Below are positions 1 to 52,587 of a stretch of DNA of 52,587 nucleotides, in pieces. Source of the DNA: Corynebacterium sp. Lineage in GTDB: Bacteria; Actinomycetota; Actinomycetes; Mycobacteriales; Mycobacteriaceae. Position 1 is the first letter of the stretch. Each line of letters starts with the position of its first letter. The position numbers and the translations under genes are program-made. Location of the stretch: the NCBI RefSeq assembly GCF_030538285.1, contig NZ_JAUNUG010000020.1, positions 1 to 52,587 on the forward strand. The letters run 5' to 3'. Below the pieces are notes generated by a model that was not told the DNA's origin, did no database searches, and worked only from the letters and a program-made list of their open reading frames with translations.

Positions 1-151
1 CGAGCTCCTCCTCGATGATCTCGTTGCACAGCTCGATGCACTCGTCGCAGATGTACACACCGCCGCCAGCGATGAGCTTCTTCACCTGCTTCTGGCTCTT
101 TCCGCAGAAGGAGCACTTGAGCAGGTCGGCGCTTTCTTGCATGCGTGCCAT
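1..151 (-). CDS. clpX: ATP-dependent Clp protease ATP-binding subunit ClpX, N-terminal fragment
   Basis: Only the first 50 codons are present; the gene runs off the left edge. The reverse strand starts [20 protein letters not shown] and continues into a second cysteine pair ([10 protein letters not shown]). This is the C4 zinc-binding domain that opens ClpX, the unfoldase that recognises substrates and feeds them to ClpP. The ATG is at 149-151. clpP2, clpP1 and tig lie 40 kb away in the same window, so the usual tig-clpP-clpX neighbourhood is opened up by the aromatic cluster. Identification is secure despite the short length because of the four-cysteine pattern. Confidence 0.93.
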
Positions 152-249
152 GAGGGTTATCTATCTCGCTTTGCTCTACGCGGACTTCGAACAGGTTCCC
201 CACCACTGTAGTCGGCGGGTCAAGCCAGGAGCGGTTGCCACGGGGCGAT

Positions 250-262
250 GCTTATCGACGCC
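250..262 (-). repeat. Dispersed 13-mer, perfect copy 1 (intergenic)
   Basis: GCTTATCGACGCC, the reverse complement of GGCGTCGATAAGC, sits 10 bp before the pcaIJ terminator stem. Confidence 0.9.
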
Positions 263-272
263 CGCCGCCTCA

Positions 273-313
273 AAAGCGCCCGCCTCCCCCGGGGGCGGGG
301 AAACGGGCGCTTT
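273..313 (-). terminator. Rho-independent terminator of pcaIJ
   Basis: AAAGCGCCCG (273-282) pairs perfectly with CGGGCGCTTT (304-313) around a C/G-rich loop. Read on the minus strand the stem ends in TTTT, as expected downstream of pcaJ. Confidence 0.8.
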
Positions 314-405
314 GTAAGGTTTTCAGGGCCGGGCCGCACAGGCGGGGCTAAAACCCCAGGTCGCGGAAAGCGAAATCGCTCCGGGCCCGGAAAATCTCAC
401 CAGAC

Positions 406-1050
406 CTAGAGGCCCTCGGCGACCTTGAAAGGTGCCTCAGTGACCTCGCGGACGGACTCGACGGTCTCGCCCTCGGCGCACTGCACCAGAGTGAGGCCCT
501 CGACCGCGTCGACGGTGAATACGGCGTAGTTGGTGACGATCATGTCGACGCACTTCGCGCCGGTCAGCGGCAGAACACACGCGGGCAGGACCTTGGAGTC
601 GCCCTTCTTGGTGGTGTGGTCCATCATGACGATGATCTGCTGGGCGCCGTGGACGAGGTCCATGGCGCCGCCCATGCCCTTGACCATTTTGCCGGGGATC
701 ATCCAGTTGGCCAGGTCGCCGAACTGGGAGACCTCCATGGCGCCGAGGACGGCGACGTCGACGGCGCGGGAGCGGATCATGGCGAAGGAGTCGGAGGAGG
801 AGAAGTAGGAGCCACCCTCGGTGATGGTGATGGTCTCCTTGCCGGCGTTGATGAGCTCGGGGTCGAGCTCGTCCTCGGTGGGGTACGGGCCGACACCGAG
901 GATGCCGTTCTCGGAGTGGAGGACGACCTCGAGGCCTGCGGGCAGGTAGCCGGGGATGAGGGTCGGCATGCCGATGCCGAGGTTGACGTACTGGCCGTTC
1001 TCGAGCTCTTCCGCGACGCGGGCGGCCATCTGTTCCTTGTTCCAGGTCAT
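406..1050 (-). CDS. pcaJ: 3-oxoadipate CoA-transferase subunit B
   Basis: A 214-residue beta subunit of succinyl-CoA:3-oxoadipate CoA-transferase, which moves CoA from succinyl-CoA to 3-oxoadipate in the cytoplasm. The family active-site region [10 protein letters not shown] is present, with the likely catalytic glutamate at residue 47, and the N-terminal GIGMPT loop is intact. Its ATG (1048-1050) overlaps the pcaI stop by one base (TAATG), so the subunits are translationally coupled. Length is normal for the family. A hairpin terminator follows at 273-313. Confidence 0.95.
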
Positions 1051-1793
1051 TACTGGGTCACCGTCCTGTTCTCGATACCGGTCTCCTGCTTGCCGACCTC
1101 GACGACGCGGTCGACGAAGATGCCGGGGAGGTCGACGTCTTCGGGGTCGATGACGTCGACAAGCTCTTCCACCTGGGCGATGGTGACCTTGCCGCTCATG
1201 GCGGCGTCGGGGTTGAAGTTCATGGCGGTCTTGTTGAAGACCAGGTTGCCGTAGCGGTCACCCTTGGCGGCGTGGACCAGGGCGAAGTCCGCGCGGATGG
1301 ATTCCTCGAGGACGTAGAGCTGGCCGCCAAACTCGCGGGTTTCCTTGGGCTTGGAGGTCACGGCGACGGTGCCGTCTTCGTTGTAGCGCTGCGGGAGGCC
1401 ACCTTCGGCGACCTGGGTGCCCACACCGGCGGTGGTGTAGAAGGCGGGGATGCCGGCGCCGCCGGCGCGCATGCGCTCGGCGAGGGTGCCCTGCGGGGTG
1501 AATTCGACGGTGAGCTCACCGGCGAGGTACTGGCGGGCGTATTCCTTGTTGGATCCGAGGTAGGAGCCGATGGACTTGGAGATGCGCTTGTCCGCCAGCA
1601 GCAGGCCGAGGCCGAAGCCGTCGGTGCCGAGGTTGTTGGACACGATGGTGAGGTCGGTGGCGCCCTGCTCGCGGAGGGCATCGATGAGTCGGGCGGGGAT
1701 GCCGACCAGTCCGAATCCGCCGACGGCGATGGTCACGCTGTCGGGGATGTCGGCGACGGCCGCATCAACTGAGGGGAGGGTCTTGTCAAGCAT
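1050..1793 (-). CDS. pcaI: 3-oxoadipate CoA-transferase subunit A
   Basis: A 247-residue alpha subunit of the same CoA-transferase. The conserved GGFGLVGIP loop near residues 25-33 marks the CoA-transferase family I alpha fold. The gene diverges from pcaR across a 78-bp region holding a perfect palindrome and a plausible promoter (-35 TTGTGC at 1825-1830, -10 TACAGT at 1801-1806, 18-bp spacer, read on the minus strand). The leader is short and the ribosome-binding site weak. It forms an operon with pcaJ. Confidence 0.95.
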
Positions 1794-1800
1794 GGCTCAG

Positions 1801-1830
1801 ACTGTACACTGGTGTTCAGATAATGCACAA
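1801..1830 (-). promoter_or_regulatory. Predicted pcaIJ promoter
   Basis: On the minus strand TTGTGC (1825-1830) and TACAGT (1801-1806) are 18 bp apart, with the palindromic operator immediately upstream of the -35 box. The layout matches the one I see before pcaH. Confidence 0.5.
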
Positions 1831-1831
1831 G

Positions 1832-1848
1832 GGTTCACATTGTGAACC
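1832..1848. promoter_or_regulatory. Perfect 17-bp palindrome, likely PcaR operator
   Basis: GGTTCACATTGTGAACC is an inverted repeat about a central T. It has the GTTC-N7-GAAC form of binding sites known for IclR-type PcaR/PcaU regulators. It lies between the divergent pcaI and pcaR genes, 24-40 bp before the pcaR ATG. A second site of the same form precedes pcaH (26624-26638). Confidence 0.7.
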
Positions 1849-1871
1849 TCCCGAGGAGAAAGGAGCCGACC

Positions 1872-2648
1872 ATGGCCAGCCCTGAGACACCGAATGTCCA
1901 GTCGCTCGTCCGCGGTCTGGCGGTGATCCGCACGTTCAACGCTGATCGCCCCCGCCAGACGCTCGCCCAGGTCGCTGAGGCCACCGGACTGGCCCGCGCT
2001 ACCGCCCGGCGTTTCCTGCACACACTGGTCACCGTCGGTTATGCCTCCACCGACGGCACTGAATTCTGGCTCACCCCCCGGGTCCTGGAACTCGGTTACA
2101 GCTACATGTCAGGCCTGGGGCTGCCCGCGATTGCGCAGCCGCGCCTGGAGGAGCTCTCCCGCCACATCGGTGAATCCTCCTCCCTGTCGGTGCTCGACGG
2201 ACATGAGGTCGTCTATGTCAACCGCGTCCCGGTGCGTCGCATCATGACCGTCTCCATCACCATCGGCACCCGCTTCCCCGCGTACGCCACGTCCATGGGC
2301 CGCGTCATCCTGGCAGGCTTGCCCGCCGATGAGCTGGAGCGATACCTGGATACGGTGGAGTTTGAGGCTTTCACTCCGTCCACGCTTACCGACGCCGCCG
2401 CCCTCTACACCGAGCTCTCCCGCACCCGGGAGCAGGGCTTTTCCATCGTGGACCAGGAGCTGGAGCCCGGATTGCGGTCCTTGGCAGCACCGGTGCACTC
2501 CCCTGCTGGGAAGGTGGTGGCGGCGGTCAACGTCTCGACGCAGACCGCCGTCCATGACCTGGAGGAGCTGCACAACCGTTTCCTCCCGGCACTTATTGAT
2601 ACCGCTGAACTGATCACCGCCGACCTGGCGGCCACGGAACTTTTCTAG
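1872..2648 (+). CDS. pcaR: IclR-family transcriptional regulator of the protocatechuate branch
   Basis: A 258-residue IclR protein. A winged helix-turn-helix lies at about residues 30-55 (TLAQVAEATGLARATARRFL), followed by the IclR effector-binding domain. I chose the ATG at 1872 because it follows a strong AGGAGAAAGGAG ribosome-binding site; an in-frame GTG at 1842 falls inside the operator palindrome and has no such site. It is divergent from pcaIJ and 15 bp ahead of pcaF. PcaR proteins respond to beta-ketoadipate pathway intermediates; whether this one represses or activates each promoter is inference. Confidence 0.92.
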   Translation: MASPETPNVQSLVRGLAVIRTFNADRPRQTLAQVAEATGLARATARRFLHTLVTVGYASTDGTEFWLTPRVLELGYSYMSGLGLPAIAQPRLEELSRHIGESSSLSVLDGHEVVYVNRVPVRRIMTVSITIGTRFPAYATSMGRVILAGLPADELERYLDTVEFEAFTPSTLTDAAALYTELSRTREQGFSIVDQELEPGLRSLAAPVHSPAGKVVAAVNVSTQTAVHDLEELHNRFLPALIDTAELITADLAATELF

Positions 2649-2663
2649 GAAGGACTACCCCTT

Positions 2664-3890
2664 ATGACTAACCCCACTGACATCGTCATCTGCACCCCGC
2701 TGCGTACCGCCGTCGGCGCTTATGGCGGACAGTTCGTCGGCGTGCCCGTCCAGCAGCTGGCCGCCACCGTGGTCAAGGCCGTCATGGAGCGCTCTGGCCT
2801 GAAGGCAGAAGACGTCGATGACCTCATCCTCGGCCAGGCCTCCCCCAACGGCGCCGCCCCGGCACTGGGCCGCGTCGTGGCACTGGACGCCGGCCTCGGC
2901 GAGACCGTCCCGGGCATGCAGCTGGACCGTCGTTGTGGTTCCGGCCTGCAGGCCGTGGTCACCGCCGCCGCGCACGTCGCCGCCGGTGCTGCTGATGTCA
3001 TCATCGCTGGTGGCGCCGAGTCCATGTCGCGCACCGAGTACACCGTCGACGCCGACGTCCGCTGGGGCAAGAAGGGCGGCAACATGGTCTTCCGCGACCG
3101 CCTCGCCGAGGCCCGTGAGACCGCCGGCGGCAAGAACCACCCGATCCCGGGCGGCATGATTGAGACGGCCGAGAACCTCCGTGAGGAGTACTCCATCGCC
3201 CGCGAGGCCCAGGATGAGATGGCCGTGGAATCCCACCGCCGTGCCGTCGCCGCGCAGGAAGGCGGCATCTTCGCCGAGGAGATCGTGCCGGTTGAGGTCC
3301 CGCAGCGCAAGGGTGACCCGCTGGTCATTGACAAGGATGAGCACCCGCGCCCGGATTCCACCCTGGAGAAGCTGGCCAAGCTGCGCCCGATCATGGGCCG
3401 CCAGGACGCCGACGCCACCGTCACCGCAGGCAACGCCTCCGGCCAGAACGACGGTGCCGCCGCGATGATCGTCACCACCCGCGCGAAGGCCGAGGAGCTG
3501 GGCTTGACCCCGTCCGTCGTGCTGCGCGGCTGGGCCGTGGCCGGTGTCGCCCCGGAGACCATGGGTATCGGCCCGGTCCCGGCCACCAAGAAGGTCCTCG
3601 ACCGCCTTGGCCTGACCCTGGAGGACATGGACCTCATCGAGCTCAACGAGGCCTTCGCCGCCCAGGCACTGTCCGTGCTCTCCGAGTGGGGCATCGCCGC
3701 CGACGACTCCCGCCTCAACCCGCTGGGCTCCGGCATTTCGCTGGGCCACCCGGTCGGCGCGACCGGCGCCCGCATGCTCGTCACCGCTTCCCACCAGCTG
3801 GCCCGCACCGATGCCAAGACCGCTCTGGTCACCATGTGCATCGGCGGCGGCCAGGGCCTTGCGGCGGTCATCGAGAAGGTGGAGGCTTAA
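2664..3890 (+). CDS. pcaF: 3-oxoadipyl-CoA thiolase
   Basis: A 408-residue thiolase that cleaves 3-oxoadipyl-CoA with CoA to succinyl-CoA and acetyl-CoA, the last step of the beta-ketoadipate pathway. Catalytic residues are in place: nucleophile C91 (DRRCGSGLQ), H362 (GHPVGATGAR) and C392 (CIGGGQGLA). The start follows a good AGGAAGGA site. It lies between pcaR and pcaD with very short gaps, so the three genes probably form one transcript. Context separates it from a general acetoacetyl-CoA thiolase. Confidence 0.94.
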   Translation: MTNPTDIVICTPLRTAVGAYGGQFVGVPVQQLAATVVKAVMERSGLKAEDVDDLILGQASPNGAAPALGRVVALDAGLGETVPGMQLDRRCGSGLQAVVTAAAHVAAGAADVIIAGGAESMSRTEYTVDADVRWGKKGGNMVFRDRLAEARETAGGKNHPIPGGMIETAENLREEYSIAREAQDEMAVESHRRAVAAQEGGIFAEEIVPVEVPQRKGDPLVIDKDEHPRPDSTLEKLAKLRPIMGRQDADATVTAGNASGQNDGAAAMIVTTRAKAEELGLTPSVVLRGWAVAGVAPETMGIGPVPATKKVLDRLGLTLEDMDLIELNEAFAAQALSVLSEWGIAADDSRLNPLGSGISLGHPVGATGARMLVTASHQLARTDAKTALVTMCIGGGQGLAAVIEKVEA

Positions 3891-3893
3891 ACC

Positions 3894-4661
3894 ATGATCC
3901 TGCACTCCGTTTCCTACGGCCCCGAGTCCGATGCCGAGCCGGTCGTCTTCCTCGGCTCCATCGCCTCCACCACCGACATGTGGCTCCCGCAGCTCGACGA
4001 GCTGTCCAAGACCCGTCGTGTCATCGCCCTCGACCACCGCGGCCACGGCCAGTCCCCCGACCCGGATGTCGCGCCTGGTGACACCACCTTCGACCACCTG
4101 GCCGAGGATGTGCTGAGCACGCTGGACCAGCTCGGCGTCGATAAGTTCCAGGTTGTCGGCCTGTCCCTGGGCGGTGCCATCGCCCAGTACATGGCGCTAA
4201 CATCCCCGCGTGTGACCCGCGCTGGTTTCCTGTGCACCGCCGCCTACTTCGGGGGTCCGGAGAAGTGGAACCCGCGCGCCGAACTCACCCGTGCGGAAGG
4301 CTTGGAACCCATGGCCGACGGGGTTATCGATTTCTGGCTGACCAAGGACTTCCAGGCCGCCCACCCCGCGACCACTGCCCGCTACCGCCGCATGGTGGTA
4401 TCCACCCGCGGTTCCGGTTACGCCTCCGCCTCCGACGCGTTGGCCCACTGGGACATTCGCGAGCGCCTTGCCGAGATCACCGTCCCGGTCCTCGTCCTGG
4501 CGGCCTCGGACGATCAGTCCACTCCCCCTTCCGCGCTGAAGGCCATCGCCGAGGGTGTTACCGGCGAGGCGACCTTCGTCGAGGTCTCCCCCGGCGCACA
4601 TGTGCCGACCATCGAGGTGCCCGAGCAGGTCACCCAGGCCCTGGTCGAGTTCTTCGGCTAA
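3894..4661 (+). CDS. pcaD: 3-oxoadipate enol-lactone hydrolase
   Basis: A 255-residue alpha/beta hydrolase that opens 3-oxoadipate enol-lactone, the point where the catechol and protocatechuate branches join. The nucleophile elbow VGLSLGG puts the serine at residue 91, and the oxyanion loop and a late histidine (GAHVPT) are present. The start is 3 bp after the pcaF stop. It is a stand-alone PcaD, not the PcaL fusion with PcaC found in some actinobacteria, since pcaC is separate at 23.7 kb. A strong terminator follows. Confidence 0.93.
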   Translation: MILHSVSYGPESDAEPVVFLGSIASTTDMWLPQLDELSKTRRVIALDHRGHGQSPDPDVAPGDTTFDHLAEDVLSTLDQLGVDKFQVVGLSLGGAIAQYMALTSPRVTRAGFLCTAAYFGGPEKWNPRAELTRAEGLEPMADGVIDFWLTKDFQAAHPATTARYRRMVVSTRGSGYASASDALAHWDIRERLAEITVPVLVLAASDDQSTPPSALKAIAEGVTGEATFVEVSPGAHVPTIEVPEQVTQALVEFFG

Positions 4662-4667
4662 ACCGCC

Positions 4668-4680
4668 GCTTATCGACGCC
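4668..4680 (-). repeat. Dispersed 13-mer, perfect copy 2 (intergenic)
   Basis: GCTTATCGACGCC lies 6 bp after the pcaD stop, and its last two bases begin the terminator stem. It is the last copy before the restriction island. Confidence 0.9.
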
Positions 4681-4717
4681 GCCGCCTCCTCGTTTCCGGG
4701 GAGGCGGCGGTGTTGTT
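4679..4717 (+). terminator. Terminator of pcaRFD
   Basis: CCGCCGCCTCC (4679-4689) pairs with GGAGGCGGCGG (4700-4710) and is followed by TGTTGTT. It also covers the end of the convergent small gene. Confidence 0.8.
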
Positions 4718-4901
4718 AAGTGCGGATGTTGAAGGTCTCCGGAGGGTGCCCGGTGGTGAGGCATGCGACCTCACTAACTGCGTCCTCGAGTTCGGCAAGC
4801 GTGCGGGCCTGTGTTGTCTGTTGGAGTGTGGGAATATCAGCGATCCACCAATCGCCTTCCTGGCGGATCTCCACGTCCAGGGTCTGCGTTTTACTCACCA
4901 C
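4716..4901 (-). CDS. Small HicB-like antitoxin-type protein
   Basis: A 61-residue protein whose core (EGDWWIADIPTLQQTTQART) resembles the single beta-alpha fold of HicB-like antitoxins, in which a WW(V/I)A(D/E)-P pattern is followed by a TQA-R-L-E helix. It starts with GTG (4901 or 4898; the second overlaps the preceding stop as GTGA). It ends against the pcaD terminator. No HicA-like mRNA interferase is visible nearby, so it is either an orphan or part of a decayed toxin-antitoxin pair at the left edge of the island. Family assignment is from pattern recognition only. Confidence 0.55.
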   Translation of the reverse strand: MVSKTQTLDVEIRQEGDWWIADIPTLQQTTQARTLAELEDAVSEVACLTTGHPPETFNIRT

Positions 4902-5080
4902 TCCAACTCCTCCGATCCGGCCGCAGGGCCTTCCTCACGGGCCTGCCGAACGGACTCGACCAATCCAGGAATCTGCACCAGCCGTTCCGTTTCCCGGCTG
5001 CCCCAATCGTCCAGGTCCGACACTTTGCCCACCTTCCCTGACAAGCGATCTTTTCGACTGACGATACCCTCGCACGGACG
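4895..5080 (-). pseudogene. Possible antitoxin remnant upstream of the HicB-like gene
   Basis: The minus-strand frame ending at 4895 remains open far upstream, but only its last 50 or so residues look protein-like (GSRETERLVQIPGLVESVRQ followed by an acidic tail ending ELEW). This recalls the C-terminal helix of Phd/YefM-type antitoxins, whose genes often overlap a downstream partner, as this one does (GTGA). The upstream part is rich in Trp, Arg and Gly with no recognisable domain, so the real gene may be truncated. The left limit is set by the stop; the upper limit is approximate. Confidence 0.3.
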
Positions 5081-5483
5081 CCCAGTACATGGGGCGGCGA
5101 CAGATGGGACTAATCCCATGGATAACCCAAAATGCGCCTTAAACATCCCCAGAAAAGCCAGGGCATGCGTCCCCGGCAGCTCATGCGCCCAGGCACGGCC
5201 CCCAGCTTGCCTACCCTGAATCGGACTCCATCTTCGCCGATCTCGTTTCCGACCTTGACGATGAGGAACATCCCTAGAGCGAGGAGAGCCCAGGCCCCTC
5301 TCGTCTGACACTCGCCACATTTCCCCGCGGCTGCCGACCCATCGACACACCCCGCTTGGCCATGACAGACCGATAAACACAGCGCCTTGGGAAGCTCTAA
5401 GTGGTCTACCGTGCACCTGTGTTCATTGCCTACCAATCGCCCATTCCCCCCGTCCGACCTGGCCTAATATCCAGTCACACAGA

Positions 5484-5524
5484 CTGTGTACATAGGTAGG
5501 GTTGACACAACCTGTGTACATAGG
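5484..5524. promoter_or_regulatory. Two near-palindromic operators over the NYN-operon promoter
   Basis: CTGTGTACATAGG occurs at 5484-5496 and again at 5512-5524, 28 bp apart. Each is a near-palindrome around TGTACA (full form CCTGTGTACATAGG at 5511-5524). The second fills the spacer between -35 and -10; the first lies just upstream of -35. This is the arrangement of a repressor with two sites. The HTH-bearing product of the second gene is a candidate autoregulator (inference). Confidence 0.65.
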
Positions 5525-5531
5525 CTAATCT
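5502..5531 (+). promoter_or_regulatory. Promoter of the NYN/restriction operon
   Basis: TTGACA (5502-5507), 18-bp spacer, TAATCT (5526-5531); the -10 fits the corynebacterial TAnnnT form. The leader to the ATG at 5580 is about 40 nt. Confidence 0.7.
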
Positions 5532-5579
5532 CTAAATCAGTTCAAACGAACAAACACAAAAAAGATAGAAGGAAACACC

Positions 5580-6053
5580 ATGTACGTACGACGCCTCGTC
5601 CTCATCGATGTTGAGAACTTCAACGGAGGACCTGTCCAGACCCCTGCCCAGGCCCGTTGGTGCCGACGAATGATTGACAACTGGATTAAGCCCAAGGATG
5701 GCGACATTGTCGTCCTGGCCGCAGACGTCACCACGGTGACCAACGTATATGCCGGATGGCCCTCCCACCGAGTCCTTCCCGGATACGGAGACAACGGTGC
5801 AGACCTCCAGCTCCTGGGGGTCATGGAGGAGGACCTCGCTACCAGGTTCACCGAAATGCTCCTTGTCTCCGGAGACCGAATCTTCGCCGAGAAGGTGTCT
5901 TGGCTGGCCGGCCAGGGCCTCCACACCACCGTGTACGCCCATCAGACCCGCCTCGCCAAGCGACTCGCGTTCGCCGCCGCCGCGGTGATCACCACCACGG
6001 CCCCCTCCACTTCCACAGTCGACTCTCTCCCCGTTCCCCGAAAGGTTCATTAA
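5580..6053 (+). CDS. NYN/PIN-like domain putative ribonuclease
   Basis: A 157-residue protein that looks like a NYN (LabA/PIN-like) nuclease. It opens with a strand ending in an acidic pair (RLVLIDVENFNG, D10 and E12). A middle acid lies in NGADLQLL and a late strand in LLVSGDRIFAEKVSWL, whose aspartate matches the family GD/SD position. NYN enzymes usually cut RNA using Mg2+ held by these acids. The C-terminus is a short Thr/Ser-rich tail. Its stop codon abuts the ATG of the next gene (TAAATG), so the two are likely co-translated. A NYN gene at the head of a type I restriction operon is unusual in my experience. Confidence 0.7.
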   Translation: MYVRRLVLIDVENFNGGPVQTPAQARWCRRMIDNWIKPKDGDIVVLAADVTTVTNVYAGWPSHRVLPGYGDNGADLQLLGVMEEDLATRFTEMLLVSGDRIFAEKVSWLAGQGLHTTVYAHQTRLAKRLAFAAAAVITTTAPSTSTVDSLPVPRKVH

Positions 6054-8108
6054 ATGACCGCCCCCGCTGGCCGCCTGGCTATCAAGGACATCGCCGCGCT
6101 GGCAGACGTCACCCGCGCCGCCGTGAGCAACTGGCGAGCTCGGCACGAAGACTTCCCCTCTTCCACTGCGGACTCCAATGCCCGTCGCCCTTTGTTTGAC
6201 TTCGACGAGGTGATCGTCTGGCTGGAATCCAAGGATCTCCTCCCGGAGGGGGCAGCCAAGAAGCAGACCCAGGTTCAGCTCTTGGCTCTTGCAAATACCC
6301 TGCGAGGTGTTCTCCCCCCTACCGAGATCTCCCCGGTCTTCCTCTACCTGCTAGCCCTGCGTAAGCAAGCCACCACCGGCACGAACTCGACGACCTGGCA
6401 GTCCGTCGTCGCTGCAACCAGCGGGGATGAGCTGGCGCAGATTCTGGAGGACGTTCCCTCCCCTACGGGAACACCGCTCGTTCACGATCTGCACATTGCC
6501 GACCGTATCAGGGACACCTTCTCTGATGAGCATGTCTCGAGTCTGACGCTCGGTATCGACAATCTGAGAATCGAGGATTACGGGCACGCTGCCCAGCTGA
6601 TCATTGATGCCTTTCTCGGTCTCGGCGGCCGAGGCAAGGACAGCGAATTCGGCACCTCGAAATCGACCTCATCCACCCTCCTCGTCAACGCCGCGAATAC
6701 CACCCTTGCTGACGGAGATACTCTGTTCGACCCAGCGTGCGGCATCGGAGGGACCCTTCTCGCGCTGAGTCGGGAGGCCGAGAGGCTGACCATTACTGGC
6801 AGTGACATCAACCCCTGGGCAGTAGCCATCGCGGAGCTCCACGCTTACCTCGCTGATGTCCCTGCTTCGTTCACCCGGGCGGACTCTCTGGCACAAGATC
6901 CCCACGAACACCTGCAGGCCACCAGCATCGTGATGGAACCCCCCTTTGCCATGAGGGTGGATCGATCCATCCAGCAGGATCTGTTGGCGAGAGCAGGTAT
7001 TGATGTGTCTGGCAGCTTTTACAGCGAGGACGCCTTCCTCCTCTACGCATTGACTCACCTTGCCCCCGGTGGGCACGCGTATGTTCTGACCCCGACAGCA
7101 TCTGCCTACCGACGTCAGTCGGTTCAACTACGGCAGACATTCGTAGCCCATGGCGTTGTGGAAGCGGTGATCCAAATGCCTCCGAGGTTGCTGTCCTACT
7201 CCGTTATCCCCACCGTGCTGTGGGTTTTGCGGGCCCCGGAGTCGACACCAGACACCACGGTGTTGATCGCCGACGCCAGCAACGCAACCTTCCCCGAAAC
7301 CCAAGTCGGAGAGTGGCTGGCGGACATGCGGTCAGGTCGCGACACTTCGATCCCCAGTAAGCAGCTCACCCTCGCCGAATTGATCACGAACGAAGGCACG
7401 TTGCTTCCAGCCCAGCTGCTGCGCGAAGTACCCGACCAGCAGGAAGTCCGGGACAACCTCCACCAGTCAGTGTCCGACATGATCGCGACCCTGGGATCTC
7501 TCCAAGGCATGGTGCAGGTCCGTGAGGGGCTTTTCGAATCGCTACCTAACTCCACGCGCACGGCAAGTCTTCAGCAGCTCATCGAGGCCGGTCTCATCAC
7601 TCGTCTCCGCGGCACCTACAGGCCCTCCAAGAGCGAGACTCCTGACACGGGTGTTCCCGCCAGCCTCGCGCATGCCCGGGCTCAGCACCGCAACATCGAG
7701 GAAGTCCAGGTGCCGAAGGACTCCTTGTGGTTGGAGGACCGGGACATCCTTGTTCCGGACCTGGCCGGAGTGCCCGCCTGGGTCTTCCATGCTGACGGTT
7801 CCCGCTGGGTTGTTTCCGACAATGTAACGATCCTACGAATTACCGAACCCGAGCTTGACCCCCACTACTTGGCTGCCTGCATCAACGCCTCGTTCAATGA
7901 GGCAGCCGACCTCGGAACAACGATCCAGCGCCGAGACTTCCGACAGATCGAGATCCCGAACCTCGACAGCACACGTCAGACCGAGATTGCTGACTCACTG
8001 CACAGGTTGGCAGCTCTCCAAGCCGCAGCTGAGACGCTTTCTCAGCAGGTCAACACGGCAGTGGATGCAGCGATGAATCTGGTCCGCTATGGCGGCGACA
8101 CCACCTAG
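6054..8108 (+). CDS. HTH - N6-adenine methylase-like - specificity-domain fusion protein
   Basis: 684 residues with three visible parts. Residues about 8-35 are a helix-turn-helix (IKDIAALADVTRAAVSNWRA). Residues about 190-420 are a HsdM-like methylase fold with a good SAM motif DPACGIGG (226-233), but motif IV reads EPPF (295-298) where active N6-adenine methylases have N/D/S-PP-Y/F. Residues about 530-684 resemble half a HsdS: a target-recognition-like segment (DILVPDLAG...) and a closing coiled coil (QTEIADSLHRLAALQAAAET). It is distinct from the canonical HsdM that follows. It could be a regulator, a DNA-binding subunit or a defence protein; the altered motif suggests it may bind SAM without methylating. 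Start is the ATG touching the preceding stop. Confidence 0.7.
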   Translation: MTAPAGRLAIKDIAALADVTRAAVSNWRARHEDFPSSTADSNARRPLFDFDEVIVWLESKDLLPEGAAKKQTQVQLLALANTLRGVLPPTEISPVFLYLLALRKQATTGTNSTTWQSVVAATSGDELAQILEDVPSPTGTPLVHDLHIADRIRDTFSDEHVSSLTLGIDNLRIEDYGHAAQLIIDAFLGLGGRGKDSEFGTSKSTSSTLLVNAANTTLADGDTLFDPACGIGGTLLALSREAERLTITGSDINPWAVAIAELHAYLADVPASFTRADSLAQDPHEHLQATSIVMEPPFAMRVDRSIQQDLLARAGIDVSGSFYSEDAFLLYALTHLAPGGHAYVLTPTASAYRRQSVQLRQTFVAHGVVEAVIQMPPRLLSYSVIPTVLWVLRAPESTPDTTVLIADASNATFPETQVGEWLADMRSGRDTSIPSKQLTLAELITNEGTLLPAQLLREVPDQQEVRDNLHQSVSDMIATLGSLQGMVQVREGLFESLPNSTRTASLQQLIEAGLITRLRGTYRPSKSETPDTGVPASLAHARAQHRNIEEVQVPKDSLWLEDRDILVPDLAGVPAWVFHADGSRWVVSDNVTILRITEPELDPHYLAACINASFNEAADLGTTIQRRDFRQIEIPNLDSTRQTEIADSLHRLAALQAAAETLSQQVNTAVDAAMNLVRYGGDTT

Positions 8109-8230
8109 ATCCGCCGCACACCGCAGCGCCCGGCTCACACACGGGCGTTCGACCAAAGCGCAGGGTGTCGGCAGCCATGTCGGTACCTGCCCTTAAGCTA
8201 CATAAACCACCTCAATATAAGGAAAAGACT

Positions 8231-9841
8231 TTGACCCCGAAGACCACGGGCGAGGCTCTGCCCTCGACCATGAAGGAACTGAAGGACACTCTCTGGAAGG
8301 CCGCCGATAGGCTCCGCGGCTCGATGGACGCCTCCCAGTACAAGGACGTCATCCTTGGCCTGGTGTTCCTCAAGTACGTCTCTGACGCTTTCACCGAACG
8401 TCGAGCCCAAATCCGCAAGGAACTCGCAGCGAACGGCATGACGGAAGAGCAGATCGACATGCTCATTGACGATGTCGACGAATACACCGGCCACGGCGTG
8501 TTCTGGGTTTCAGCAGAAGCCCGCTGGGAGTACCTGGCCAACAACGCCAAGGGACTCCCGGCCATGAACGGTCAGGCGCCGAAGAGCATCGGTGAGCTGG
8601 TCGACACCGCCATGAACCTGGTCATGGACCACAACCCCACCCTCGCCGGCACATTGCCGCGCATCTTCAACCGCGACAACGTCGACCAGCGCCGCCTCGG
8701 CGGGCTGATTGATCTGTTCAACACCACCCGCTTCACCGGACAGGGCCCCGCCCGTGCTCGAGATCTCCTCGGTGAGGTCTACGAGTACTTCCTGGAGAAG
8801 TTCGCTCGCGCGGAGGGCAAGCGCGGCGGCGAGTTCTACACCCCGGCCGATGTTGTCCGGGTTCTCGTTGAGGTTCTGGAGCCGACCAGCGGACGGGTCT
8901 ACGACCCCTGCTGTGGTTCGGGCGGCATGTTCGTCCAGACGGAGAAGTTCCTCGATGCCCACAACGAGGACCGCACCGCTATCTCGGTCTACGGCCAGGA
9001 ACTCAATGAACGCACCTGGCGGATGGCCAAGATGAACCTGGCCATCCACGGACTCAACGGCAACCTCGCTCCCCGCTGGGGAGACACCTTCGCCCGAGAC
9101 CAGCACGCGGACATGCAGGCCGACTACACCCTGGCCAACCCCCCGTTCAACATCAAGGACTGGGCACGCAACGAGGAAGACCCCCGCTGGCGCTACGGTG
9201 TGCCCCCGAAGAACAACGCCAACTACGCCTGGATCCAGCACATCATCTCCAAGCTGGCCCCCGGCGGCTCCGCCGGCGTGGTCATGGCCAACGGATCCAT
9301 GTCCTCCAACACCGGTGGCGAAGGCAAGATCCGTGCCGAGCTGGTGGAAGCCAACCTTGTCTCCTGCATGGTGGCACTTCCCACCCAGCTGTTCAGATCC
9401 ACCGGCATCCCGGTGTGCGTCTGGTTCTTCGCCAAGGACAAAACCACTGGTGAGCAAGGTTCCAACGACCGCACTGACCAGGTCCTTTTCATTGACGCCC
9501 GCAACCTCGGCACAATGATCGACCGCGCGGAACGAGAGCTCACCACCGAGGACATCGCCAAGATCGCCGACACCTTCCACGCATGGCGCGGCACCCCATC
9601 CGCCGAGAGTAAGACCTACGAGGATGAAGCCGGTTTCTGCTACTCAGCCACCCTGGAAGAAATCAGGGACGCTGACTACGCCTTGACACCCGGGCGCTAC
9701 GTGGGTGTAACCGACGTCGAGGACGATGGCGAACCGATTGAAGAGAAGATCTCTCGTCTGAAGAAGGAACTCTTTGAGCAGTTCAAAGAATCCGAGCGGC
9801 TGGCTGCCGTGGTGCGTGAGCAATTAAGGAAGATTCACTGA
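8231..9841 (+). CDS. hsdM: Type I restriction-modification methylase subunit HsdM
   Basis: A canonical HsdM of about 536 residues that methylates adenine in the HsdS-specified site, normally as M2S. The N-terminal HsdM domain (AADRLRGSMDASQYKDVILG) is followed by SAM motif DPCCGSGG (about 225-232) and catalytic NPPF (303-306). I prefer the TTG at 8231, preceded by AAGGAAAA, because homology begins just after it. In-frame GTG 8165 and ATG 8177 would add a poorly conserved extension. The stop overlaps the hsdS ATG by one base (TGATG). Confidence 0.92.
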   Translation: MTPKTTGEALPSTMKELKDTLWKAADRLRGSMDASQYKDVILGLVFLKYVSDAFTERRAQIRKELAANGMTEEQIDMLIDDVDEYTGHGVFWVSAEARWEYLANNAKGLPAMNGQAPKSIGELVDTAMNLVMDHNPTLAGTLPRIFNRDNVDQRRLGGLIDLFNTTRFTGQGPARARDLLGEVYEYFLEKFARAEGKRGGEFYTPADVVRVLVEVLEPTSGRVYDPCCGSGGMFVQTEKFLDAHNEDRTAISVYGQELNERTWRMAKMNLAIHGLNGNLAPRWGDTFARDQHADMQADYTLANPPFNIKDWARNEEDPRWRYGVPPKNNANYAWIQHIISKLAPGGSAGVVMANGSMSSNTGGEGKIRAELVEANLVSCMVALPTQLFRSTGIPVCVWFFAKDKTTGEQGSNDRTDQVLFIDARNLGTMIDRAERELTTEDIAKIADTFHAWRGTPSAESKTYEDEAGFCYSATLEEIRDADYALTPGRYVGVTDVEDDGEPIEEKISRLKKELFEQFKESERLAAVVREQLRKIH

Positions 9842-11037
9842 TGTTTCCCCGTAATTGGAACCTACGCACTGTTGAAGACCTCTGTCTCCGAATTACCAGC
9901 GGGGGCACTCCAAAGCGCTCAAACCCTAACTACTATGAGCCTGGCACAATACCGTGGATTAAAACAGCAGATCTAAACGATGCTTATATTCACCAATACA
10001 GCGAGTATATATCGGAAGCGGGACTTCGAGAATCCTCTGCAAAGCTGCTCCCTGCAAACACAGTGCTTATGGCTATGTACGGCGCTACGGTCGGAATGCT
10101 CGGCATGCTCACTGAAGAAGCAACCTGTAACCAAGCTTCCTGTGCATTAATTGCGGATCCAGCCGTTTGTGACCACCGGTGGTTATTTTATGCACTGTTA
10201 AATGATAGAGATTTCATTATTTCGCAGGCTACAGGAGCTGCTCAGCAAAATTTGAGTGGAAAAACTATTCGTCAGTTCCAATACCCCACTCCCCCCCTCA
10301 AAGAACAGCAGGCCATCGCAGAAGTTCTCGGGGCTCTCGACGACAAGATCGCAACCAACATCAAATTGGGTCGCAGTGTAGAAGATCTAGGAGCGGCCCA
10401 TTTCTCCGGCTTAGGACTAGATGTCGAACCAGCCGGGGAGGGCATCTCGTTGGATAGTCTGTTCGATTTTAACCCTCGCAGAACCGTTTCGTCCGAGAAC
10501 CCGACCATCATCGCTATGAAAGATCTCCCCACAGCCACCCCACTGGTGGAGGAGTGGACCACCGGTTCCCGAAAAGGTGGAGCTCGATTTAAGAACGGCG
10601 ACACTCTCATCGCCAGGATCACCCCCTGCCTCGAGAACCGTAAGACCGCTTTTGTCGATTTCTTGGGTGACGGGGAGGTCGGCATTGGATCAACCGAATT
10701 CATCGTCATGAGGTCAAAGAACAATCTTCCACTCGGAGTGTCTTACTTCATGGCGATCAGCGAGCGCTTTCGTGATTTTGCAATCCAAAACCTTATAGGC
10801 ACCTCCGGCAGACAACGAGTATCAGCCGCGGATCTCGCCAGACACACCATATCCCCGGTCGACGCAACTAAACTGCAGGAATTCGGCAGTTGGGCAGACG
10901 ATAATCTCGCGTTCTTGGGGACCCTGCGCGAAGAAAACCGCACTCTCGCAGAGATCCGCGATGCCCTCCTGCCTCCGTTGATGTCGGGCAAGCTCCGGGT
11001 GAAGGACGCAGAAAAGGTTGTCGAGGACGCAGTCTGA
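9841..11037 (+). CDS. hsdS: Type I restriction-modification specificity subunit HsdS
   Basis: 398 residues with two target-recognition domains separated by a conserved helix (PLKEQQAIAEVLGALDDKI, about residues 150-180) and ending in a second helix (EIRDALLPPLMSGKLRVKD). The two domains normally each read one half of a bipartite site. The first (about 9841-10310) is clearly more AT-rich than the second and than hsdM and hsdR around it, suggesting domain exchange by recombination. Length is normal for a complete two-domain HsdS. It is translationally coupled to hsdM. Confidence 0.92.
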   Translation: MFPRNWNLRTVEDLCLRITSGGTPKRSNPNYYEPGTIPWIKTADLNDAYIHQYSEYISEAGLRESSAKLLPANTVLMAMYGATVGMLGMLTEEATCNQASCALIADPAVCDHRWLFYALLNDRDFIISQATGAAQQNLSGKTIRQFQYPTPPLKEQQAIAEVLGALDDKIATNIKLGRSVEDLGAAHFSGLGLDVEPAGEGISLDSLFDFNPRRTVSSENPTIIAMKDLPTATPLVEEWTTGSRKGGARFKNGDTLIARITPCLENRKTAFVDFLGDGEVGIGSTEFIVMRSKNNLPLGVSYFMAISERFRDFAIQNLIGTSGRQRVSAADLARHTISPVDATKLQEFGSWADDNLAFLGTLREENRTLAEIRDALLPPLMSGKLRVKDAEKVVEDAV

Positions 11038-11135
11038 TCCGCATCTAGCGTCGACTGGGCTCCTTCATGGCCTGAGCAGCAGCCGGCGCTGGATAGAGTT
11101 AAGTCAACGACCTAACAGAAGAAAGCAGGAAGGGC

Positions 11136-14100
11136 ATGCAGAGCAGCTTCTCCGAGGCCGACTGGGAAATCCTCGTCCTCGACCAGCTCGGGGAGCACAG
11201 CTGGCTCCCCACCCATGGTGATGCCATCGCCCCGGGTACCGGGGAGCGTGACTCCTGGGCGGAGTTGCTCATCCGCCCCCGCCTACTGGTTGCTCTGCGC
11301 CGGCTGAACCCTGATGTGCCAGATCAGTACCTCCAGCAGGCGTGCGCTGAGATCGCCGCCCCAACGTCGCAAGACGCGATCACCGAGAACCATCGCATCC
11401 ACAAGATGTTCGTCGACGGCTACCGCATCTCCTACCTTGATGACGACGGCATCGAGCACAACCCCACCCTGCGGATCATCGGCTCAGAGGAGTACGGCAA
11501 CGACTTCCTCGCCGTCAACCAGGTCACCCTCGTCCACGGTGACTACCGCCGTCGCTTCGACGTGGTGCTGTACTGCAACGGCATGCCCGTGAGCATCATG
11601 GAACTGAAGAAGGCTGGTGCCCACACTGCGGATGTGGCTGCTGCCCACGCCCAGCTGCAGACCTACCTGCGCGAGTTTCCCATGGCGTTCCGGTTCTGCG
11701 TGTTCACCTTCGCCTCCGACGGCCTGGACGCGAAGTACGGCACCCCGTTCACCCCGCTCAACCACTTCTCTCCCTGGAACGTCGACGATGACGGCAACCC
11801 CGTCCCTGCTGGTAGCACCAGCAATGGTCAGGCAGTGCTGCCGATTGAAACCGCCATCGACGGCCTGTACAACCCCACCCGGTTCCTCCAACTCCTACGC
11901 TCCTACACCGCCTTCGACGCCGGCGCGGACGGCCTGGTCAAGCGGATCGCCAAGCCACACCAGTACTTCGCCGTCACCAAGGCTGTGGGTTCCACGATTG
12001 AAGCTGTGCGGACCAACGGTAAGGCCGGCGTAGTGTGGCACACGCAGGGCTCGGGCAAATCCATGGAAATGGAGCTCTACACCGCCGCTGTCATGCGCCA
12101 ACCGGAGCTGAAAAACCCCACCATCGTTCTGGTCACCGACCGCACCGAACTCGACGGGCAGCTCTACTCGGGCTTTGCCCGCTCCCAGCTGCTTCCCGAC
12201 ACCCCGCAGCAGGTTGCGACTAGAGCACAGCTGCGCGAGGAGCTGACCGGGCGGGGCACCGGCGGCATCTACTTCACCACCCTGCAGAAGTTCGGCCTGA
12301 CCAAAGAAGAAAAGGATTCCGGCACCGAACACCCGCTGCTCAGCGACCGTAAGAACATCATCGTCATCGTCGATGAGGCTCACCGCAGCCACTACGACGA
12401 CCTAGACGGCTACGCCCGTCACCTCCGCGATGCCCTGCCCCATGCCACGCTCATCGCTTTTACCGGCACCCCAATCTCGTTCGAGGACCGCAACACCCGC
12501 GAAGTCTTCGGTGACTACATCGACATCTACGACCTGTCCCGCGCGGTCGAAGACGGTGCCACCGTCCCCGTCTACTTCGAACCTCGACTGATCAAAGTCC
12601 AACTGGCCACGGACGTCACCACCGATGACCTGGATTCCGCGGCTGCTGAGGCCACCGCCGGCCTGGCCGACGAAGACAAAGCCAAGATCGAGCAGTCCGT
12701 GGCCGTGGTCAACGCCGTCTACGGCGCCCCCGACCGACTGGCTACCCTCGCCAAGGATCTCGTCACCCACTGGGAGCAGCGCCGTGACGCGGTAGCACCG
12801 TTCATCGCTGACCCCGACGGGACACCCATTTTCGGCAAGGCCCTGATCGTCGGGGCCACCCGAGAGATCTGCGCCAACATCTACACCGCGATCACCACCC
12901 TGCGTCCCAACTGGCATTCCGACGAGCTCGACAAAGGCAAGATCAAGGTCGTCTACTCCGGTTCCGCATCCGACGCTCCCCCGGTCTCGGACCATGTGCG
13001 CCGCCCGTCAGCCAACAACACCATCAAGGAACGGTTGAAAGACCCGGAGGATGAACTCGAGCTCGTCATCGTCAAGGACATGATGCTCACCGGCTTCGAC
13101 GCCCCTCCCCTACACACCCTCTACCTCGACCGGCCGCTCAAGGGTGCGCTGCTGATGCAGACCCTTGCCCGCGTCAACCGCACCTTCCGAGGGAAAACCG
13201 ACGGTCTCCTTGTCGCCTATGCCCCGCTGGCGGACAACCTTGCCCGGGCCCTGGCCGAGTACTCCCACACGGACCAGGCCCGCAAGCCTGTCGGCAAGAA
13301 CATCGAGGAAGCTGCCGCCCTGGTCAAGGTCCTCGTCTTCCGGATCCGGGAACTGCTCATCGGTTACGACTGGCGGGCTGTCCTCAACCAGCCAGGGCCC
13401 AAATCGTTCCTCAATGCGGTCACCGGCGCAGTGAACTTCCTCCGCGATCCATCCAACCCCGGCAATGCCACCGCAGAGGACGAATCAGAGAAGCTGTCCG
13501 TCCGCTACCGGCACACCGCCGGACAACTCGCCCGCGCCTGGGCACTGTGCACCGGGTCCGGACAGTTGGAGGAGCTTCGCCCCGAGATCCAGGTGTATGA
13601 GGAAATTCGGGTGTGGATGGGCAAGTACGACGCCCAGGACCGCGCCAGCCGAGGTGAGCCCGTTCCCGAGGACGTCCAACGCATGCTCGGACAACTCATC
13701 GCCTCCGCCACAGACGCCACTGGCGAGGTCCTGGACATTTACGCCGCAGCCGGCATGCCGAACCCGTCACTGGATGACCTGACACCGGAGTTCATCGCCA
13801 AGACACAGCAGGCACGCAACCCCCAGCTGGCGATCGAGGCCCTGCGGGCGTTGATCGCGGAGGAATCACGTCGGTCAACACGTAACAACGTCATTCGGCA
13901 GCGGGCGTTTTCCGAGCGGATCACCGAGCTGATGAACAAGTACACCAACCAACAGTTGACCTCGGCGGAGGTCATCGCCGAGCTGGTGGCCCTGGCCAAG
14001 GAAGTCGCGGAGGAAGCCAACCGGGGAAAGCAGTTTGATCCCCCGCTCAACGGTGAAGAGCTGGCCTTCTACGATGCTGTGGTCCTAAATGAGTCTGCCT

Positions 14101-14324
14101 TCAATGGTCAGGGGCCGAGCGTCCTCGCCGAGATCGCTCGACAGTTGGTTGCAGTCATGCGGCGCGACGTGCGTACCGACTGGACCGTCCGAGAGGATGT
14201 TCGCGCCAAACTGAGGTCTTCGGTGAAACGCATCCTCGTCCTCAACGGGTATCCGCGGGACAAGCAGCCGGAGGCAATTAAGCAGGTAATCGAGCAGATG
14301 GAGATGATGACGCAGGCTGCATAG
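11136..14324 (+). CDS. hsdR: Type I restriction endonuclease subunit HsdR
   Basis: 1062 residues. The N-terminal nuclease domain shows the D...ELK pattern (RFDVVLYCNG then SIMELKKAG). A SF2 translocase follows, with Walker A in TQGSGKS (about 303-309), Walker B DEAH (413-416) and TGTPISFED as motif III. The C-terminal helical region would dock on the methylase. HsdR translocates DNA using ATP and cuts far from the unmethylated site. The ATG at 11136 follows GCAGGAAGG. A 98-bp gap separates it from hsdS, leaving room for separate control. It looks intact. Confidence 0.94.
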   Translation: MQSSFSEADWEILVLDQLGEHSWLPTHGDAIAPGTGERDSWAELLIRPRLLVALRRLNPDVPDQYLQQACAEIAAPTSQDAITENHRIHKMFVDGYRISYLDDDGIEHNPTLRIIGSEEYGNDFLAVNQVTLVHGDYRRRFDVVLYCNGMPVSIMELKKAGAHTADVAAAHAQLQTYLREFPMAFRFCVFTFASDGLDAKYGTPFTPLNHFSPWNVDDDGNPVPAGSTSNGQAVLPIETAIDGLYNPTRFLQLLRSYTAFDAGADGLVKRIAKPHQYFAVTKAVGSTIEAVRTNGKAGVVWHTQGSGKSMEMELYTAAVMRQPELKNPTIVLVTDRTELDGQLYSGFARSQLLPDTPQQVATRAQLREELTGRGTGGIYFTTLQKFGLTKEEKDSGTEHPLLSDRKNIIVIVDEAHRSHYDDLDGYARHLRDALPHATLIAFTGTPISFEDRNTREVFGDYIDIYDLSRAVEDGATVPVYFEPRLIKVQLATDVTTDDLDSAAAEATAGLADEDKAKIEQSVAVVNAVYGAPDRLATLAKDLVTHWEQRRDAVAPFIADPDGTPIFGKALIVGATREICANIYTAITTLRPNWHSDELDKGKIKVVYSGSASDAPPVSDHVRRPSANNTIKERLKDPEDELELVIVKDMMLTGFDAPPLHTLYLDRPLKGALLMQTLARVNRTFRGKTDGLLVAYAPLADNLARALAEYSHTDQARKPVGKNIEEAAALVKVLVFRIRELLIGYDWRAVLNQPGPKSFLNAVTGAVNFLRDPSNPGNATAEDESEKLSVRYRHTAGQLARAWALCTGSGQLEELRPEIQVYEEIRVWMGKYDAQDRASRGEPVPEDVQRMLGQLIASATDATGEVLDIYAAAGMPNPSLDDLTPEFIAKTQQARNPQLAIEALRALIAEESRRSTRNNVIRQRAFSERITELMNKYTNQQLTSAEVIAELVALAKEVAEEANRGKQFDPPLNGEELAFYDAVVLNESAFNGQGPSVLAEIARQLVAVMRRDVRTDWTVREDVRAKLRSSVKRILVLNGYPRDKQPEAIKQVIEQMEMMTQAA

Positions 14325-14361
14325 CCCAAGACAGATCGAGATCTCGTGCCCACACGAGTAC

Positions 14362-14392
14362 TGTTCGCCGCGAATCAAGCTATCGGCGAACA
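14362..14392. terminator. Hairpin between hsdR and the convergent 91-residue ORF
   Basis: TGTTCGCCG (14362-14370) pairs with CGGCGAACA (14384-14392); a smaller CTCGTG/CACGAG hairpin is just upstream. There is no clear U-tract, but the position between convergent genes fits a bidirectional stop. Confidence 0.5.
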
Positions 14393-14655
14393 CCCGTTGT
14401 TTGACGCGCGCCGCGAGTTGGCTGCACCATGGCCGCAAGTGGGGGCCGCTTGTTTCCCGTGACGGGATCGATTCGTCGAGGATCCACAGGGACGCCGGAT
14501 GAGTCCAGCTTTTTGCCGTGGATCTGCGACATGGTCGACCAGTAGCGAACCCGTGCCTTCTCCTCCGTCACCGGGCTGTCATACTCGTCCGCAAGGTCTC
14601 TGGAGAGTTTATAGTACTTCCATACTTTGATTTCTCCCGTCAGTCGATCTGTCAT
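14380..14655 (-). CDS. Hypothetical protein coupled to the DUF262 gene
   Basis: 91 residues, basic, beginning MTDRLTGEIKVWKYYKLSRD, with no family I recognise. I chose the ATG at 14655 because it sits 6 nt after GAGGAGG and overlaps the stop of the upstream DUF262 gene as ATGA; the frame is open further upstream but that part is inside the DUF262 gene. The overlap implies co-translation and a shared role, for example a cognate inhibitor or accessory subunit (inference). Confidence 0.6.
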   Translation of the reverse strand: MTDRLTGEIKVWKYYKLSRDLADEYDSPVTEEKARVRYWSTMSQIHGKKLDSSGVPVDPRRIDPVTGNKRPPLAAMVQPTRGARQTTGVRR

Positions 14656-17102
14656 TTGGGCCTCCTCTGCTCCATACTTCCCTCCGCCAAGTGTTCCAGC
14701 CAACGCGAGACTTCACCCGCAGCCATGGAATCATGCAGCGCATTCGGAGAATAGAACGCCGGAGTATCGATGGTCAGTGCAATTGCAGCCAAGATCTGTT
14801 CCTTGGATGCCCCAGCGACACCGTCGGCAGTCTTCAAACTCAGGAGGTCGCTGCCTTCGAGCGCAGAGCCGGGATTCTCCGGACGGTAGACTTGGAACGC
14901 CTCCACGAACTGAATACGAAGGGACTCGCTGTCCCCCGGGGAGATGTCGGGACGGGCAAACTCATCGTCGATTAGTTCTTTGAAAACAACCAGCTCATCG
15001 AAGGGTGACTCCGACCCGGAATCCGTCTCGTTCGTCTCCTCGTCAGATTTCGTTCGTCGCAGAGTGAACACAAGTTCTTCCGTATCCAGTCCCAGGAAAT
15101 CGAAAATGCGTCGCAACTCCTTCATCTTCGACCAGGTTGAGCTTGCAACGAAGACGCCCAAGGCGTTGTCGACTCGCACAACACCCTGCGGCTCCGAATT
15201 GTCGGGATCTAGTATCACGAGGGCAGCGGAGCCGGCCATCGCATAATTGATCAGTTCACTCCGATGCTCGTCGAGAAGCACGCGGAGGAGTCGCGGCATA
15301 AGATCGGCCCAGCTGGTCACCGGGATCTTCACATCTTCATACTCGAAGGACATCACCGTGCGGCCGGTGAAGTCTGTGTCATCGCCCATCGGCTCAGTTG
15401 GGGGAGCCACCCGAACCGGCTCGTACGACGTTTCAGGGAAGCGCCAGTAGTTCAGTGCGTCCGCCAGCAGCTTGTCGGTGCGCTGCCGGATCGCTTCCTC
15501 GTCCCACATTTCGCGGTCACGAACGTCATTATTCAGGCGGTAGGCAGTCTCCCGCAGTCCGTTCTCTCGATCACGCTTCTGCAGGAACGGCAGATTGGAA
15601 TAACTCGAGTTGTAACCAGTGACCGTCAAATTGCCGACACGATTCAGCCAGGTTCGGTGAATCTCTTCGGCCCTAGCCCCCAACTCCTCGCGCCATTGGG
15701 AGCTGAGAGTTTGAGGCATGATGTGCTCGATGCTGACCACCTGGTTTTCCAGAGCTGAGGCAATGTCCTTGGTGTCATTGGAATCGCCGTTCTCCAGAAC
15801 ATCAAAGAGATAGCGAGTTGTCGCTTTGTTGAGCCGGAACATGTTCCTCGTAGTGAAAGCCTCACTGAATTCATCATTGTCAGGAATCCGGCCCGAAGTT
15901 TCATCCCTTCTACGGAGAAGGTAGACAATGACGTCGAAGGTACTGTCACCGTCACGCCGCAGCTTTCGCACCTCGTTGTACATGGTCGCGTAGATCTTAT
16001 TGAGAGCATTCGCGCCCACCGAAGAGATGGTTCGACGGAATGTGTGCGTCTCCAGGAGCCGGATGATGCGCGCAAATTCTTCCTCGCTGATAAGTCCCTG
16101 CTTGACCTCCTTGTACAGCGGGAGGAGCAACGGTATTAGCACGTCACCGCGGATGAGATTGAAGCGGCCGAGAACTCGATCCAACTTCGCGTTACCCGTC
16201 TCCGGATGATCGAGCTCCCGGAACAACTCCGAGTAGTCGTGCAACTCGCGGAGTGTATCGGCAACCGGCTCCTTTTTCTTGCCCAGAAGTGTCTTGAACT
16301 CGTCGTAAACAGCGTTCTGATTCGGGGTGCGAAACAGACGGATTGTCAGGTACCAGCGGATGAACCAGTCCGTGCGGTACCCGACATTCCGCTCCATCGT
16401 GTTCCAATAGTTCTCATAGAGAAACTCCTGCGTTGCAGAATCCAGTCCCATGAGCACAAGGTTGCGGATCTTGTCAGCTTCGCTGAGTGCGAGCCCGGTA
16501 GAGTTGAGCGACTCAAAAATCCGTTGCGGATCGTCGTGCGCCTCAAGATCGAGGATCATGAGATCCAGGCGTTCGATCGCATTCCATATTTCATCGCCGG
16601 TCAGCGATGTACGCGCGAGCCGGTCCATGAAATAGCGGTAGTTGGAAGTGAGGTTGGAGTCCTCGATGAAGTGCTTCTCGTCAAGGTAGAGCCGACGATA
16701 TGCATCGGCGTCGTTCTTCACTGGTTTTAACTTGAACTTCGGGTCGCTCGACCTCTCGCTGATGAGGAGGAAGCTGCGCCGAATTCGATCGGCGAGTTCT
16801 TCATCAGTGGTCTCCAGTACGCCGGCATCCAGTGAGCGGGTCAACGCCAACATCAGCAGACTCAACGTGGTCAGCCGCTGCTGGCCGTCGATGACGATCC
16901 ACAGAAAGGAGGTCTCAGGATTACCCACTATGGAACCGAAGAAATGCTTGGGTCGGCCCTGGGTGATCAGATCCTCGAGATCGTCAAAGAGACGTTCACA
17001 CTGCTTCCTCGACCAATCGTAATTGCGCTGGTACACCGGCACGATGAGCCGCTTTTCCACACTGTCGAAAATCTTGGTGGCGCTCTTTACTTCTCCCCGC
17101 AC
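14652..17102 (-). CDS. DUF262 and DUF1524 (GmrSD-like) protein
   Basis: 816 residues. The N-terminal DUF262 (ParB-like, GmrS type) shows VPVYQRNYDW (21-30) and the IDGQQRLTTL signature (71-80). The C-terminal half carries a DUF1524 HNH-type nuclease: EHIMPQ at about residue 457, followed by VGNLTVTGYNSSYSN. Fused GmrSD proteins are type IV restriction enzymes that use NTP and cut modified, such as glucosylated, phage DNA; single-chain forms of this size are common in defence islands. The start is GTG at 17102 after AAAGGG. It faces hsdR tail to tail and looks intact. Confidence 0.88.
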   Translation of the reverse strand: MRGEVKSATKIFDSVEKRLIVPVYQRNYDWSRKQCERLFDDLEDLITQGRPKHFFGSIVGNPETSFLWIVIDGQQRLTTLSLLMLALTRSLDAGVLETTDEELADRIRRSFLLISERSSDPKFKLKPVKNDADAYRRLYLDEKHFIEDSNLTSNYRYFMDRLARTSLTGDEIWNAIERLDLMILDLEAHDDPQRIFESLNSTGLALSEADKIRNLVLMGLDSATQEFLYENYWNTMERNVGYRTDWFIRWYLTIRLFRTPNQNAVYDEFKTLLGKKKEPVADTLRELHDYSELFRELDHPETGNAKLDRVLGRFNLIRGDVLIPLLLPLYKEVKQGLISEEEFARIIRLLETHTFRRTISSVGANALNKIYATMYNEVRKLRRDGDSTFDVIVYLLRRRDETSGRIPDNDEFSEAFTTRNMFRLNKATTRYLFDVLENGDSNDTKDIASALENQVVSIEHIMPQTLSSQWREELGARAEEIHRTWLNRVGNLTVTGYNSSYSNLPFLQKRDRENGLRETAYRLNNDVRDREMWDEEAIRQRTDKLLADALNYWRFPETSYEPVRVAPPTEPMGDDTDFTGRTVMSFEYEDVKIPVTSWADLMPRLLRVLLDEHRSELINYAMAGSAALVILDPDNSEPQGVVRVDNALGVFVASSTWSKMKELRRIFDFLGLDTEELVFTLRRTKSDEETNETDSGSESPFDELVVFKELIDDEFARPDISPGDSESLRIQFVEAFQVYRPENPGSALEGSDLLSLKTADGVAGASKEQILAAIALTIDTPAFYSPNALHDSMAAGEVSRWLEHLAEGSMEQRRPK

Positions 17103-17198
17103 CGTTTCGTGCCCTTTCGCAGATTCGCTGAGTTCTACCGGGGATTATACGGAGAGCACACATCGCTGCGAGGTGGATTACGAACGGAGTGTCGAACC

Positions 17199-17405
17199 CT
17201 ACCCCTCCCACACCTCCGGACGGAGCAGTTCCCGCGCGCCGTCGATCTTCATGCCGATGATGCGGCCGTAGGGGTCGAGGTCGAAGATGACCTCGCCGTT
17301 CATGCCCTGGAGGGTTAAACCGCCTACCACACGGTGGCTGGGCTTTTCCGGGGTGCCGAGGGTGAGGTAGGCGGAGTTGCCATGGGGGTCGTAGGTGAGG
17401 TCCAT
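17199..17405 (-). CDS. DUF2283 family small protein
   Basis: 68 residues matching the DUF2283 pattern: MDLTYDPHGNSAYLTLG, then EVIFDLDPYGRIIGMKIDGA and a short tail. These small beta proteins occur widely in bacteria and often near toxin-antitoxin or mobile regions; function is unknown. ATG start at 17405. It stands alone between the island and the aldehyde dehydrogenase gene and is at or near the right island boundary. Confidence 0.8.
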   Translation of the reverse strand: MDLTYDPHGNSAYLTLGTPEKPSHRVVGGLTLQGMNGEVIFDLDPYGRIIGMKIDGARELLRPEVWEG

Positions 17406-17431
17406 GGCTTAAAGGTAGCGTCGATAAGCTC

Positions 17432-18898
17432 CTAGAACGGGAACTTGGCGTTGCCGGGGGCGACGCCGACCCAGTGCTCGGTGGTGAAGGCCTCGATGGC
17501 CCACTCGCCGTTGAAGCGGCCGAGGCCGGAGTTCTTCTCGCCGCCGAACATGACGTGTGGCTCGTCGTTGACGGTGATGTCGTTGACGTGGGTCATGCCG
17601 GCCTCGACGCGGCGGGCGAACGCCATGCCGCGGGCGAGGTCGCGGGTGTAGACGGCGGAGGAGAGTCCGAACTCGGTGTCGTTGGCCAGCTCGAGGGCGT
17701 GCTCTTCGTTGTCGGCCTTGATGATGCCCACGACGGGGCCGAAGATCTCCTCGCGGAACAGCTCCATGTCCGGGGTGACGTCGGCGAAGACGTGCGGGGC
17801 GATGACGCGGCCCTCGATCGGGCCGGCGAGCAGCTCGCGGGCGCCCTCCTCGCGGGCCTTGTCGATCTTGGCGGTGACGGACTCAACCTGCTGGTCGTTG
17901 ATGAGCGGGCCGACGATGGTGGAATGGTCGAGCTGGTCGCCGTAGCTGAGCCCACGCACGCGCTCGGTGAACTTCCCGACGAAGTCGTCGTACACCTCAG
18001 CCTGCACGATAATACGGTTGACGGCCATGCAGATCTGGCCCTGGTGGAGGAATTTGCCGAGGGTGGCGCCGCCGACGGCTTGGTCGAGGTCGGCGTCGTC
18101 AAGCACGACGAGCGGGGCGTTGCCGCCGAGTTCGAGGGAGACCTTCTTTATCCGTTTCCCGCCGATCGCCTTGACGCCGACGTTCTGACCGACCGGGGTG
18201 GAGCCGGTGAAGGAGATGGCCGAGGGAACCTCGTTCTCGACGAAGTGATCGCCGATCTCGGAACCCGCACCGACCACGACACCCAGCACGCCCTCCGGCA
18301 GGCCCGCGGCCTCGAAGATCCTGGCCAGCAGCAAGCCGCCAACGAGGGGGGTGTCCGAGGCCGGCTTGAGCACCACCGCGTTACCGCAGGCCAGAGCCGG
18401 TGCCACCGAACGCATCGACAGCGTGAAGGGGAAGTTCCACGGGCTGATCACCCCGACGACACCGAGTGGCTCACGGAAGACATAATTCGTCTTGCCCGGG
18501 GTGTTCGACGGGAGGATGGTGCCGGTGATGCGGGTCGGGAACTGCGCCGCCTCGCGCAGGGATCCGATCGCCAGCCCGGCCTCGGTACGTGCCTTCGCGA
18601 TCGTCGATCCCGTCTCCGCCTGAATGAGCGCCACGACGGCGTCGAAATTCTGCTTGATGTAATCCGCGGCCTTGGTCATCACGGCCGCGCGCCGCTTCGG
18701 CGGCAGCTCCGCCCAGGCGGGCTGCTTCTGCTGCGCGACGTCATAAGCCTTATCGACGTCCGCCTGCGACGCCTGGCGGATCGTCGCGATGGGCTCATCA
18801 TTGAAGGGGTTGACGGTGGTGGCCTCGCGCTCTGAGGTGCCGTCGACCCAGCCGTCGATATAAAGCTGGGAGGAAATGAGGTGGGAGTAATCGGTCAC
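17432..18898 (-). CDS. NAD(P)-dependent aromatic aldehyde dehydrogenase
   Basis: 488 residues of the aldehyde dehydrogenase superfamily. Catalytic residues are visible: oxyanion N155 (SPWNF), general base E256 (LELGG) and nucleophile C290 (GQICM). It resembles vanillin/benzaldehyde dehydrogenases and would supply aromatic acids (benzoate, vanillate or 4-hydroxybenzoate) from their aldehydes to the pathways around it; the exact substrate is inferred from context. The start is GTG at 18898 after AAGGAG. It is divergent from pcaO across about 240 bp. No terminator is evident before the DUF2283 gene. Confidence 0.85.
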   Translation of the reverse strand: MTDYSHLISSQLYIDGWVDGTSEREATTVNPFNDEPIATIRQASQADVDKAYDVAQQKQPAWAELPPKRRAAVMTKAADYIKQNFDAVVALIQAETGSTIAKARTEAGLAIGSLREAAQFPTRITGTILPSNTPGKTNYVFREPLGVVGVISPWNFPFTLSMRSVAPALACGNAVVLKPASDTPLVGGLLLARIFEAAGLPEGVLGVVVGAGSEIGDHFVENEVPSAISFTGSTPVGQNVGVKAIGGKRIKKVSLELGGNAPLVVLDDADLDQAVGGATLGKFLHQGQICMAVNRIIVQAEVYDDFVGKFTERVRGLSYGDQLDHSTIVGPLINDQQVESVTAKIDKAREEGARELLAGPIEGRVIAPHVFADVTPDMELFREEIFGPVVGIIKADNEEHALELANDTEFGLSSAVYTRDLARGMAFARRVEAGMTHVNDITVNDEPHVMFGGEKNSGLGRFNGEWAIEAFTTEHWVGVAPGNAKFPF

Positions 18899-19136
18899 GG
18901 GGTGCTCCTTTGTTCGCGTGGTCCTTAACCCACCACCATGCCAAAAGTGACGCCACGGGGGCGTCGAGAAGCCGGGGCGGACGCCTGGTCGTCAGCAAGC
19001 GAAGCCCACTGTCCAGGTGGGCGGGCACAATGTCGTGGAGCTACCCCTCGACCGCGGGTTTATTGCGCATGCTAGTCCATCATGCCGACGAGACTAAGCC
19101 ACCCCGCTCCAACTCACCGGTATCCTTTAACCCACC

Positions 19137-21131
19137 ATGACCTCCCAGTACCTGCGGCACATCCACCGCCGCCTGCTGCACCGCGCCGCGCTACATGTGG
19201 CGGCGGCGGGCGCGGGGTCGGTGCTGCTCATCCAGGGTCCGGAGGGTGCGGACCGGAAGGGGGCGCTGGAGGCGGTCCTCGCCCGCCTGGGTGCGCAGCA
19301 TCAACATCGGGTGGCGTTGTTCCCGTGGAATCGGGATGAGCCGGGGGCGCTGGCGGCGTTGTTGCCCACTCCCCTGGCGGACACGCTGGTGGTGGTTGAT
19401 GATCTGCAGCATGCGGATCAGCGTTCGCTGCAGCAGCTGATTTCGACGGCACGGCATCCGGAGTCGACGGTGTCCGTGATCGCGACGGTGGATGGGCCCG
19501 GCCTGGATCACCTGTCCACGGAGGTTCTGCACCTGCCGCCGCTCACCCTGGCGGAAACCGCCGGCTACCTGCATGCGATGACGGGTCGGCGGATCCCGGT
19601 GGCGCGGGTGGCGCAGGTCCACGCCGAGACCGGCGGCTGGCCCGGCGCGATCAACGCGCTGCTGACGGTGATGGAGGAGGGGGAGTTGTGGCGAGGCGTC
19701 GATAAGCGGGACCATTTGGCGCTGGCCCGCGAGCTGGCGGCCGCCGGCGAACTGCCCACCGCCGAGCTCCACCTCAACGAGTGCGCCCCCGACTACGAGC
19801 GGGCCGAGCAGGACAGTCTGCGCGGCTACCTCGCGCTCAACCGCGGGTTGCGCCGCCGCGCTCACGAGTATCTCGCCGACCCGGGCCCCGATCCGCATCA
19901 CCGCGTGCGCAGCGCCCTTCTACACTTGGCGGAGTGGGATCTGCCGGCCGTGCAGGCCACCACCTCCGGATTGCTTATCGACGAAGCCCGCATCCTCCAA
20001 CTCTTCGCCGACACCGCCTTATCCGGCCGGATGCCGGCACTGGATCTGGTGCCCGAGGCGGCGGTGGATAAGCAGCGGCTGGCTATGGTGCACGGGTGGC
20101 TGGCGCTGAGTTTTGATGATCCGCTCACCGCCCGCGAACGCCTGCAGCACCTGCCGGGGCAATCCCCGATCACTGGTGTGTGGCAGGACGCGTGGCTCTC
20201 GCGCACCCTTTATGTGCTGGGCGAATGGACCACCGCGGCGCGGGTGGTGGAGCGCGGCCTGTCCGCCAGCGAGGCCCACGGCATGGAACTGCTGGAGCCG
20301 ATGCTGCTGTGGTCGGGTGTGCAGATCGCCGCCATGCAGGGCGATGACCTGCTGGCACGCAACTACCTCCAGCGGTTGTCGTTGAGCGCGGATGCCTTCC
20401 TGCTGCAGTCGCTGCCCGCGGCGATGGGGCGGATGATCGTCGCCGCGAACTCCGCTGACCTGACCGCCGCGCTCCGCGCCGGGGCACAGCTGGCCCGGAC
20501 TGTCTCCGCGGCCGACACCCAACATCCCGGGTTCTGGCCCTGGGAAGACGTCTACGCGCAGACGCTCATCCGGGCCGGGCGTATCGACGCCGCCGATGAC
20601 CTCATCACCGCCACCGAAGCCCGCCACTCCCCCTCCGGGCTGGTGTCGTTGATGGCGAAAAACGCCGTGCCCCGCGCGACAATTCAGATCCAGCGCGGCG
20701 ATGTCAGCGCCGGGCTGCGCACCTTCGAGGACGCTGTCGACGCCATCCTGGACACCCCCATGCCCGCCTACCAGTCGCGCATTCTCTTCGAGTACGGCAA
20801 GGTGCTGCGTCGTCACGGGCGTCGGCAACGCGCCGACGAGATCCTCTCGCACGCCGCGGAGATCTTCGCCCAGATGGGTGCCAGCGTCATGGTCGAGCGC
20901 TGCGCCGCGGAACGCCGGGTCGGCGGAGTCGGCCTGGTGCAACACACCAACCCCCACGGGCTGACGCCCCAGGAAGAGCAGATCGCCGCGCTCGTCGCCG
21001 AGGGGGCGACGAACGCGGCGGTGGCCCGCGAGCTGTCCCTGTCCACCAAGACCGTGGAGTATCACCTCACGCGGGTGTACAAGAAGCTCGGGGTGCGCAC
21101 GCGGCAGGAACTGCGCGGGCGGCTGGGCTGA
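19137..21131 (+). CDS. pcaO: PcaO-like large LuxR-family (LAL-type) regulator
   Basis: 664 residues. The N-terminal P-loop ATPase region is degenerate: where Walker A should read GxxxxGK[ST] it has GPEGADRKGA (34-43). Walker B (LVVVDDLQHAD) survives. A long TPR-like helical region follows, and the C-terminus is a LuxR HTH (LTPQEEQIAALVAEGATNAA to KKLGVRTR). In C. glutamicum an atypical LAL protein, PcaO, activates protocatechuate dioxygenase genes; position and architecture match. It is clearly paralogous to the BenR-like protein at 36.3 kb, sharing QPGFWPWEDVYAQ and the HTH. There is no ribosome-binding site; TATCCT ends 10 bp before the ATG, so the mRNA may be leaderless. Confidence 0.87.
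   Translation: MTSQYLRHIHRRLLHRAALHVAAAGAGSVLLIQGPEGADRKGALEAVLARLGAQHQHRVALFPWNRDEPGALAALLPTPLADTLVVVDDLQHADQRSLQQLISTARHPESTVSVIATVDGPGLDHLSTEVLHLPPLTLAETAGYLHAMTGRRIPVARVAQVHAETGGWPGAINALLTVMEEGELWRGVDKRDHLALARELAAAGELPTAELHLNECAPDYERAEQDSLRGYLALNRGLRRRAHEYLADPGPDPHHRVRSALLHLAEWDLPAVQATTSGLLIDEARILQLFADTALSGRMPALDLVPEAAVDKQRLAMVHGWLALSFDDPLTARERLQHLPGQSPITGVWQDAWLSRTLYVLGEWTTAARVVERGLSASEAHGMELLEPMLLWSGVQIAAMQGDDLLARNYLQRLSLSADAFLLQSLPAAMGRMIVAANSADLTAALRAGAQLARTVSAADTQHPGFWPWEDVYAQTLIRAGRIDAADDLITATEARHSPSGLVSLMAKNAVPRATIQIQRGDVSAGLRTFEDAVDAILDTPMPAYQSRILFEYGKVLRRHGRRQRADEILSHAAEIFAQMGASVMVERCAAERRVGGVGLVQHTNPHGLTPQEEQIAALVAEGATNAAVARELSLSTKTVEYHLTRVYKKLGVRTRQELRGRLG
19695..19707 (+). repeat. 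Dispersed 13-mer, perfect copy 3 (inside pcaO)
   Basis: GGCGTCGATAAGC read in sense, encoding ..GVDK.. in pcaO. A partial copy (11 of 13, GCTTATCGACG) lies at 19973-19983 in the same gene in opposite orientation. Confidence 0.9.
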
Positions 21132-21243
21132 TGTATATCACCCGAGGTATATCTCCCAAGGTATAGGTCGAGTAGTCCGGGGCTTTCGTCCCCGGCCTAC
21201 TCGACCTATCTATGCCGTGATATACCTGCCGAGATATACCTAC
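21130..21243. terminator. Bidirectional terminator with flanking AGGTATATC-type repeats
   Basis: The pcaO-pcaK gap. ATAGGTCGAGTA (21163-21174) pairs with TACTCGACCTAT (21198-21209), then CCGGGG with CCCCGG, giving a roughly 20-bp stem with one mismatch and loop CTTTCGT. On each side lie two copies of a TATATC/GATATA element: GTATATCAC and GAGGTATATCTC to the left, GTGATATAC and GAGATATACCT to the right. The whole spacer can fold as nested hairpins. Confidence 0.75.
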
Positions 21244-22544
21244 CGGCGGTACACGGGGCGAGTCAGCGAGAAGATGATCGCACCGAGCAGGCCGACGGCG
21301 GCGTAGGCGAAGAAGCCCCACGGGTGTGCCAGGCCGAGGCTGATGAGCAGGCCACCGAGCATCGGGCCGGAGATCGCACCGAGGCGACCGATGCCGGCGG
21401 AGAAGCCCATGGCGGTGGCGCGCATGTTGGACGGGTGGTTCTCACCGACGAAGGCGTAGACGAGATTCTGCGAGGAGAACACGAACACACCGGTGATGAA
21501 CACGATGACGTACAGCGCGACGAGCGGCAGCTTGATAGCCATGAGCGCGAGGAAGATCGCGGACATGACGAACCACAGCAGGCCGGTCTTGCGCGGCGAG
21601 TGGGTATCGGAGACCTTGCCGGCGATGATGAGGCCGACGACGGCACCGACGTTGAGCACCAGCAGGAAACCGAGCGAGTTGCCCAGGTCGTAGTCGGCGG
21701 CGCGCATGATCTGCGGCAGCCAGGTGTTGAGTCCATAGACCAGGAGCAGGCCCATGAAGGAGGTCGCCCAGATGGCCAGGGAGTTGCGGCGGTACTTCGG
21801 CGCCAGAACAGAGGCCAGGGAGCTGCGCTGTTTGTCGGCCTGGGCGGCCTCAGCGGCGGAGCGGTCGAGCTCGTCGGACAGTTCCATGCCGTAGCGCCCG
21901 GCGATCTCCTCGGCCTCGGCGACGCGGCCCTTGGCCAGGAGGTACTGCGGGGATTCCGGCAGCAGGAAGTACATGATCGGTGCCAGGATGAGCCCCGGGA
22001 CGGCACCGACGATGAACAGGGAGTGCCAGCCGAAGGGTTCGATCATGACGATGGCCAGCAGCGCGGTGAGCACAGCACCGACGTGGTAGCCGGTCATGAC
22101 GGTGGTGGTGGAGGATCCGGCCTTGGCGCGGCCCCGGAACTCGGTGACCATGGAGATCGCTGTCGGCAGACAACCGCCGAGGCCGACGCCGGCGAGGAAG
22201 CGCAGGAGCATGAGCATCCACACCGAGCCCGCGAAGCCCATGCCCAGGGTGAGCAGGGAGAAGGCGAAGACGGAGACGATCATCACCCAGCGGCGGCCGA
22301 GTTTGTCGGTCAGTGTGCCGATCGCCAGGGCGCCGATGGTCATGCCGACCAGGCCGGCGGTGACGATCTGGGTGCCCTCGGCGGGGGTGACCTGCCAGGT
22401 GGGATCCTCAATCATGGAGGGCAGGACGGCTCCGATGACGACCATGTCGAAGCCGTCGAGAAGCACGGCAATCCACAGCAGGAGCGTGACGGTGAAGGTG
22501 GAGCGCACGCCCGCCGACGAGGGGGTCTGAACAGAAGTGCTCAT
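21240..22544 (-). CDS. pcaK: MFS aromatic acid:H+ symporter (4-hydroxybenzoate/protocatechuate transporter)
   Basis: A 434-residue, about 12-helix major facilitator of the AAHS type. The family DG(F/Y)D motif in helix 1 (LLDGFDMVVIGAVLP) is present, as is the loop 2-3 motif (LTDKLGRRWVM). It should import 4-hydroxybenzoate and/or protocatechuate across the cytoplasmic membrane. Its ATG directly follows the pobA stop (TAGATG), and it is the last gene of the pcaHGBC-pobA-pcaK operon. The transporter at 27.3 kb belongs to the same family; which substrate each prefers is inferred from neighbours only. Confidence 0.88.
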   Translation of the reverse strand: MSTSVQTPSSAGVRSTFTVTLLLWIAVLLDGFDMVVIGAVLPSMIEDPTWQVTPAEGTQIVTAGLVGMTIGALAIGTLTDKLGRRWVMIVSVFAFSLLTLGMGFAGSVWMLMLLRFLAGVGLGGCLPTAISMVTEFRGRAKAGSSTTTVMTGYHVGAVLTALLAIVMIEPFGWHSLFIVGAVPGLILAPIMYFLLPESPQYLLAKGRVAEAEEIAGRYGMELSDELDRSAAEAAQADKQRSSLASVLAPKYRRNSLAIWATSFMGLLLVYGLNTWLPQIMRAADYDLGNSLGFLLVLNVGAVVGLIIAGKVSDTHSPRKTGLLWFVMSAIFLALMAIKLPLVALYVIVFITGVFVFSSQNLVYAFVGENHPSNMRATAMGFSAGIGRLGAISGPMLGGLLISLGLAHPWGFFAYAAVGLLGAIIFSLTRPVYRR

Positions 22545-23738
22545 CTATACCTCAAACTTCGGCAGGTCAAGGCCGACGTACTGCTGCGCCAGGTAGGTGC
22601 GGCCAGCTTCGGTGGACAACACGGAACGCAGTTCGGCGCGGGAACGCTCGGTCTGGAAGTAGGGCTGCTCAGGAACGGTGTGCAGCATGGAGGACATCCA
22701 GTAGGAGAAGTGCTGGGCCTTCCACACGCGCGGGACGGCGAGTGCGGAGTATTGGTCGAGCAGGTCGGTGTTGTTCTTCTTGATGGCGCGCGCCAGGCCC
22801 GGGGCCAGGACGGAGACATCGGCGACGGCCAGGTTGAGGCCCTTCGCGCCGGTCGGCGGCACGGTGTGAGCGGCATCGCCGGCGAGGAAGAGGCGTCCGC
22901 GCTGCATCGGGTCGGTGACGGCGGAGCGGAAGCGCAGGACGGCCTTGTCGAAGATCTCGCCCTCGGATACGCGCAGGTCATCGGTGGAGACACGCTTGTG
23001 CAGCTCAGACCAGATGCGCTCATCCGACCACATGTCGACGGTGTCGTCGGGGTTGCACTGCAGGTAGTAACGCTGGATTTCCGGGGTGCGGGTGGAGATG
23101 AGCGCGAAGCCGTGCTCGGAGTTGGCGTAGATGAGCTCCTTCTGGGTCTGCGGAGCGTTAACCAGGATGCCGAACCAGGCGTAGGGGTATTCATGCTTGG
23201 AGCGCACGGCACCGGGCAGCTCGGTGATGAGCTTGCGGCGCGGGGAGGCCGAGCCGTCGCCGGCCATGACGTAGTCGGCGGTCAGCGTGTGCTGCTGGCC
23301 GTCCTTGGTGGTGTAGGTGACGGTGACCAGGTCATCGTCGTAACCGGTGACGTCGTTGACCTCGGTCTCGAAGTAGATGGTCTGGCCGGCGTCGAGACGC
23401 GCGGCGATGAAGTCCTTGAGGTACTCGTGCTGCGGGTAGACGGCCATGTGGTGGCCGGTCAGCCCGGCGAGGTCGATGCGGGTGCGCTCGCCGTCGATGG
23501 CCAGCTCAATGGCGTCGTCGATGTCGGCTTCGGCGTCCATGCGCTCGCCGACACCAGTCTCACGCATGAGGTTCATGGTGCCCTGCTCGAGGACGCCGGC
23601 GCGGACGGTTTCCTCGACATCCGCGCGGGAACGGGACTCGAAGATGACGGACTCGATGCCGTAGTTGACGTGGAGCAGGTGGGCCAGGGTAAGGCCGGCG
23701 GGGCCGGCACCGATGATGGCTACGGGAGTGTGCGACAT
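22545..23738 (-). CDS. pobA: 4-hydroxybenzoate 3-monooxygenase
   Basis: A 397-residue class A flavoprotein hydroxylase that converts 4-hydroxybenzoate, NAD(P)H and O2 to protocatechuate. The FAD-binding GAGPAG (11-16) opens the protein, and the second FAD motif GDAAHTVPPTGAKGLN lies in the C-terminal half; spacing and length are normal for PobA. The start follows the pcaC stop without a gap (TAAATG). It feeds protocatechuate to the dioxygenase encoded by the same operon. Cofactor preference (NADPH or NADH) is not readable by eye. Confidence 0.94.
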   Translation of the reverse strand: MSHTPVAIIGAGPAGLTLAHLLHVNYGIESVIFESRSRADVEETVRAGVLEQGTMNLMRETGVGERMDAEADIDDAIELAIDGERTRIDLAGLTGHHMAVYPQHEYLKDFIAARLDAGQTIYFETEVNDVTGYDDDLVTVTYTTKDGQQHTLTADYVMAGDGSASPRRKLITELPGAVRSKHEYPYAWFGILVNAPQTQKELIYANSEHGFALISTRTPEIQRYYLQCNPDDTVDMWSDERIWSELHKRVSTDDLRVSEGEIFDKAVLRFRSAVTDPMQRGRLFLAGDAAHTVPPTGAKGLNLAVADVSVLAPGLARAIKKNNTDLLDQYSALAVPRVWKAQHFSYWMSSMLHTVPEQPYFQTERSRAELRSVLSTEAGRTYLAQQYVGLDLPKFEV

Positions 23739-24140
23739 TTACTTGTTTCCTTCAAGGTCGGTGACGGCGTTCTGCAGGAGCTTGAAGCCGTGGTTGGAGT
23801 TGGGGACACCGGCGTAGACGGCGGTGTGGAGCAGGACCTCGCCGATGAGGTCGGAATCCACGCCCGCCCGCAGCGCGGCGCGGATGTGCATGTCGAGCTC
23901 GCCGTCATTGCCCACGGCGGTGAGGATGGCGATGGTGAGCAGGCGGCGCTGCGTGTGGTCGAGCGCTTCACGGTTCCAGATATCACCCCAGGCGGTGCGG
24001 GTGATGAAGTCCTGGAACTTCTCGGTTACCGGGGTTTGCTTTGCGACGGCCGCGTCCACGTGCGCATCTCCCAGCACCGCGCGGCGGTTGCGCATGCCGG
24101 TCTCATGGGCCGCGGTACGGCCCTCTTCGTAGCTAGTCAT
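23739..24140 (-). CDS. pcaC: 4-carboxymuconolactone decarboxylase
   Basis: A 133-residue CMD-family protein that decarboxylates gamma-carboxymuconolactone to 3-oxoadipate enol-lactone. The conserved C-terminal helix HTAVYAGVPNSNHGF is present. I chose the ATG at 24140 (MTSYEEGRTAAHETG), which overlaps the pcaB stop by 8 bp; the frame is open upstream but that part lies inside pcaB. It is a stand-alone PcaC, consistent with the separate pcaD at 3.9 kb. Confidence 0.93.
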   Translation of the reverse strand: MTSYEEGRTAAHETGMRNRRAVLGDAHVDAAVAKQTPVTEKFQDFITRTAWGDIWNREALDHTQRRLLTIAILTAVGNDGELDMHIRAALRAGVDSDLIGEVLLHTAVYAGVPNSNHGFKLLQNAVTDLEGNK

Positions 24141-25263
24141 GGGTGTCCCCTTCCAGGATGAGGTCGGTGATCTCGGCGGCGTGTCCGGTGTGGTGGCCGG
24201 TGACACGCTGCGCCATGGTGTCGGTGTGGACGCGCAGCCCGTCGAGGCTGGCGTGAATGCGATTCACGGCCGAGGCGGTCGTGGCGAGCAGCTCGCGGAT
24301 GGTCTGCCATTCGGCGTGCCAGCTGCCGACGCCGCGCTGCCAGCGGGAGTCGAGGGTGTCGAGCATGCTCGCCGCCAGGCCGGGGGTGCGGCGGGCGTAG
24401 CCGTCGCAGGCCACGGCCGCGGCCGGGTTCGCCTTGTGCGGCATCGAGGAGCTGCCGCCCGGGGTGGCTTCGGCCAGTTCCGTGATCTCGGAGGCCGAGT
24501 AGGCGATGATGTCCCCGGCGATCTTGCGGACGGCCCCGGCGACCTGCGCGGCGGCCAGGCCGACGCTCACGATGGGCAGGCGGTTGGTGTGCCACACCAG
24601 CGGCCGGGAGGCCAGGCCGAGCGAGGCGGCGAGGCGGTCGTGGACATCGATGCCCCGCGGGTGGGTGGCCACCAGGTTGCCGGTGGCGCCGGCGTACTGC
24701 ACCGGCAGGGCTTCGAGTGCCGCGCCGAGCTGGCGGGCGGATTCGTGGACGGCCTCCCACCAGCCAGCGGCGATGACGCCGAAGGTGGTCGGCAGGGCCT
24801 GCTGCCCCAGGGTGCGACCCATGACGGGCGTGTCCCGGTGGGTGGTGGCCAGTTCAGCAAGCAGCTTCTCGACGTCGCCGAGCTGCCCGTCGAGCACCCG
24901 TCCAGCGCGACGCAGGCACAGGACCACCGCGGTGTCGATGGCGTCCTGGCTGGTCGCGCCGACGTGGATGCCGGCGGCATCCCCGGCGCGCTTCTTCAAC
25001 TCCGCGACGATCGGGATCGTCGGGTTGCCACCGGCGGCCGAGGCAGCGGCGATAGCCTCGACGTCAATCTCATAGCTGTCGATGACATCGTTCGCGGTAC
25101 GGGCTGCTTCGTCGGTGATGTGTCCGGCGGCTGCGGCGGCGTCGGCAAGCATCTTCTCGAACTCGCAGATCGCCGCAAGGAACGCGCGATCCGAGAGGTG
25201 AGCGTGAACGGCCGTGTCGCCGGAGGCGACGTCACTGTAGCTGTTGCGGCTGAGATCAGACAC
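24133..25263 (-). CDS. pcaB: 3-carboxy-cis,cis-muconate cycloisomerase
   Basis: 376 residues of the fumarase/aspartase superfamily, with the signature GGSSSMPHKANP intact. It lactonises 3-carboxymuconate in the protocatechuate branch. The start is a GTG (complement of 25261-25263) within the end of pcaG (8-bp overlap), and its stop overlaps pcaC by 8 bp, so translation is chained through the operon. It is shorter than the 450-residue proteobacterial enzymes; the missing part is C-terminal, which I take to be a lineage feature, not damage. Confidence 0.92.
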   Translation of the reverse strand: MSDLSRNSYSDVASGDTAVHAHLSDRAFLAAICEFEKMLADAAAAAGHITDEAARTANDVIDSYEIDVEAIAAASAAGGNPTIPIVAELKKRAGDAAGIHVGATSQDAIDTAVVLCLRRAGRVLDGQLGDVEKLLAELATTHRDTPVMGRTLGQQALPTTFGVIAAGWWEAVHESARQLGAALEALPVQYAGATGNLVATHPRGIDVHDRLAASLGLASRPLVWHTNRLPIVSVGLAAAQVAGAVRKIAGDIIAYSASEITELAEATPGGSSSMPHKANPAAAVACDGYARRTPGLAASMLDTLDSRWQRGVGSWHAEWQTIRELLATTASAVNRIHASLDGLRVHTDTMAQRVTGHHTGHAAEITDLILEGDTHD

Positions 25264-25843
25264 GGAAGAAGGGGGTCTCCTTCTCCGGATCCGTGTGCTG
25301 CATGACGATGGTCTTCCGGTAACCACCGTCGACGGGCTCGGCGATGAGGAGCTCGCGGCGCGGGGCGTCGACAAGCTCCAGAACCGGGTCGGAGGAGTTG
25401 TCGTTCTCCGGGAAGTACAGCCGGGTGTAGAGGCGCTCGAGCATGCCGCGGGCGAAGATGCCGACCTTGAGGTGCGCGGCCTCCTCCTCGGTGGCGCCGG
25501 GCCGCAGGGTGGTGAAGGTGACGGAACCGGTCTCATCACACATGCCACGGCCCAGGCCGCGGAAGCCCTCGGCGGTCTCGGTGTTGTAGGTGCCGTCCGG
25601 GCGGTTCTGCCAGATCTCGATCATGGCATCGGCCACCGGGGTGCCGTCGCCGTCGACGACGCTGAAGGTGACCTCGATGGTGTCGCCCTCGGTGGCGATG
25701 ATCTCGGAATCCTCCAGGGTCAGGCCAATGTGGACGTAGGGTCCGACGGTCTGGGAGGGGGTGATGCCGAACTCGGCCCCATCCTGGTCGGTGATGTTGG
25801 AGACCTCGTAACGGAACTCGCCGGTCTTGTGAGTGTCAATCAT
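25256..25843 (-). CDS. pcaG: Protocatechuate 3,4-dioxygenase alpha subunit
   Basis: A 195-residue subunit of the intradiol dioxygenase that opens protocatechuate to 3-carboxymuconate. The intradiol beta-sandwich fold is recognisable (DGDGTPVADAMIEIWQNRPDG), while the iron ligands are on PcaH, as usual for this pair. ATG start 14 bp after the pcaH stop. Confidence 0.93.
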   Translation of the reverse strand: MIDTHKTGEFRYEVSNITDQDGAEFGITPSQTVGPYVHIGLTLEDSEIIATEGDTIEVTFSVVDGDGTPVADAMIEIWQNRPDGTYNTETAEGFRGLGRGMCDETGSVTFTTLRPGATEEEAAHLKVGIFARGMLERLYTRLYFPENDNSSDPVLELVDAPRRELLIAEPVDGGYRKTIVMQHTDPEKETPFFRV

Positions 25844-25857
25844 GTCTATATCTCGCT

Positions 25858-26550
25858 TTACTCGAAGGGGGTGGCGTTGGAGCCGCGGAGGACGATGTCG
25901 AACTTGTAGCCCAGGGCGTAGTTCGGGCGGGTCTCGTCGTAGTCGAAGACGGCGATCATGCGCTCGCGGGCACCGGCCGGGACCGAGTTGTAGATCGGAT
26001 CCTGGAAGAACATCGGGTCGTTCGGGAAGTACATCTGGGTGACCAGGCGCTCAGTGAACTGGCGGCCGTAGAGCGAGAAGTGGATGTGTGCCGGGCGCCA
26101 CGCGTTGTGGTGATTGCCCCACGGGTACATGCCGGGCATGACGGTGAGGAAGTTGTAGTGACCATTCTCGTCAGTCATGGTGCGGGCGACGCCGTTGAAG
26201 TGCGGGTCGAGCGGCGCGGGCCAGGAGTCGTTCTTGTGACGGTAGCGGCCGGCGGCGTTGGCCTGCCAGGCCTCGACGAGGGTGTGCGGGACCGGCTTAC
26301 CGTCCCAGCCGAGGACGCGGCCGTGGACGAAAATGCGCTGGCCGATGGCCTCGCCGCCGTTGGCCTGGGTCATGTCGTTGTCGATGCCGCCGAGATCGCG
26401 GTCACCGAGGACCGGGCCGGAGATCTCTCCGAGACGCTCCGGGACCATGATGAGGTCATTGCTGGGGTTGCGCTTGATGGTGGTGCGGTACTCCGGGAAG
26501 TGGAGCGGCGCGAAGAAGCCGTCGGTGGGGGCGTTGAGAGCTGAGCTCAT
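25858..26550 (-). CDS. pcaH: Protocatechuate 3,4-dioxygenase beta subunit
   Basis: A 230-residue catalytic subunit. The four non-heme Fe(III) ligands can be placed as Y103, Y142, H155 and H157 (RPAHIHFSL), with the same spacing as the Pseudomonas enzyme (Tyr408, Tyr447, His460, His462). The ATG at 26550 follows a strong AGGAGG; further upstream the frame is open only into the promoter. It heads the operon pcaHGBC-pobA-pcaK, preceded by a palindrome of PcaR type. Confidence 0.95.
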   Translation of the reverse strand: MSSALNAPTDGFFAPLHFPEYRTTIKRNPSNDLIMVPERLGEISGPVLGDRDLGGIDNDMTQANGGEAIGQRIFVHGRVLGWDGKPVPHTLVEAWQANAAGRYRHKNDSWPAPLDPHFNGVARTMTDENGHYNFLTVMPGMYPWGNHHNAWRPAHIHFSLYGRQFTERLVTQMYFPNDPMFFQDPIYNSVPAGARERMIAVFDYDETRPNYALGYKFDIVLRGSNATPFE

Positions 26551-26590
26551 GGGGTGGTCCTCCTGCTGTTCCTGATGAGGTGATAGACAC

Positions 26591-26620
26591 ACGGTAGAGA
26601 CGTGGTTCACACAAAAGCAA
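26591..26620 (-). promoter_or_regulatory. Predicted pcaH promoter
   Basis: Minus strand -35 TTGCTT (26615-26620), 18-bp spacer, -10 TACCGT (26591-26596). The operator at 26624-26638 touches the -35 box from upstream, as in pcaI. Confidence 0.5.
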
Positions 26621-26623
26621 GGG

Positions 26624-26638
26624 GTTCGCATATCGAAC
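26624..26638. promoter_or_regulatory. Likely PcaR operator before pcaH
   Basis: GTTCGCATATCGAAC is a GTTC-N7-GAAC palindrome with outer 5-bp arms GTTCG/CGAAC. It is 74-88 bp before the pcaH start. A separate half-site GGTTCACAC lies at 26604-26612 within the spacer. Confidence 0.65.
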
Positions 26639-26877
26639 TCGAGCTGCCTGAATGAAACGGCGCTGGCCAGCGGGTTTGGGGACATGTCACGAGCCAGGGG
26701 TTAGTTAGGGGTGTGCGCCAGGGATTCAGGGACAGCGGCTACGGTGTGGACCTTGCAAGTGTTACCCCCATCACCCCCGCGCCACACATATGACCCGCGA
26801 CATACCTACGATCGGACACAACCACTCTCCGGAGTGCCCACACAGTTGACTGACATTCTCGCCTTAAAGGAGGCCCC

Positions 26878-27159
26878 ATGATCCGCAAGACCCTCGCCGT
26901 CGCCGCCACCACCGCCCTCATCATGGGCGGCACCACCGCCACCGCGAACGCCCAGTCCGCCGCCCCGTACCCGAGCTCGCTCGTCCCGATCGACGCCGGC
27001 ATCGTCCAGGCTGTCCAGGACTTCACCCAGGCACCGGCCGACCAGGTGCACGCCGCCCTGCAGATCGGCGCCGCCTGGGCCATCTGGTCCATCGGCTCCT
27101 CCGTCCTCGGCGGCGGCTCCTCCGTCCTCGGCGCCGGTTCCGCGGCACTGTCCTCCTAA
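26878..27159 (+). CDS. Small secreted protein of unknown function
   Basis: A 93-residue precursor. A basic start (MIRKT), a hydrophobic stretch and ATANA-QS predict a signal peptide cut near residue 25, leaving about 68 residues. The mature part is Ala/Gly/Ser-rich with an amphipathic middle (VQAVQDFTQAPADQVHAALQ) and a glycine-serine tail, and has no cysteine. Very strong AAAGGAGG ribosome-binding site and a sharp terminator suggest high, stand-alone expression. Corynebacterial outer-membrane porins are also tiny, so a pore or envelope role for aromatic uptake is possible, but I recognise no family. Confidence 0.75.
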   Translation: MIRKTLAVAATTALIMGGTTATANAQSAAPYPSSLVPIDAGIVQAVQDFTQAPADQVHAALQIGAAWAIWSIGSSVLGGGSSVLGAGSAALSS

Positions 27160-27172
27160 ACCCCCCAGACCA

Positions 27173-27209
27173 CTCCCCGCCCACCCGTTCTCTCGGGGCG
27201 GGGAGTTTT
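27173..27209 (+). terminator. Terminator of the small secreted protein gene
   Basis: CTCCCCGCCC (27173-27182) pairs with GGGCGGGGAG (27196-27205), followed by TTTTC. Confidence 0.85.
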
Positions 27210-27266
27210 CACGTGCGCTGAATAAAATACCGGGAATTGTATGCACCTCGCGTAACCTCACCGTCC

Positions 27267-28580
27267 GTGGATATCCGGCACCTCATCGACACCAGCCGCA
27301 TGAGCACCTACCAATGGTTCATCATCGGGCTGGCCAGCTTCCTCAACGCCCTCGACGGCTACGACCTCGTCGCCATGGCGTTCACCTCCTCGGCAGTCTC
27401 CGAGGAATTCGCCCTCAGCGGCGCACCCCTCGGCTGGCTCCTGTCGGCCGCCCTCATCGGCATCGGCCTTGGCTCACTATTTCTGGCCCCACTGGCCGAC
27501 CGCTACGGGCGCCGCACCCTCATCCTCGCCGCCCTCGCCATAGACCTCCTCGGCCTGACCATGTCAGCCTTCGCCGACTCCTTCACCGAACTACTCATCT
27601 GGCGAGTAGTCACCGGTATCGGCGTCGGCGGCATCCTCGCGTGCGTGACCGTGGTGGTCTCCGAGTTCACCAACCTCCGCTTCCGCGGCCTGGCGATCTC
27701 CATCTACTCCGCCGGATACGGCCTCGGCGCCTCCCTCTGTGGAGTGCTCGCCGCCCAGCTCATCCCCGAGCACGGCTGGCGCTCCATCTTCGCCATCGGC
27801 GCGGCCCTCACCGCCGCCTCCCTGGTGCTCACCTTCTTCACCCTCCCCGAATCCGTCGACTACCTGCGCGGACGCGGGCAGGAAGACAAGGTGCGCGCCG
27901 TCGCACGCCGCATCGGCATCAGGGAAGGGTTTGAGGTGGGTGAGGTGGGCGTCGATAAGCAATCCGCCACCATCGCGGAACTCTTCCGCGGACCCCTGCG
28001 CGCCACCACCATCAAACTGTGGATCGCGTTCTCGCTGATCACCGCCGGTTTCCAATTCGCCAACCAATGGACCCCGAAGCTACTCACCGAGTACGGGCTC
28101 TCCGCCCAGCAGGGCATCATCGGCGGCATTATGCTGTCGTTCGGCGGCACCCTCGGCTCGCTGCTGTTCGGCTCCCTGACCACGCGTATCGACTCCCGCC
28201 GCGTCCTCACCATCTTCACCCTCCTCTCCGCCATCGTGCTCGTCGCCTTCGTCACCGCCGCCACCTGGCCGACCTTGATGTTCGCCCTCGGCGTGGGCGT
28301 CGGCATGCTGCTCAACGGCTGCATCACCGGCATGTACACCGTCACCCCGCAGGCCTACCCCGCTCGTCTGCGCACCACCGGCGTCGGCTCCGCCATCGGC
28401 ATCGCCCGCGGTGGCGCGGTGCTCGCCCCGATCATCGTCGGCTACCTTCTCGACGCCGGCTGGTCCCCCACCGCCCTCTACTCCGCCGCCGCCGTCGTCG
28501 TGGGTGTGACGGCATTCGTGCTTGTCGGCGTGCGCGAGTACACCGCGCCCGTGGTGCAGCGGGAGGGCGCGCGGGTCTAG
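27267..28580 (+). CDS. MFS aromatic acid:H+ symporter, BenK/PcaK type
   Basis: 437 residues, about 12 transmembrane helices, AAHS family: FLNALDGYDLVAMAF in helix 1 and LADRYGRRTLIL in loop 2-3. It probably imports benzoate, given the flanking cat and ben operons; in C. glutamicum benK lies beyond benR instead. I prefer GTG 27267, since the VDIRHLIDTSR segment matches the conserved N-terminal stretch of AAHS transporters; ATG 27300 and TTG 27237 are alternatives. A TAACCT hexamer ends 8 bp before the GTG and no ribosome-binding site is seen, so the transcript may be leaderless. It is convergent with catC. Confidence 0.86.
   Translation: MDIRHLIDTSRMSTYQWFIIGLASFLNALDGYDLVAMAFTSSAVSEEFALSGAPLGWLLSAALIGIGLGSLFLAPLADRYGRRTLILAALAIDLLGLTMSAFADSFTELLIWRVVTGIGVGGILACVTVVVSEFTNLRFRGLAISIYSAGYGLGASLCGVLAAQLIPEHGWRSIFAIGAALTAASLVLTFFTLPESVDYLRGRGQEDKVRAVARRIGIREGFEVGEVGVDKQSATIAELFRGPLRATTIKLWIAFSLITAGFQFANQWTPKLLTEYGLSAQQGIIGGIMLSFGGTLGSLLFGSLTTRIDSRRVLTIFTLLSAIVLVAFVTAATWPTLMFALGVGVGMLLNGCITGMYTVTPQAYPARLRTTGVGSAIGIARGGAVLAPIIVGYLLDAGWSPTALYSAAAVVVGVTAFVLVGVREYTAPVVQREGARV
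27948..27960 (+). repeat. Dispersed 13-mer, perfect copy 4 (inside the MFS gene)
   Basis: Sense orientation, encoding ..GVDK.. in the central cytoplasmic loop of the transporter. Confidence 0.9.
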
Positions 28581-28586
28581 GCGGAG

Positions 28587-28699
28587 CGCCCGGCGCTCCC
28601 ACTCTTACAGGGGCTTTGAGTAGTTACCTGTGGTTTGAACCACCGGTAAGTACGCAAAGCCCCTGTAACTTCTGTGACTAGCTCACTCCCCCACGAGCG
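28587..28699. repeat. 113-bp direct repeat, copy A
   Basis: Identical to 28783-28895 except for one base (T/C). It contains a 64-nt hairpin (28605-28668) whose outer arms TTACAGGGGCTTTG and CAAAGCCCCTGTAA pair perfectly, with a nearly complete inner stem (TTACCTGTGGTT / AACCACCGGTAA). Its right end repeats the last 17 bp of catC out of context. Confidence 0.95.
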
Positions 28700-28782
28700 C
28701 GGTGGGATCTGGGAGGCGCGCGGTGGCGAGACGTTCTTTGTGTATCGCTGTCTATTTTGTGTACCGCTGTTTATCCCCCGCC

Positions 28783-28895
28783 CGCCCGGCGCTCCCACTC
28801 TTACAGGGGCCTTGAGTAGTTACCTGTGGTTTGAACCACCGGTAAGTACGCAAAGCCCCTGTAACTTCTGTGACTAGCTCACTCCCCCACGAGCG
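28783..28895. repeat. 113-bp direct repeat, copy B, overlapping the catC 3' end
   Basis: Second copy, 196 bp downstream of copy A. Its hairpin (28801-28864) carries one mismatch in the outer stem (GGGGCCTTG). Positions 28879-28895 are the final codons and stop of catC. As a hairpin between convergent genes it probably works as a bidirectional terminator. Confidence 0.95.
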
Positions 28896-29115
28896 GCTCC
28901 ACGCTCACCTGCAGCCACGGGTGCAGCGGGAGGGCTGCCACCAGGGTGTGGGGGTCGGGGGCCTCGATTAGCGCGACCCATGTCAGCCCGCCCGGGACCC
29001 GCCACACATCACCCGGCCACTCCGACAGCAGGTCGCGGGTGCGCTGGATGAGGTCGGCGCGGACCTCCGGATCCATGTCGAGGGGGAGGTCGGCGAGAAG
29101 TCGGATGAGCCACAT
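28879..29115 (-). CDS. catC: Muconolactone delta-isomerase, short form
   Basis: 78 residues that align with muconolactone isomerase: LPLDM near the start, then EWPGDVWRV and LVAALPLHPWLQVSVEPL. It converts muconolactone to 3-oxoadipate enol-lactone. Typical CatC is 92-97 residues; here the segment before EWPG is shortened and the usual end after EPL is replaced by VGE-stop, exactly where the 113-bp repeat begins. The active form is a decamer, so whether the short chain works is open. ATG start 29113-29115, 23 bp after catB. Confidence 0.8.
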   Translation of the reverse strand: MWLIRLLADLPLDMDPEVRADLIQRTRDLLSEWPGDVWRVPGGLTWVALIEAPDPHTLVAALPLHPWLQVSVEPLVGE

Positions 29116-29138
29116 GGAGGCCACGATAGCGGGAGGAC

Positions 29139-30260
29139 CTAATCCCGGGTGAAGTGGTTGATCTTGTCCCAGTCGGGCTCCAGGCCCAGGCCCGGGCCCT
29201 CGGGGAGCGTAACGACACCGTCGGCGTAGACGAGGTCTTCGGTGGTGTAGGACTCGCGCAGCAGCATCGGGCCGAAGAGCTCCGAGCCGTAGGAGATCGC
29301 CTTGGTGGAGCAGGCGAAGTGCAGCGACGCGGCGGTGCCGAAGGGGCCCTCCAGGGAGGTAGCGCCGTGGCAGGCCAGGCCGGCGGCCTCGGCGATCGCG
29401 GCGGTCTTCTTCGATTCCAGCAGGCCACCGAGCTTGGTGGTCTTCACGGCGATGACGTCGGCGGCTTCCTCGCGGACGACGGCCAGGGCATCGGCCGGGG
29501 AGCACACGGACTCATCGGCCATGACGGGCACGCCGATGCGGCGGGTGATCTCGCGGAGGGTGGCCAGGTCGTGGGCCGGGGTGGGCTGTTCGAAGAGTTC
29601 GACGCCGGCGTCGGCAAGCACGGGCAGGTACTTCAGGGAGGTGATGCGGTCCCAGCGGGCGTTGACGTCGATGCGCAGGCCGACCTTGCCGTCGAGCTCG
29701 CGGGCCAGCTCGGCGATGCGCGCGGTGTCCACAGCCGGGTCACCCGAGCCCATCTTGAGCTTGAAGGAGGTGTGGCCGTGGGAGGCGATGCGTTCCTCGA
29801 TCTCATTGACGGCCTCCTCCAGCGGCAGGACGCCGAGTGCCCAGGTGACCTCGATGTCGTCGCGGACGCGGCCGCCGAGGAGGTCGCGGACGGGGATGCC
29901 CAGGGCGCGGGCCCAGGCGTCGTGCATGGCGATGTCGCAGGCGGCCTTGGCGAAGCGCATGTTGGCCACCGAGCGCTCGAAGTCGGCCATGATGCCGGCA
30001 AGGTCGCTGACGGGGCGGCCGACCATGATGGGGGCGAGGTTGCCGTCGATGATGACCTTCATGGTCTCGGCGTTCTCGCCTCCCCACCAGGCGCCACCGG
30101 GGACGACACCTTCACCGAAGCCGGTGACCCCACCCTCGAGGACGACGGAGACGAGCAGGATCGGCTGGGCGGTGGCGGTGTAGGTGGCGAAGCCGTGGGG
30201 GCGGAAGAGGGGGACGTCGAGAAGCCGGGTCTCAACTTTGGCGATAGTCAGATCAGACAA
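29139..30260 (-). CDS. catB: Muconate cycloisomerase
   Basis: 373 residues, enolase superfamily. Catalytic KxK at K167/K169 (FKLKMG), metal ligands D198 (IDVNARW), E224 (FEQP) and D249 (MADES), and K273 on the opposite face are all present. It lactonises cis,cis-muconate to muconolactone. The start is TTG at 30260 with AAGGAG upstream. A 71-bp gap to catA carries a strong hairpin. Confidence 0.94.
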   Translation of the reverse strand: MSDLTIAKVETRLLDVPLFRPHGFATYTATAQPILLVSVVLEGGVTGFGEGVVPGGAWWGGENAETMKVIIDGNLAPIMVGRPVSDLAGIMADFERSVANMRFAKAACDIAMHDAWARALGIPVRDLLGGRVRDDIEVTWALGVLPLEEAVNEIEERIASHGHTSFKLKMGSGDPAVDTARIAELARELDGKVGLRIDVNARWDRITSLKYLPVLADAGVELFEQPTPAHDLATLREITRRIGVPVMADESVCSPADALAVVREEAADVIAVKTTKLGGLLESKKTAAIAEAAGLACHGATSLEGPFGTAASLHFACSTKAISYGSELFGPMLLRESYTTEDLVYADGVVTLPEGPGLGLEPDWDKINHFTRD

Positions 30261-30287
30261 GGGGGTTACTCCTTATATACGGGGAAA

Positions 30288-30316
30288 GGCCCCACGCCCG
30301 TGACGGGAGTGGGGCC
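30288..30316 (-). terminator. Intercistronic hairpin between catA and catB
   Basis: GGCCCCAC (30288-30295) pairs with GTGGGGCC (30309-30316), with an inner CCCGT/ACGGG-type extension. On the minus strand TTTCC follows. It may be a partial terminator or an mRNA-processing and stability element that lowers catB/catC relative to catA. Confidence 0.55.
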
Positions 30317-30331
30317 GGTTCAAGGAAAAGT

Positions 30332-31830
<1,499 letters not shown>

Positions 31831-33312
31831 ATGACCACCACCACCCGCGAGATCCTCTCCCGCGCACTGGAAAACCGCCCCGAAGAGGGCATCGTCCGCG
31901 TCAACCGCGAGATCTTCACCGACCAGGAGATCTTCGACCTCGAGATGAAGTACATCTTCGAGGGCAACTGGATCTTCCTCGCCCACGAGTCCCAGATCCC
32001 CAACGTCGGCGACTACTTCACCACCAACATCGGCCGCCAGCCCGTCGTCATCACCCGCGGCAAGGACGGCGAGCTCAACTGCCTCATCAACGCCTGCTCC
32101 CACCGCGGCGCGATGCTGTGCCGCAAGAAGGTCGACAATCGCACCACCCTGACCTGCCCCTTCCACGGCTGGACCTTCTCCAACGACGGCACCCTGCTCA
32201 AGGTCAAGGATGAAAAGGACGGCGGCTACCCGGAGCAGTTCAACACCGACGGCTCCCACAACCTGCGGCGCGTGCCCAAGTTCGAGTCCTACCGCGGCTT
32301 CCTCTTCGGCTCCCTCAACGACGACGTCGTCCCGCTCGAGGAGCACCTGGGCGATGCCCGCGTCATCCTCGACATGCTCGTCGACCAGTCCCCCGAGGGC
32401 CTCGAGGTGCTCAAGGGCACCTCCACCTACACCTTCGACGGCAACTGGAAGCTCCAGGCCGAGAACGGCGCCGACGGCTACCACGTCTCCTCCACCCACT
32501 GGAACTACGCGGCCACCACCTCCCGCCGCAACACCGGTGAGTCCAAGAACGAGACCAAGGCCATGGACGCCGGCAAGTGGGGCGAGCAGGGCGGCGGCTA
32601 CTTCTCCTTCCCCAACGGCCACCTCGTCCTGTGGTCTGACTGGGCCAACCCGGAGGACCGCCCCATGTACGACCGCCTCGATGAGCTCAAGGAGCTGCAC
32701 GGCGAGGCCCGCGGCAACTTCATGGTCGGCGCCTCCCGCAACCTGTGCCTGTACCCGAACGTCTACATCATGGACCAGTTCTCCACCCAGATCCGCCGCC
32801 TCGAGCCGATCTCCGTGGACCAGACCGAGGTCTCCATCTGGTGCATCGCCCCCAAGGGCGAGTCCGACAAGTCCCGCGCGGCCCGCATCCGCCAGTACGA
32901 GGACTTCTTCAACGCCACCGGCATGGCCACCCCGGATGACCTGGAGGAGTTCCGCTCCTGCCAGAAGACCTACCAGGCCTCCTCCTTCCCGTGGAACGAC
33001 ATGACCCGTGGTCTGCACCAGCAGGTGGAGGGCCTCAACGAGAAGGCCGAGGAGCTGGGCCTGACCTCCGTGCTCTCCTCCGGTGCCAAGACCGAGGACG
33101 AGGGCCTCTACCCCATCCAGCACGCCTACTGGGAGAACGTCATGGAGGCCGCTGTCGAGGCCGAGGAGACGAACGCCGACTCCAAGCACGTCATCGACGA
33201 CCGCGCCTCCGCGCAGGCGACCGCCGAGTTCGCCAAGGCCCGCGCCGCCGCCCGCCTGGCCTCCAAGGGCGATGCTCCTGCTGCTCGCCGTCGTCGCCGC
33301 ACCCGCGCCTAA
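31831..33312 (+). CDS. benA: Benzoate 1,2-dioxygenase large (alpha) subunit
   Basis: A 493-residue ring-hydroxylating dioxygenase. The Rieske 2Fe-2S ligands are C89, H91, C109 and H112 (CSHRG... CPFHGW), and the mononuclear iron site follows in ENGADGYHVSSTHWNY. With BenB and BenC it converts benzoate to the cis-diol. I chose the ATG at 31831 over an upstream in-frame ATG at 31786 because conservation starts there. The C-terminus carries an Arg-rich tail (ARRRRRTRA). Confidence 0.95.
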   Translation: MTTTTREILSRALENRPEEGIVRVNREIFTDQEIFDLEMKYIFEGNWIFLAHESQIPNVGDYFTTNIGRQPVVITRGKDGELNCLINACSHRGAMLCRKKVDNRTTLTCPFHGWTFSNDGTLLKVKDEKDGGYPEQFNTDGSHNLRRVPKFESYRGFLFGSLNDDVVPLEEHLGDARVILDMLVDQSPEGLEVLKGTSTYTFDGNWKLQAENGADGYHVSSTHWNYAATTSRRNTGESKNETKAMDAGKWGEQGGGYFSFPNGHLVLWSDWANPEDRPMYDRLDELKELHGEARGNFMVGASRNLCLYPNVYIMDQFSTQIRRLEPISVDQTEVSIWCIAPKGESDKSRAARIRQYEDFFNATGMATPDDLEEFRSCQKTYQASSFPWNDMTRGLHQQVEGLNEKAEELGLTSVLSSGAKTEDEGLYPIQHAYWENVMEAAVEAEETNADSKHVIDDRASAQATAEFAKARAAARLASKGDAPAARRRRRTRA

Positions 33313-33345
33313 CCCCACCCCCCACCACCTGAGAAGGAGCACATC

Positions 33346-33852
33346 ATGACCACCGCCATCGCCGAGATCACCCGCACCGAGATCGAAGATTTCATCTTCT
33401 ACGAGAACCGCCTGCTCGACGACCGCAAGTTCGAGGAGTGGCTCGAGCTCTACCGCGAGGACGCCGAGTACTGGATGCCGGCCTGGGATGTCGACGACAC
33501 CCTCACCACCGACCCGCAGCGCGAGATCTCCCTGATCTATTACCCGAACCGCGGCGGCCTCGAGGACCGCGTGTTCCGTATCCGCACCGAGCGTTCCTCC
33601 GCCACCTCCATCCCGGAGCCGCGCACCGGCCACTACGCCTCCAACGTGGAGATCCTCGAGCGTCGCGAAGGTGAGGTGGATGTCCGTTACAACTGGATCT
33701 CTTACTACTTCCGCTACAACACCACCGACCACTACTTCGGCACCACCTGGCTGACCCTGGATGTCACCGGGGAGACCCCGAAGATCGCCAAGAAGAAGAT
33801 CGTCCTGAAGAACGACTTCATCCACCACGTCGTCGACATCTACCAGGTCTAA
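33346..33852 (+). CDS. benB: Benzoate 1,2-dioxygenase small (beta) subunit
   Basis: 168 residues, the cone-shaped beta subunit of ring-hydroxylating dioxygenases (NTF2-like fold). The conserved FIFYENRLLDDRKFEEWLEL start and YWMPAWDVD are typical. It supports hexamer assembly and has no metal. Strong GAAGGAGCAC ribosome-binding site before the ATG. Confidence 0.94.
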   Translation: MTTAIAEITRTEIEDFIFYENRLLDDRKFEEWLELYREDAEYWMPAWDVDDTLTTDPQREISLIYYPNRGGLEDRVFRIRTERSSATSIPEPRTGHYASNVEILERREGEVDVRYNWISYYFRYNTTDHYFGTTWLTLDVTGETPKIAKKKIVLKNDFIHHVVDIYQV

Positions 33853-33863
33853 GGAAGCTGACC

Positions 33864-35423
33864 ATGACCCACCAGATTGCCCTGGCCTTCGAGGACGGCA
33901 TCACCCGTTTCATCGAATGCGAGGAAGACCAGACCGTTGCGGACGCCGCATACCAGGCCCGCATCAACATCCCGTTCGACTGCCGTGACGGCGCCTGCGG
34001 CACCTGCAAGTCCTTCTGCGAGTCCGGCGACTACGACGAGGGCGAGTACATCGAGGACGCCCTGAGCGAGGACGAGGCCGCCGAGGGCTACATCCTCACG
34101 TGCCAGACCAAGCCTTTCACCGACATGGTCGTGCAGATCGCCACCACCTCCGTGCTGGCCAAGACCGGCGCCTCCACCCTCGTGGGCACCATCACCGAGC
34201 TGGAGCGCCTGTCCGAGTCGACCGTGAAGTTCGCCGTGCAGATCGAGGACCGCAAGTCCCTGAACTACCTGCCCGGCCAGTACATGAACATCTCGCCGCC
34301 GAACTCGGATTTCCACCGCTCCTACTCGTTCTCCTCCGGCCCCTCCGAGGACATCGTCACCTTCCTGGTCAAGCTCACCCGCGGTGGGCTCATGTCCGAA
34401 TACCTCACGGATACCGCGAAGGTCGGCGACCGCCTCAACCTCACCGGCCCGATGGGCTCGTTCTTCCTGCGCGAGCCGGTCAACCCGATCCTGCTGCTGG
34501 CCGGCGGCACCGGCCTGGCCCCGATTATGTCGATCCTGGAGAAGTTGGCTGAGGACGAGCTTCTCGACGTCCCCGTCCGCCTCATCTACGGCGCCACCTT
34601 CGACCACGACATCGTGGAGCTGGAGAAGATCGAGTCCTTCAAGGATCGTCTGCCGGACTTCGACTACTTCACCGTGGTCTCCGACCCGGAGTCCGACAAC
34701 GAGCGCAAGGGCTATGTCACCCAGCACATGACCGAGGAGCACCTGCACGACGGTGAGGCCGACGTCTACCTCTGCGGCCCGCCGCCGATGGTCGAGGCCG
34801 TGCGCACCTTCCTCAATGACCAGGAGAACCCGCCGCAGAACTTCTACTACGAGAAGTTCTCCTCGGCGGCCGGCACCACCGGTGACTCCACTGTCACCGC
34901 CGATGTGGCCACCACGGACACCTCCGCGTCGGTCACCATTTCCGCCCCGGGTGTGGAGACCGGCCAGGTCCACCGCCTGGACGACGACGCCCGCTCCATC
35001 TTCGACGCCCGCATGGCGCTCGAGCTCGGTGTGGTCACGCTCGTCGCCGACATCCTCGACGAGGAGGACTTCACCGCCTTCCGCGAGCTGGCGGAGAAGG
35101 CCAACTCCTACATCGACGGCGAGAAGCTCACCGACGTTGCCGGCTACGTGGAGGCGAACAACGCCTACCACGAGTTCCTCTTCCAGCGCTCGGGCAACGA
35201 CGCCATGCTCCAGGCCTACCGCACCCTCGACGTGCCGAAGGTCATGGGCCGCGAGCTGGAGGACGCCGGCTTCATGCACGCCGACATCGCCGACGAGCAC
35301 GTGCAGATCATCGACGCCCTCGAGGCGAAGGATCTGGGCCGCGTCCGCGAGCTGCTGCGCGCCCACAACGATCACGCCGTCCACACCATGGACCAGGCCG
35401 TGGCCGCGAAGGCTAGCGTATGA
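33864..35423 (+). CDS. benC: Benzoate dioxygenase reductase fused to a C-terminal FCD domain
   Basis: 519 residues, far longer than the roughly 340 of classical BenC. Residues 1-95 are a plant-type 2Fe-2S ferredoxin (C40, C45, C48, C80), 105-335 an FAD/NAD oxidoreductase (FHRSYSFSS; GGTGLAPIMSILE; CGPPPMVEA). After a Thr/Ser/Ala-rich linker, residues about 373-510 are a helical domain that fits the FCD ligand-binding domain of GntR regulators, with candidate metal ligands H436, H479 and H501 and the SGN and EHVQIIDAL motifs. The reductase part passes NADH electrons to BenAB. The FCD part could sense a pathway acid. The stop overlaps the benD start. Confidence 0.93.
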   Translation: MTHQIALAFEDGITRFIECEEDQTVADAAYQARINIPFDCRDGACGTCKSFCESGDYDEGEYIEDALSEDEAAEGYILTCQTKPFTDMVVQIATTSVLAKTGASTLVGTITELERLSESTVKFAVQIEDRKSLNYLPGQYMNISPPNSDFHRSYSFSSGPSEDIVTFLVKLTRGGLMSEYLTDTAKVGDRLNLTGPMGSFFLREPVNPILLLAGGTGLAPIMSILEKLAEDELLDVPVRLIYGATFDHDIVELEKIESFKDRLPDFDYFTVVSDPESDNERKGYVTQHMTEEHLHDGEADVYLCGPPPMVEAVRTFLNDQENPPQNFYYEKFSSAAGTTGDSTVTADVATTDTSASVTISAPGVETGQVHRLDDDARSIFDARMALELGVVTLVADILDEEDFTAFRELAEKANSYIDGEKLTDVAGYVEANNAYHEFLFQRSGNDAMLQAYRTLDVPKVMGRELEDAGFMHADIADEHVQIIDALEAKDLGRVRELLRAHNDHAVHTMDQAVAAKASV

Positions 35424-36247
35424 TGCCCGAAGGTGAGGGGATCACCGGTCCCCCGGCACTGATCACCGCCGAGCGCTTCGCCGGCCAGAACGTTCTGGTC
35501 ACGGGTGCTGCGCAAGGCATCGGCCAGGCTGTCGCCCACCGCATCGCCTACGAGGGTGGCTCCCTCTTCCTCGTCGACCGCTCCGAACTCGTCCACGAGG
35601 TCGCGGCGGACCTGGCGAAGGAGACCGGGGCAACCGTCGGGTCCGCGACAGCGGACCTGGAAACCTGGCAGGGCGCTGCGGACATGGTGGAGGCGGGCGT
35701 CGATAAGCTCGGGAGCCTCGACGTCGTCATCAACAACGTCGGCGGCACCATCTGGGCCAAGCCCTACGAGCACTACGCTCCGGAGGAGATCGAGGCCGAG
35801 ATCCGCCGCTCGCTGTTCACCACCTTGTGGTCGGTGCGCGCGGAACTGCCCGCCCTTATCGACGCCGGCGGCGGCACCATCGTCAACGTCTCCTCCGTGG
35901 CCACCCGCGGCGTCAACCGCGTGCCCTATGCGGCAGCGAAGGGCGGGGTCAACGCCCTGGTCTCCGCGTTGGCGCTGGAGGCGGCGGAGAAGAACGTCCG
36001 CGTCGTCGCCACCGCCCCCGGCGGCACCCTCGCCCCGGCCCGCAAGGTCCAGCGCGGACCGGGTCCGGAAGGTGAGCAGGCGAAGGAGTGGTACCAGCAG
36101 ATCGTCGACCAGACGATCGAGTCCTCCCTGTTCAAACGCTACGGCACCCTGGCCGAGCAGGCCGCGCCGATCGTGTTCCTGGCTTCGCGTGAAGCCAGCT
36201 ACATCACCGGCACCGTCCTGCCCGTCGCCGGTGGCGACCAGGGATAA
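35420..36247 (+). CDS. benD: cis-1,2-dihydroxycyclohexa-3,5-diene-1-carboxylate dehydrogenase
   Basis: A 275-residue short-chain dehydrogenase that oxidises and decarboxylates benzoate diol to catechol with NAD+. Cofactor motif TGAAQGIG (28-35), NNVGG, and catalytic Y170/K174 (YAAAK) are present. The ATG at 35420 overlaps the benC stop (ATGA). The first 20 residues are an extra N-terminal stretch; an in-frame second ATG directly follows the first. Confidence 0.93.
   Translation: MMPEGEGITGPPALITAERFAGQNVLVTGAAQGIGQAVAHRIAYEGGSLFLVDRSELVHEVAADLAKETGATVGSATADLETWQGAADMVEAGVDKLGSLDVVINNVGGTIWAKPYEHYAPEEIEAEIRRSLFTTLWSVRAELPALIDAGGGTIVNVSSVATRGVNRVPYAAAKGGVNALVSALALEAAEKNVRVVATAPGGTLAPARKVQRGPGPEGEQAKEWYQQIVDQTIESSLFKRYGTLAEQAAPIVFLASREASYITGTVLPVAGGDQG
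35696..35708 (+). repeat. Dispersed 13-mer, perfect copy 6 (inside benD)
   Basis: Sense, encoding EAGVDKLGS in benD. A 12 of 13 copy in the opposite orientation lies at 35854-35866, encoding ALIDAG. Confidence 0.9.
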
Positions 36248-36287
36248 AACAGGGTTCGCCCGCACCAGCACGACTAAAGTAGGAACA

Positions 36288-38942
36288 ATGTACTCGTCGC
36301 ACACTCTCGGTCCGCAGCACGCGTCCGACAAGATCATGCGCTCCGTCGTCGACGAAGCCACCGATCTGGAGGCAGGCGGCGGCGTACTGTTCCTCATCAC
36401 CGGGCCGGTCGGCTCAGGTAAGTCCTCGCTGGTGCGGGACATCGCCCGCTCCCTGCCGGGCTGGTCCGGCATCCGGGTATCCGCGCTGTCGTGGCACGCC
36501 CACGACGAGGGTGCGCTGCTCGGGCACATCCTCGACCGCGCGGACTTCCCCGATCTTTTCGCACTCGTCGACCGGGAGGGGGCCCGCACCGCGATCATCG
36601 TCGACGACGCCCACTGGGCCGATGTCACCTCCCTGCGCGCGCTCATCGAGGCCACCCGACGCCTCCAGCACGGCCGGCTCGCGGTCATCATGACCACCGC
36701 CGACACCGATGACGCCGACGATGACTTACCCATGTCGCGCCTCCGGGACATGGCTGACCATGCCATCACCCTCGCCCCCCTCGACGTGGAGGATGTCGCC
36801 GCGCTGGCCCTGTCCAGCATCGGCGCCCACCTTTCCCCCCTGGCCGCCGCTGAGCTGCGCGACCTTACGGGCGGCCGCCCGGGGCGCATCCAGGAAGTCC
36901 TGCACGCCGCGCCCGCCGACCACTGGCGGCTGTCCAACCCGCAGATCCCCATCCCGAAACCCTGGCGCGCCGCCCTGCAACGCCGCACCCGCGGCCTGGC
37001 CGTCGACGCGGTGCTCGCAGCCGTCGCCGTCCTGCCCGGCACCGGCACGGGCTCCCCCGACCTCATCCGCTTCCTCGCCGATGACCTCGACGGCTCGCTT
37101 CTCGACGCCGCCGTCAACGCCGGAATCCTCGAACTTCTCCCCAACGCCGACGCCCCCGTCCTCCGCTTCACCCACCCCACCGACCGGGCCGTCATCCGTT
37201 CCACCACCGGGCCTTCCCAGCTCACCCGCCTGCACCGCCGGGCCGCCCAGTACCACCGGGCCCAGAACAATATCGACGCCGCCCTGATCCACGAGGCCCT
37301 GGGCACCGAAGGCACCGACGACGCCACCGCCCGCCAACTGGCCGACCGCGGCGAACAACTCGGCGCCGCCGGCCAGTGGCTCGACGCCGCCGACGCCTTC
37401 GCCCTGGCCTCCAAGGTGGCCTCCCACCCCGATGTCTCCCACGACCAGCACCTCAACTCCATCGAGGCGCTCATCGCCGCGGCCGACATCCCCCGCGCCC
37501 GCCTCCACGCCGGAGCCCTGTCCCGCGTGGTCCGCGACGTCAAAGTCGACTCCATGCGCAGCTACCTCGCACTCCACGAAGGCCGCCGCTCCGAAGCCGT
37601 CACCCTCATCGACCGCGCCTGGGACACCCTCGAGGAAACCCGCTCCACCGACGCCGCCATGCGCACCCGCGTCGCCTCCCGCAAGGTACTCATACACCTG
37701 GCCAACTGGGAACCCGAGAAGGTCGTCCACTGGGCCAGCATCACCGACGACTGGGCCCCCGAAACCTCCCCGACGCGCATCGAGGCCAGCTACATCTCCA
37801 TGATCGGCCGCTCCGCGCTGACCCGCTCCATCCCACCGGATGTGCCCCTGCCCGGCGAGACCCCCACCCTCGCGCAGCGCCGCAACATGGCCGCCGGCTG
37901 GATCCACCTCGTCCACGATGACCCCGTCGCCGCCCGCCGCTACCTGCAGTTCAACCCCGGTAACGAAGGCTCCGAACGCATCTCCCTGTGGATGGACGGC
38001 TGGCTCGCCCGCACATTGTTCATCCTCGGCGAATACCGCGAAGCCGAGCGCACCGTCGAACGCGGCCTGGCCCGCGCCGAACGCTTCGGCATCCGCTTCC
38101 TCGAACCCCTCTTGTTGTGGACCGGCGCGCAGATCGCCTCCTACCGCGGCGACCGCGAACTCACCCGCTCCTACCTCAACCGCCTGACCTTCAGCCACGA
38201 CGCCTTCGTCATCCAGCGCATCCCCTCCGCCATGTGCCGCCTGCTCGTCGGCGGCATCGACGGCGACACCTCCGGAGTGGAGCGCGCCGGTGAAACCCTG
38301 GTCAACATCTCCAAGGAGACTGACAGCTCCCAGCCCGGCTTCTGGCCCTGGGAGGACGTCTACGCCCAGCACCTCGTCCTCGCCGGGCGCATCGAAGAAG
38401 CCGACGTGATCACCTCCGTCGCCGAGGAACGCGCCGCCGAATCCGGCATTGGGTCACTGCACGCCAAACTCGCCGTCCCGCGCGCCGGCATCCTCATGCA
38501 GCGCGGCGACATCGAGGGCGGTATCCGCCGCTTCGAGGAGGCCATCGAACTCATTGAGACCCTCGCCATGCCCACCTACCAGGCCCGCATCCTCTACGAA
38601 TACGGGCGGGTGCTGCGGCGTCTGGGGCGGCGTCGACAAGCGGACGAGGCGTTCGCCCGGGCCGGGGACGTCTTCGCTGCCATGGGTGCAACCGAATTCG
38701 TCAACCGCTGCAACCGCGAACGCCGCGCCGGCGGCCTGGGTACCCGCACCACCGGCGCCGGCGGGTTGACCCCGCAGGAGCAGGAGATCGCCAAACTCGT
38801 CGCCGAGGGAGCCACCAACCGTGAGGTGGCGCGCGAGCTCTTCCTGTCCTCGAAGACCGTCGAGTACCACCTCACGCGCGTGTACCGGAAGCTCGGCGTG
38901 CGCACCCGCAACGAGCTGCCGCGGGTGTTGGACGAGTTGTAG
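36288..38942 (+). CDS. benR: BenR-like large LuxR-family (LAL-type) regulator
   Basis: 884 residues. It has an intact Walker A (GPVGSGKS, about residues 41-48), Walker B (TAIIVDDAHWADV), a long TPR-like middle and a C-terminal LuxR HTH (LTPQEQEIAKLVAEGATNRE to RKLGVRTR). In C. glutamicum BenR of this type controls benzoate genes; position after benD matches. It is a paralog of the PcaO-like protein but with a complete ATPase site and about 220 more residues. ATG 36288 is preceded by TAAAGT ending 7 bp upstream, the right distance for a leaderless start, although AGGAA could serve as a ribosome-binding site. Confidence 0.88.
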   Translation: MYSSHTLGPQHASDKIMRSVVDEATDLEAGGGVLFLITGPVGSGKSSLVRDIARSLPGWSGIRVSALSWHAHDEGALLGHILDRADFPDLFALVDREGARTAIIVDDAHWADVTSLRALIEATRRLQHGRLAVIMTTADTDDADDDLPMSRLRDMADHAITLAPLDVEDVAALALSSIGAHLSPLAAAELRDLTGGRPGRIQEVLHAAPADHWRLSNPQIPIPKPWRAALQRRTRGLAVDAVLAAVAVLPGTGTGSPDLIRFLADDLDGSLLDAAVNAGILELLPNADAPVLRFTHPTDRAVIRSTTGPSQLTRLHRRAAQYHRAQNNIDAALIHEALGTEGTDDATARQLADRGEQLGAAGQWLDAADAFALASKVASHPDVSHDQHLNSIEALIAAADIPRARLHAGALSRVVRDVKVDSMRSYLALHEGRRSEAVTLIDRAWDTLEETRSTDAAMRTRVASRKVLIHLANWEPEKVVHWASITDDWAPETSPTRIEASYISMIGRSALTRSIPPDVPLPGETPTLAQRRNMAAGWIHLVHDDPVAARRYLQFNPGNEGSERISLWMDGWLARTLFILGEYREAERTVERGLARAERFGIRFLEPLLLWTGAQIASYRGDRELTRSYLNRLTFSHDAFVIQRIPSAMCRLLVGGIDGDTSGVERAGETLVNISKETDSSQPGFWPWEDVYAQHLVLAGRIEEADVITSVAEERAAESGIGSLHAKLAVPRAGILMQRGDIEGGIRRFEEAIELIETLAMPTYQARILYEYGRVLRRLGRRRQADEAFARAGDVFAAMGATEFVNRCNRERRAGGLGTRTTGAGGLTPQEQEIAKLVAEGATNREVARELFLSSKTVEYHLTRVYRKLGVRTRNELPRVLDEL

Positions 38943-39679
38943 TGAACGAGCTCGTCTCCTTCTCCCTGGGCATCGCGCCCGGGATGGCGCTCATCGTCCT
39001 GGCATATCTGTTGGTCCGCGCGGTGCGTGAACCGCTGTTGCGCATCGGCATTCTCATCCTCGGTTTCATCCTGCTGCGCGACGCGATGACCCCCGCCGGG
39101 CTGTGGTCCTTCGGGCTTGTCGACGGCATCGTCCCCTGGCTGCGGATGACCGACAACATCGTCGTCCTCCTCGGCTTCGGGCTCGGCAGTCTGGGCATCG
39201 TCGCGCTCACGCTTCTCGACGCCCCCTTACGCACCCTCCTCCCTCACGGCCGCCCGCCCCTTGTGGCCTTGCCGTGGGGCATGATCGGCGGCGTCGTCGC
39301 CGCCGCCCCCGTCCTCGCCTTGTCGACGGGTACCCCGCTTTCCGAACGCGGTGGCGAGGTCGCGCTGAGCGTCCTGCCCTTCCTGTTGTTCATGTGCCTG
39401 GCAGGCAACCTCGGTGAGGAGTTCTTCTTCCGCGGCTACCTGCAGGGGCGATTGATGCAACTGACCTCCGGCCTACGGGCCGCACTCATATCGGCGGTTC
39501 TGTTCGCCGTCTGCCACTCCTTCCTCGCCCTCAACCTCACCGACGTCGGCTGGCCCCTGCTGGCCTTCACCTTGTGGGAGGGGTTGATCTGCGCTCTGCT
39601 GCGCTGGCGCGTCGGGCTCAGCGCCGCCGTCCTGGCCCACGGGTTGGCCATCTTCCTGCTCTCCGCCGGGCTCCTCTGA
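38942..39679 (+). CDS. CPBP-family intramembrane metalloprotease
   Basis: A 245-residue, multi-helix membrane protein of the CAAX/CPBP (Abi) family. The three active-site motifs are present: GEEFFFRG (E159, E160, R164), H192 (FAVCHSF) and H233 (LAHGLAIF). These enzymes or scaffolds act in membrane protein processing, bacteriocin immunity or signalling. It starts with GTG overlapping the benR stop by one base, so it is translationally coupled to the regulator. A link with aromatic sensing is conjecture. Confidence 0.85.
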   Translation: MNELVSFSLGIAPGMALIVLAYLLVRAVREPLLRIGILILGFILLRDAMTPAGLWSFGLVDGIVPWLRMTDNIVVLLGFGLGSLGIVALTLLDAPLRTLLPHGRPPLVALPWGMIGGVVAAAPVLALSTGTPLSERGGEVALSVLPFLLFMCLAGNLGEEFFFRGYLQGRLMQLTSGLRAALISAVLFAVCHSFLALNLTDVGWPLLAFTLWEGLICALLRWRVGLSAAVLAHGLAIFLLSAGLL

Positions 39680-39738
39680 CACCACATCGGTACCGTGGAA
39701 AGCGACCCTCTCCCCCACCCATAAGGAGTCGTTTCCCC

Positions 39739-40509
39739 ATGTTCGATCTGCACAACCAGACCGCCATCGTCACCGGAGGTGCCGCCGGAATCGGGCGCGG
39801 CATTGTCGAATCACTCCGCGAGGCCGGAGCCACCGTCATCATCGCCGACCTTGACCTCGCCGCCGCGGAGAAGTCCGCCTCCGAGACCGGGTCGCATGCC
39901 CGCGAACTCGACGTCACCGACCGTGAGCAGGTGCGCGCCGTGTTCGAGGACGTCGCCGAGGAGTTCGGCGGCATCCAGATCCTGTGCTCCAACGCCGGCG
40001 TCTTCCCGCAGGCCACCCTCGATGAGCTCGACGACGCCAAGTGGCAGCACATGTTCGACATCAACACCCGCGGCACCTTCGTCGTCGTGCAGGAGGTCCT
40101 GCCCTACATGCGTAAGGAACGCTACGGGCGCATCGTCATCACCACCTCCATCACCGGCTCCCACACCGGCTACCCAGGATGGTCCCACTACGGCGCCTCC
40201 AAGGCCGCCCAGCAGGGCTTCATGCGCGGAGCAGCCCTGGAGATCGCCCGCGACGGCATCACCATCAACGGCGTCCTGCCGGGCAACATCCTCACCGAAG
40301 GACTCAAGGCCCAGGGCGAGGAGTACCTCGCGCAGATGGCCCGCGGCATCCCCGCCCTGCGCCTGGGCAACCCCCGCGACATCGGCAACGCCGCCACCTT
40401 CCTGGCCACCCGCGAGGCTGGCTACATCACCGGCCAGACCCTGGTGATCGATGGCGGCCAGATCCTGCCTGAATCCCCCGAGGCAATCCTCCCGCCGCAC
40501 GAGGACTGA
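39739..40509 (+). CDS. Short-chain dehydrogenase/reductase, FabG-like
   Basis: A 256-residue classical SDR: cofactor TGGAAGIG (12-19), CSNAG, and Y151/K155 in HYGASK. The adenine-ribose-side acid D37 (ADLDL) suggests NAD(H). Substrate unknown; FabG-type annotation would be a default. ATG preceded by AAGGAG. A very strong hairpin ends the unit. Confidence 0.85.
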   Translation: MFDLHNQTAIVTGGAAGIGRGIVESLREAGATVIIADLDLAAAEKSASETGSHARELDVTDREQVRAVFEDVAEEFGGIQILCSNAGVFPQATLDELDDAKWQHMFDINTRGTFVVVQEVLPYMRKERYGRIVITTSITGSHTGYPGWSHYGASKAAQQGFMRGAALEIARDGITINGVLPGNILTEGLKAQGEEYLAQMARGIPALRLGNPRDIGNAATFLATREAGYITGQTLVIDGGQILPESPEAILPPHED

Positions 40510-40525
40510 TGTCGATGCGCCCAAA

Positions 40526-40582
40526 CGTACCGTGAAGCCCCCTCCCGTGACGATCGGGAGAGGGCTTCGCGGTACGATCTTC
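40526..40582. terminator. Terminator after the SDR gene
   Basis: The arms 40526-40546 and 40556-40576 form a 21-bp stem with one mismatch and one G-U pair; outer arm CGTACCG/CGGTACG, loop about 9 nt, then ATCTT. Confidence 0.85.
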
Positions 40583-40645
40583 CGCTGGTGGGCGGGTGTG
40601 CAGATTAATAGAAATGTGCACTCGAGGGTGCGTCGATAAGCAATG

Positions 40646-40669
40646 AAAAAGGGGCCCCGCAGGGCCCCT
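40646..40669 (-). terminator. Terminator of clpP1P2
   Basis: AGGGGCCC (40650-40657) pairs with GGGCCCCT (40662-40669), loop CGCA; on the minus strand it is followed by TTTTT. A 12 of 13 copy of the dispersed motif (40629-40641) abuts it. Confidence 0.85.
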
Positions 40670-40678
40670 CCACGACTT

Positions 40679-41302
40679 TTAAGCGTTGAGCTTGCGGTAG
40701 TCGAAGACCGTGTCGATGATGCCGTACTCGACAGACTCCTCGGCGGTGAGGATCTTGTCACGATCGGTGTCGAGGCGGATCTGTTCCTCCGACTTACCCG
40801 TGTGACGCGCCAGGGTGCTCTCCATGAGGCGACGCATGCGCTCGATCTCGGCGGCCTGGATCTCCAGGTCAGAGACCTGGCCCTGGGTACCCTGGGTGGC
40901 CGGCTGATGGATGAGCACGCGCGCGTTCGGCAGGGCGGCACGCTTGCCCGGGGCGCCGGCGGCCAGCAGCACGGCGGCGGCGGAGGCGGCCTGGCCGAGG
41001 CAGACGGTCTGCACGTCGGGGCGGACGTACTGCATGGTGTCGTAGATCGCCATGAGCGCGGTGAAGGAACCACCAGGGCTGTTGATGTACATGGTGATGT
41101 CGCGGTCCGGGTCGAGGCCCTCGAGCACGAGCAGCTGCGCCATGATGTCGTTGGCGGAGGTGTCATCGACCTGGGTGCCCAGGAAGATGATGCGCTCCTC
41201 GAAGAGCTTGGCGTACGGGTTGGTTTCCTTGGTGCCGTACGCGGACTGCTCGATGAAGGAGGGCAGGACGTAACGGGACTGGGGCATCTGGAAGTTGTTC
41301 AT
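40679..41302 (-). CDS. clpP2: ATP-dependent Clp protease proteolytic subunit ClpP2
   Basis: A 207-residue serine protease subunit with S107 (GQAASAAA), H132 (LIHQP) and the aspartate in DTDRD. With ClpP1 it forms the hetero-tetradecamer of actinobacteria driven by ClpX or ClpC. I chose the ATG at 41302 ([16 protein letters not shown]), where homology begins; the ATG at 41317 has no ribosome-binding-site spacing. It lies 18 bp after clpP1. Confidence 0.95.
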
Positions 41303-41320
41303 GATGTTTACTCTCATTCC

Positions 41321-41920
41321 CTAGTTGCTGATCGGGCCCTCAGCGTGGCTGATGACGTGGTCGACGAGCCCGTAGTCCTTGGCCTCCTGGGCAGTGAACC
41401 AGCGGTCACGGTCAGAATCCTTGGTGATCTGCTCGAAGGTCTGGCCGGTGTGCTCGGCGATGAGCTCGGCCATCTCGCGCTTGGTGGCAGCGAACTGCTC
41501 GGCCTGGATGGCGATGTCCGCCGCGGTGCCGCCGACACCGGCAGAAGGCTGGTGCATCATGATGCGGGCGTGCGGCAGGGCGAAACGCTTGCCCTTCGTG
41601 CCGCCGGAAAGCAGGAACTGCCCCATGGAGGCGGCCAGGCCCATGCCGTAGGTGGCGATGTCGCACGGGGAGTACTTCATCGTGTCGTAGATCGCCATAC
41701 CGGCGGTGACGGAACCACCCGGGGAGTTGATGTACAGCGAGATATCGCGCGTGGGATCCTCCGCGGACAGCAGCAGGATCTGCGCGCAGATCTTGTTGGC
41801 GATCTCATCGTCGACCTGCTGGCCGAGGAAAATGATGCGCTCGCGCAGCAGGCGCTCGTACACCGAGTCGCCCAGGTTCATGCCCGCCCCCGGGGACGTC
41901 ATCCGGATCTGATCAGTCAT
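41321..41920 (-). CDS. clpP1: ATP-dependent Clp protease proteolytic subunit ClpP1
   Basis: 199 residues with S98 (GLAASMG), H123 (MMHQP) and the DSDRD aspartate. First gene of the clpP1P2 operon. The ATG follows AAGGAGTGA. A ClgR-like box lies 71-81 bp upstream. Confidence 0.95.
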
Positions 41921-41990
41921 GTCAGTCTCACTCCTTAATAATCGTTGGATCCCAGGGTACTAGCGCTGTTCCCCGGATCGCGCTTCTGTT

Positions 41991-42001
41991 CGCTCACAGC
42001 G
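41991..42001. promoter_or_regulatory. Likely ClgR box upstream of clpP1P2
   Basis: CGCTCACAGCG, flanked by TGTT and TCC, fits the ClgR consensus as I remember it (core CGC-YNANR-GCG). ClgR activates clpP1P2 and clpC in corynebacteria. No equally good box is seen before clpX. Confidence 0.6.
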
Positions 42002-42008
42002 TCCCAAC

Positions 42009-42021
42009 GCTTATCGACGCC
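42009..42021 (-). repeat. Dispersed 13-mer, perfect copy 7 (clpP1 upstream region)
   Basis: GCTTATCGACGCC, 7 bp beyond the ClgR-like box, between divergent clpP1 and the alcohol dehydrogenase gene. Confidence 0.9.
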
Positions 42022-42089
42022 CCCTCATTCCCGCTTTTCATTAACCTGGGACATGTCACCAATTATTGTCAAGATTTTAGGAGATTCCC

Positions 42090-43037
42090 ATGCAGGCATG
42101 GCAGTTCACCAACACCAACGAGCCCCTGGTACTCAACGAGGTCCCCGAGCCGGTCGCCGGCGCAGGCGAGGTCGTCCTGGAGATGAAGGCCGCCGGCCTA
42201 TGCCACTCCGACGTCGGCCTCATGGAGGATGAAGGCTGGTTATCGATGCTGGCCAAGCGCCCCATCACCATCGGCCACGAGAACGCCGGTGTGGTCGCCG
42301 AGATCGGTGAAGGCGTCACCGAGTTCCAGGTCGGCGACCGCGTCGGCGTGTGCCCCACCACCCCGGCTGGCGCCCCGGGATATTCCTTTGACGGCGGTTT
42401 CGCCCCGAAGATGGCGGTCGCCGCCGAGGCGCTCGTCCCCCTGCCGGATAACGTCGATTTCCTCCAAGGTGCCGCCGCCACCGACGCGGGCATGACCTCT
42501 TATGCCGCCGTGATCACCCAGGGTGGTGTCAAGGAAGGCGACACTGTGGGCATCATCGGACTCGGCGGGCTGGGCCAGATCGGAGCGGTCGTCGCTATGC
42601 TGGCCGGCGCCGACGTCTACGTCGCAGAGGTCAACGAGAAGGTCTGGCCGCTGGCCGAGGAGCTCGGCGCCAAGGGAGTGAAGAAGTCTCTCACCGAGTT
42701 CGAGGACGTCACCTTCGACGTCATCGTCGACTTCGCCGGCTTCGACACCACCACCGCCGAGGCCGTGGACATCATTCGTCGCGACGGCACCGTCGTGGTC
42801 GTCGGCATGGGCAAGCTGGAGTCGACGATTTCCACGAAGTCGCTCATCCTCAACCAGGCCCGGATCATCGGCTCCAACGGTGGCACCAAGGAAGACGTGG
42901 CCGGCGTCTATGAGTACATGTCCACCGGCAAGCTCAACCCCACCATCACCACCATCAGCTTCGACGAGATCCCCGCGGGCATCGAGAAGCTGAAGAACGG
43001 CGAGGTCGTCGGCCGCCTGGTCGCCAGCTACGAATAG
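42090..43037 (+). CDS. Zinc-type alcohol dehydrogenase lacking the structural zinc lobe
   Basis: A 315-residue MDR-family protein. Catalytic zinc ligands C38 (GLCHSD), H63/E64 (GHENAG) and D132 are present, and the Rossmann motif GLGGLGQIG follows. The four-cysteine structural-zinc loop that normally follows GVCP is replaced by a short Pro/Gly-rich turn, explaining the length below the usual 340-350. Substrate unknown; aromatic alcohols would fit the location but this is inference. Preceded by AGGAG. Confidence 0.85.
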   Translation: MQAWQFTNTNEPLVLNEVPEPVAGAGEVVLEMKAAGLCHSDVGLMEDEGWLSMLAKRPITIGHENAGVVAEIGEGVTEFQVGDRVGVCPTTPAGAPGYSFDGGFAPKMAVAAEALVPLPDNVDFLQGAAATDAGMTSYAAVITQGGVKEGDTVGIIGLGGLGQIGAVVAMLAGADVYVAEVNEKVWPLAEELGAKGVKKSLTEFEDVTFDVIVDFAGFDTTTAEAVDIIRRDGTVVVVGMGKLESTISTKSLILNQARIIGSNGGTKEDVAGVYEYMSTGKLNPTITTISFDEIPAGIEKLKNGEVVGRLVASYE

Positions 43038-43183
43038 CTCCCCTTCGGGGCTCGGGGTCATCCCCTCGCGATCGCTCCTTTTAGCCCCCCGTATGCTCGG
43101 GATCGCACTGACCCCTACTGCACGATCGCGAGCCCCGAGTGCAGCAGGCGGAGGCGGGGGCGGGCGGGGTGACAGCAGACGCG

Positions 43184-43218
43184 AACGAGCCCCCGACCAG
43201 GCTGGTCGGGGGCTCGTT
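43184..43218. terminator. Bidirectional terminator between adh and tig
   Basis: AACGAGCCCCCGACC (43184-43198) and GGTCGGGGGCTCGTT (43204-43218) form a perfect 15-bp stem with a 5-nt loop. Further left (43045-43140) an imperfect inverted repeat with CTCGCGATCG/CGATCGCGAG arms may be a second hairpin. Confidence 0.85.
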
Positions 43219-43229
43219 GCGTGGGAGGA

Positions 43230-44585
43230 TTAGTCCTCGGAAGCCTCGGCCTCAGCGGCCTCCGGCTCCTCGCCGAAGTACTCGGCCGGGTCGACGTCGT
43301 TGCCAGCGTCGTCCTTGACGGAGACGCGGCAGATGGCGGCGGCGAGAGCCTTGCCGCGGCGGACGTCAGAGAACAGGTTCGCGATCTGGCCGGACTGCTG
43401 CAGCTGGCCGACGAACTGGTTCGGGTCCATGCCGTAGGACTGTGCGGTGAACAGGATGTGGTCGGTGAGCTCCTGCTGGGAGACCTCCGGGTTCTCCTGC
43501 TCAGCGAGGGTGTCCAGGAACAGCTGGGTGCGCACGGCCTCCTCGGAGTCATCGCGGGCCTGGGCGTCGAACTCCTCGCGGGTCATGCCCTGGGACTTCA
43601 GCACCTCCTCGAGGGCCTTCTCGTCGTGTGCCATCTGGCCGAGCAGCTGGTGCAGCTGCTGGTGGACCTGCTCGTCGACGATGGACTCCGGGAGAGCGAA
43701 ATCGGTCTTGGCCAGGGCGGCCTTGAGGACCTCGTCGCGGATGTTGGCGGCCTGCTGGGCCTTCTTGGATTCTTCGACCTGGGCCTTGGTGGCGTCGCGA
43801 AGCTCCTCGGCGGTGTCGAATTCGGAGGCGAGCTGGGCGAACTCGTCGTCGAACTCGGGAAGCTTGCGTTCCTTGGTCTGCTGGACGTGGACGGCCACGG
43901 TGGCCTCCTTGTCCTTGTGCTCGCCGGCGACGATCGTGGTGGTGAACTCGTTGTCCTCACCGGTCTTCATGCCGCGCAGAGCGGTGTCGAGGCCGTCGAT
44001 GAGATCACCCTGGCCGATCTCGTAGGACAGACCCTCGGTGGTGGCCTCGTCGACGACCTCGCCGTCGACGGTGGCCTTGAGGTCGATGACGGCGAAATCG
44101 CCGGTCTTCAGCTTGCGCTTGGTGTCCTTGAGCTCACCGAAGCGGCCGCGCAGACGATCGATCTCCTCGTCGACAGCCGCGTCGTCGACCTCGACGGCCG
44201 GGACGGTGACGGACAGCTCAGAGAAGTCCGGGACCTCGAACTCGGGGCGGATGTCCACCTCGGCGGTGAACTCCACGAAGTCGTTGTCCTCGATCTTGGT
44301 GATGTCGACGCTCGGCTGGCCGATAGCGACGATCTCATTCTCCTCGACAGCCTTCTGGTACTGGGCCGGCAGCATGTCGTTGACAACCTGCTCGAGAATG
44401 GGGCCGCGGCCGTAACGGGCGTCGATAAGCTGGCGCGGTGCCTTGCCCTTACGGAAACCCGGAATGGACACCTGCTGTGCGATAGCCGAGTAGGCCTGGT
44501 CAATCTCAGTCTTGAGGTCCTCGAACGGGACGTTGACGGTGAGCTTGACGCGGGTGTCGCTCAGCTTCTCGACGGAACTCTTCAC
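43230..44585 (-). CDS. tig: Trigger factor
   Basis: A 451-residue ribosome-bound chaperone and peptidyl-prolyl isomerase. The ribosome-binding signature GFRKGKAP lies near residue 45, the FKBP-like domain at about 150-240, and a long helical C-terminal domain ends in an acidic tail. I chose GTG 44585 ([10 protein letters not shown]), preceded by AGGAGAG; an open stretch further upstream lacks conservation. Confidence 0.95.
44418..44430 (+). repeat. Dispersed 13-mer, perfect copy 8 (antisense inside tig)
   Basis: In tig it is read as QLIDARYG, a different frame and strand from the GVDK copies. Confidence 0.9.
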
Positions 44586-44654
44586 GAGTAACTCTCCTGG
44601 TTTCACGTTGAATGACAAATCACTTGGAACCCGGCCCGAAGGCCGGTCCCTACG

Positions 44655-44728
44655 TCGGGGCGACAGGATTTGAACCTGCGACCCCCTGCTCCCAAAGCAG
44701 GTGCGCTACCAAGCTGCGCCACGCCCCG
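44655..44728 (-). tRNA. tRNA-Pro (anticodon TGG)
   Basis: 74 nt folding as a full cloverleaf: acceptor CGGGGCG/CGCCCCG with discriminator A, anticodon loop TTTGGGA on a 5-bp CCTGC/GCAGG stem, and T-loop TTCAAAT. No CCA encoded. Confidence 0.95.
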
Positions 44729-44786
44729 TAGGTGTGCAGTGCAGTCTACCGGCAGCCCTTCAACGCCCGCCGCATGGGGTCGAAAA

Positions 44787-44815
44787 AAGGCCCCGCACTC
44801 GCCGTGCGGGGCCTT
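44787..44815. terminator. Terminator between the two tRNA genes
   Basis: AAGGCCCCGCAC (44787-44798) pairs with GTGCGGGGCCTT (44804-44815); the minus strand continues into T6, so it ends the tRNA-Gly transcript. Confidence 0.85.
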
Positions 44816-44821
44816 AAAACT

Positions 44822-44896
44822 TGGAGGGAATGACGGGAATCGAACCCGCGTCTTCAGCTTGGAAGGCTGAGGTATTAGCCACTATACGACATTCCC
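44822..44896 (-). tRNA. tRNA-Gly (anticodon TCC)
   Basis: Acceptor GGGAATG/CATTCCC, discriminator T followed by an encoded CCA (44822-44824), and anticodon loop CTTCCAA on a TCAGC/GCTGA stem. Confidence 0.93.
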
Positions 44897-44955
44897 CTGC
44901 TGGTGCCCGACCAGTCTAACGCACCCCGACGGATTTGAGAAAACTGGAACTATGG

Positions 44956-44968
44956 GGCGTCGATAAGC
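44956..44968 (+). repeat. Dispersed 13-mer, perfect copy 9 (intergenic)
   Basis: Between tRNA-Gly and the DUF1542 gene, 35 bp before that gene's GTG. Confidence 0.9.
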
Positions 44969-45002
44969 GTTGAACAGATACACAGAAAACGAAAGGTGAC
45001 AC

Positions 45003-45791
45003 GTGGAACTTCTCCTCCTCCTGCTGCTCCTCGGTGGCGGCGCTGCCTGGTACATCAACCGCAACAAGAACCGCACGGCCGAAATTGAACAGACCAAGCT
45101 GGCCGACGCGCAGGCCGATGCTCGCCGCTGGATCGAACGCCTCGGCTCGCAGGTGCTCACCATCGCCGGCAACGACGCCGCCTCCACCCAGGCCATCGCC
45201 GACGCCTCCGAGCGCTACAACGCCGCTGCCTCCGCCATCTCCCAGGCGCAGACGGTCAAGCAGGCGGAACTGGCACGCGAATCCGCACTCGAGGGCCTGC
45301 ACTACATGAACGCCGCCCGCGAGATCATGGGCATGACCCCCGGGCCGGAACTCCCGCCCCTGGAGGGCCAGCGCAACGCCGGCAAGGTCACCGAGCGCCG
45401 CACCATCGAGCACGAGGGCCAGACGCTGACCGCCTCCCCGGTGGCCACCGACGAGACCCCGAACTACTACCCTGGCGGCAACGTCGCGGGCCGCCCGGTC
45501 CCGGCCGGCTGGTACTCCCGCCCCTGGTGGGCCGACGCGATGGCCACCGGCATGTGGACCATGACGTCCATGATGATGTTCTCCATGATGTTCTCCGGCA
45601 TGGCCGGCGTCGGCTACAGCGAGGATGCCTGGGCCGCCGGTTACGGCGAGGGCCTGGAGGACGGCATGGCCGGCGGTGACGCCGGCGACATGGGTGACAT
45701 GGGCGGCGGCGAGGACATGGGTGGGGGTATGTTCGACGGCGGCGGCGATGGCGGCGGCCTGTTTGACGGCGGCTTCGACTTCGATTTCTAG
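45003..45791 (+). CDS. DUF1542-like membrane-anchored protein
   Basis: 262 residues. An N-terminal transmembrane anchor (MELLLLLLLLGGGAAWYI) is followed by a charged helical region rich in Ala/Gln (DUF1542-like), a Pro/Tyr linker, a Met-rich hydrophobic stretch (about 180-200) and a very acidic Gly/Asp/Met tail ending FDFDF. It is probably exported or envelope-associated; function unknown, and the family name is from memory of corynebacterial annotations. GTG start after AAAGGTGAC. Confidence 0.75.
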   Translation: MELLLLLLLLGGGAAWYINRNKNRTAEIEQTKLADAQADARRWIERLGSQVLTIAGNDAASTQAIADASERYNAAASAISQAQTVKQAELARESALEGLHYMNAAREIMGMTPGPELPPLEGQRNAGKVTERRTIEHEGQTLTASPVATDETPNYYPGGNVAGRPVPAGWYSRPWWADAMATGMWTMTSMMMFSMMFSGMAGVGYSEDAWAAGYGEGLEDGMAGGDAGDMGDMGGGEDMGGGMFDGGGDGGGLFDGGFDFDF

Positions 45792-45817
45792 GCTGGCTGC
45801 GCTGAGCCCGTAGCTAG

Positions 45818-45881
45818 ACCCCCCTGCAGATGGGCATTTCTGCTGTACTTATGCACAGGGGAAATCGCCGAATGCAGGGGG
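45818..45881. terminator. Large imperfect hairpin between convergent genes
   Basis: CCCCCCTGCA (45818-45827) pairs with TGCAGGGGGG (45872-45881); inner arms ATTTC/GAAAT extend it. A run of nine G follows. Probably a bidirectional terminator for the DUF1542 gene and the glycosyltransferase operon. Confidence 0.65.
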
Positions 45882-45896
45882 GGGGATCCGGGGGCC

Positions 45897-46724
45897 CTAC
45901 GCCAGCGTGTGCCGCGCCGAGACGCGCGCCTGGCGGGAGTTGACGGCCACCCAGCGTCCGTCGCGGAACTCCACGGCACCTTCGTCGGCGAATTTCTCCA
46001 GCCAGCCGAGCATGGGCCAAAAGCCCCAGATGTCGTGGAAGCGGGCGGCGTTGGAGAGGATGTCGTGGAAGTGTTCCCACGGCGGGTCGGAGACGGAGTG
46101 CCACTGGTGGTAGGCGTGGGCGCCGCCGACCCAGTAGAGGGGGAAGCCGTGGGCGCGGAGGTGTTGGCCGAAGTCGGTGTCCTCGGCGCCGTAGCCGGTG
46201 TAGCCCTTGTCGAAGCCGCCGAAGCTGCGGCGGATGCGGCGCCAGGTGTCGGAGGTCAGGGCGAAGGACAGGGACCAGAAGAGTTCGTAGCCGCGGGCGT
46301 CGGCCTGCTGGAGGGTCCCGGCGGGCGGGTTGGGGCGTGCGGCGTGAGGGGTGGGGTGGGTGGTGCGTAGTTCGCCGTCGCGCAGGTAGGTGACGGGCCC
46401 GGCGACGACGGCATCGGGGTGGGCGATGAGGGCGCGGCGGTAGGTGTCGATGAGTTCTTCGCTGGGCAGGCAGTCGGCGTCGAGGAAGATGATGGGGCCG
46501 TCGTAGTTCTTGGCGGCGAGGTCTCCGCCGAGGTTACGGGCGCCGGCGAGGGAGAATTCGCCGAGTGCGATGACCTCGGAGTCGGGCAGGGCGGCGGCCA
46601 GGGCCTCGGCATCGCCGAGTGCGATGACGAGGTGGCGGGTGCCGCGCGGCAGGCAGGCGGCTTGGCGGGCGACGTGCGCGAGTCGGCCTGCGTTGGCCAG
46701 GGTCACCACAGTCACAGAGTTCAT
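45897..46724 (-). CDS. Glycosyltransferase family 2-like protein
   Basis: 275 residues, GT-A fold. LDADCLPS is the metal- and sugar-nucleotide-binding DxD, and GYGAEDTDFG the acceptor-side ED motif. It lacks membrane helices and should add a sugar to a lipid- or wall-linked glycan in the cytoplasm. ATG overlaps the stop of the next upstream gene by 4 bp. Last gene of a four-gene operon. Sugar donor unknown. Confidence 0.85.
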   Translation of the reverse strand: MNSVTVVTLANAGRLAHVARQAACLPRGTRHLVIALGDAEALAAALPDSEVIALGEFSLAGARNLGGDLAAKNYDGPIIFLDADCLPSEELIDTYRRALIAHPDAVVAGPVTYLRDGELRTTHPTPHAARPNPPAGTLQQADARGYELFWSLSFALTSDTWRRIRRSFGGFDKGYTGYGAEDTDFGQHLRAHGFPLYWVGGAHAYHQWHSVSDPPWEHFHDILSNAARFHDIWGFWPMLGWLEKFADEGAVEFRDGRWVAVNSRQARVSARHTLA

Positions 46725-47665
46725 TGATCTGCTACCTTCCGGATCACGTCAGCCGCGCGCTGGGCTGCACCGGCAGTCTGCCACCGTATCCATCGGCTGT
46801 CTATGGATTGAGCCTCAGAAAGTAATGCAGGCCACTCCTCCGGCTCGGGCCAGGTGTGCCGGGTGAGGGCGAGGTGGGCGTCGGCAAGCAGGTCGGCAGT
46901 GGCGTGTTGCTCGGCGAAGGGGCGCTGTTGCGGGAGGATGAGCGCTGGCGTGTCGGCCACGGCGATGTCGGCGATGGAGTTTTGTCCGCCCGCGGCGACG
47001 ACCACGTTCGCGCCGGTCAGGTACGGCAGCGGGTCGGCCACGGCGGTGTCGCCGCCGAGGAAGCGGAAGCTGCGCTCCGGGCAGGCGGCTTGCACGGCGT
47101 CCCAGTGCCCAGCGCTCCAGTCGGTGCCGCCGCGGCCGCAGAGGACCACGACATCGCCGTCAATGTTCTCCCCCGGGCCCGAAAAACGCGAAATTCCGCC
47201 GACCTGTTGGACGCGCGCGCCGTGGGCGTGCAGGTGCGGGGGTAGCGGCACCCAGTTGGGCCAGGCGGCGATGATCGCGGCGGCCTGCCGGTAGCCGAGC
47301 TGGTGGGCGTGGTCATCACGCACGCCGGGCATGGCGAGGGTGATCACGGGCACGCCCATGAGGCGGACCAGCAGCGCCACCTCGACGGAGACGTCGACGT
47401 AGAACGCGCGCGGGCGGTGCTCGTCGATCCAGGCGGCGAGCTGCGCCATCCGACCCCGCAGCCCGGCATGCCCGGGTGGTGCGTAGTGCAGCGTGTCGTG
47501 GGCGGTGAGGTCGGTGCTTATCGACGCCCCCGCGTCGTCGATAAGCACCACATCCGCGGAAGGATCGGTGGACAGGAGCTGGGAGTCGCCGCCGAGGGCG
47601 GCCATGATGGTGCGGCAGCGGTGGACGTGCCCGCTGCCGTGGTGGTGGGCGTAGAAGCCGATCAT
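46721..47665 (-). CDS. GT-B glycosyltransferase, MurG/GT28-like
   Basis: 314 residues starting MIGFYAHHHGSGHVHR, the His/Gly loop typical of MurG-like N-terminal domains. The C-terminal donor-binding half contains AAGGQNSIADIAV and PQQRPFAEQ. Both ends overlap neighbours by 4 bp. Probably transfers an N-acetylhexosamine or similar; donor unproven. Confidence 0.8.
   Translation of the reverse strand: MIGFYAHHHGSGHVHRCRTIMAALGGDSQLLSTDPSADVVLIDDAGASISTDLTAHDTLHYAPPGHAGLRGRMAQLAAWIDEHRPRAFYVDVSVEVALLVRLMGVPVITLAMPGVRDDHAHQLGYRQAAAIIAAWPNWVPLPPHLHAHGARVQQVGGISRFSGPGENIDGDVVVLCGRGGTDWSAGHWDAVQAACPERSFRFLGGDTAVADPLPYLTGANVVVAAGGQNSIADIAVADTPALILPQQRPFAEQHATADLLADAHLALTRHTWPEPEEWPALLSEAQSIDSRWIRWQTAGAAQRAADVIRKVADQ
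47516..47546. repeat. Dispersed 13-mer, perfect copy 10, paired with a 12 of 13 inverted copy
   Basis: A perfect reverse copy (47516-47528) faces a near copy (47534-47546). GTGCTTATCGAC and GTCGATAAGCAC form a perfect 12-bp stem with an 11-nt loop inside a glycosyltransferase coding region (protein VLIDDAGASIST). Confidence 0.9.
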
Positions 47666-48720
47666 CGGGCGGGTACCTCCGTGTACAGCGCGGCATAGCG
47701 GCGGGCCACCTGGTGCAGGCTGTGGTGGCGCACGACCCAGTCGCGGACCACACCGCGGTCGATCTCGGCGGCGACGTGGAGAGCGGCGGCCAGAGAATCT
47801 ACGTCGTCCGGGGCGGCCAGTGCGGCGGGGGCGTGGTGGAGTTGTTCGGCGAGGCCGCCGCGTCGGAAAGCGGCGACGGGGGTGCCCGCGGCCATGGCCT
47901 CGAAGGCGACCAGGCCGAAGGGCTCCTCCCAGCGCGGGGTGACCAGGCAGACGCGGCAGTGGCCGACCAGGGACTGGAGTTCGGCGTGATCGAGTTCGCC
48001 GACCCAGGTGGCGGCGCGGCCGGTCATGCGGGGGACGATCTCGGTGGAGAAGTAGCGGTGATCGCCGATGCGCCCGGCGAAAAGCAGGGGGATCCCGGCG
48101 CGGCGGCAGGCGTCCATGGCCAGGTGGAGGCCCTTTTCCGGGACGATGCGCCCGAACCAGACGGCGGCCTCCCCGCCGGGGCCGGGTTGCCAGGAGGTGG
48201 TGTCCACGCCGTTGGGGATGACGGTGACCGGGCGCGGGAGGCGCCAGTCCGCGGCGGTGGCGGCGGAGACCGCGGCGAAGCGGCCCGCGCGGGGCCCGGC
48301 GGCGGCGATGGCGGCCTCCATCTCGGGCAGGGACGGGGTGTGCAGGGTGGTCAAAAGCGGCAGGTCATGGCCGAAAAGAACCGGGGTGAGGCTGTTGTTG
48401 TGGACCAGGTCGTAGTCGGCGCGTTCCAGGTGGCGGGCGAGGTGCCGAAAAGCAGCGTCCTCCACGGCGCGTGCCCCGGGCGGGTAGGCGGTGTCGCTGG
48501 CGGCGAGCAGGTCCCTGCCCCAGGAGATGCCGGGCAGCTCATGCTCGGTGACATGCCCGTGGGAGCCGGCGGAGGCATAGAGGTCGACGTGGTGGCCGAG
48601 TTCGCGGACGGCGGCGACCAGGGTGTGACAAAAGGCCTCGAGGCCACCGGCGTAGGGCTCGCGGATGGGGTGGCGGGCGGGTGCGATGAGCGCGATGCGC
48701 GCCCGGGTGGCCAGGGTCAT
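47662..48720 (-). CDS. Glycosyltransferase family 4-like protein
   Basis: 352 residues, GT-B. N-terminal glycine loop PYAGGLEAF; C-terminal domain with GRIVPEKGLHLAMDAC and the retaining EX7E region EEPFGLVAFEAMAAGTPV. This is the GT4 pattern seen in phosphatidyl-inositol mannosyltransferases and capsule enzymes. It overlaps both neighbours by 4 bp (ATGA). Confidence 0.87.
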   Translation of the reverse strand: MTLATRARIALIAPARHPIREPYAGGLEAFCHTLVAAVRELGHHVDLYASAGSHGHVTEHELPGISWGRDLLAASDTAYPPGARAVEDAAFRHLARHLERADYDLVHNNSLTPVLFGHDLPLLTTLHTPSLPEMEAAIAAAGPRAGRFAAVSAATAADWRLPRPVTVIPNGVDTTSWQPGPGGEAAVWFGRIVPEKGLHLAMDACRRAGIPLLFAGRIGDHRYFSTEIVPRMTGRAATWVGELDHAELQSLVGHCRVCLVTPRWEEPFGLVAFEAMAAGTPVAAFRRGGLAEQLHHAPAALAAPDDVDSLAAALHVAAEIDRGVVRDWVVRHHSLHQVARRYAALYTEVPAR

Positions 48721-49697
48721 CGCCCGCTCACCTCCCGGTACACCGCGCGGTGGGCGGCGCGGATCTGTTGCAGTTGCGCGGCACGGTCGCCGGTGTAGGG
48801 CAGCGGGCCTTGTTCGTGGAGGTGGATGAGCGCGCGGGCGGCGTCGAGGGGGTCGCCGGTGGCGTACTTTGCGACGCCCCGTTCATCATCCGCCTGCCCC
48901 GCGTACATGCCGCAGTCCGGCACGGCGACGACCGCGCCGAGGTCGCGGCACATCTCCAGCCAACCGGAGTGGGTGCCGCGGGTATAGGGCAGGAGCACGG
49001 TGGCGCATTGTCCGACCGCGGCGTGGAGGGTGGCATCCGACATGGGGGCGTGCAGGCGCAGGTCAATGAGGCCGCTGGACTGTTCCGCGCCCAGCGCGCG
49101 GACCAGGTGGGCGGTGCGGGCGTCCTCGTGGAGGTGGAGGCGCAGGGGTTGGCCGGTGGCGCGGTGCACGCTGCGCGCCAGGATGCGGTAGAAGACCGGG
49201 TCGGTGATGACGTTGGCGCGCAGGGACTTCAGGAACACCCCGATGGCGTCCCCGGTGGCGGTGGCGCGGGGCGGATCGGCGACCACGCGCGGGTGCCCGA
49301 TGACGTGGGTGCCGGCGGGGAGGTGGGCGGCGGCGTCGGAAGTGAGGGTGATGAGGGCGGCGGCGGCGTCGATAAGCAGGCGCAGCTTGGCGTGGTGCTC
49401 ACGCTGGTCCGTGAAATGCGGATTGTCCAGGTCGTGGACGGTGAGCACGAGCGGGACGCCGCGGCGGTCCAGCGCCCGGATGAGCGCGCGGGTGTCGTTG
49501 ACGCTGAGGTGGTCGAAGCCGAAGTGCAGGTGGACGAGGTCGGGCAGGTCGCGGGTGGTGATCCACCAGTGGGCGTCGAGCGCCGGGTGCGGCCACCAGT
49601 TGCCGTCAATGTCCGGGTCGGGCCGGAAGGACACATCCGCAGGCTTAATTGCCTGCGTGTAGACGTGCCCGGCCGGGATGGACAGGACATCGCACAT
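48717..49697 (-). CDS. GT-B glycosyltransferase-like protein
   Basis: 326 residues, first gene of the operon. LVHLHFGFDHLS and VLTVHDLDNPHF resemble the N-terminal half of GT-B enzymes; the C-terminal half has LPYTRGTHSGWLEMCRDLG but no clear EX7E, so it is divergent. ATG preceded by GAGGTGAC. Precise reaction unknown. Confidence 0.7.
   Translation of the reverse strand: MCDVLSIPAGHVYTQAIKPADVSFRPDPDIDGNWWPHPALDAHWWITTRDLPDLVHLHFGFDHLSVNDTRALIRALDRRGVPLVLTVHDLDNPHFTDQREHHAKLRLLIDAAAALITLTSDAAAHLPAGTHVIGHPRVVADPPRATATGDAIGVFLKSLRANVITDPVFYRILARSVHRATGQPLRLHLHEDARTAHLVRALGAEQSSGLIDLRLHAPMSDATLHAAVGQCATVLLPYTRGTHSGWLEMCRDLGAVVAVPDCGMYAGQADDERGVAKYATGDPLDAARALIHLHEQGPLPYTGDRAAQLQQIRAAHRAVYREVSGR
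49365..49377 (+). repeat. Dispersed 13-mer, perfect copy 11 (antisense in a glycosyltransferase gene)
   Basis: Read on the coding strand as LLIDAAA, the same frame as the tig copy. Confidence 0.9.
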
Positions 49698-49810
49698 TTG
49701 TCACCTCAATTTCATTAACGCCGACTAATATCGGAACCCCCGGTCATCATATGTGGATTTTTTTATTTTGGCCGGAAAGTGTGACCATAAACATGCATGG
49801 AAGTTAATAG
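49698..49810. promoter_or_regulatory. AT-rich divergent promoter region of the glycan locus
   Basis: 113 bp that are strikingly AT-rich for this chromosome (for example GGATTTTTTTATTTTGG). Both glycan operons start from it, so it probably holds two promoters and may be a target of an AT-binding silencer such as Lsr2 (inference). Confidence 0.55.
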
Positions 49811-50731
49811 ATGAGCGCCACGCCCACCCCACCCGACCTCCCCCGCCGCCGCCACTACGGCGACTTTTACCAGCTCAACCCCACTCCCCGCTCGCCACAC
49901 CTGCCCTTTGTCATGGTGATGGGCAACTGCCAGGCCGAATCCCTGCGCATCCTCCTCGCCAGTTCCGGCGCCGTGGACTCCTTCCGCATTCCCCCGGTCC
50001 ACGAATTCACCGCCGAAGATATCGCACTGCTGCGCCCCGTCCTGGCCCGCGCCGATGTGTTGATCACCCAACCCATCCGCGATAACTACCGTGACCTGCC
50101 GCTGGGCACCTCACAGCTGGCCGCACTTCTTCCCGCCGCGGCGCGCCAGATCCTGTATCCCGTCTTGCGATGGGACGGGCTCATGCCCTTCCACGCGATT
50201 ATCCGCGACCCGGACGATCCCTCCCGCAACCCACCCGTGGTTCCCTACCATGACCTGCGCCTGGTGGCCGCCGCGGCCCGGGGGCTCAACAGGCCCGCGC
50301 AACCGGTGGACCCTGACTTCCGCGCGGCGGCCGCCGCCTCCATTGCCCACCTGCGCGCCCGCGAGCAGTACCACGACACCGTCCGAGTCTCCGAGCACCT
50401 TCAGACCTACCCCGTGTGGCACACCATCAACCACCCCTCCAACGAGACACTCGCCTTCATGGCGCAAAGAGTCCTCGACGAAATCACCCCGGGCAGCGTC
50501 CATCCACCCACCGACCGGGAGATGCTCGGCGGGCTGCAGGCCCCGATCGATACGGCTGCGGCGCAGGCCTTGGGCGTCGACATCACAGGGCGCGATGAGT
50601 GGAGCGCCGCCGGCGTCCCCATCGCGGGCATCGCACAGGCGCAGCTGGCCTTCTACCGCGAGAATCCCCAGGTGGTGGAGGCGGGTCTGCACCGCCACGC
50701 CGAGCGCCTGAATATCCTGGGACTGGCATGA
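49811..50731 (+). CDS. WcbI-like polysaccharide biosynthesis protein (putative acetyltransferase)
   Basis: 306 residues. VMGNCQAESLRILL near residue 36 and TQPIRDNYRDLPLGT are hallmarks of WcbI, a capsule biosynthesis protein that binds CoA. It may acetylate a surface glycan. A basic proline-rich N-terminus precedes the domain. ATG follows GGAAG; its stop overlaps the next gene by 4 bp. Confidence 0.8.
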   Translation: MSATPTPPDLPRRRHYGDFYQLNPTPRSPHLPFVMVMGNCQAESLRILLASSGAVDSFRIPPVHEFTAEDIALLRPVLARADVLITQPIRDNYRDLPLGTSQLAALLPAAARQILYPVLRWDGLMPFHAIIRDPDDPSRNPPVVPYHDLRLVAAAARGLNRPAQPVDPDFRAAAAASIAHLRAREQYHDTVRVSEHLQTYPVWHTINHPSNETLAFMAQRVLDEITPGSVHPPTDREMLGGLQAPIDTAAAQALGVDITGRDEWSAAGVPIAGIAQAQLAFYRENPQVVEAGLHRHAERLNILGLA

Positions 50732-52587
50732 TCACCCACCTCATCGTCGGCCCAGCAGGCCACGGCGTCACCGAATACGCCCGCAGCCTGGCCACCCACT
50801 CGCCTGGTTCCCTCCTGGTGGAGGTCGGGCCCCTCCCCCCGGGTCCGGTCCACGTCACCTTCACCGACCACCTCTTCGGACCTTCCCCGGAAGCGGCGGT
50901 GGATGCGGTCCTGGCCCGCTGCGCCGGGCATCCACTCAGTGTCAGCCTGCACGATATTCCGCAGCGGGCGGAGGGGTGGGAGCGCTACGCCCGGCGCGCC
51001 CCGGCCTATCATCGGCTGGCGGATGCCGCGGACCTGGTGGTGCTCAACTCCCGGCACGAGGCGGCGTTCTTCGGCTCTGAGCTGCCGGTAGTTCCCTTGC
51101 CAGTGCCGATGATCGATTCGCCCTATGATCCGGAAGCAGCAACGGTGGGGATCCTCGGCTTCATCTACCCCGGCAAGGGACACGACGATCTGCTGCGCGC
51201 CGTCGCCGGCATCGGACTGCGCGTGCGGGCCCTGGGATCGGTCAGTTCCGGACACGAGGACTGGGCCGCGCAGCTGCAGACTTTGGCCGCTGAGCTGGAC
51301 GTCGACTTCGAGATCACCGGCTGGCTCAGCGATGCCGAACTCGCCACCGAGATGGGCCGCATCGCCATCCCCGTATGCGCCCACCGCCACTACTCGGCTT
51401 CCGGATCGCTCATGGCCTGGCTCGGGGCGGGCCGAAAAGTACTGGTCAGCGACTCGCCCTATACCCAGGAGATGGCGCAGACCTGGGCGGGCATCGAGAT
51501 CGTCGACGATTGGCCCACCGCCCTGGCCGCTTTCCAGCCCACCAAGCCCACGCCCGTGGACAGCTGGGACTGGCCGGATGTCGCCGCCGCCTGGCAAGAG
51601 CACTGGCGCCGCCTGTGGCCCACGGTGTCGGTAGTCATCCCCTACTACGACAATCCGACGGGCCTGGCGGAGGTGCTCGGGGGCGTCGATAAGCAGGATT
51701 ACCCGGGGGACATCGAAGTCATCGTCGCCGACGACGGCTCCCCCACCCCGCCCGCGGTCGACGCAATCATCGTGCGCCAGGACGATCAGGGCTTCCGCGC
51801 CGCTGCCGCCCGCAACCTCGGCGCGGCGCGCGCCACCGGGCAGGTCCTCGCCTTCCTCGACGGCGACACCGTCCCCACCCCCGGCTACCTCACGGCCGTG
51901 GTCCCGCATGTGCTTGCCGACGCCCGCGTGGTCGTCGTCGGCACCCGACTCACCGGCCCGGACCAGCGCGAACCCGAATGGCTCGCTGAGGCCTGGGAAC
52001 GCACCGGCCACCTCCAGCGCGCCGACGACACCTCCTGGCGCTTCGTCATCTCCGCCGCCTTGAGCTGCAGCGCATCCTTCTTCCGGGAGATCGGCGGCTT
52101 CGACGCCAGCCTCATCGGCTACGGCGGGGAGGACTGGGAGTTCGGCCACCGCGCCTGGCAGGCCGGGGCACGGTTGGTCCACGAACCCCGGGCGATCACC
52201 ACCCACGAGGAGCCCGACTGGGGTGCCCGCGGCGCCGACCTCGCCGAGAAGAACGCCGAAACCGCCGCACTGGCCCACCGCATCACCCACCCCATCGCCC
52301 GGCCCGTGGGCGTCATCTTCGACACCGCCGACATCGAGGTCCACGTCCCCGGCTGGGCCGATCCCGGCGTGACCGAGACCGTCATCATCGGGTGGCTGCG
52401 CGCCGGGGACGTCCACGTCATCACCGCCCCCATCCCGGAACTTTTCCGCGCCGACCCCCGCGTACGCACCAAGGCCCAGGGCGCGCGCAGCACCATCTAC
52501 CTCGACGCTCCCGCCATCCCCACCGGGCCCGTCGCCGACCTGCCACCCGGCCCGCAGTACCACGGTGAGCGGGTGGTGGCGCGGGTG
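50728..52587 (+). CDS. Two-domain glycosyltransferase (GT-B plus GT-A), partial
   Basis: Open from the ATG at 50728 to the window end (620 codons) with no stop. Residues 1 to about 290 look like a GT4-type GT-B domain (ILGFIYPGKGHDDLLRAV; SASGSLMAWLGAG). From about 305 a GT2 domain begins (TVSVVIPYYDNP), with VIVADDGS, FLDGDTVP as DxD and GYGGEDWEFGHRAW as ED motif. The fused pair would add two sugars in sequence. It is translationally coupled to the WcbI-like gene. Confidence 0.82.
   Translation, partial: MITHLIVGPAGHGVTEYARSLATHSPGSLLVEVGPLPPGPVHVTFTDHLFGPSPEAAVDAVLARCAGHPLSVSLHDIPQRAEGWERYARRAPAYHRLADAADLVVLNSRHEAAFFGSELPVVPLPVPMIDSPYDPEAATVGILGFIYPGKGHDDLLRAVAGIGLRVRALGSVSSGHEDWAAQLQTLAAELDVDFEITGWLSDAELATEMGRIAIPVCAHRHYSASGSLMAWLGAGRKVLVSDSPYTQEMAQTWAGIEIVDDWPTALAAFQPTKPTPVDSWDWPDVAAAWQEHWRRLWPTVSVVIPYYDNPTGLAEVLGGVDKQDYPGDIEVIVADDGSPTPPAVDAIIVRQDDQGFRAAAARNLGAARATGQVLAFLDGDTVPTPGYLTAVVPHVLADARVVVVGTRLTGPDQREPEWLAEAWERTGHLQRADDTSWRFVISAALSCSASFFREIGGFDASLIGYGGEDWEFGHRAWQAGARLVHEPRAITTHEEPDWGARGADLAEKNAETAALAHRITHPIARPVGVIFDTADIEVHVPGWADPGVTETVIIGWLRAGDVHVITAPIPELFRADPRVRTKAQGARSTIYLDAPAIPTGPVADLPPGPQYHGERVVARV
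51682..51694 (+). repeat. Dispersed 13-mer, perfect copy 12 (inside the two-domain glycosyltransferase)
   Basis: Sense, encoding GGVDKQDYP, the same frame as the benD, pcaO and MFS copies. Confidence 0.9.

Follow-up and report, generated by a model that had tools for sequence, protein, structure and literature searches.

The window, i.e. the whole stretch of 52,587 nt of Corynebacterium sp. DNA analysed, harbours a type I R-M island, a GmrSD gene and the trigger factor gene, and is dotted on both strands with copies of a short word. Twelve perfect and 12 one-mismatch copies of a 13-mer are present, 24 matches in all, whereas 100 dinucleotide shuffles averaged 0.09 and never gave more than 1, in keeping with the strong over-representation noted in a preliminary description. 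The 12 perfect and five one-mismatch copies listed there were all recovered at their positions, whilst seven further one-mismatch copies (2384, 18960, 20579, 25364, 37097, 38629 and 39211) had been overlooked. The 13-mer also proved too long a unit, being the commonest form of a sharper conserved core, CGTCGNNAAGC (i.e. CGTCG-N2-AAGC), which occurs 39 times within the window and is broken in three of the 12 one-mismatch copies (4134, 20579 and 35854). The individual features are as follows.

250..262 (-) perfect 13-mer, intergenic (core 250-260)
1154..1164 (+) core CGTCGACAAGC, antisense in gene 1050-1793
2384..2396 (-) one-mismatch 13-mer, core CGTCGGTAAGC
4134..4146 (+) one-mismatch 13-mer GGCGTCGATAAGT, last core base broken
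4668..4680 (-) perfect 13-mer, intergenic, 6 bp past stop of gene 3894-4661
4679..15268 motif desert, 10.6 kb, GC 0.60, HsdM/HsdS/HsdR and 3′ part of GmrSD gene 14652-17102
15269..15279 (+) core CGTCGAGAAGC, within GmrSD gene
17417..17429 (+) one-mismatch 13-mer, core CGTCGATAAGC, intergenic
18094..18104 (+) core CGTCGTCAAGC
18960..18972 (+) one-mismatch 13-mer, core CGTCGAGAAGC, intergenic
19695..19707 (+) perfect 13-mer, in gene 19137-21131
19973..19983 (-) core CGTCGATAAGC
20579..20591 (-) one-mismatch 13-mer GGCGTCGATACGC, core near-match
22454..22464 (+) core CGTCGAGAAGC
24038..24048 (-) core CGTCGCAAAGC
24864..24874 (-) core CGTCGAGAAGC
25140..25150 (+) core CGTCGGCAAGC
25364..25376 (+) one-mismatch 13-mer, core CGTCGACAAGC
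27948..27960 (+) perfect 13-mer, in gene 27267-28580
29609..29619 (+) core CGTCGGCAAGC
30215..30225 (+) core CGTCGAGAAGC
31346..31358 (-) perfect 13-mer, intergenic
31513..31523 (+) core CGTCGAAAAGC, intergenic
34559..34569 (-) core CGTCGAGAAGC
35696..35708 (+) perfect 13-mer
35854..35866 (-) one-mismatch 13-mer GGCGTCGATAAGG, last core base broken
37097..37109 (-) one-mismatch 13-mer, core CGTCGAGAAGC
38629..38641 (+) one-mismatch 13-mer, core CGTCGACAAGC
39115..39125 (-) core CGTCGACAAGC
39211..39223 (-) one-mismatch 13-mer, core CGTCGAGAAGC
40629..40641 (+) one-mismatch 13-mer, core CGTCGATAAGC, intergenic
42009..42021 (-) perfect 13-mer, intergenic
43793..43803 (+) core CGTCGCGAAGC, trigger factor gene
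44418..44430 (+) perfect 13-mer, trigger factor gene
44564..44574 (-) core CGTCGAGAAGC, trigger factor gene
44956..44968 (+) perfect 13-mer, intergenic
46879..46889 (+) core CGTCGGCAAGC
47516..47546 inverted core pair (47516-47526 -, 47536-47546 +), in gene 46721-47665
47861..47871 (+) core CGTCGGAAAGC
49365..49377 (+) perfect 13-mer
51682..51694 (+) perfect 13-mer
51912..51922 (-) core CGTCGGCAAGC

Across the 2.95 Mb genome the core is found 1,964 times, against 64 for the reversed control, with GGCGTCGATAAGC as its commonest form; within 118 kb, 69 copies were found versus 2.3 expected. The perfect 13-mer occurs 451 times (232 on the plus and 219 on the minus strand) and its reversed pattern not at all, bearing out the hundreds of copies that the preliminary description had looked for. 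Near-Markov counts or a single gene family, which it had held to speak against its proposal, are clearly not what is seen, and a repeated gene family or transposed repeat can be dismissed, as only an 11–13 bp word and a weak G-rich flank upstream of the core are common to many unrelated genes. The word itself is sharply defined. In a 441 kb sample, 290 copies have a spacer of 2, with spacers of 0, 1, 3 and 4 giving 13, 5, 7 and 4 copies, respectively, and single core substitutions give 0–21 copies, with the exception of three changes at the AA step (40, 44 and 51).

Core copies are evenly divided between the strands of the genome (984 and 980), and along the complete chromosome G029, covered by 22 stretches, 97 lie on the plus and 108 on the minus strand with no replichore bias. 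The first 11 stretches hold 53 and 55 copies and the last 11 hold 44 and 53, respectively; the leading-strand skew that marks Chi and KOPS is thus missing from these two halves, and no density gradient is visible along the 22 stretches, as judged by their order without mapped origin or terminus. Copies less than 60 bp apart are inverted in 12 cases and direct in 3, two of the inverted pairs forming terminator-like hairpins (contigs C10 and C64 of the same genome), and neighbouring copies alternate in orientation above shuffles in three CG-dialect samples (186/306, 112/183 and 136/227). With regard to gene context, 251 of the 290 sampled copies are genic, 38 intergenic and 1 lies at an edge, such that the mixed orientation and the occurrence both within and between genes described earlier hold throughout. 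The proposed tendency of intergenic copies to lie near gene ends stands in part: 8 of the 38 lie no more than 13 bp from the 3′ end of a gene, but intergenic copies are few, their density is hardly raised above that within genes, and in G029 it is low (9 of 205).

The majority of genic copies in the sample (160/251) lie in one antisense frame, read L-x-D, the remainder occupying other frames. This bias is what would be expected were the word a coding artefact of a frequent peptide in biased codons, an explanation that is nevertheless scarcely credible. CTT is a rare leucine codon (769 of 14,442 in 477 kb), and yet 170 of those 769 lie inside the motif; 38 copies are intergenic; and in lepA the same peptides are encoded without the motif where the species lacks it elsewhere. 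At lepA codons 117–119 the full motif is written CTT GTC GAC in 10 of 14 species using CGTCG-N2-AAGC (the CG dialect), CTT GTC GAT in all four using CATCG-N2-AAGC (the CA dialect), and is found in none of 12 with neither. Codons 337–339 carry it in 9/14, 4/4 and 1/12 of these species, respectively, leaving a single exception amongst the 24 site-by-species cases for species without a dialect. Both peptides are unchanged, and the rare leucine codon CTT is combined with GAC or GAT according to dialect; on comparison of these sequences, lepA shows a synonymous dialect switch in place. Because the same peptides use motif-specific synonymous codons, and because copies occupy several frames as well as intergenic DNA, selection acts on the DNA and not on the protein, as had been argued in the preliminary description. 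The lepA spelling and intergenic copies likewise dispose of a protein motif, and together with CTT usage they refute the coding artefact.

The count in other Corynebacterium genomes that had been called for reveals enrichment of CGTCG-N2-AAGC in 139 of 201 sampled congeners, whilst ten further species use CATCG-N2-AAGC, giving 149 with one of the two core dialects; the two middle bases also vary by species. The core is at a low level in the other 52, and a search of six motif-lacking species (40–134 kb each) found no third core dialect. Beyond the genus, 199 genomes are near background. On a tree of 30 LepA sequences, motif presence is scattered, requiring at least five changes, three of which are forced by well-supported branches. 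CA labels cluster no more than shuffled labels on this one gene tree, on which congruence between this dialect and phylogeny is poor.

No core copy lies within the 10.6 kb type I R-M island of the window (4679..15268), which is probably acquired DNA, the gap by itself being non-significant among 306 gaps. An 8.4 kb motif gap in contig C13 of this genome has normal GC and genes without assigned identity, with nothing to mark it as foreign. Depletion is also found around prophage capsid genes, with 35 copies where 99.2 would be expected in the DNA up to 6 kb from 16 such genes; two prophage stretches, flanking DNA included, are at host density (L254, 11 versus 11.5; L256, 10 versus 11.3). Phage records contain 1 copy in 43.0 kb (BFK20), 3 in 40.5 kb (StAB) and 5 in 39.6 kb (Juicebox), and since the motif status of their hosts lay outside this comparison, the prophage test was relied upon instead. 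In a second motif-poor stretch, a plasmid search brought up an IS3 transposase region and nothing else.

The genome encodes Ssd, TadA and TadE-like proteins of a Tad locus, as well as ComEA and ComEC. Regardless of motif, ComEC was found in 200 of the 201 genomes and TadA in all 80 examined; therefore this core machinery does not account for motif presence or absence, and neither gene separates the two sets of species. TadA scores do differ: of the 34 genomes without either dialect, 21 score under 428 bits, as against 0 of 46 with one (rank test P 1e-9). This cut was chosen post hoc to match the lowest score among motif carriers, and kinship was ignored in the comparison; three genomes that lack the motif (G172, G152 and G014) have the best scores of all 80. 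Tad pilins and ComEA likewise showed no clear difference in gain or loss, and among these genes no discriminating receptor was found in the few motif-carrying and motif-lacking species compared. Gene calls in the Tad and com stretches of G164, and in L208, looked unreliable and were given no weight.

Taken together, CGTCG-N2-AAGC is probably a DNA uptake sequence serving Tad/Com transformation, because of its density, presence on both strands, dialects, depletion around prophage capsids, the R-M desert, inverted pairs, and the ComEA, ComEC and Tad genes. This was the leading suggestion of the preliminary description, and it fits most genomic tests run: what is expected of such sequences, namely massive over-representation on both strands without arm bias, genic and intergenic copies, species dialects, depletion in recently acquired DNA (prophage capsid regions and the R-M island), inverted pairs that in some cases are terminators, and an encoded pilus with ComEA and ComEC, is found here. 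Corynebacterium is a mycomembrane-bearing genus. A surface DNA receptor, probably a Tad/Flp minor pilin, would bind DNA outside the cell at this word, and the pilus would pull the bound DNA across the envelope. ComEA and ComEC would then import a single strand, with which recombination would swap out the resident allele. DNA bearing the word would be taken up more often, and copies would build up genome-wide by molecular drive. A shift in receptor preference would convert copies in place to a new dialect, and loss of transformation, which absence of the word may reflect, would let them erode. On genomic grounds it seems rather likely that Corynebacterium has sequence-specific natural transformation, with a Tad/Flp receptor for either dialect, and that this would be the first case outside the Proteobacteria, independent in origin, with dialects switched in place and repeated loss. 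The uptake-sequence reading leaves unexplained why motif-lacking species keep the core machinery. Also weighing against it are the two prophage stretches at host density, the modest share of intergenic copies, the unclustered CA labels, the top TadA scores of motif-lacking genomes and the gap in C13. Among the literature matches listed, no report of natural transformation in Corynebacterium was found.

Chi, KOPS and HIP1 are also short, abundant chromosomal words. A dispersed site, kept by selection and yet to be gained by prophages as recent arrivals, at which a cytoplasmic protein would organise the chromosome or maintain DNA (for instance a nucleoid protein or SMC/Mks loader, or something HIP1-like), would agree with the sharp 5-2-4 word, its presence on both strands of a whole complete chromosome, and the depletion around capsids, which suits any selected host motif. 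It appears unlikely, however, as a word vital to the chromosome would hardly be expected to change dialect or to fall to a low level in 52 species out of 201. Genes contain most of the copies, mainly in a single frame that tolerates them, and the 22 stretches of G029, taken in order, show no gradient. Moreover, HIP1 of cyanobacteria is a palindromic octamer, GCGATCGC, whereas CGTCGNNAAGC is not palindromic.

This lack of symmetry, the G-rich flank upstream and the alternation of neighbours in the three CG-dialect samples, by which polarity may matter, would each suit a Chi-type recombination hot spot read in double-strand break repair by a helicase-nuclease such as AdnAB. Bias between chromosome arms is the usual mark of Chi, and such a role is improbable given that none is seen and that known Chi words are shorter; RecC (PF04257) was searched for and is absent from 80 of 80 genomes. 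Polar elements were disfavoured in the preliminary description as well, and Chi, in its RecBCD form, and KOPS were rejected for want of arm polarity and RecC. A methyltransferase recognition site or other epigenetic mark would accommodate a conserved word with a short gap, and the window has a type I R-M system, albeit inside the motif desert; this is very improbable, an over-represented asymmetric word of 9 bases being atypical of restriction sites, and two dialects with free middle bases would seem to need a family of tracking enzymes.

To our knowledge, uptake sequences have so far been described only in the Neisseriaceae and Pasteurellaceae (Proteobacteria). The uptake signal sequence (USS) of Pasteurellaceae comprises a core and preferred flanking bases, its cores (AAGTGCGGT and ACAAGCGGT) being unrelated to the Corynebacterium word, the flank of which is G-rich and upstream; phylum and pilus also differ. 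For transformation in Micrococcus luteus, which like the present genome has an actinobacterial Tad pilus with ComEA and ComEC, we know of no sequence preference. Its transformation requires the Flp/Tad pilus, in a study whose text nowhere uses the term 'uptake sequence' (PMC4322843). In Neisseriaceae the DNA uptake sequence (DUS) is read by the minor pilin ComP. There are about 1,900 DUS per genome in Neisseria meningitidis, comparable with the 1,964 core copies in 2.95 Mb here; Neisseriaceae have around 2,000 short copies in each genome, in species dialects, and Pasteurellaceae two versions of the USS (PMC3630211). These likenesses are shared by the Corynebacterium word, as is the high density of the USS. 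Inverted pairs are a further likeness to the DUS, whilst the DUS word, GCCGTCTGAA, is unrelated to CGTCG-N2-AAGC, which differs in its two free middle bases, its G-rich upstream flank, its presence in Actinomycetota, and its proposed use of a Tad rather than a type IVa pilus, with a putative receptor. If true, self-specific DNA uptake would have arisen independently for a third time, in a different phylum and on a different pilus, and would thereby be shown to evolve repeatedly. Natural transformation would then be predicted throughout a genus that includes skin commensals, industrial strains and pathogens. With two core dialects, and with roughly one-quarter of the sampled species lacking the word, the genus offers a natural experiment in which the receptor could be sought and the reasons for the origin, switching and loss of uptake sequences put to the test.

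With regard to abundance, a pattern search of the window recovers the 12 perfect copies of the 13-mer GGCGTCGATAAGC counted in the preliminary description, together with 12 one-mismatch copies, against a mean of 0.09 in 100 shuffles. The source assembly (2.95 Mb in 94 contigs) contains 451 perfect copies (232 on the plus strand, 219 on the minus strand) and none of the reversed control, such that the hundreds of copies anticipated there do indeed exist. The over-represented unit is, however, CGTCG-N2-AAGC rather than the 13-mer as such, with 290 copies in a 441 kb sample of this genome (the window plus 20 stretches) and 39 in the window. Spacers of 0, 1, 3 and 4 bases between CGTCG and AAGC yield 13, 5, 7 and 4 copies, respectively, in the same sample, and single substitutions of the core 0 to 21 copies each, with the exception of three changes at the AA step (40, 44 and 51 copies). 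Genome-wide, the core occurs 1,964 times (984 on one strand, 980 on the other) versus 64 for its reversed control. Its upstream flank is G-rich from roughly −5 to −1 and once more from near −11 outwards, with A preferred directly downstream; this is partly a codon-position effect, although the excess persists once codon phase is matched and is also present at intergenic copies.

Conservation among related species, which the preliminary description had looked for, is likewise apparent, with at least one copy of GGCGTCGATAAGC in 164 of 201 genomes of the genus and never more than two in any of 271 genomes from 30 other genera of the family. The matches listed from a scan of named genomes lie in many Corynebacterium species, with scattered single ones elsewhere. 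The CG core reaches at least 280 copies in 139 of the 201 congeners and stays below 200 in 62; in 199 genomes of the order outside the genus it is near or below its reversed control, the highest ratio being 418 versus 246 (genome G234). A blind scan for two-part words identified CATCG-N2-AAGC as the top word of G144 and G006, two genomes previously taken as negatives, at 56 and 41 copies per 100 kb (2.1 and 2.7 expected). This second, CA dialect exceeds 600 copies in 11 of the 201 genomes. One dialect or the other is thus carried by 149, and neither is at a high level in 52; amongst the latter, G073, G084 and G200 display a weak CA excess (159–213 copies) and G129 and G132 a weak CG excess (115 and 116 versus controls of 27 and 42). 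In six of the 52, scanning for a third core word turned up none. Genome G143 harbours both dialects (1,337 CA and 352 CG copies), and is possibly a species caught in the middle of a dialect switch. The two middle bases also vary by species (samples of 10 to 290 copies): AT is foremost in the genome under study, G029, G104, G197 and G188; TC, CA and GA in G164; CA, TA and TC in G175; TC, GC and TG in G099; AC in G089; and GC and AC in G110 and G031. Separately, CGTCGNNAAGC lies below its reversed control in the motif-lacking genomes G066 (22 versus 54), G072 (20 versus 73) and G081 (8 versus 61), as if it were avoided.

That the motif is a DNA-level, genus-wide and dialect-forming element is as good as certain. 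As proposed from the window, copies lie both within and between genes: by a home-made gene caller, 251 of the 290 are genic, 38 intergenic and one spans a gene edge. One antisense frame, read as L-x-D, accounts for 160 of the 251, and 170 of the 769 uses of the rare leucine codon CTT (769 of 14,442) fall inside the motif. The clearest test of selection on DNA is provided by synonymous spelling in lepA (LepA_C), picked only as a tree marker for 30 species, in which the peptides LVDA and LNDA are identical in all 30. Of the 14 CG-dialect genomes, 10 have the full motif at codons 117–119, written CTT GTC GAC, and all 4 CA-dialect genomes have CTT GTC GAT there; none of the 12 genomes with neither dialect has the motif. 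At codons 337–339 the motif is present in 9 of 14, 4 of 4 and 1 of 12, respectively, the single case without a dialect being G163, in the CA form. Identical peptides with dialect-specific codons, the rare CTT and the intergenic copies uphold the earlier claim that selection acts on the DNA and not on a protein motif, and the alternation of GAC and GAT by dialect indicates that the dialect was switched in place through synonymous change.

In the LepA phylogeny of these 30 species, possession of either dialect needs at least five changes (three forced by well-supported branches) and the CA dialect four (two so forced), with CA-dialect genomes clustering no more than under shuffled labels. The simplest history is ancestral presence followed by repeated loss and repeated switching; the word may, alternatively, have been gained rather than being ancestral and lost.

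In terms of arrangement, spacing in the genome under study is near random (n = 306, mean 1,487 bp, CV 0.94). The complete chromosome G029, sampled as 22 stretches, carries 97 plus and 108 minus cores (53/55 in the first half of these stretches, 44/53 in the second). Among pairs of copies separated by less than 60 bp, 12 are inverted and three direct, and two form perfect or near-perfect, terminator-like hairpins. Neighbouring copies alternate in orientation beyond shuffles in three CG-dialect samples (186/306, 112/183 and 136/227; P = 0.0005, 0.0075 and 0.007), at a rate of about 60 % compared to 50–53 % in shuffles across own-genome, G029 and other CG-dialect samples, a hint that the site may have a functional polarity. 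Alternation is not significant in two smaller CA samples (26/51 and 21/36).

The best-supported mechanism is that the motif works as a DNA uptake sequence, a reading we consider probable, which moves from the genomic pattern to uptake by analogy; the main rival is a dispersed nucleoid site bound by a chromosome-organising protein. N. meningitidis is described as having about 1,900 uptake sequences per genome, with eight variants in its family and two versions of the Pasteurellaceae signal (PMC3630211), and discrimination of this kind is credited to the Neisseriaceae and Pasteurellaceae alone (PMC12616744). Transformation of Micrococcus luteus is shown to require Flp/Tad pili, a need expected for other Actinobacteria too (PMC4322843). 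The letters of the 13-mer were not found in the open-licence literature, in which 17 papers contain a fragment of 10 or 11 of its bases; the word is unreported among the open-licence matches listed for uptake sequences in Corynebacterium or Actinobacteria and for transformation in Corynebacterium, and likewise among the best 12 of 561 such matches on over-represented words.

The genome under study encodes Ssd, TadA, a TIGR03816 TadE-like protein (a further, weaker TadE match is under its cut-off), two TadB/C-type matches, and ComEA and ComEC, for which the helix-hairpin-helix repeat and N-terminal models, respectively, are above cut-off. As all but one of 201 genomes carry ComEC and all 80 searched carry TadA, neither gene separates motif-carrying from motif-lacking genomes. 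Tad conservation does differ between genomes with and without a dialect: in counts that ignore kinship, of the 34 genomes with neither dialect 21 have a TadA score below 428 bits (a cut set afterwards) and 15 have fewer than two TadB/C matches, compared with 0 and 2, respectively, of the 46 genomes that carry a dialect. The three best TadA scores belong to motif-lacking genomes, and comparison of Tad pilins and ComEA in a few motif-carrying and motif-lacking species revealed no receptor gene.

Between the S20 gene and holA-comEC, three genomes harbour a D12-class adenine methyltransferase and a DUF6996/DUF6997/DUF7226 protein, which look like a restriction–modification pair docked at the competence locus:

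L218 4349–6545, L219 2210–4388 and L220 3498–5706 (genome stretches): methyltransferase/DUF pair in three species, G006 and G144 (both CA) and G014 (neither dialect)

The pair is not seen in four CG-dialect com loci, nor in G152 and G163; gene calls at a fifth CG locus, that of G164, are unreliable.

Acquired or putatively acquired DNA tends to be motif-poor. A phage capsid gene is present in 15 of 70 motif-carrying genomes searched, and within 6 kb of the capsid (16 stretches) the motif occurs 35 times versus 99.2 expected from host density, as derived from rounded genome sizes (P = 9 × 10−14); the outer parts of these stretches hold 40 copies versus 63.6 expected, and prophage stretches L254 and L256 are individually at host density. 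The longest gap in the sample of the genome under study, 10.6 kb, lies in the window and spans type I restriction–modification genes and the 3′ part of a GmrSD gene, a 7.2 kb motif-poor contig end bears an IS3 transposase, and a third gap lies on contig C13, a single such gap among 306 not being significant by itself:

Window 6054–17102: HsdM, HsdS, HsdR and a further N6-methyltransferase gene, adjoining a GmrSD-type restriction gene; mostly within the motif desert
C13 39225–47644 (start of stretch L132): motif gap of 8.4 kb with normal GC; genes without assigned identity

Elsewhere in the window, positions 21240–38942 harbour aromatic-acid catabolism genes, including a protocatechuate dioxygenase beta subunit, a benzoate dioxygenase large subunit and a LuxR-type regulator, as well as transporters akin, below cut-off, to aromatic acid/H+ symporters.
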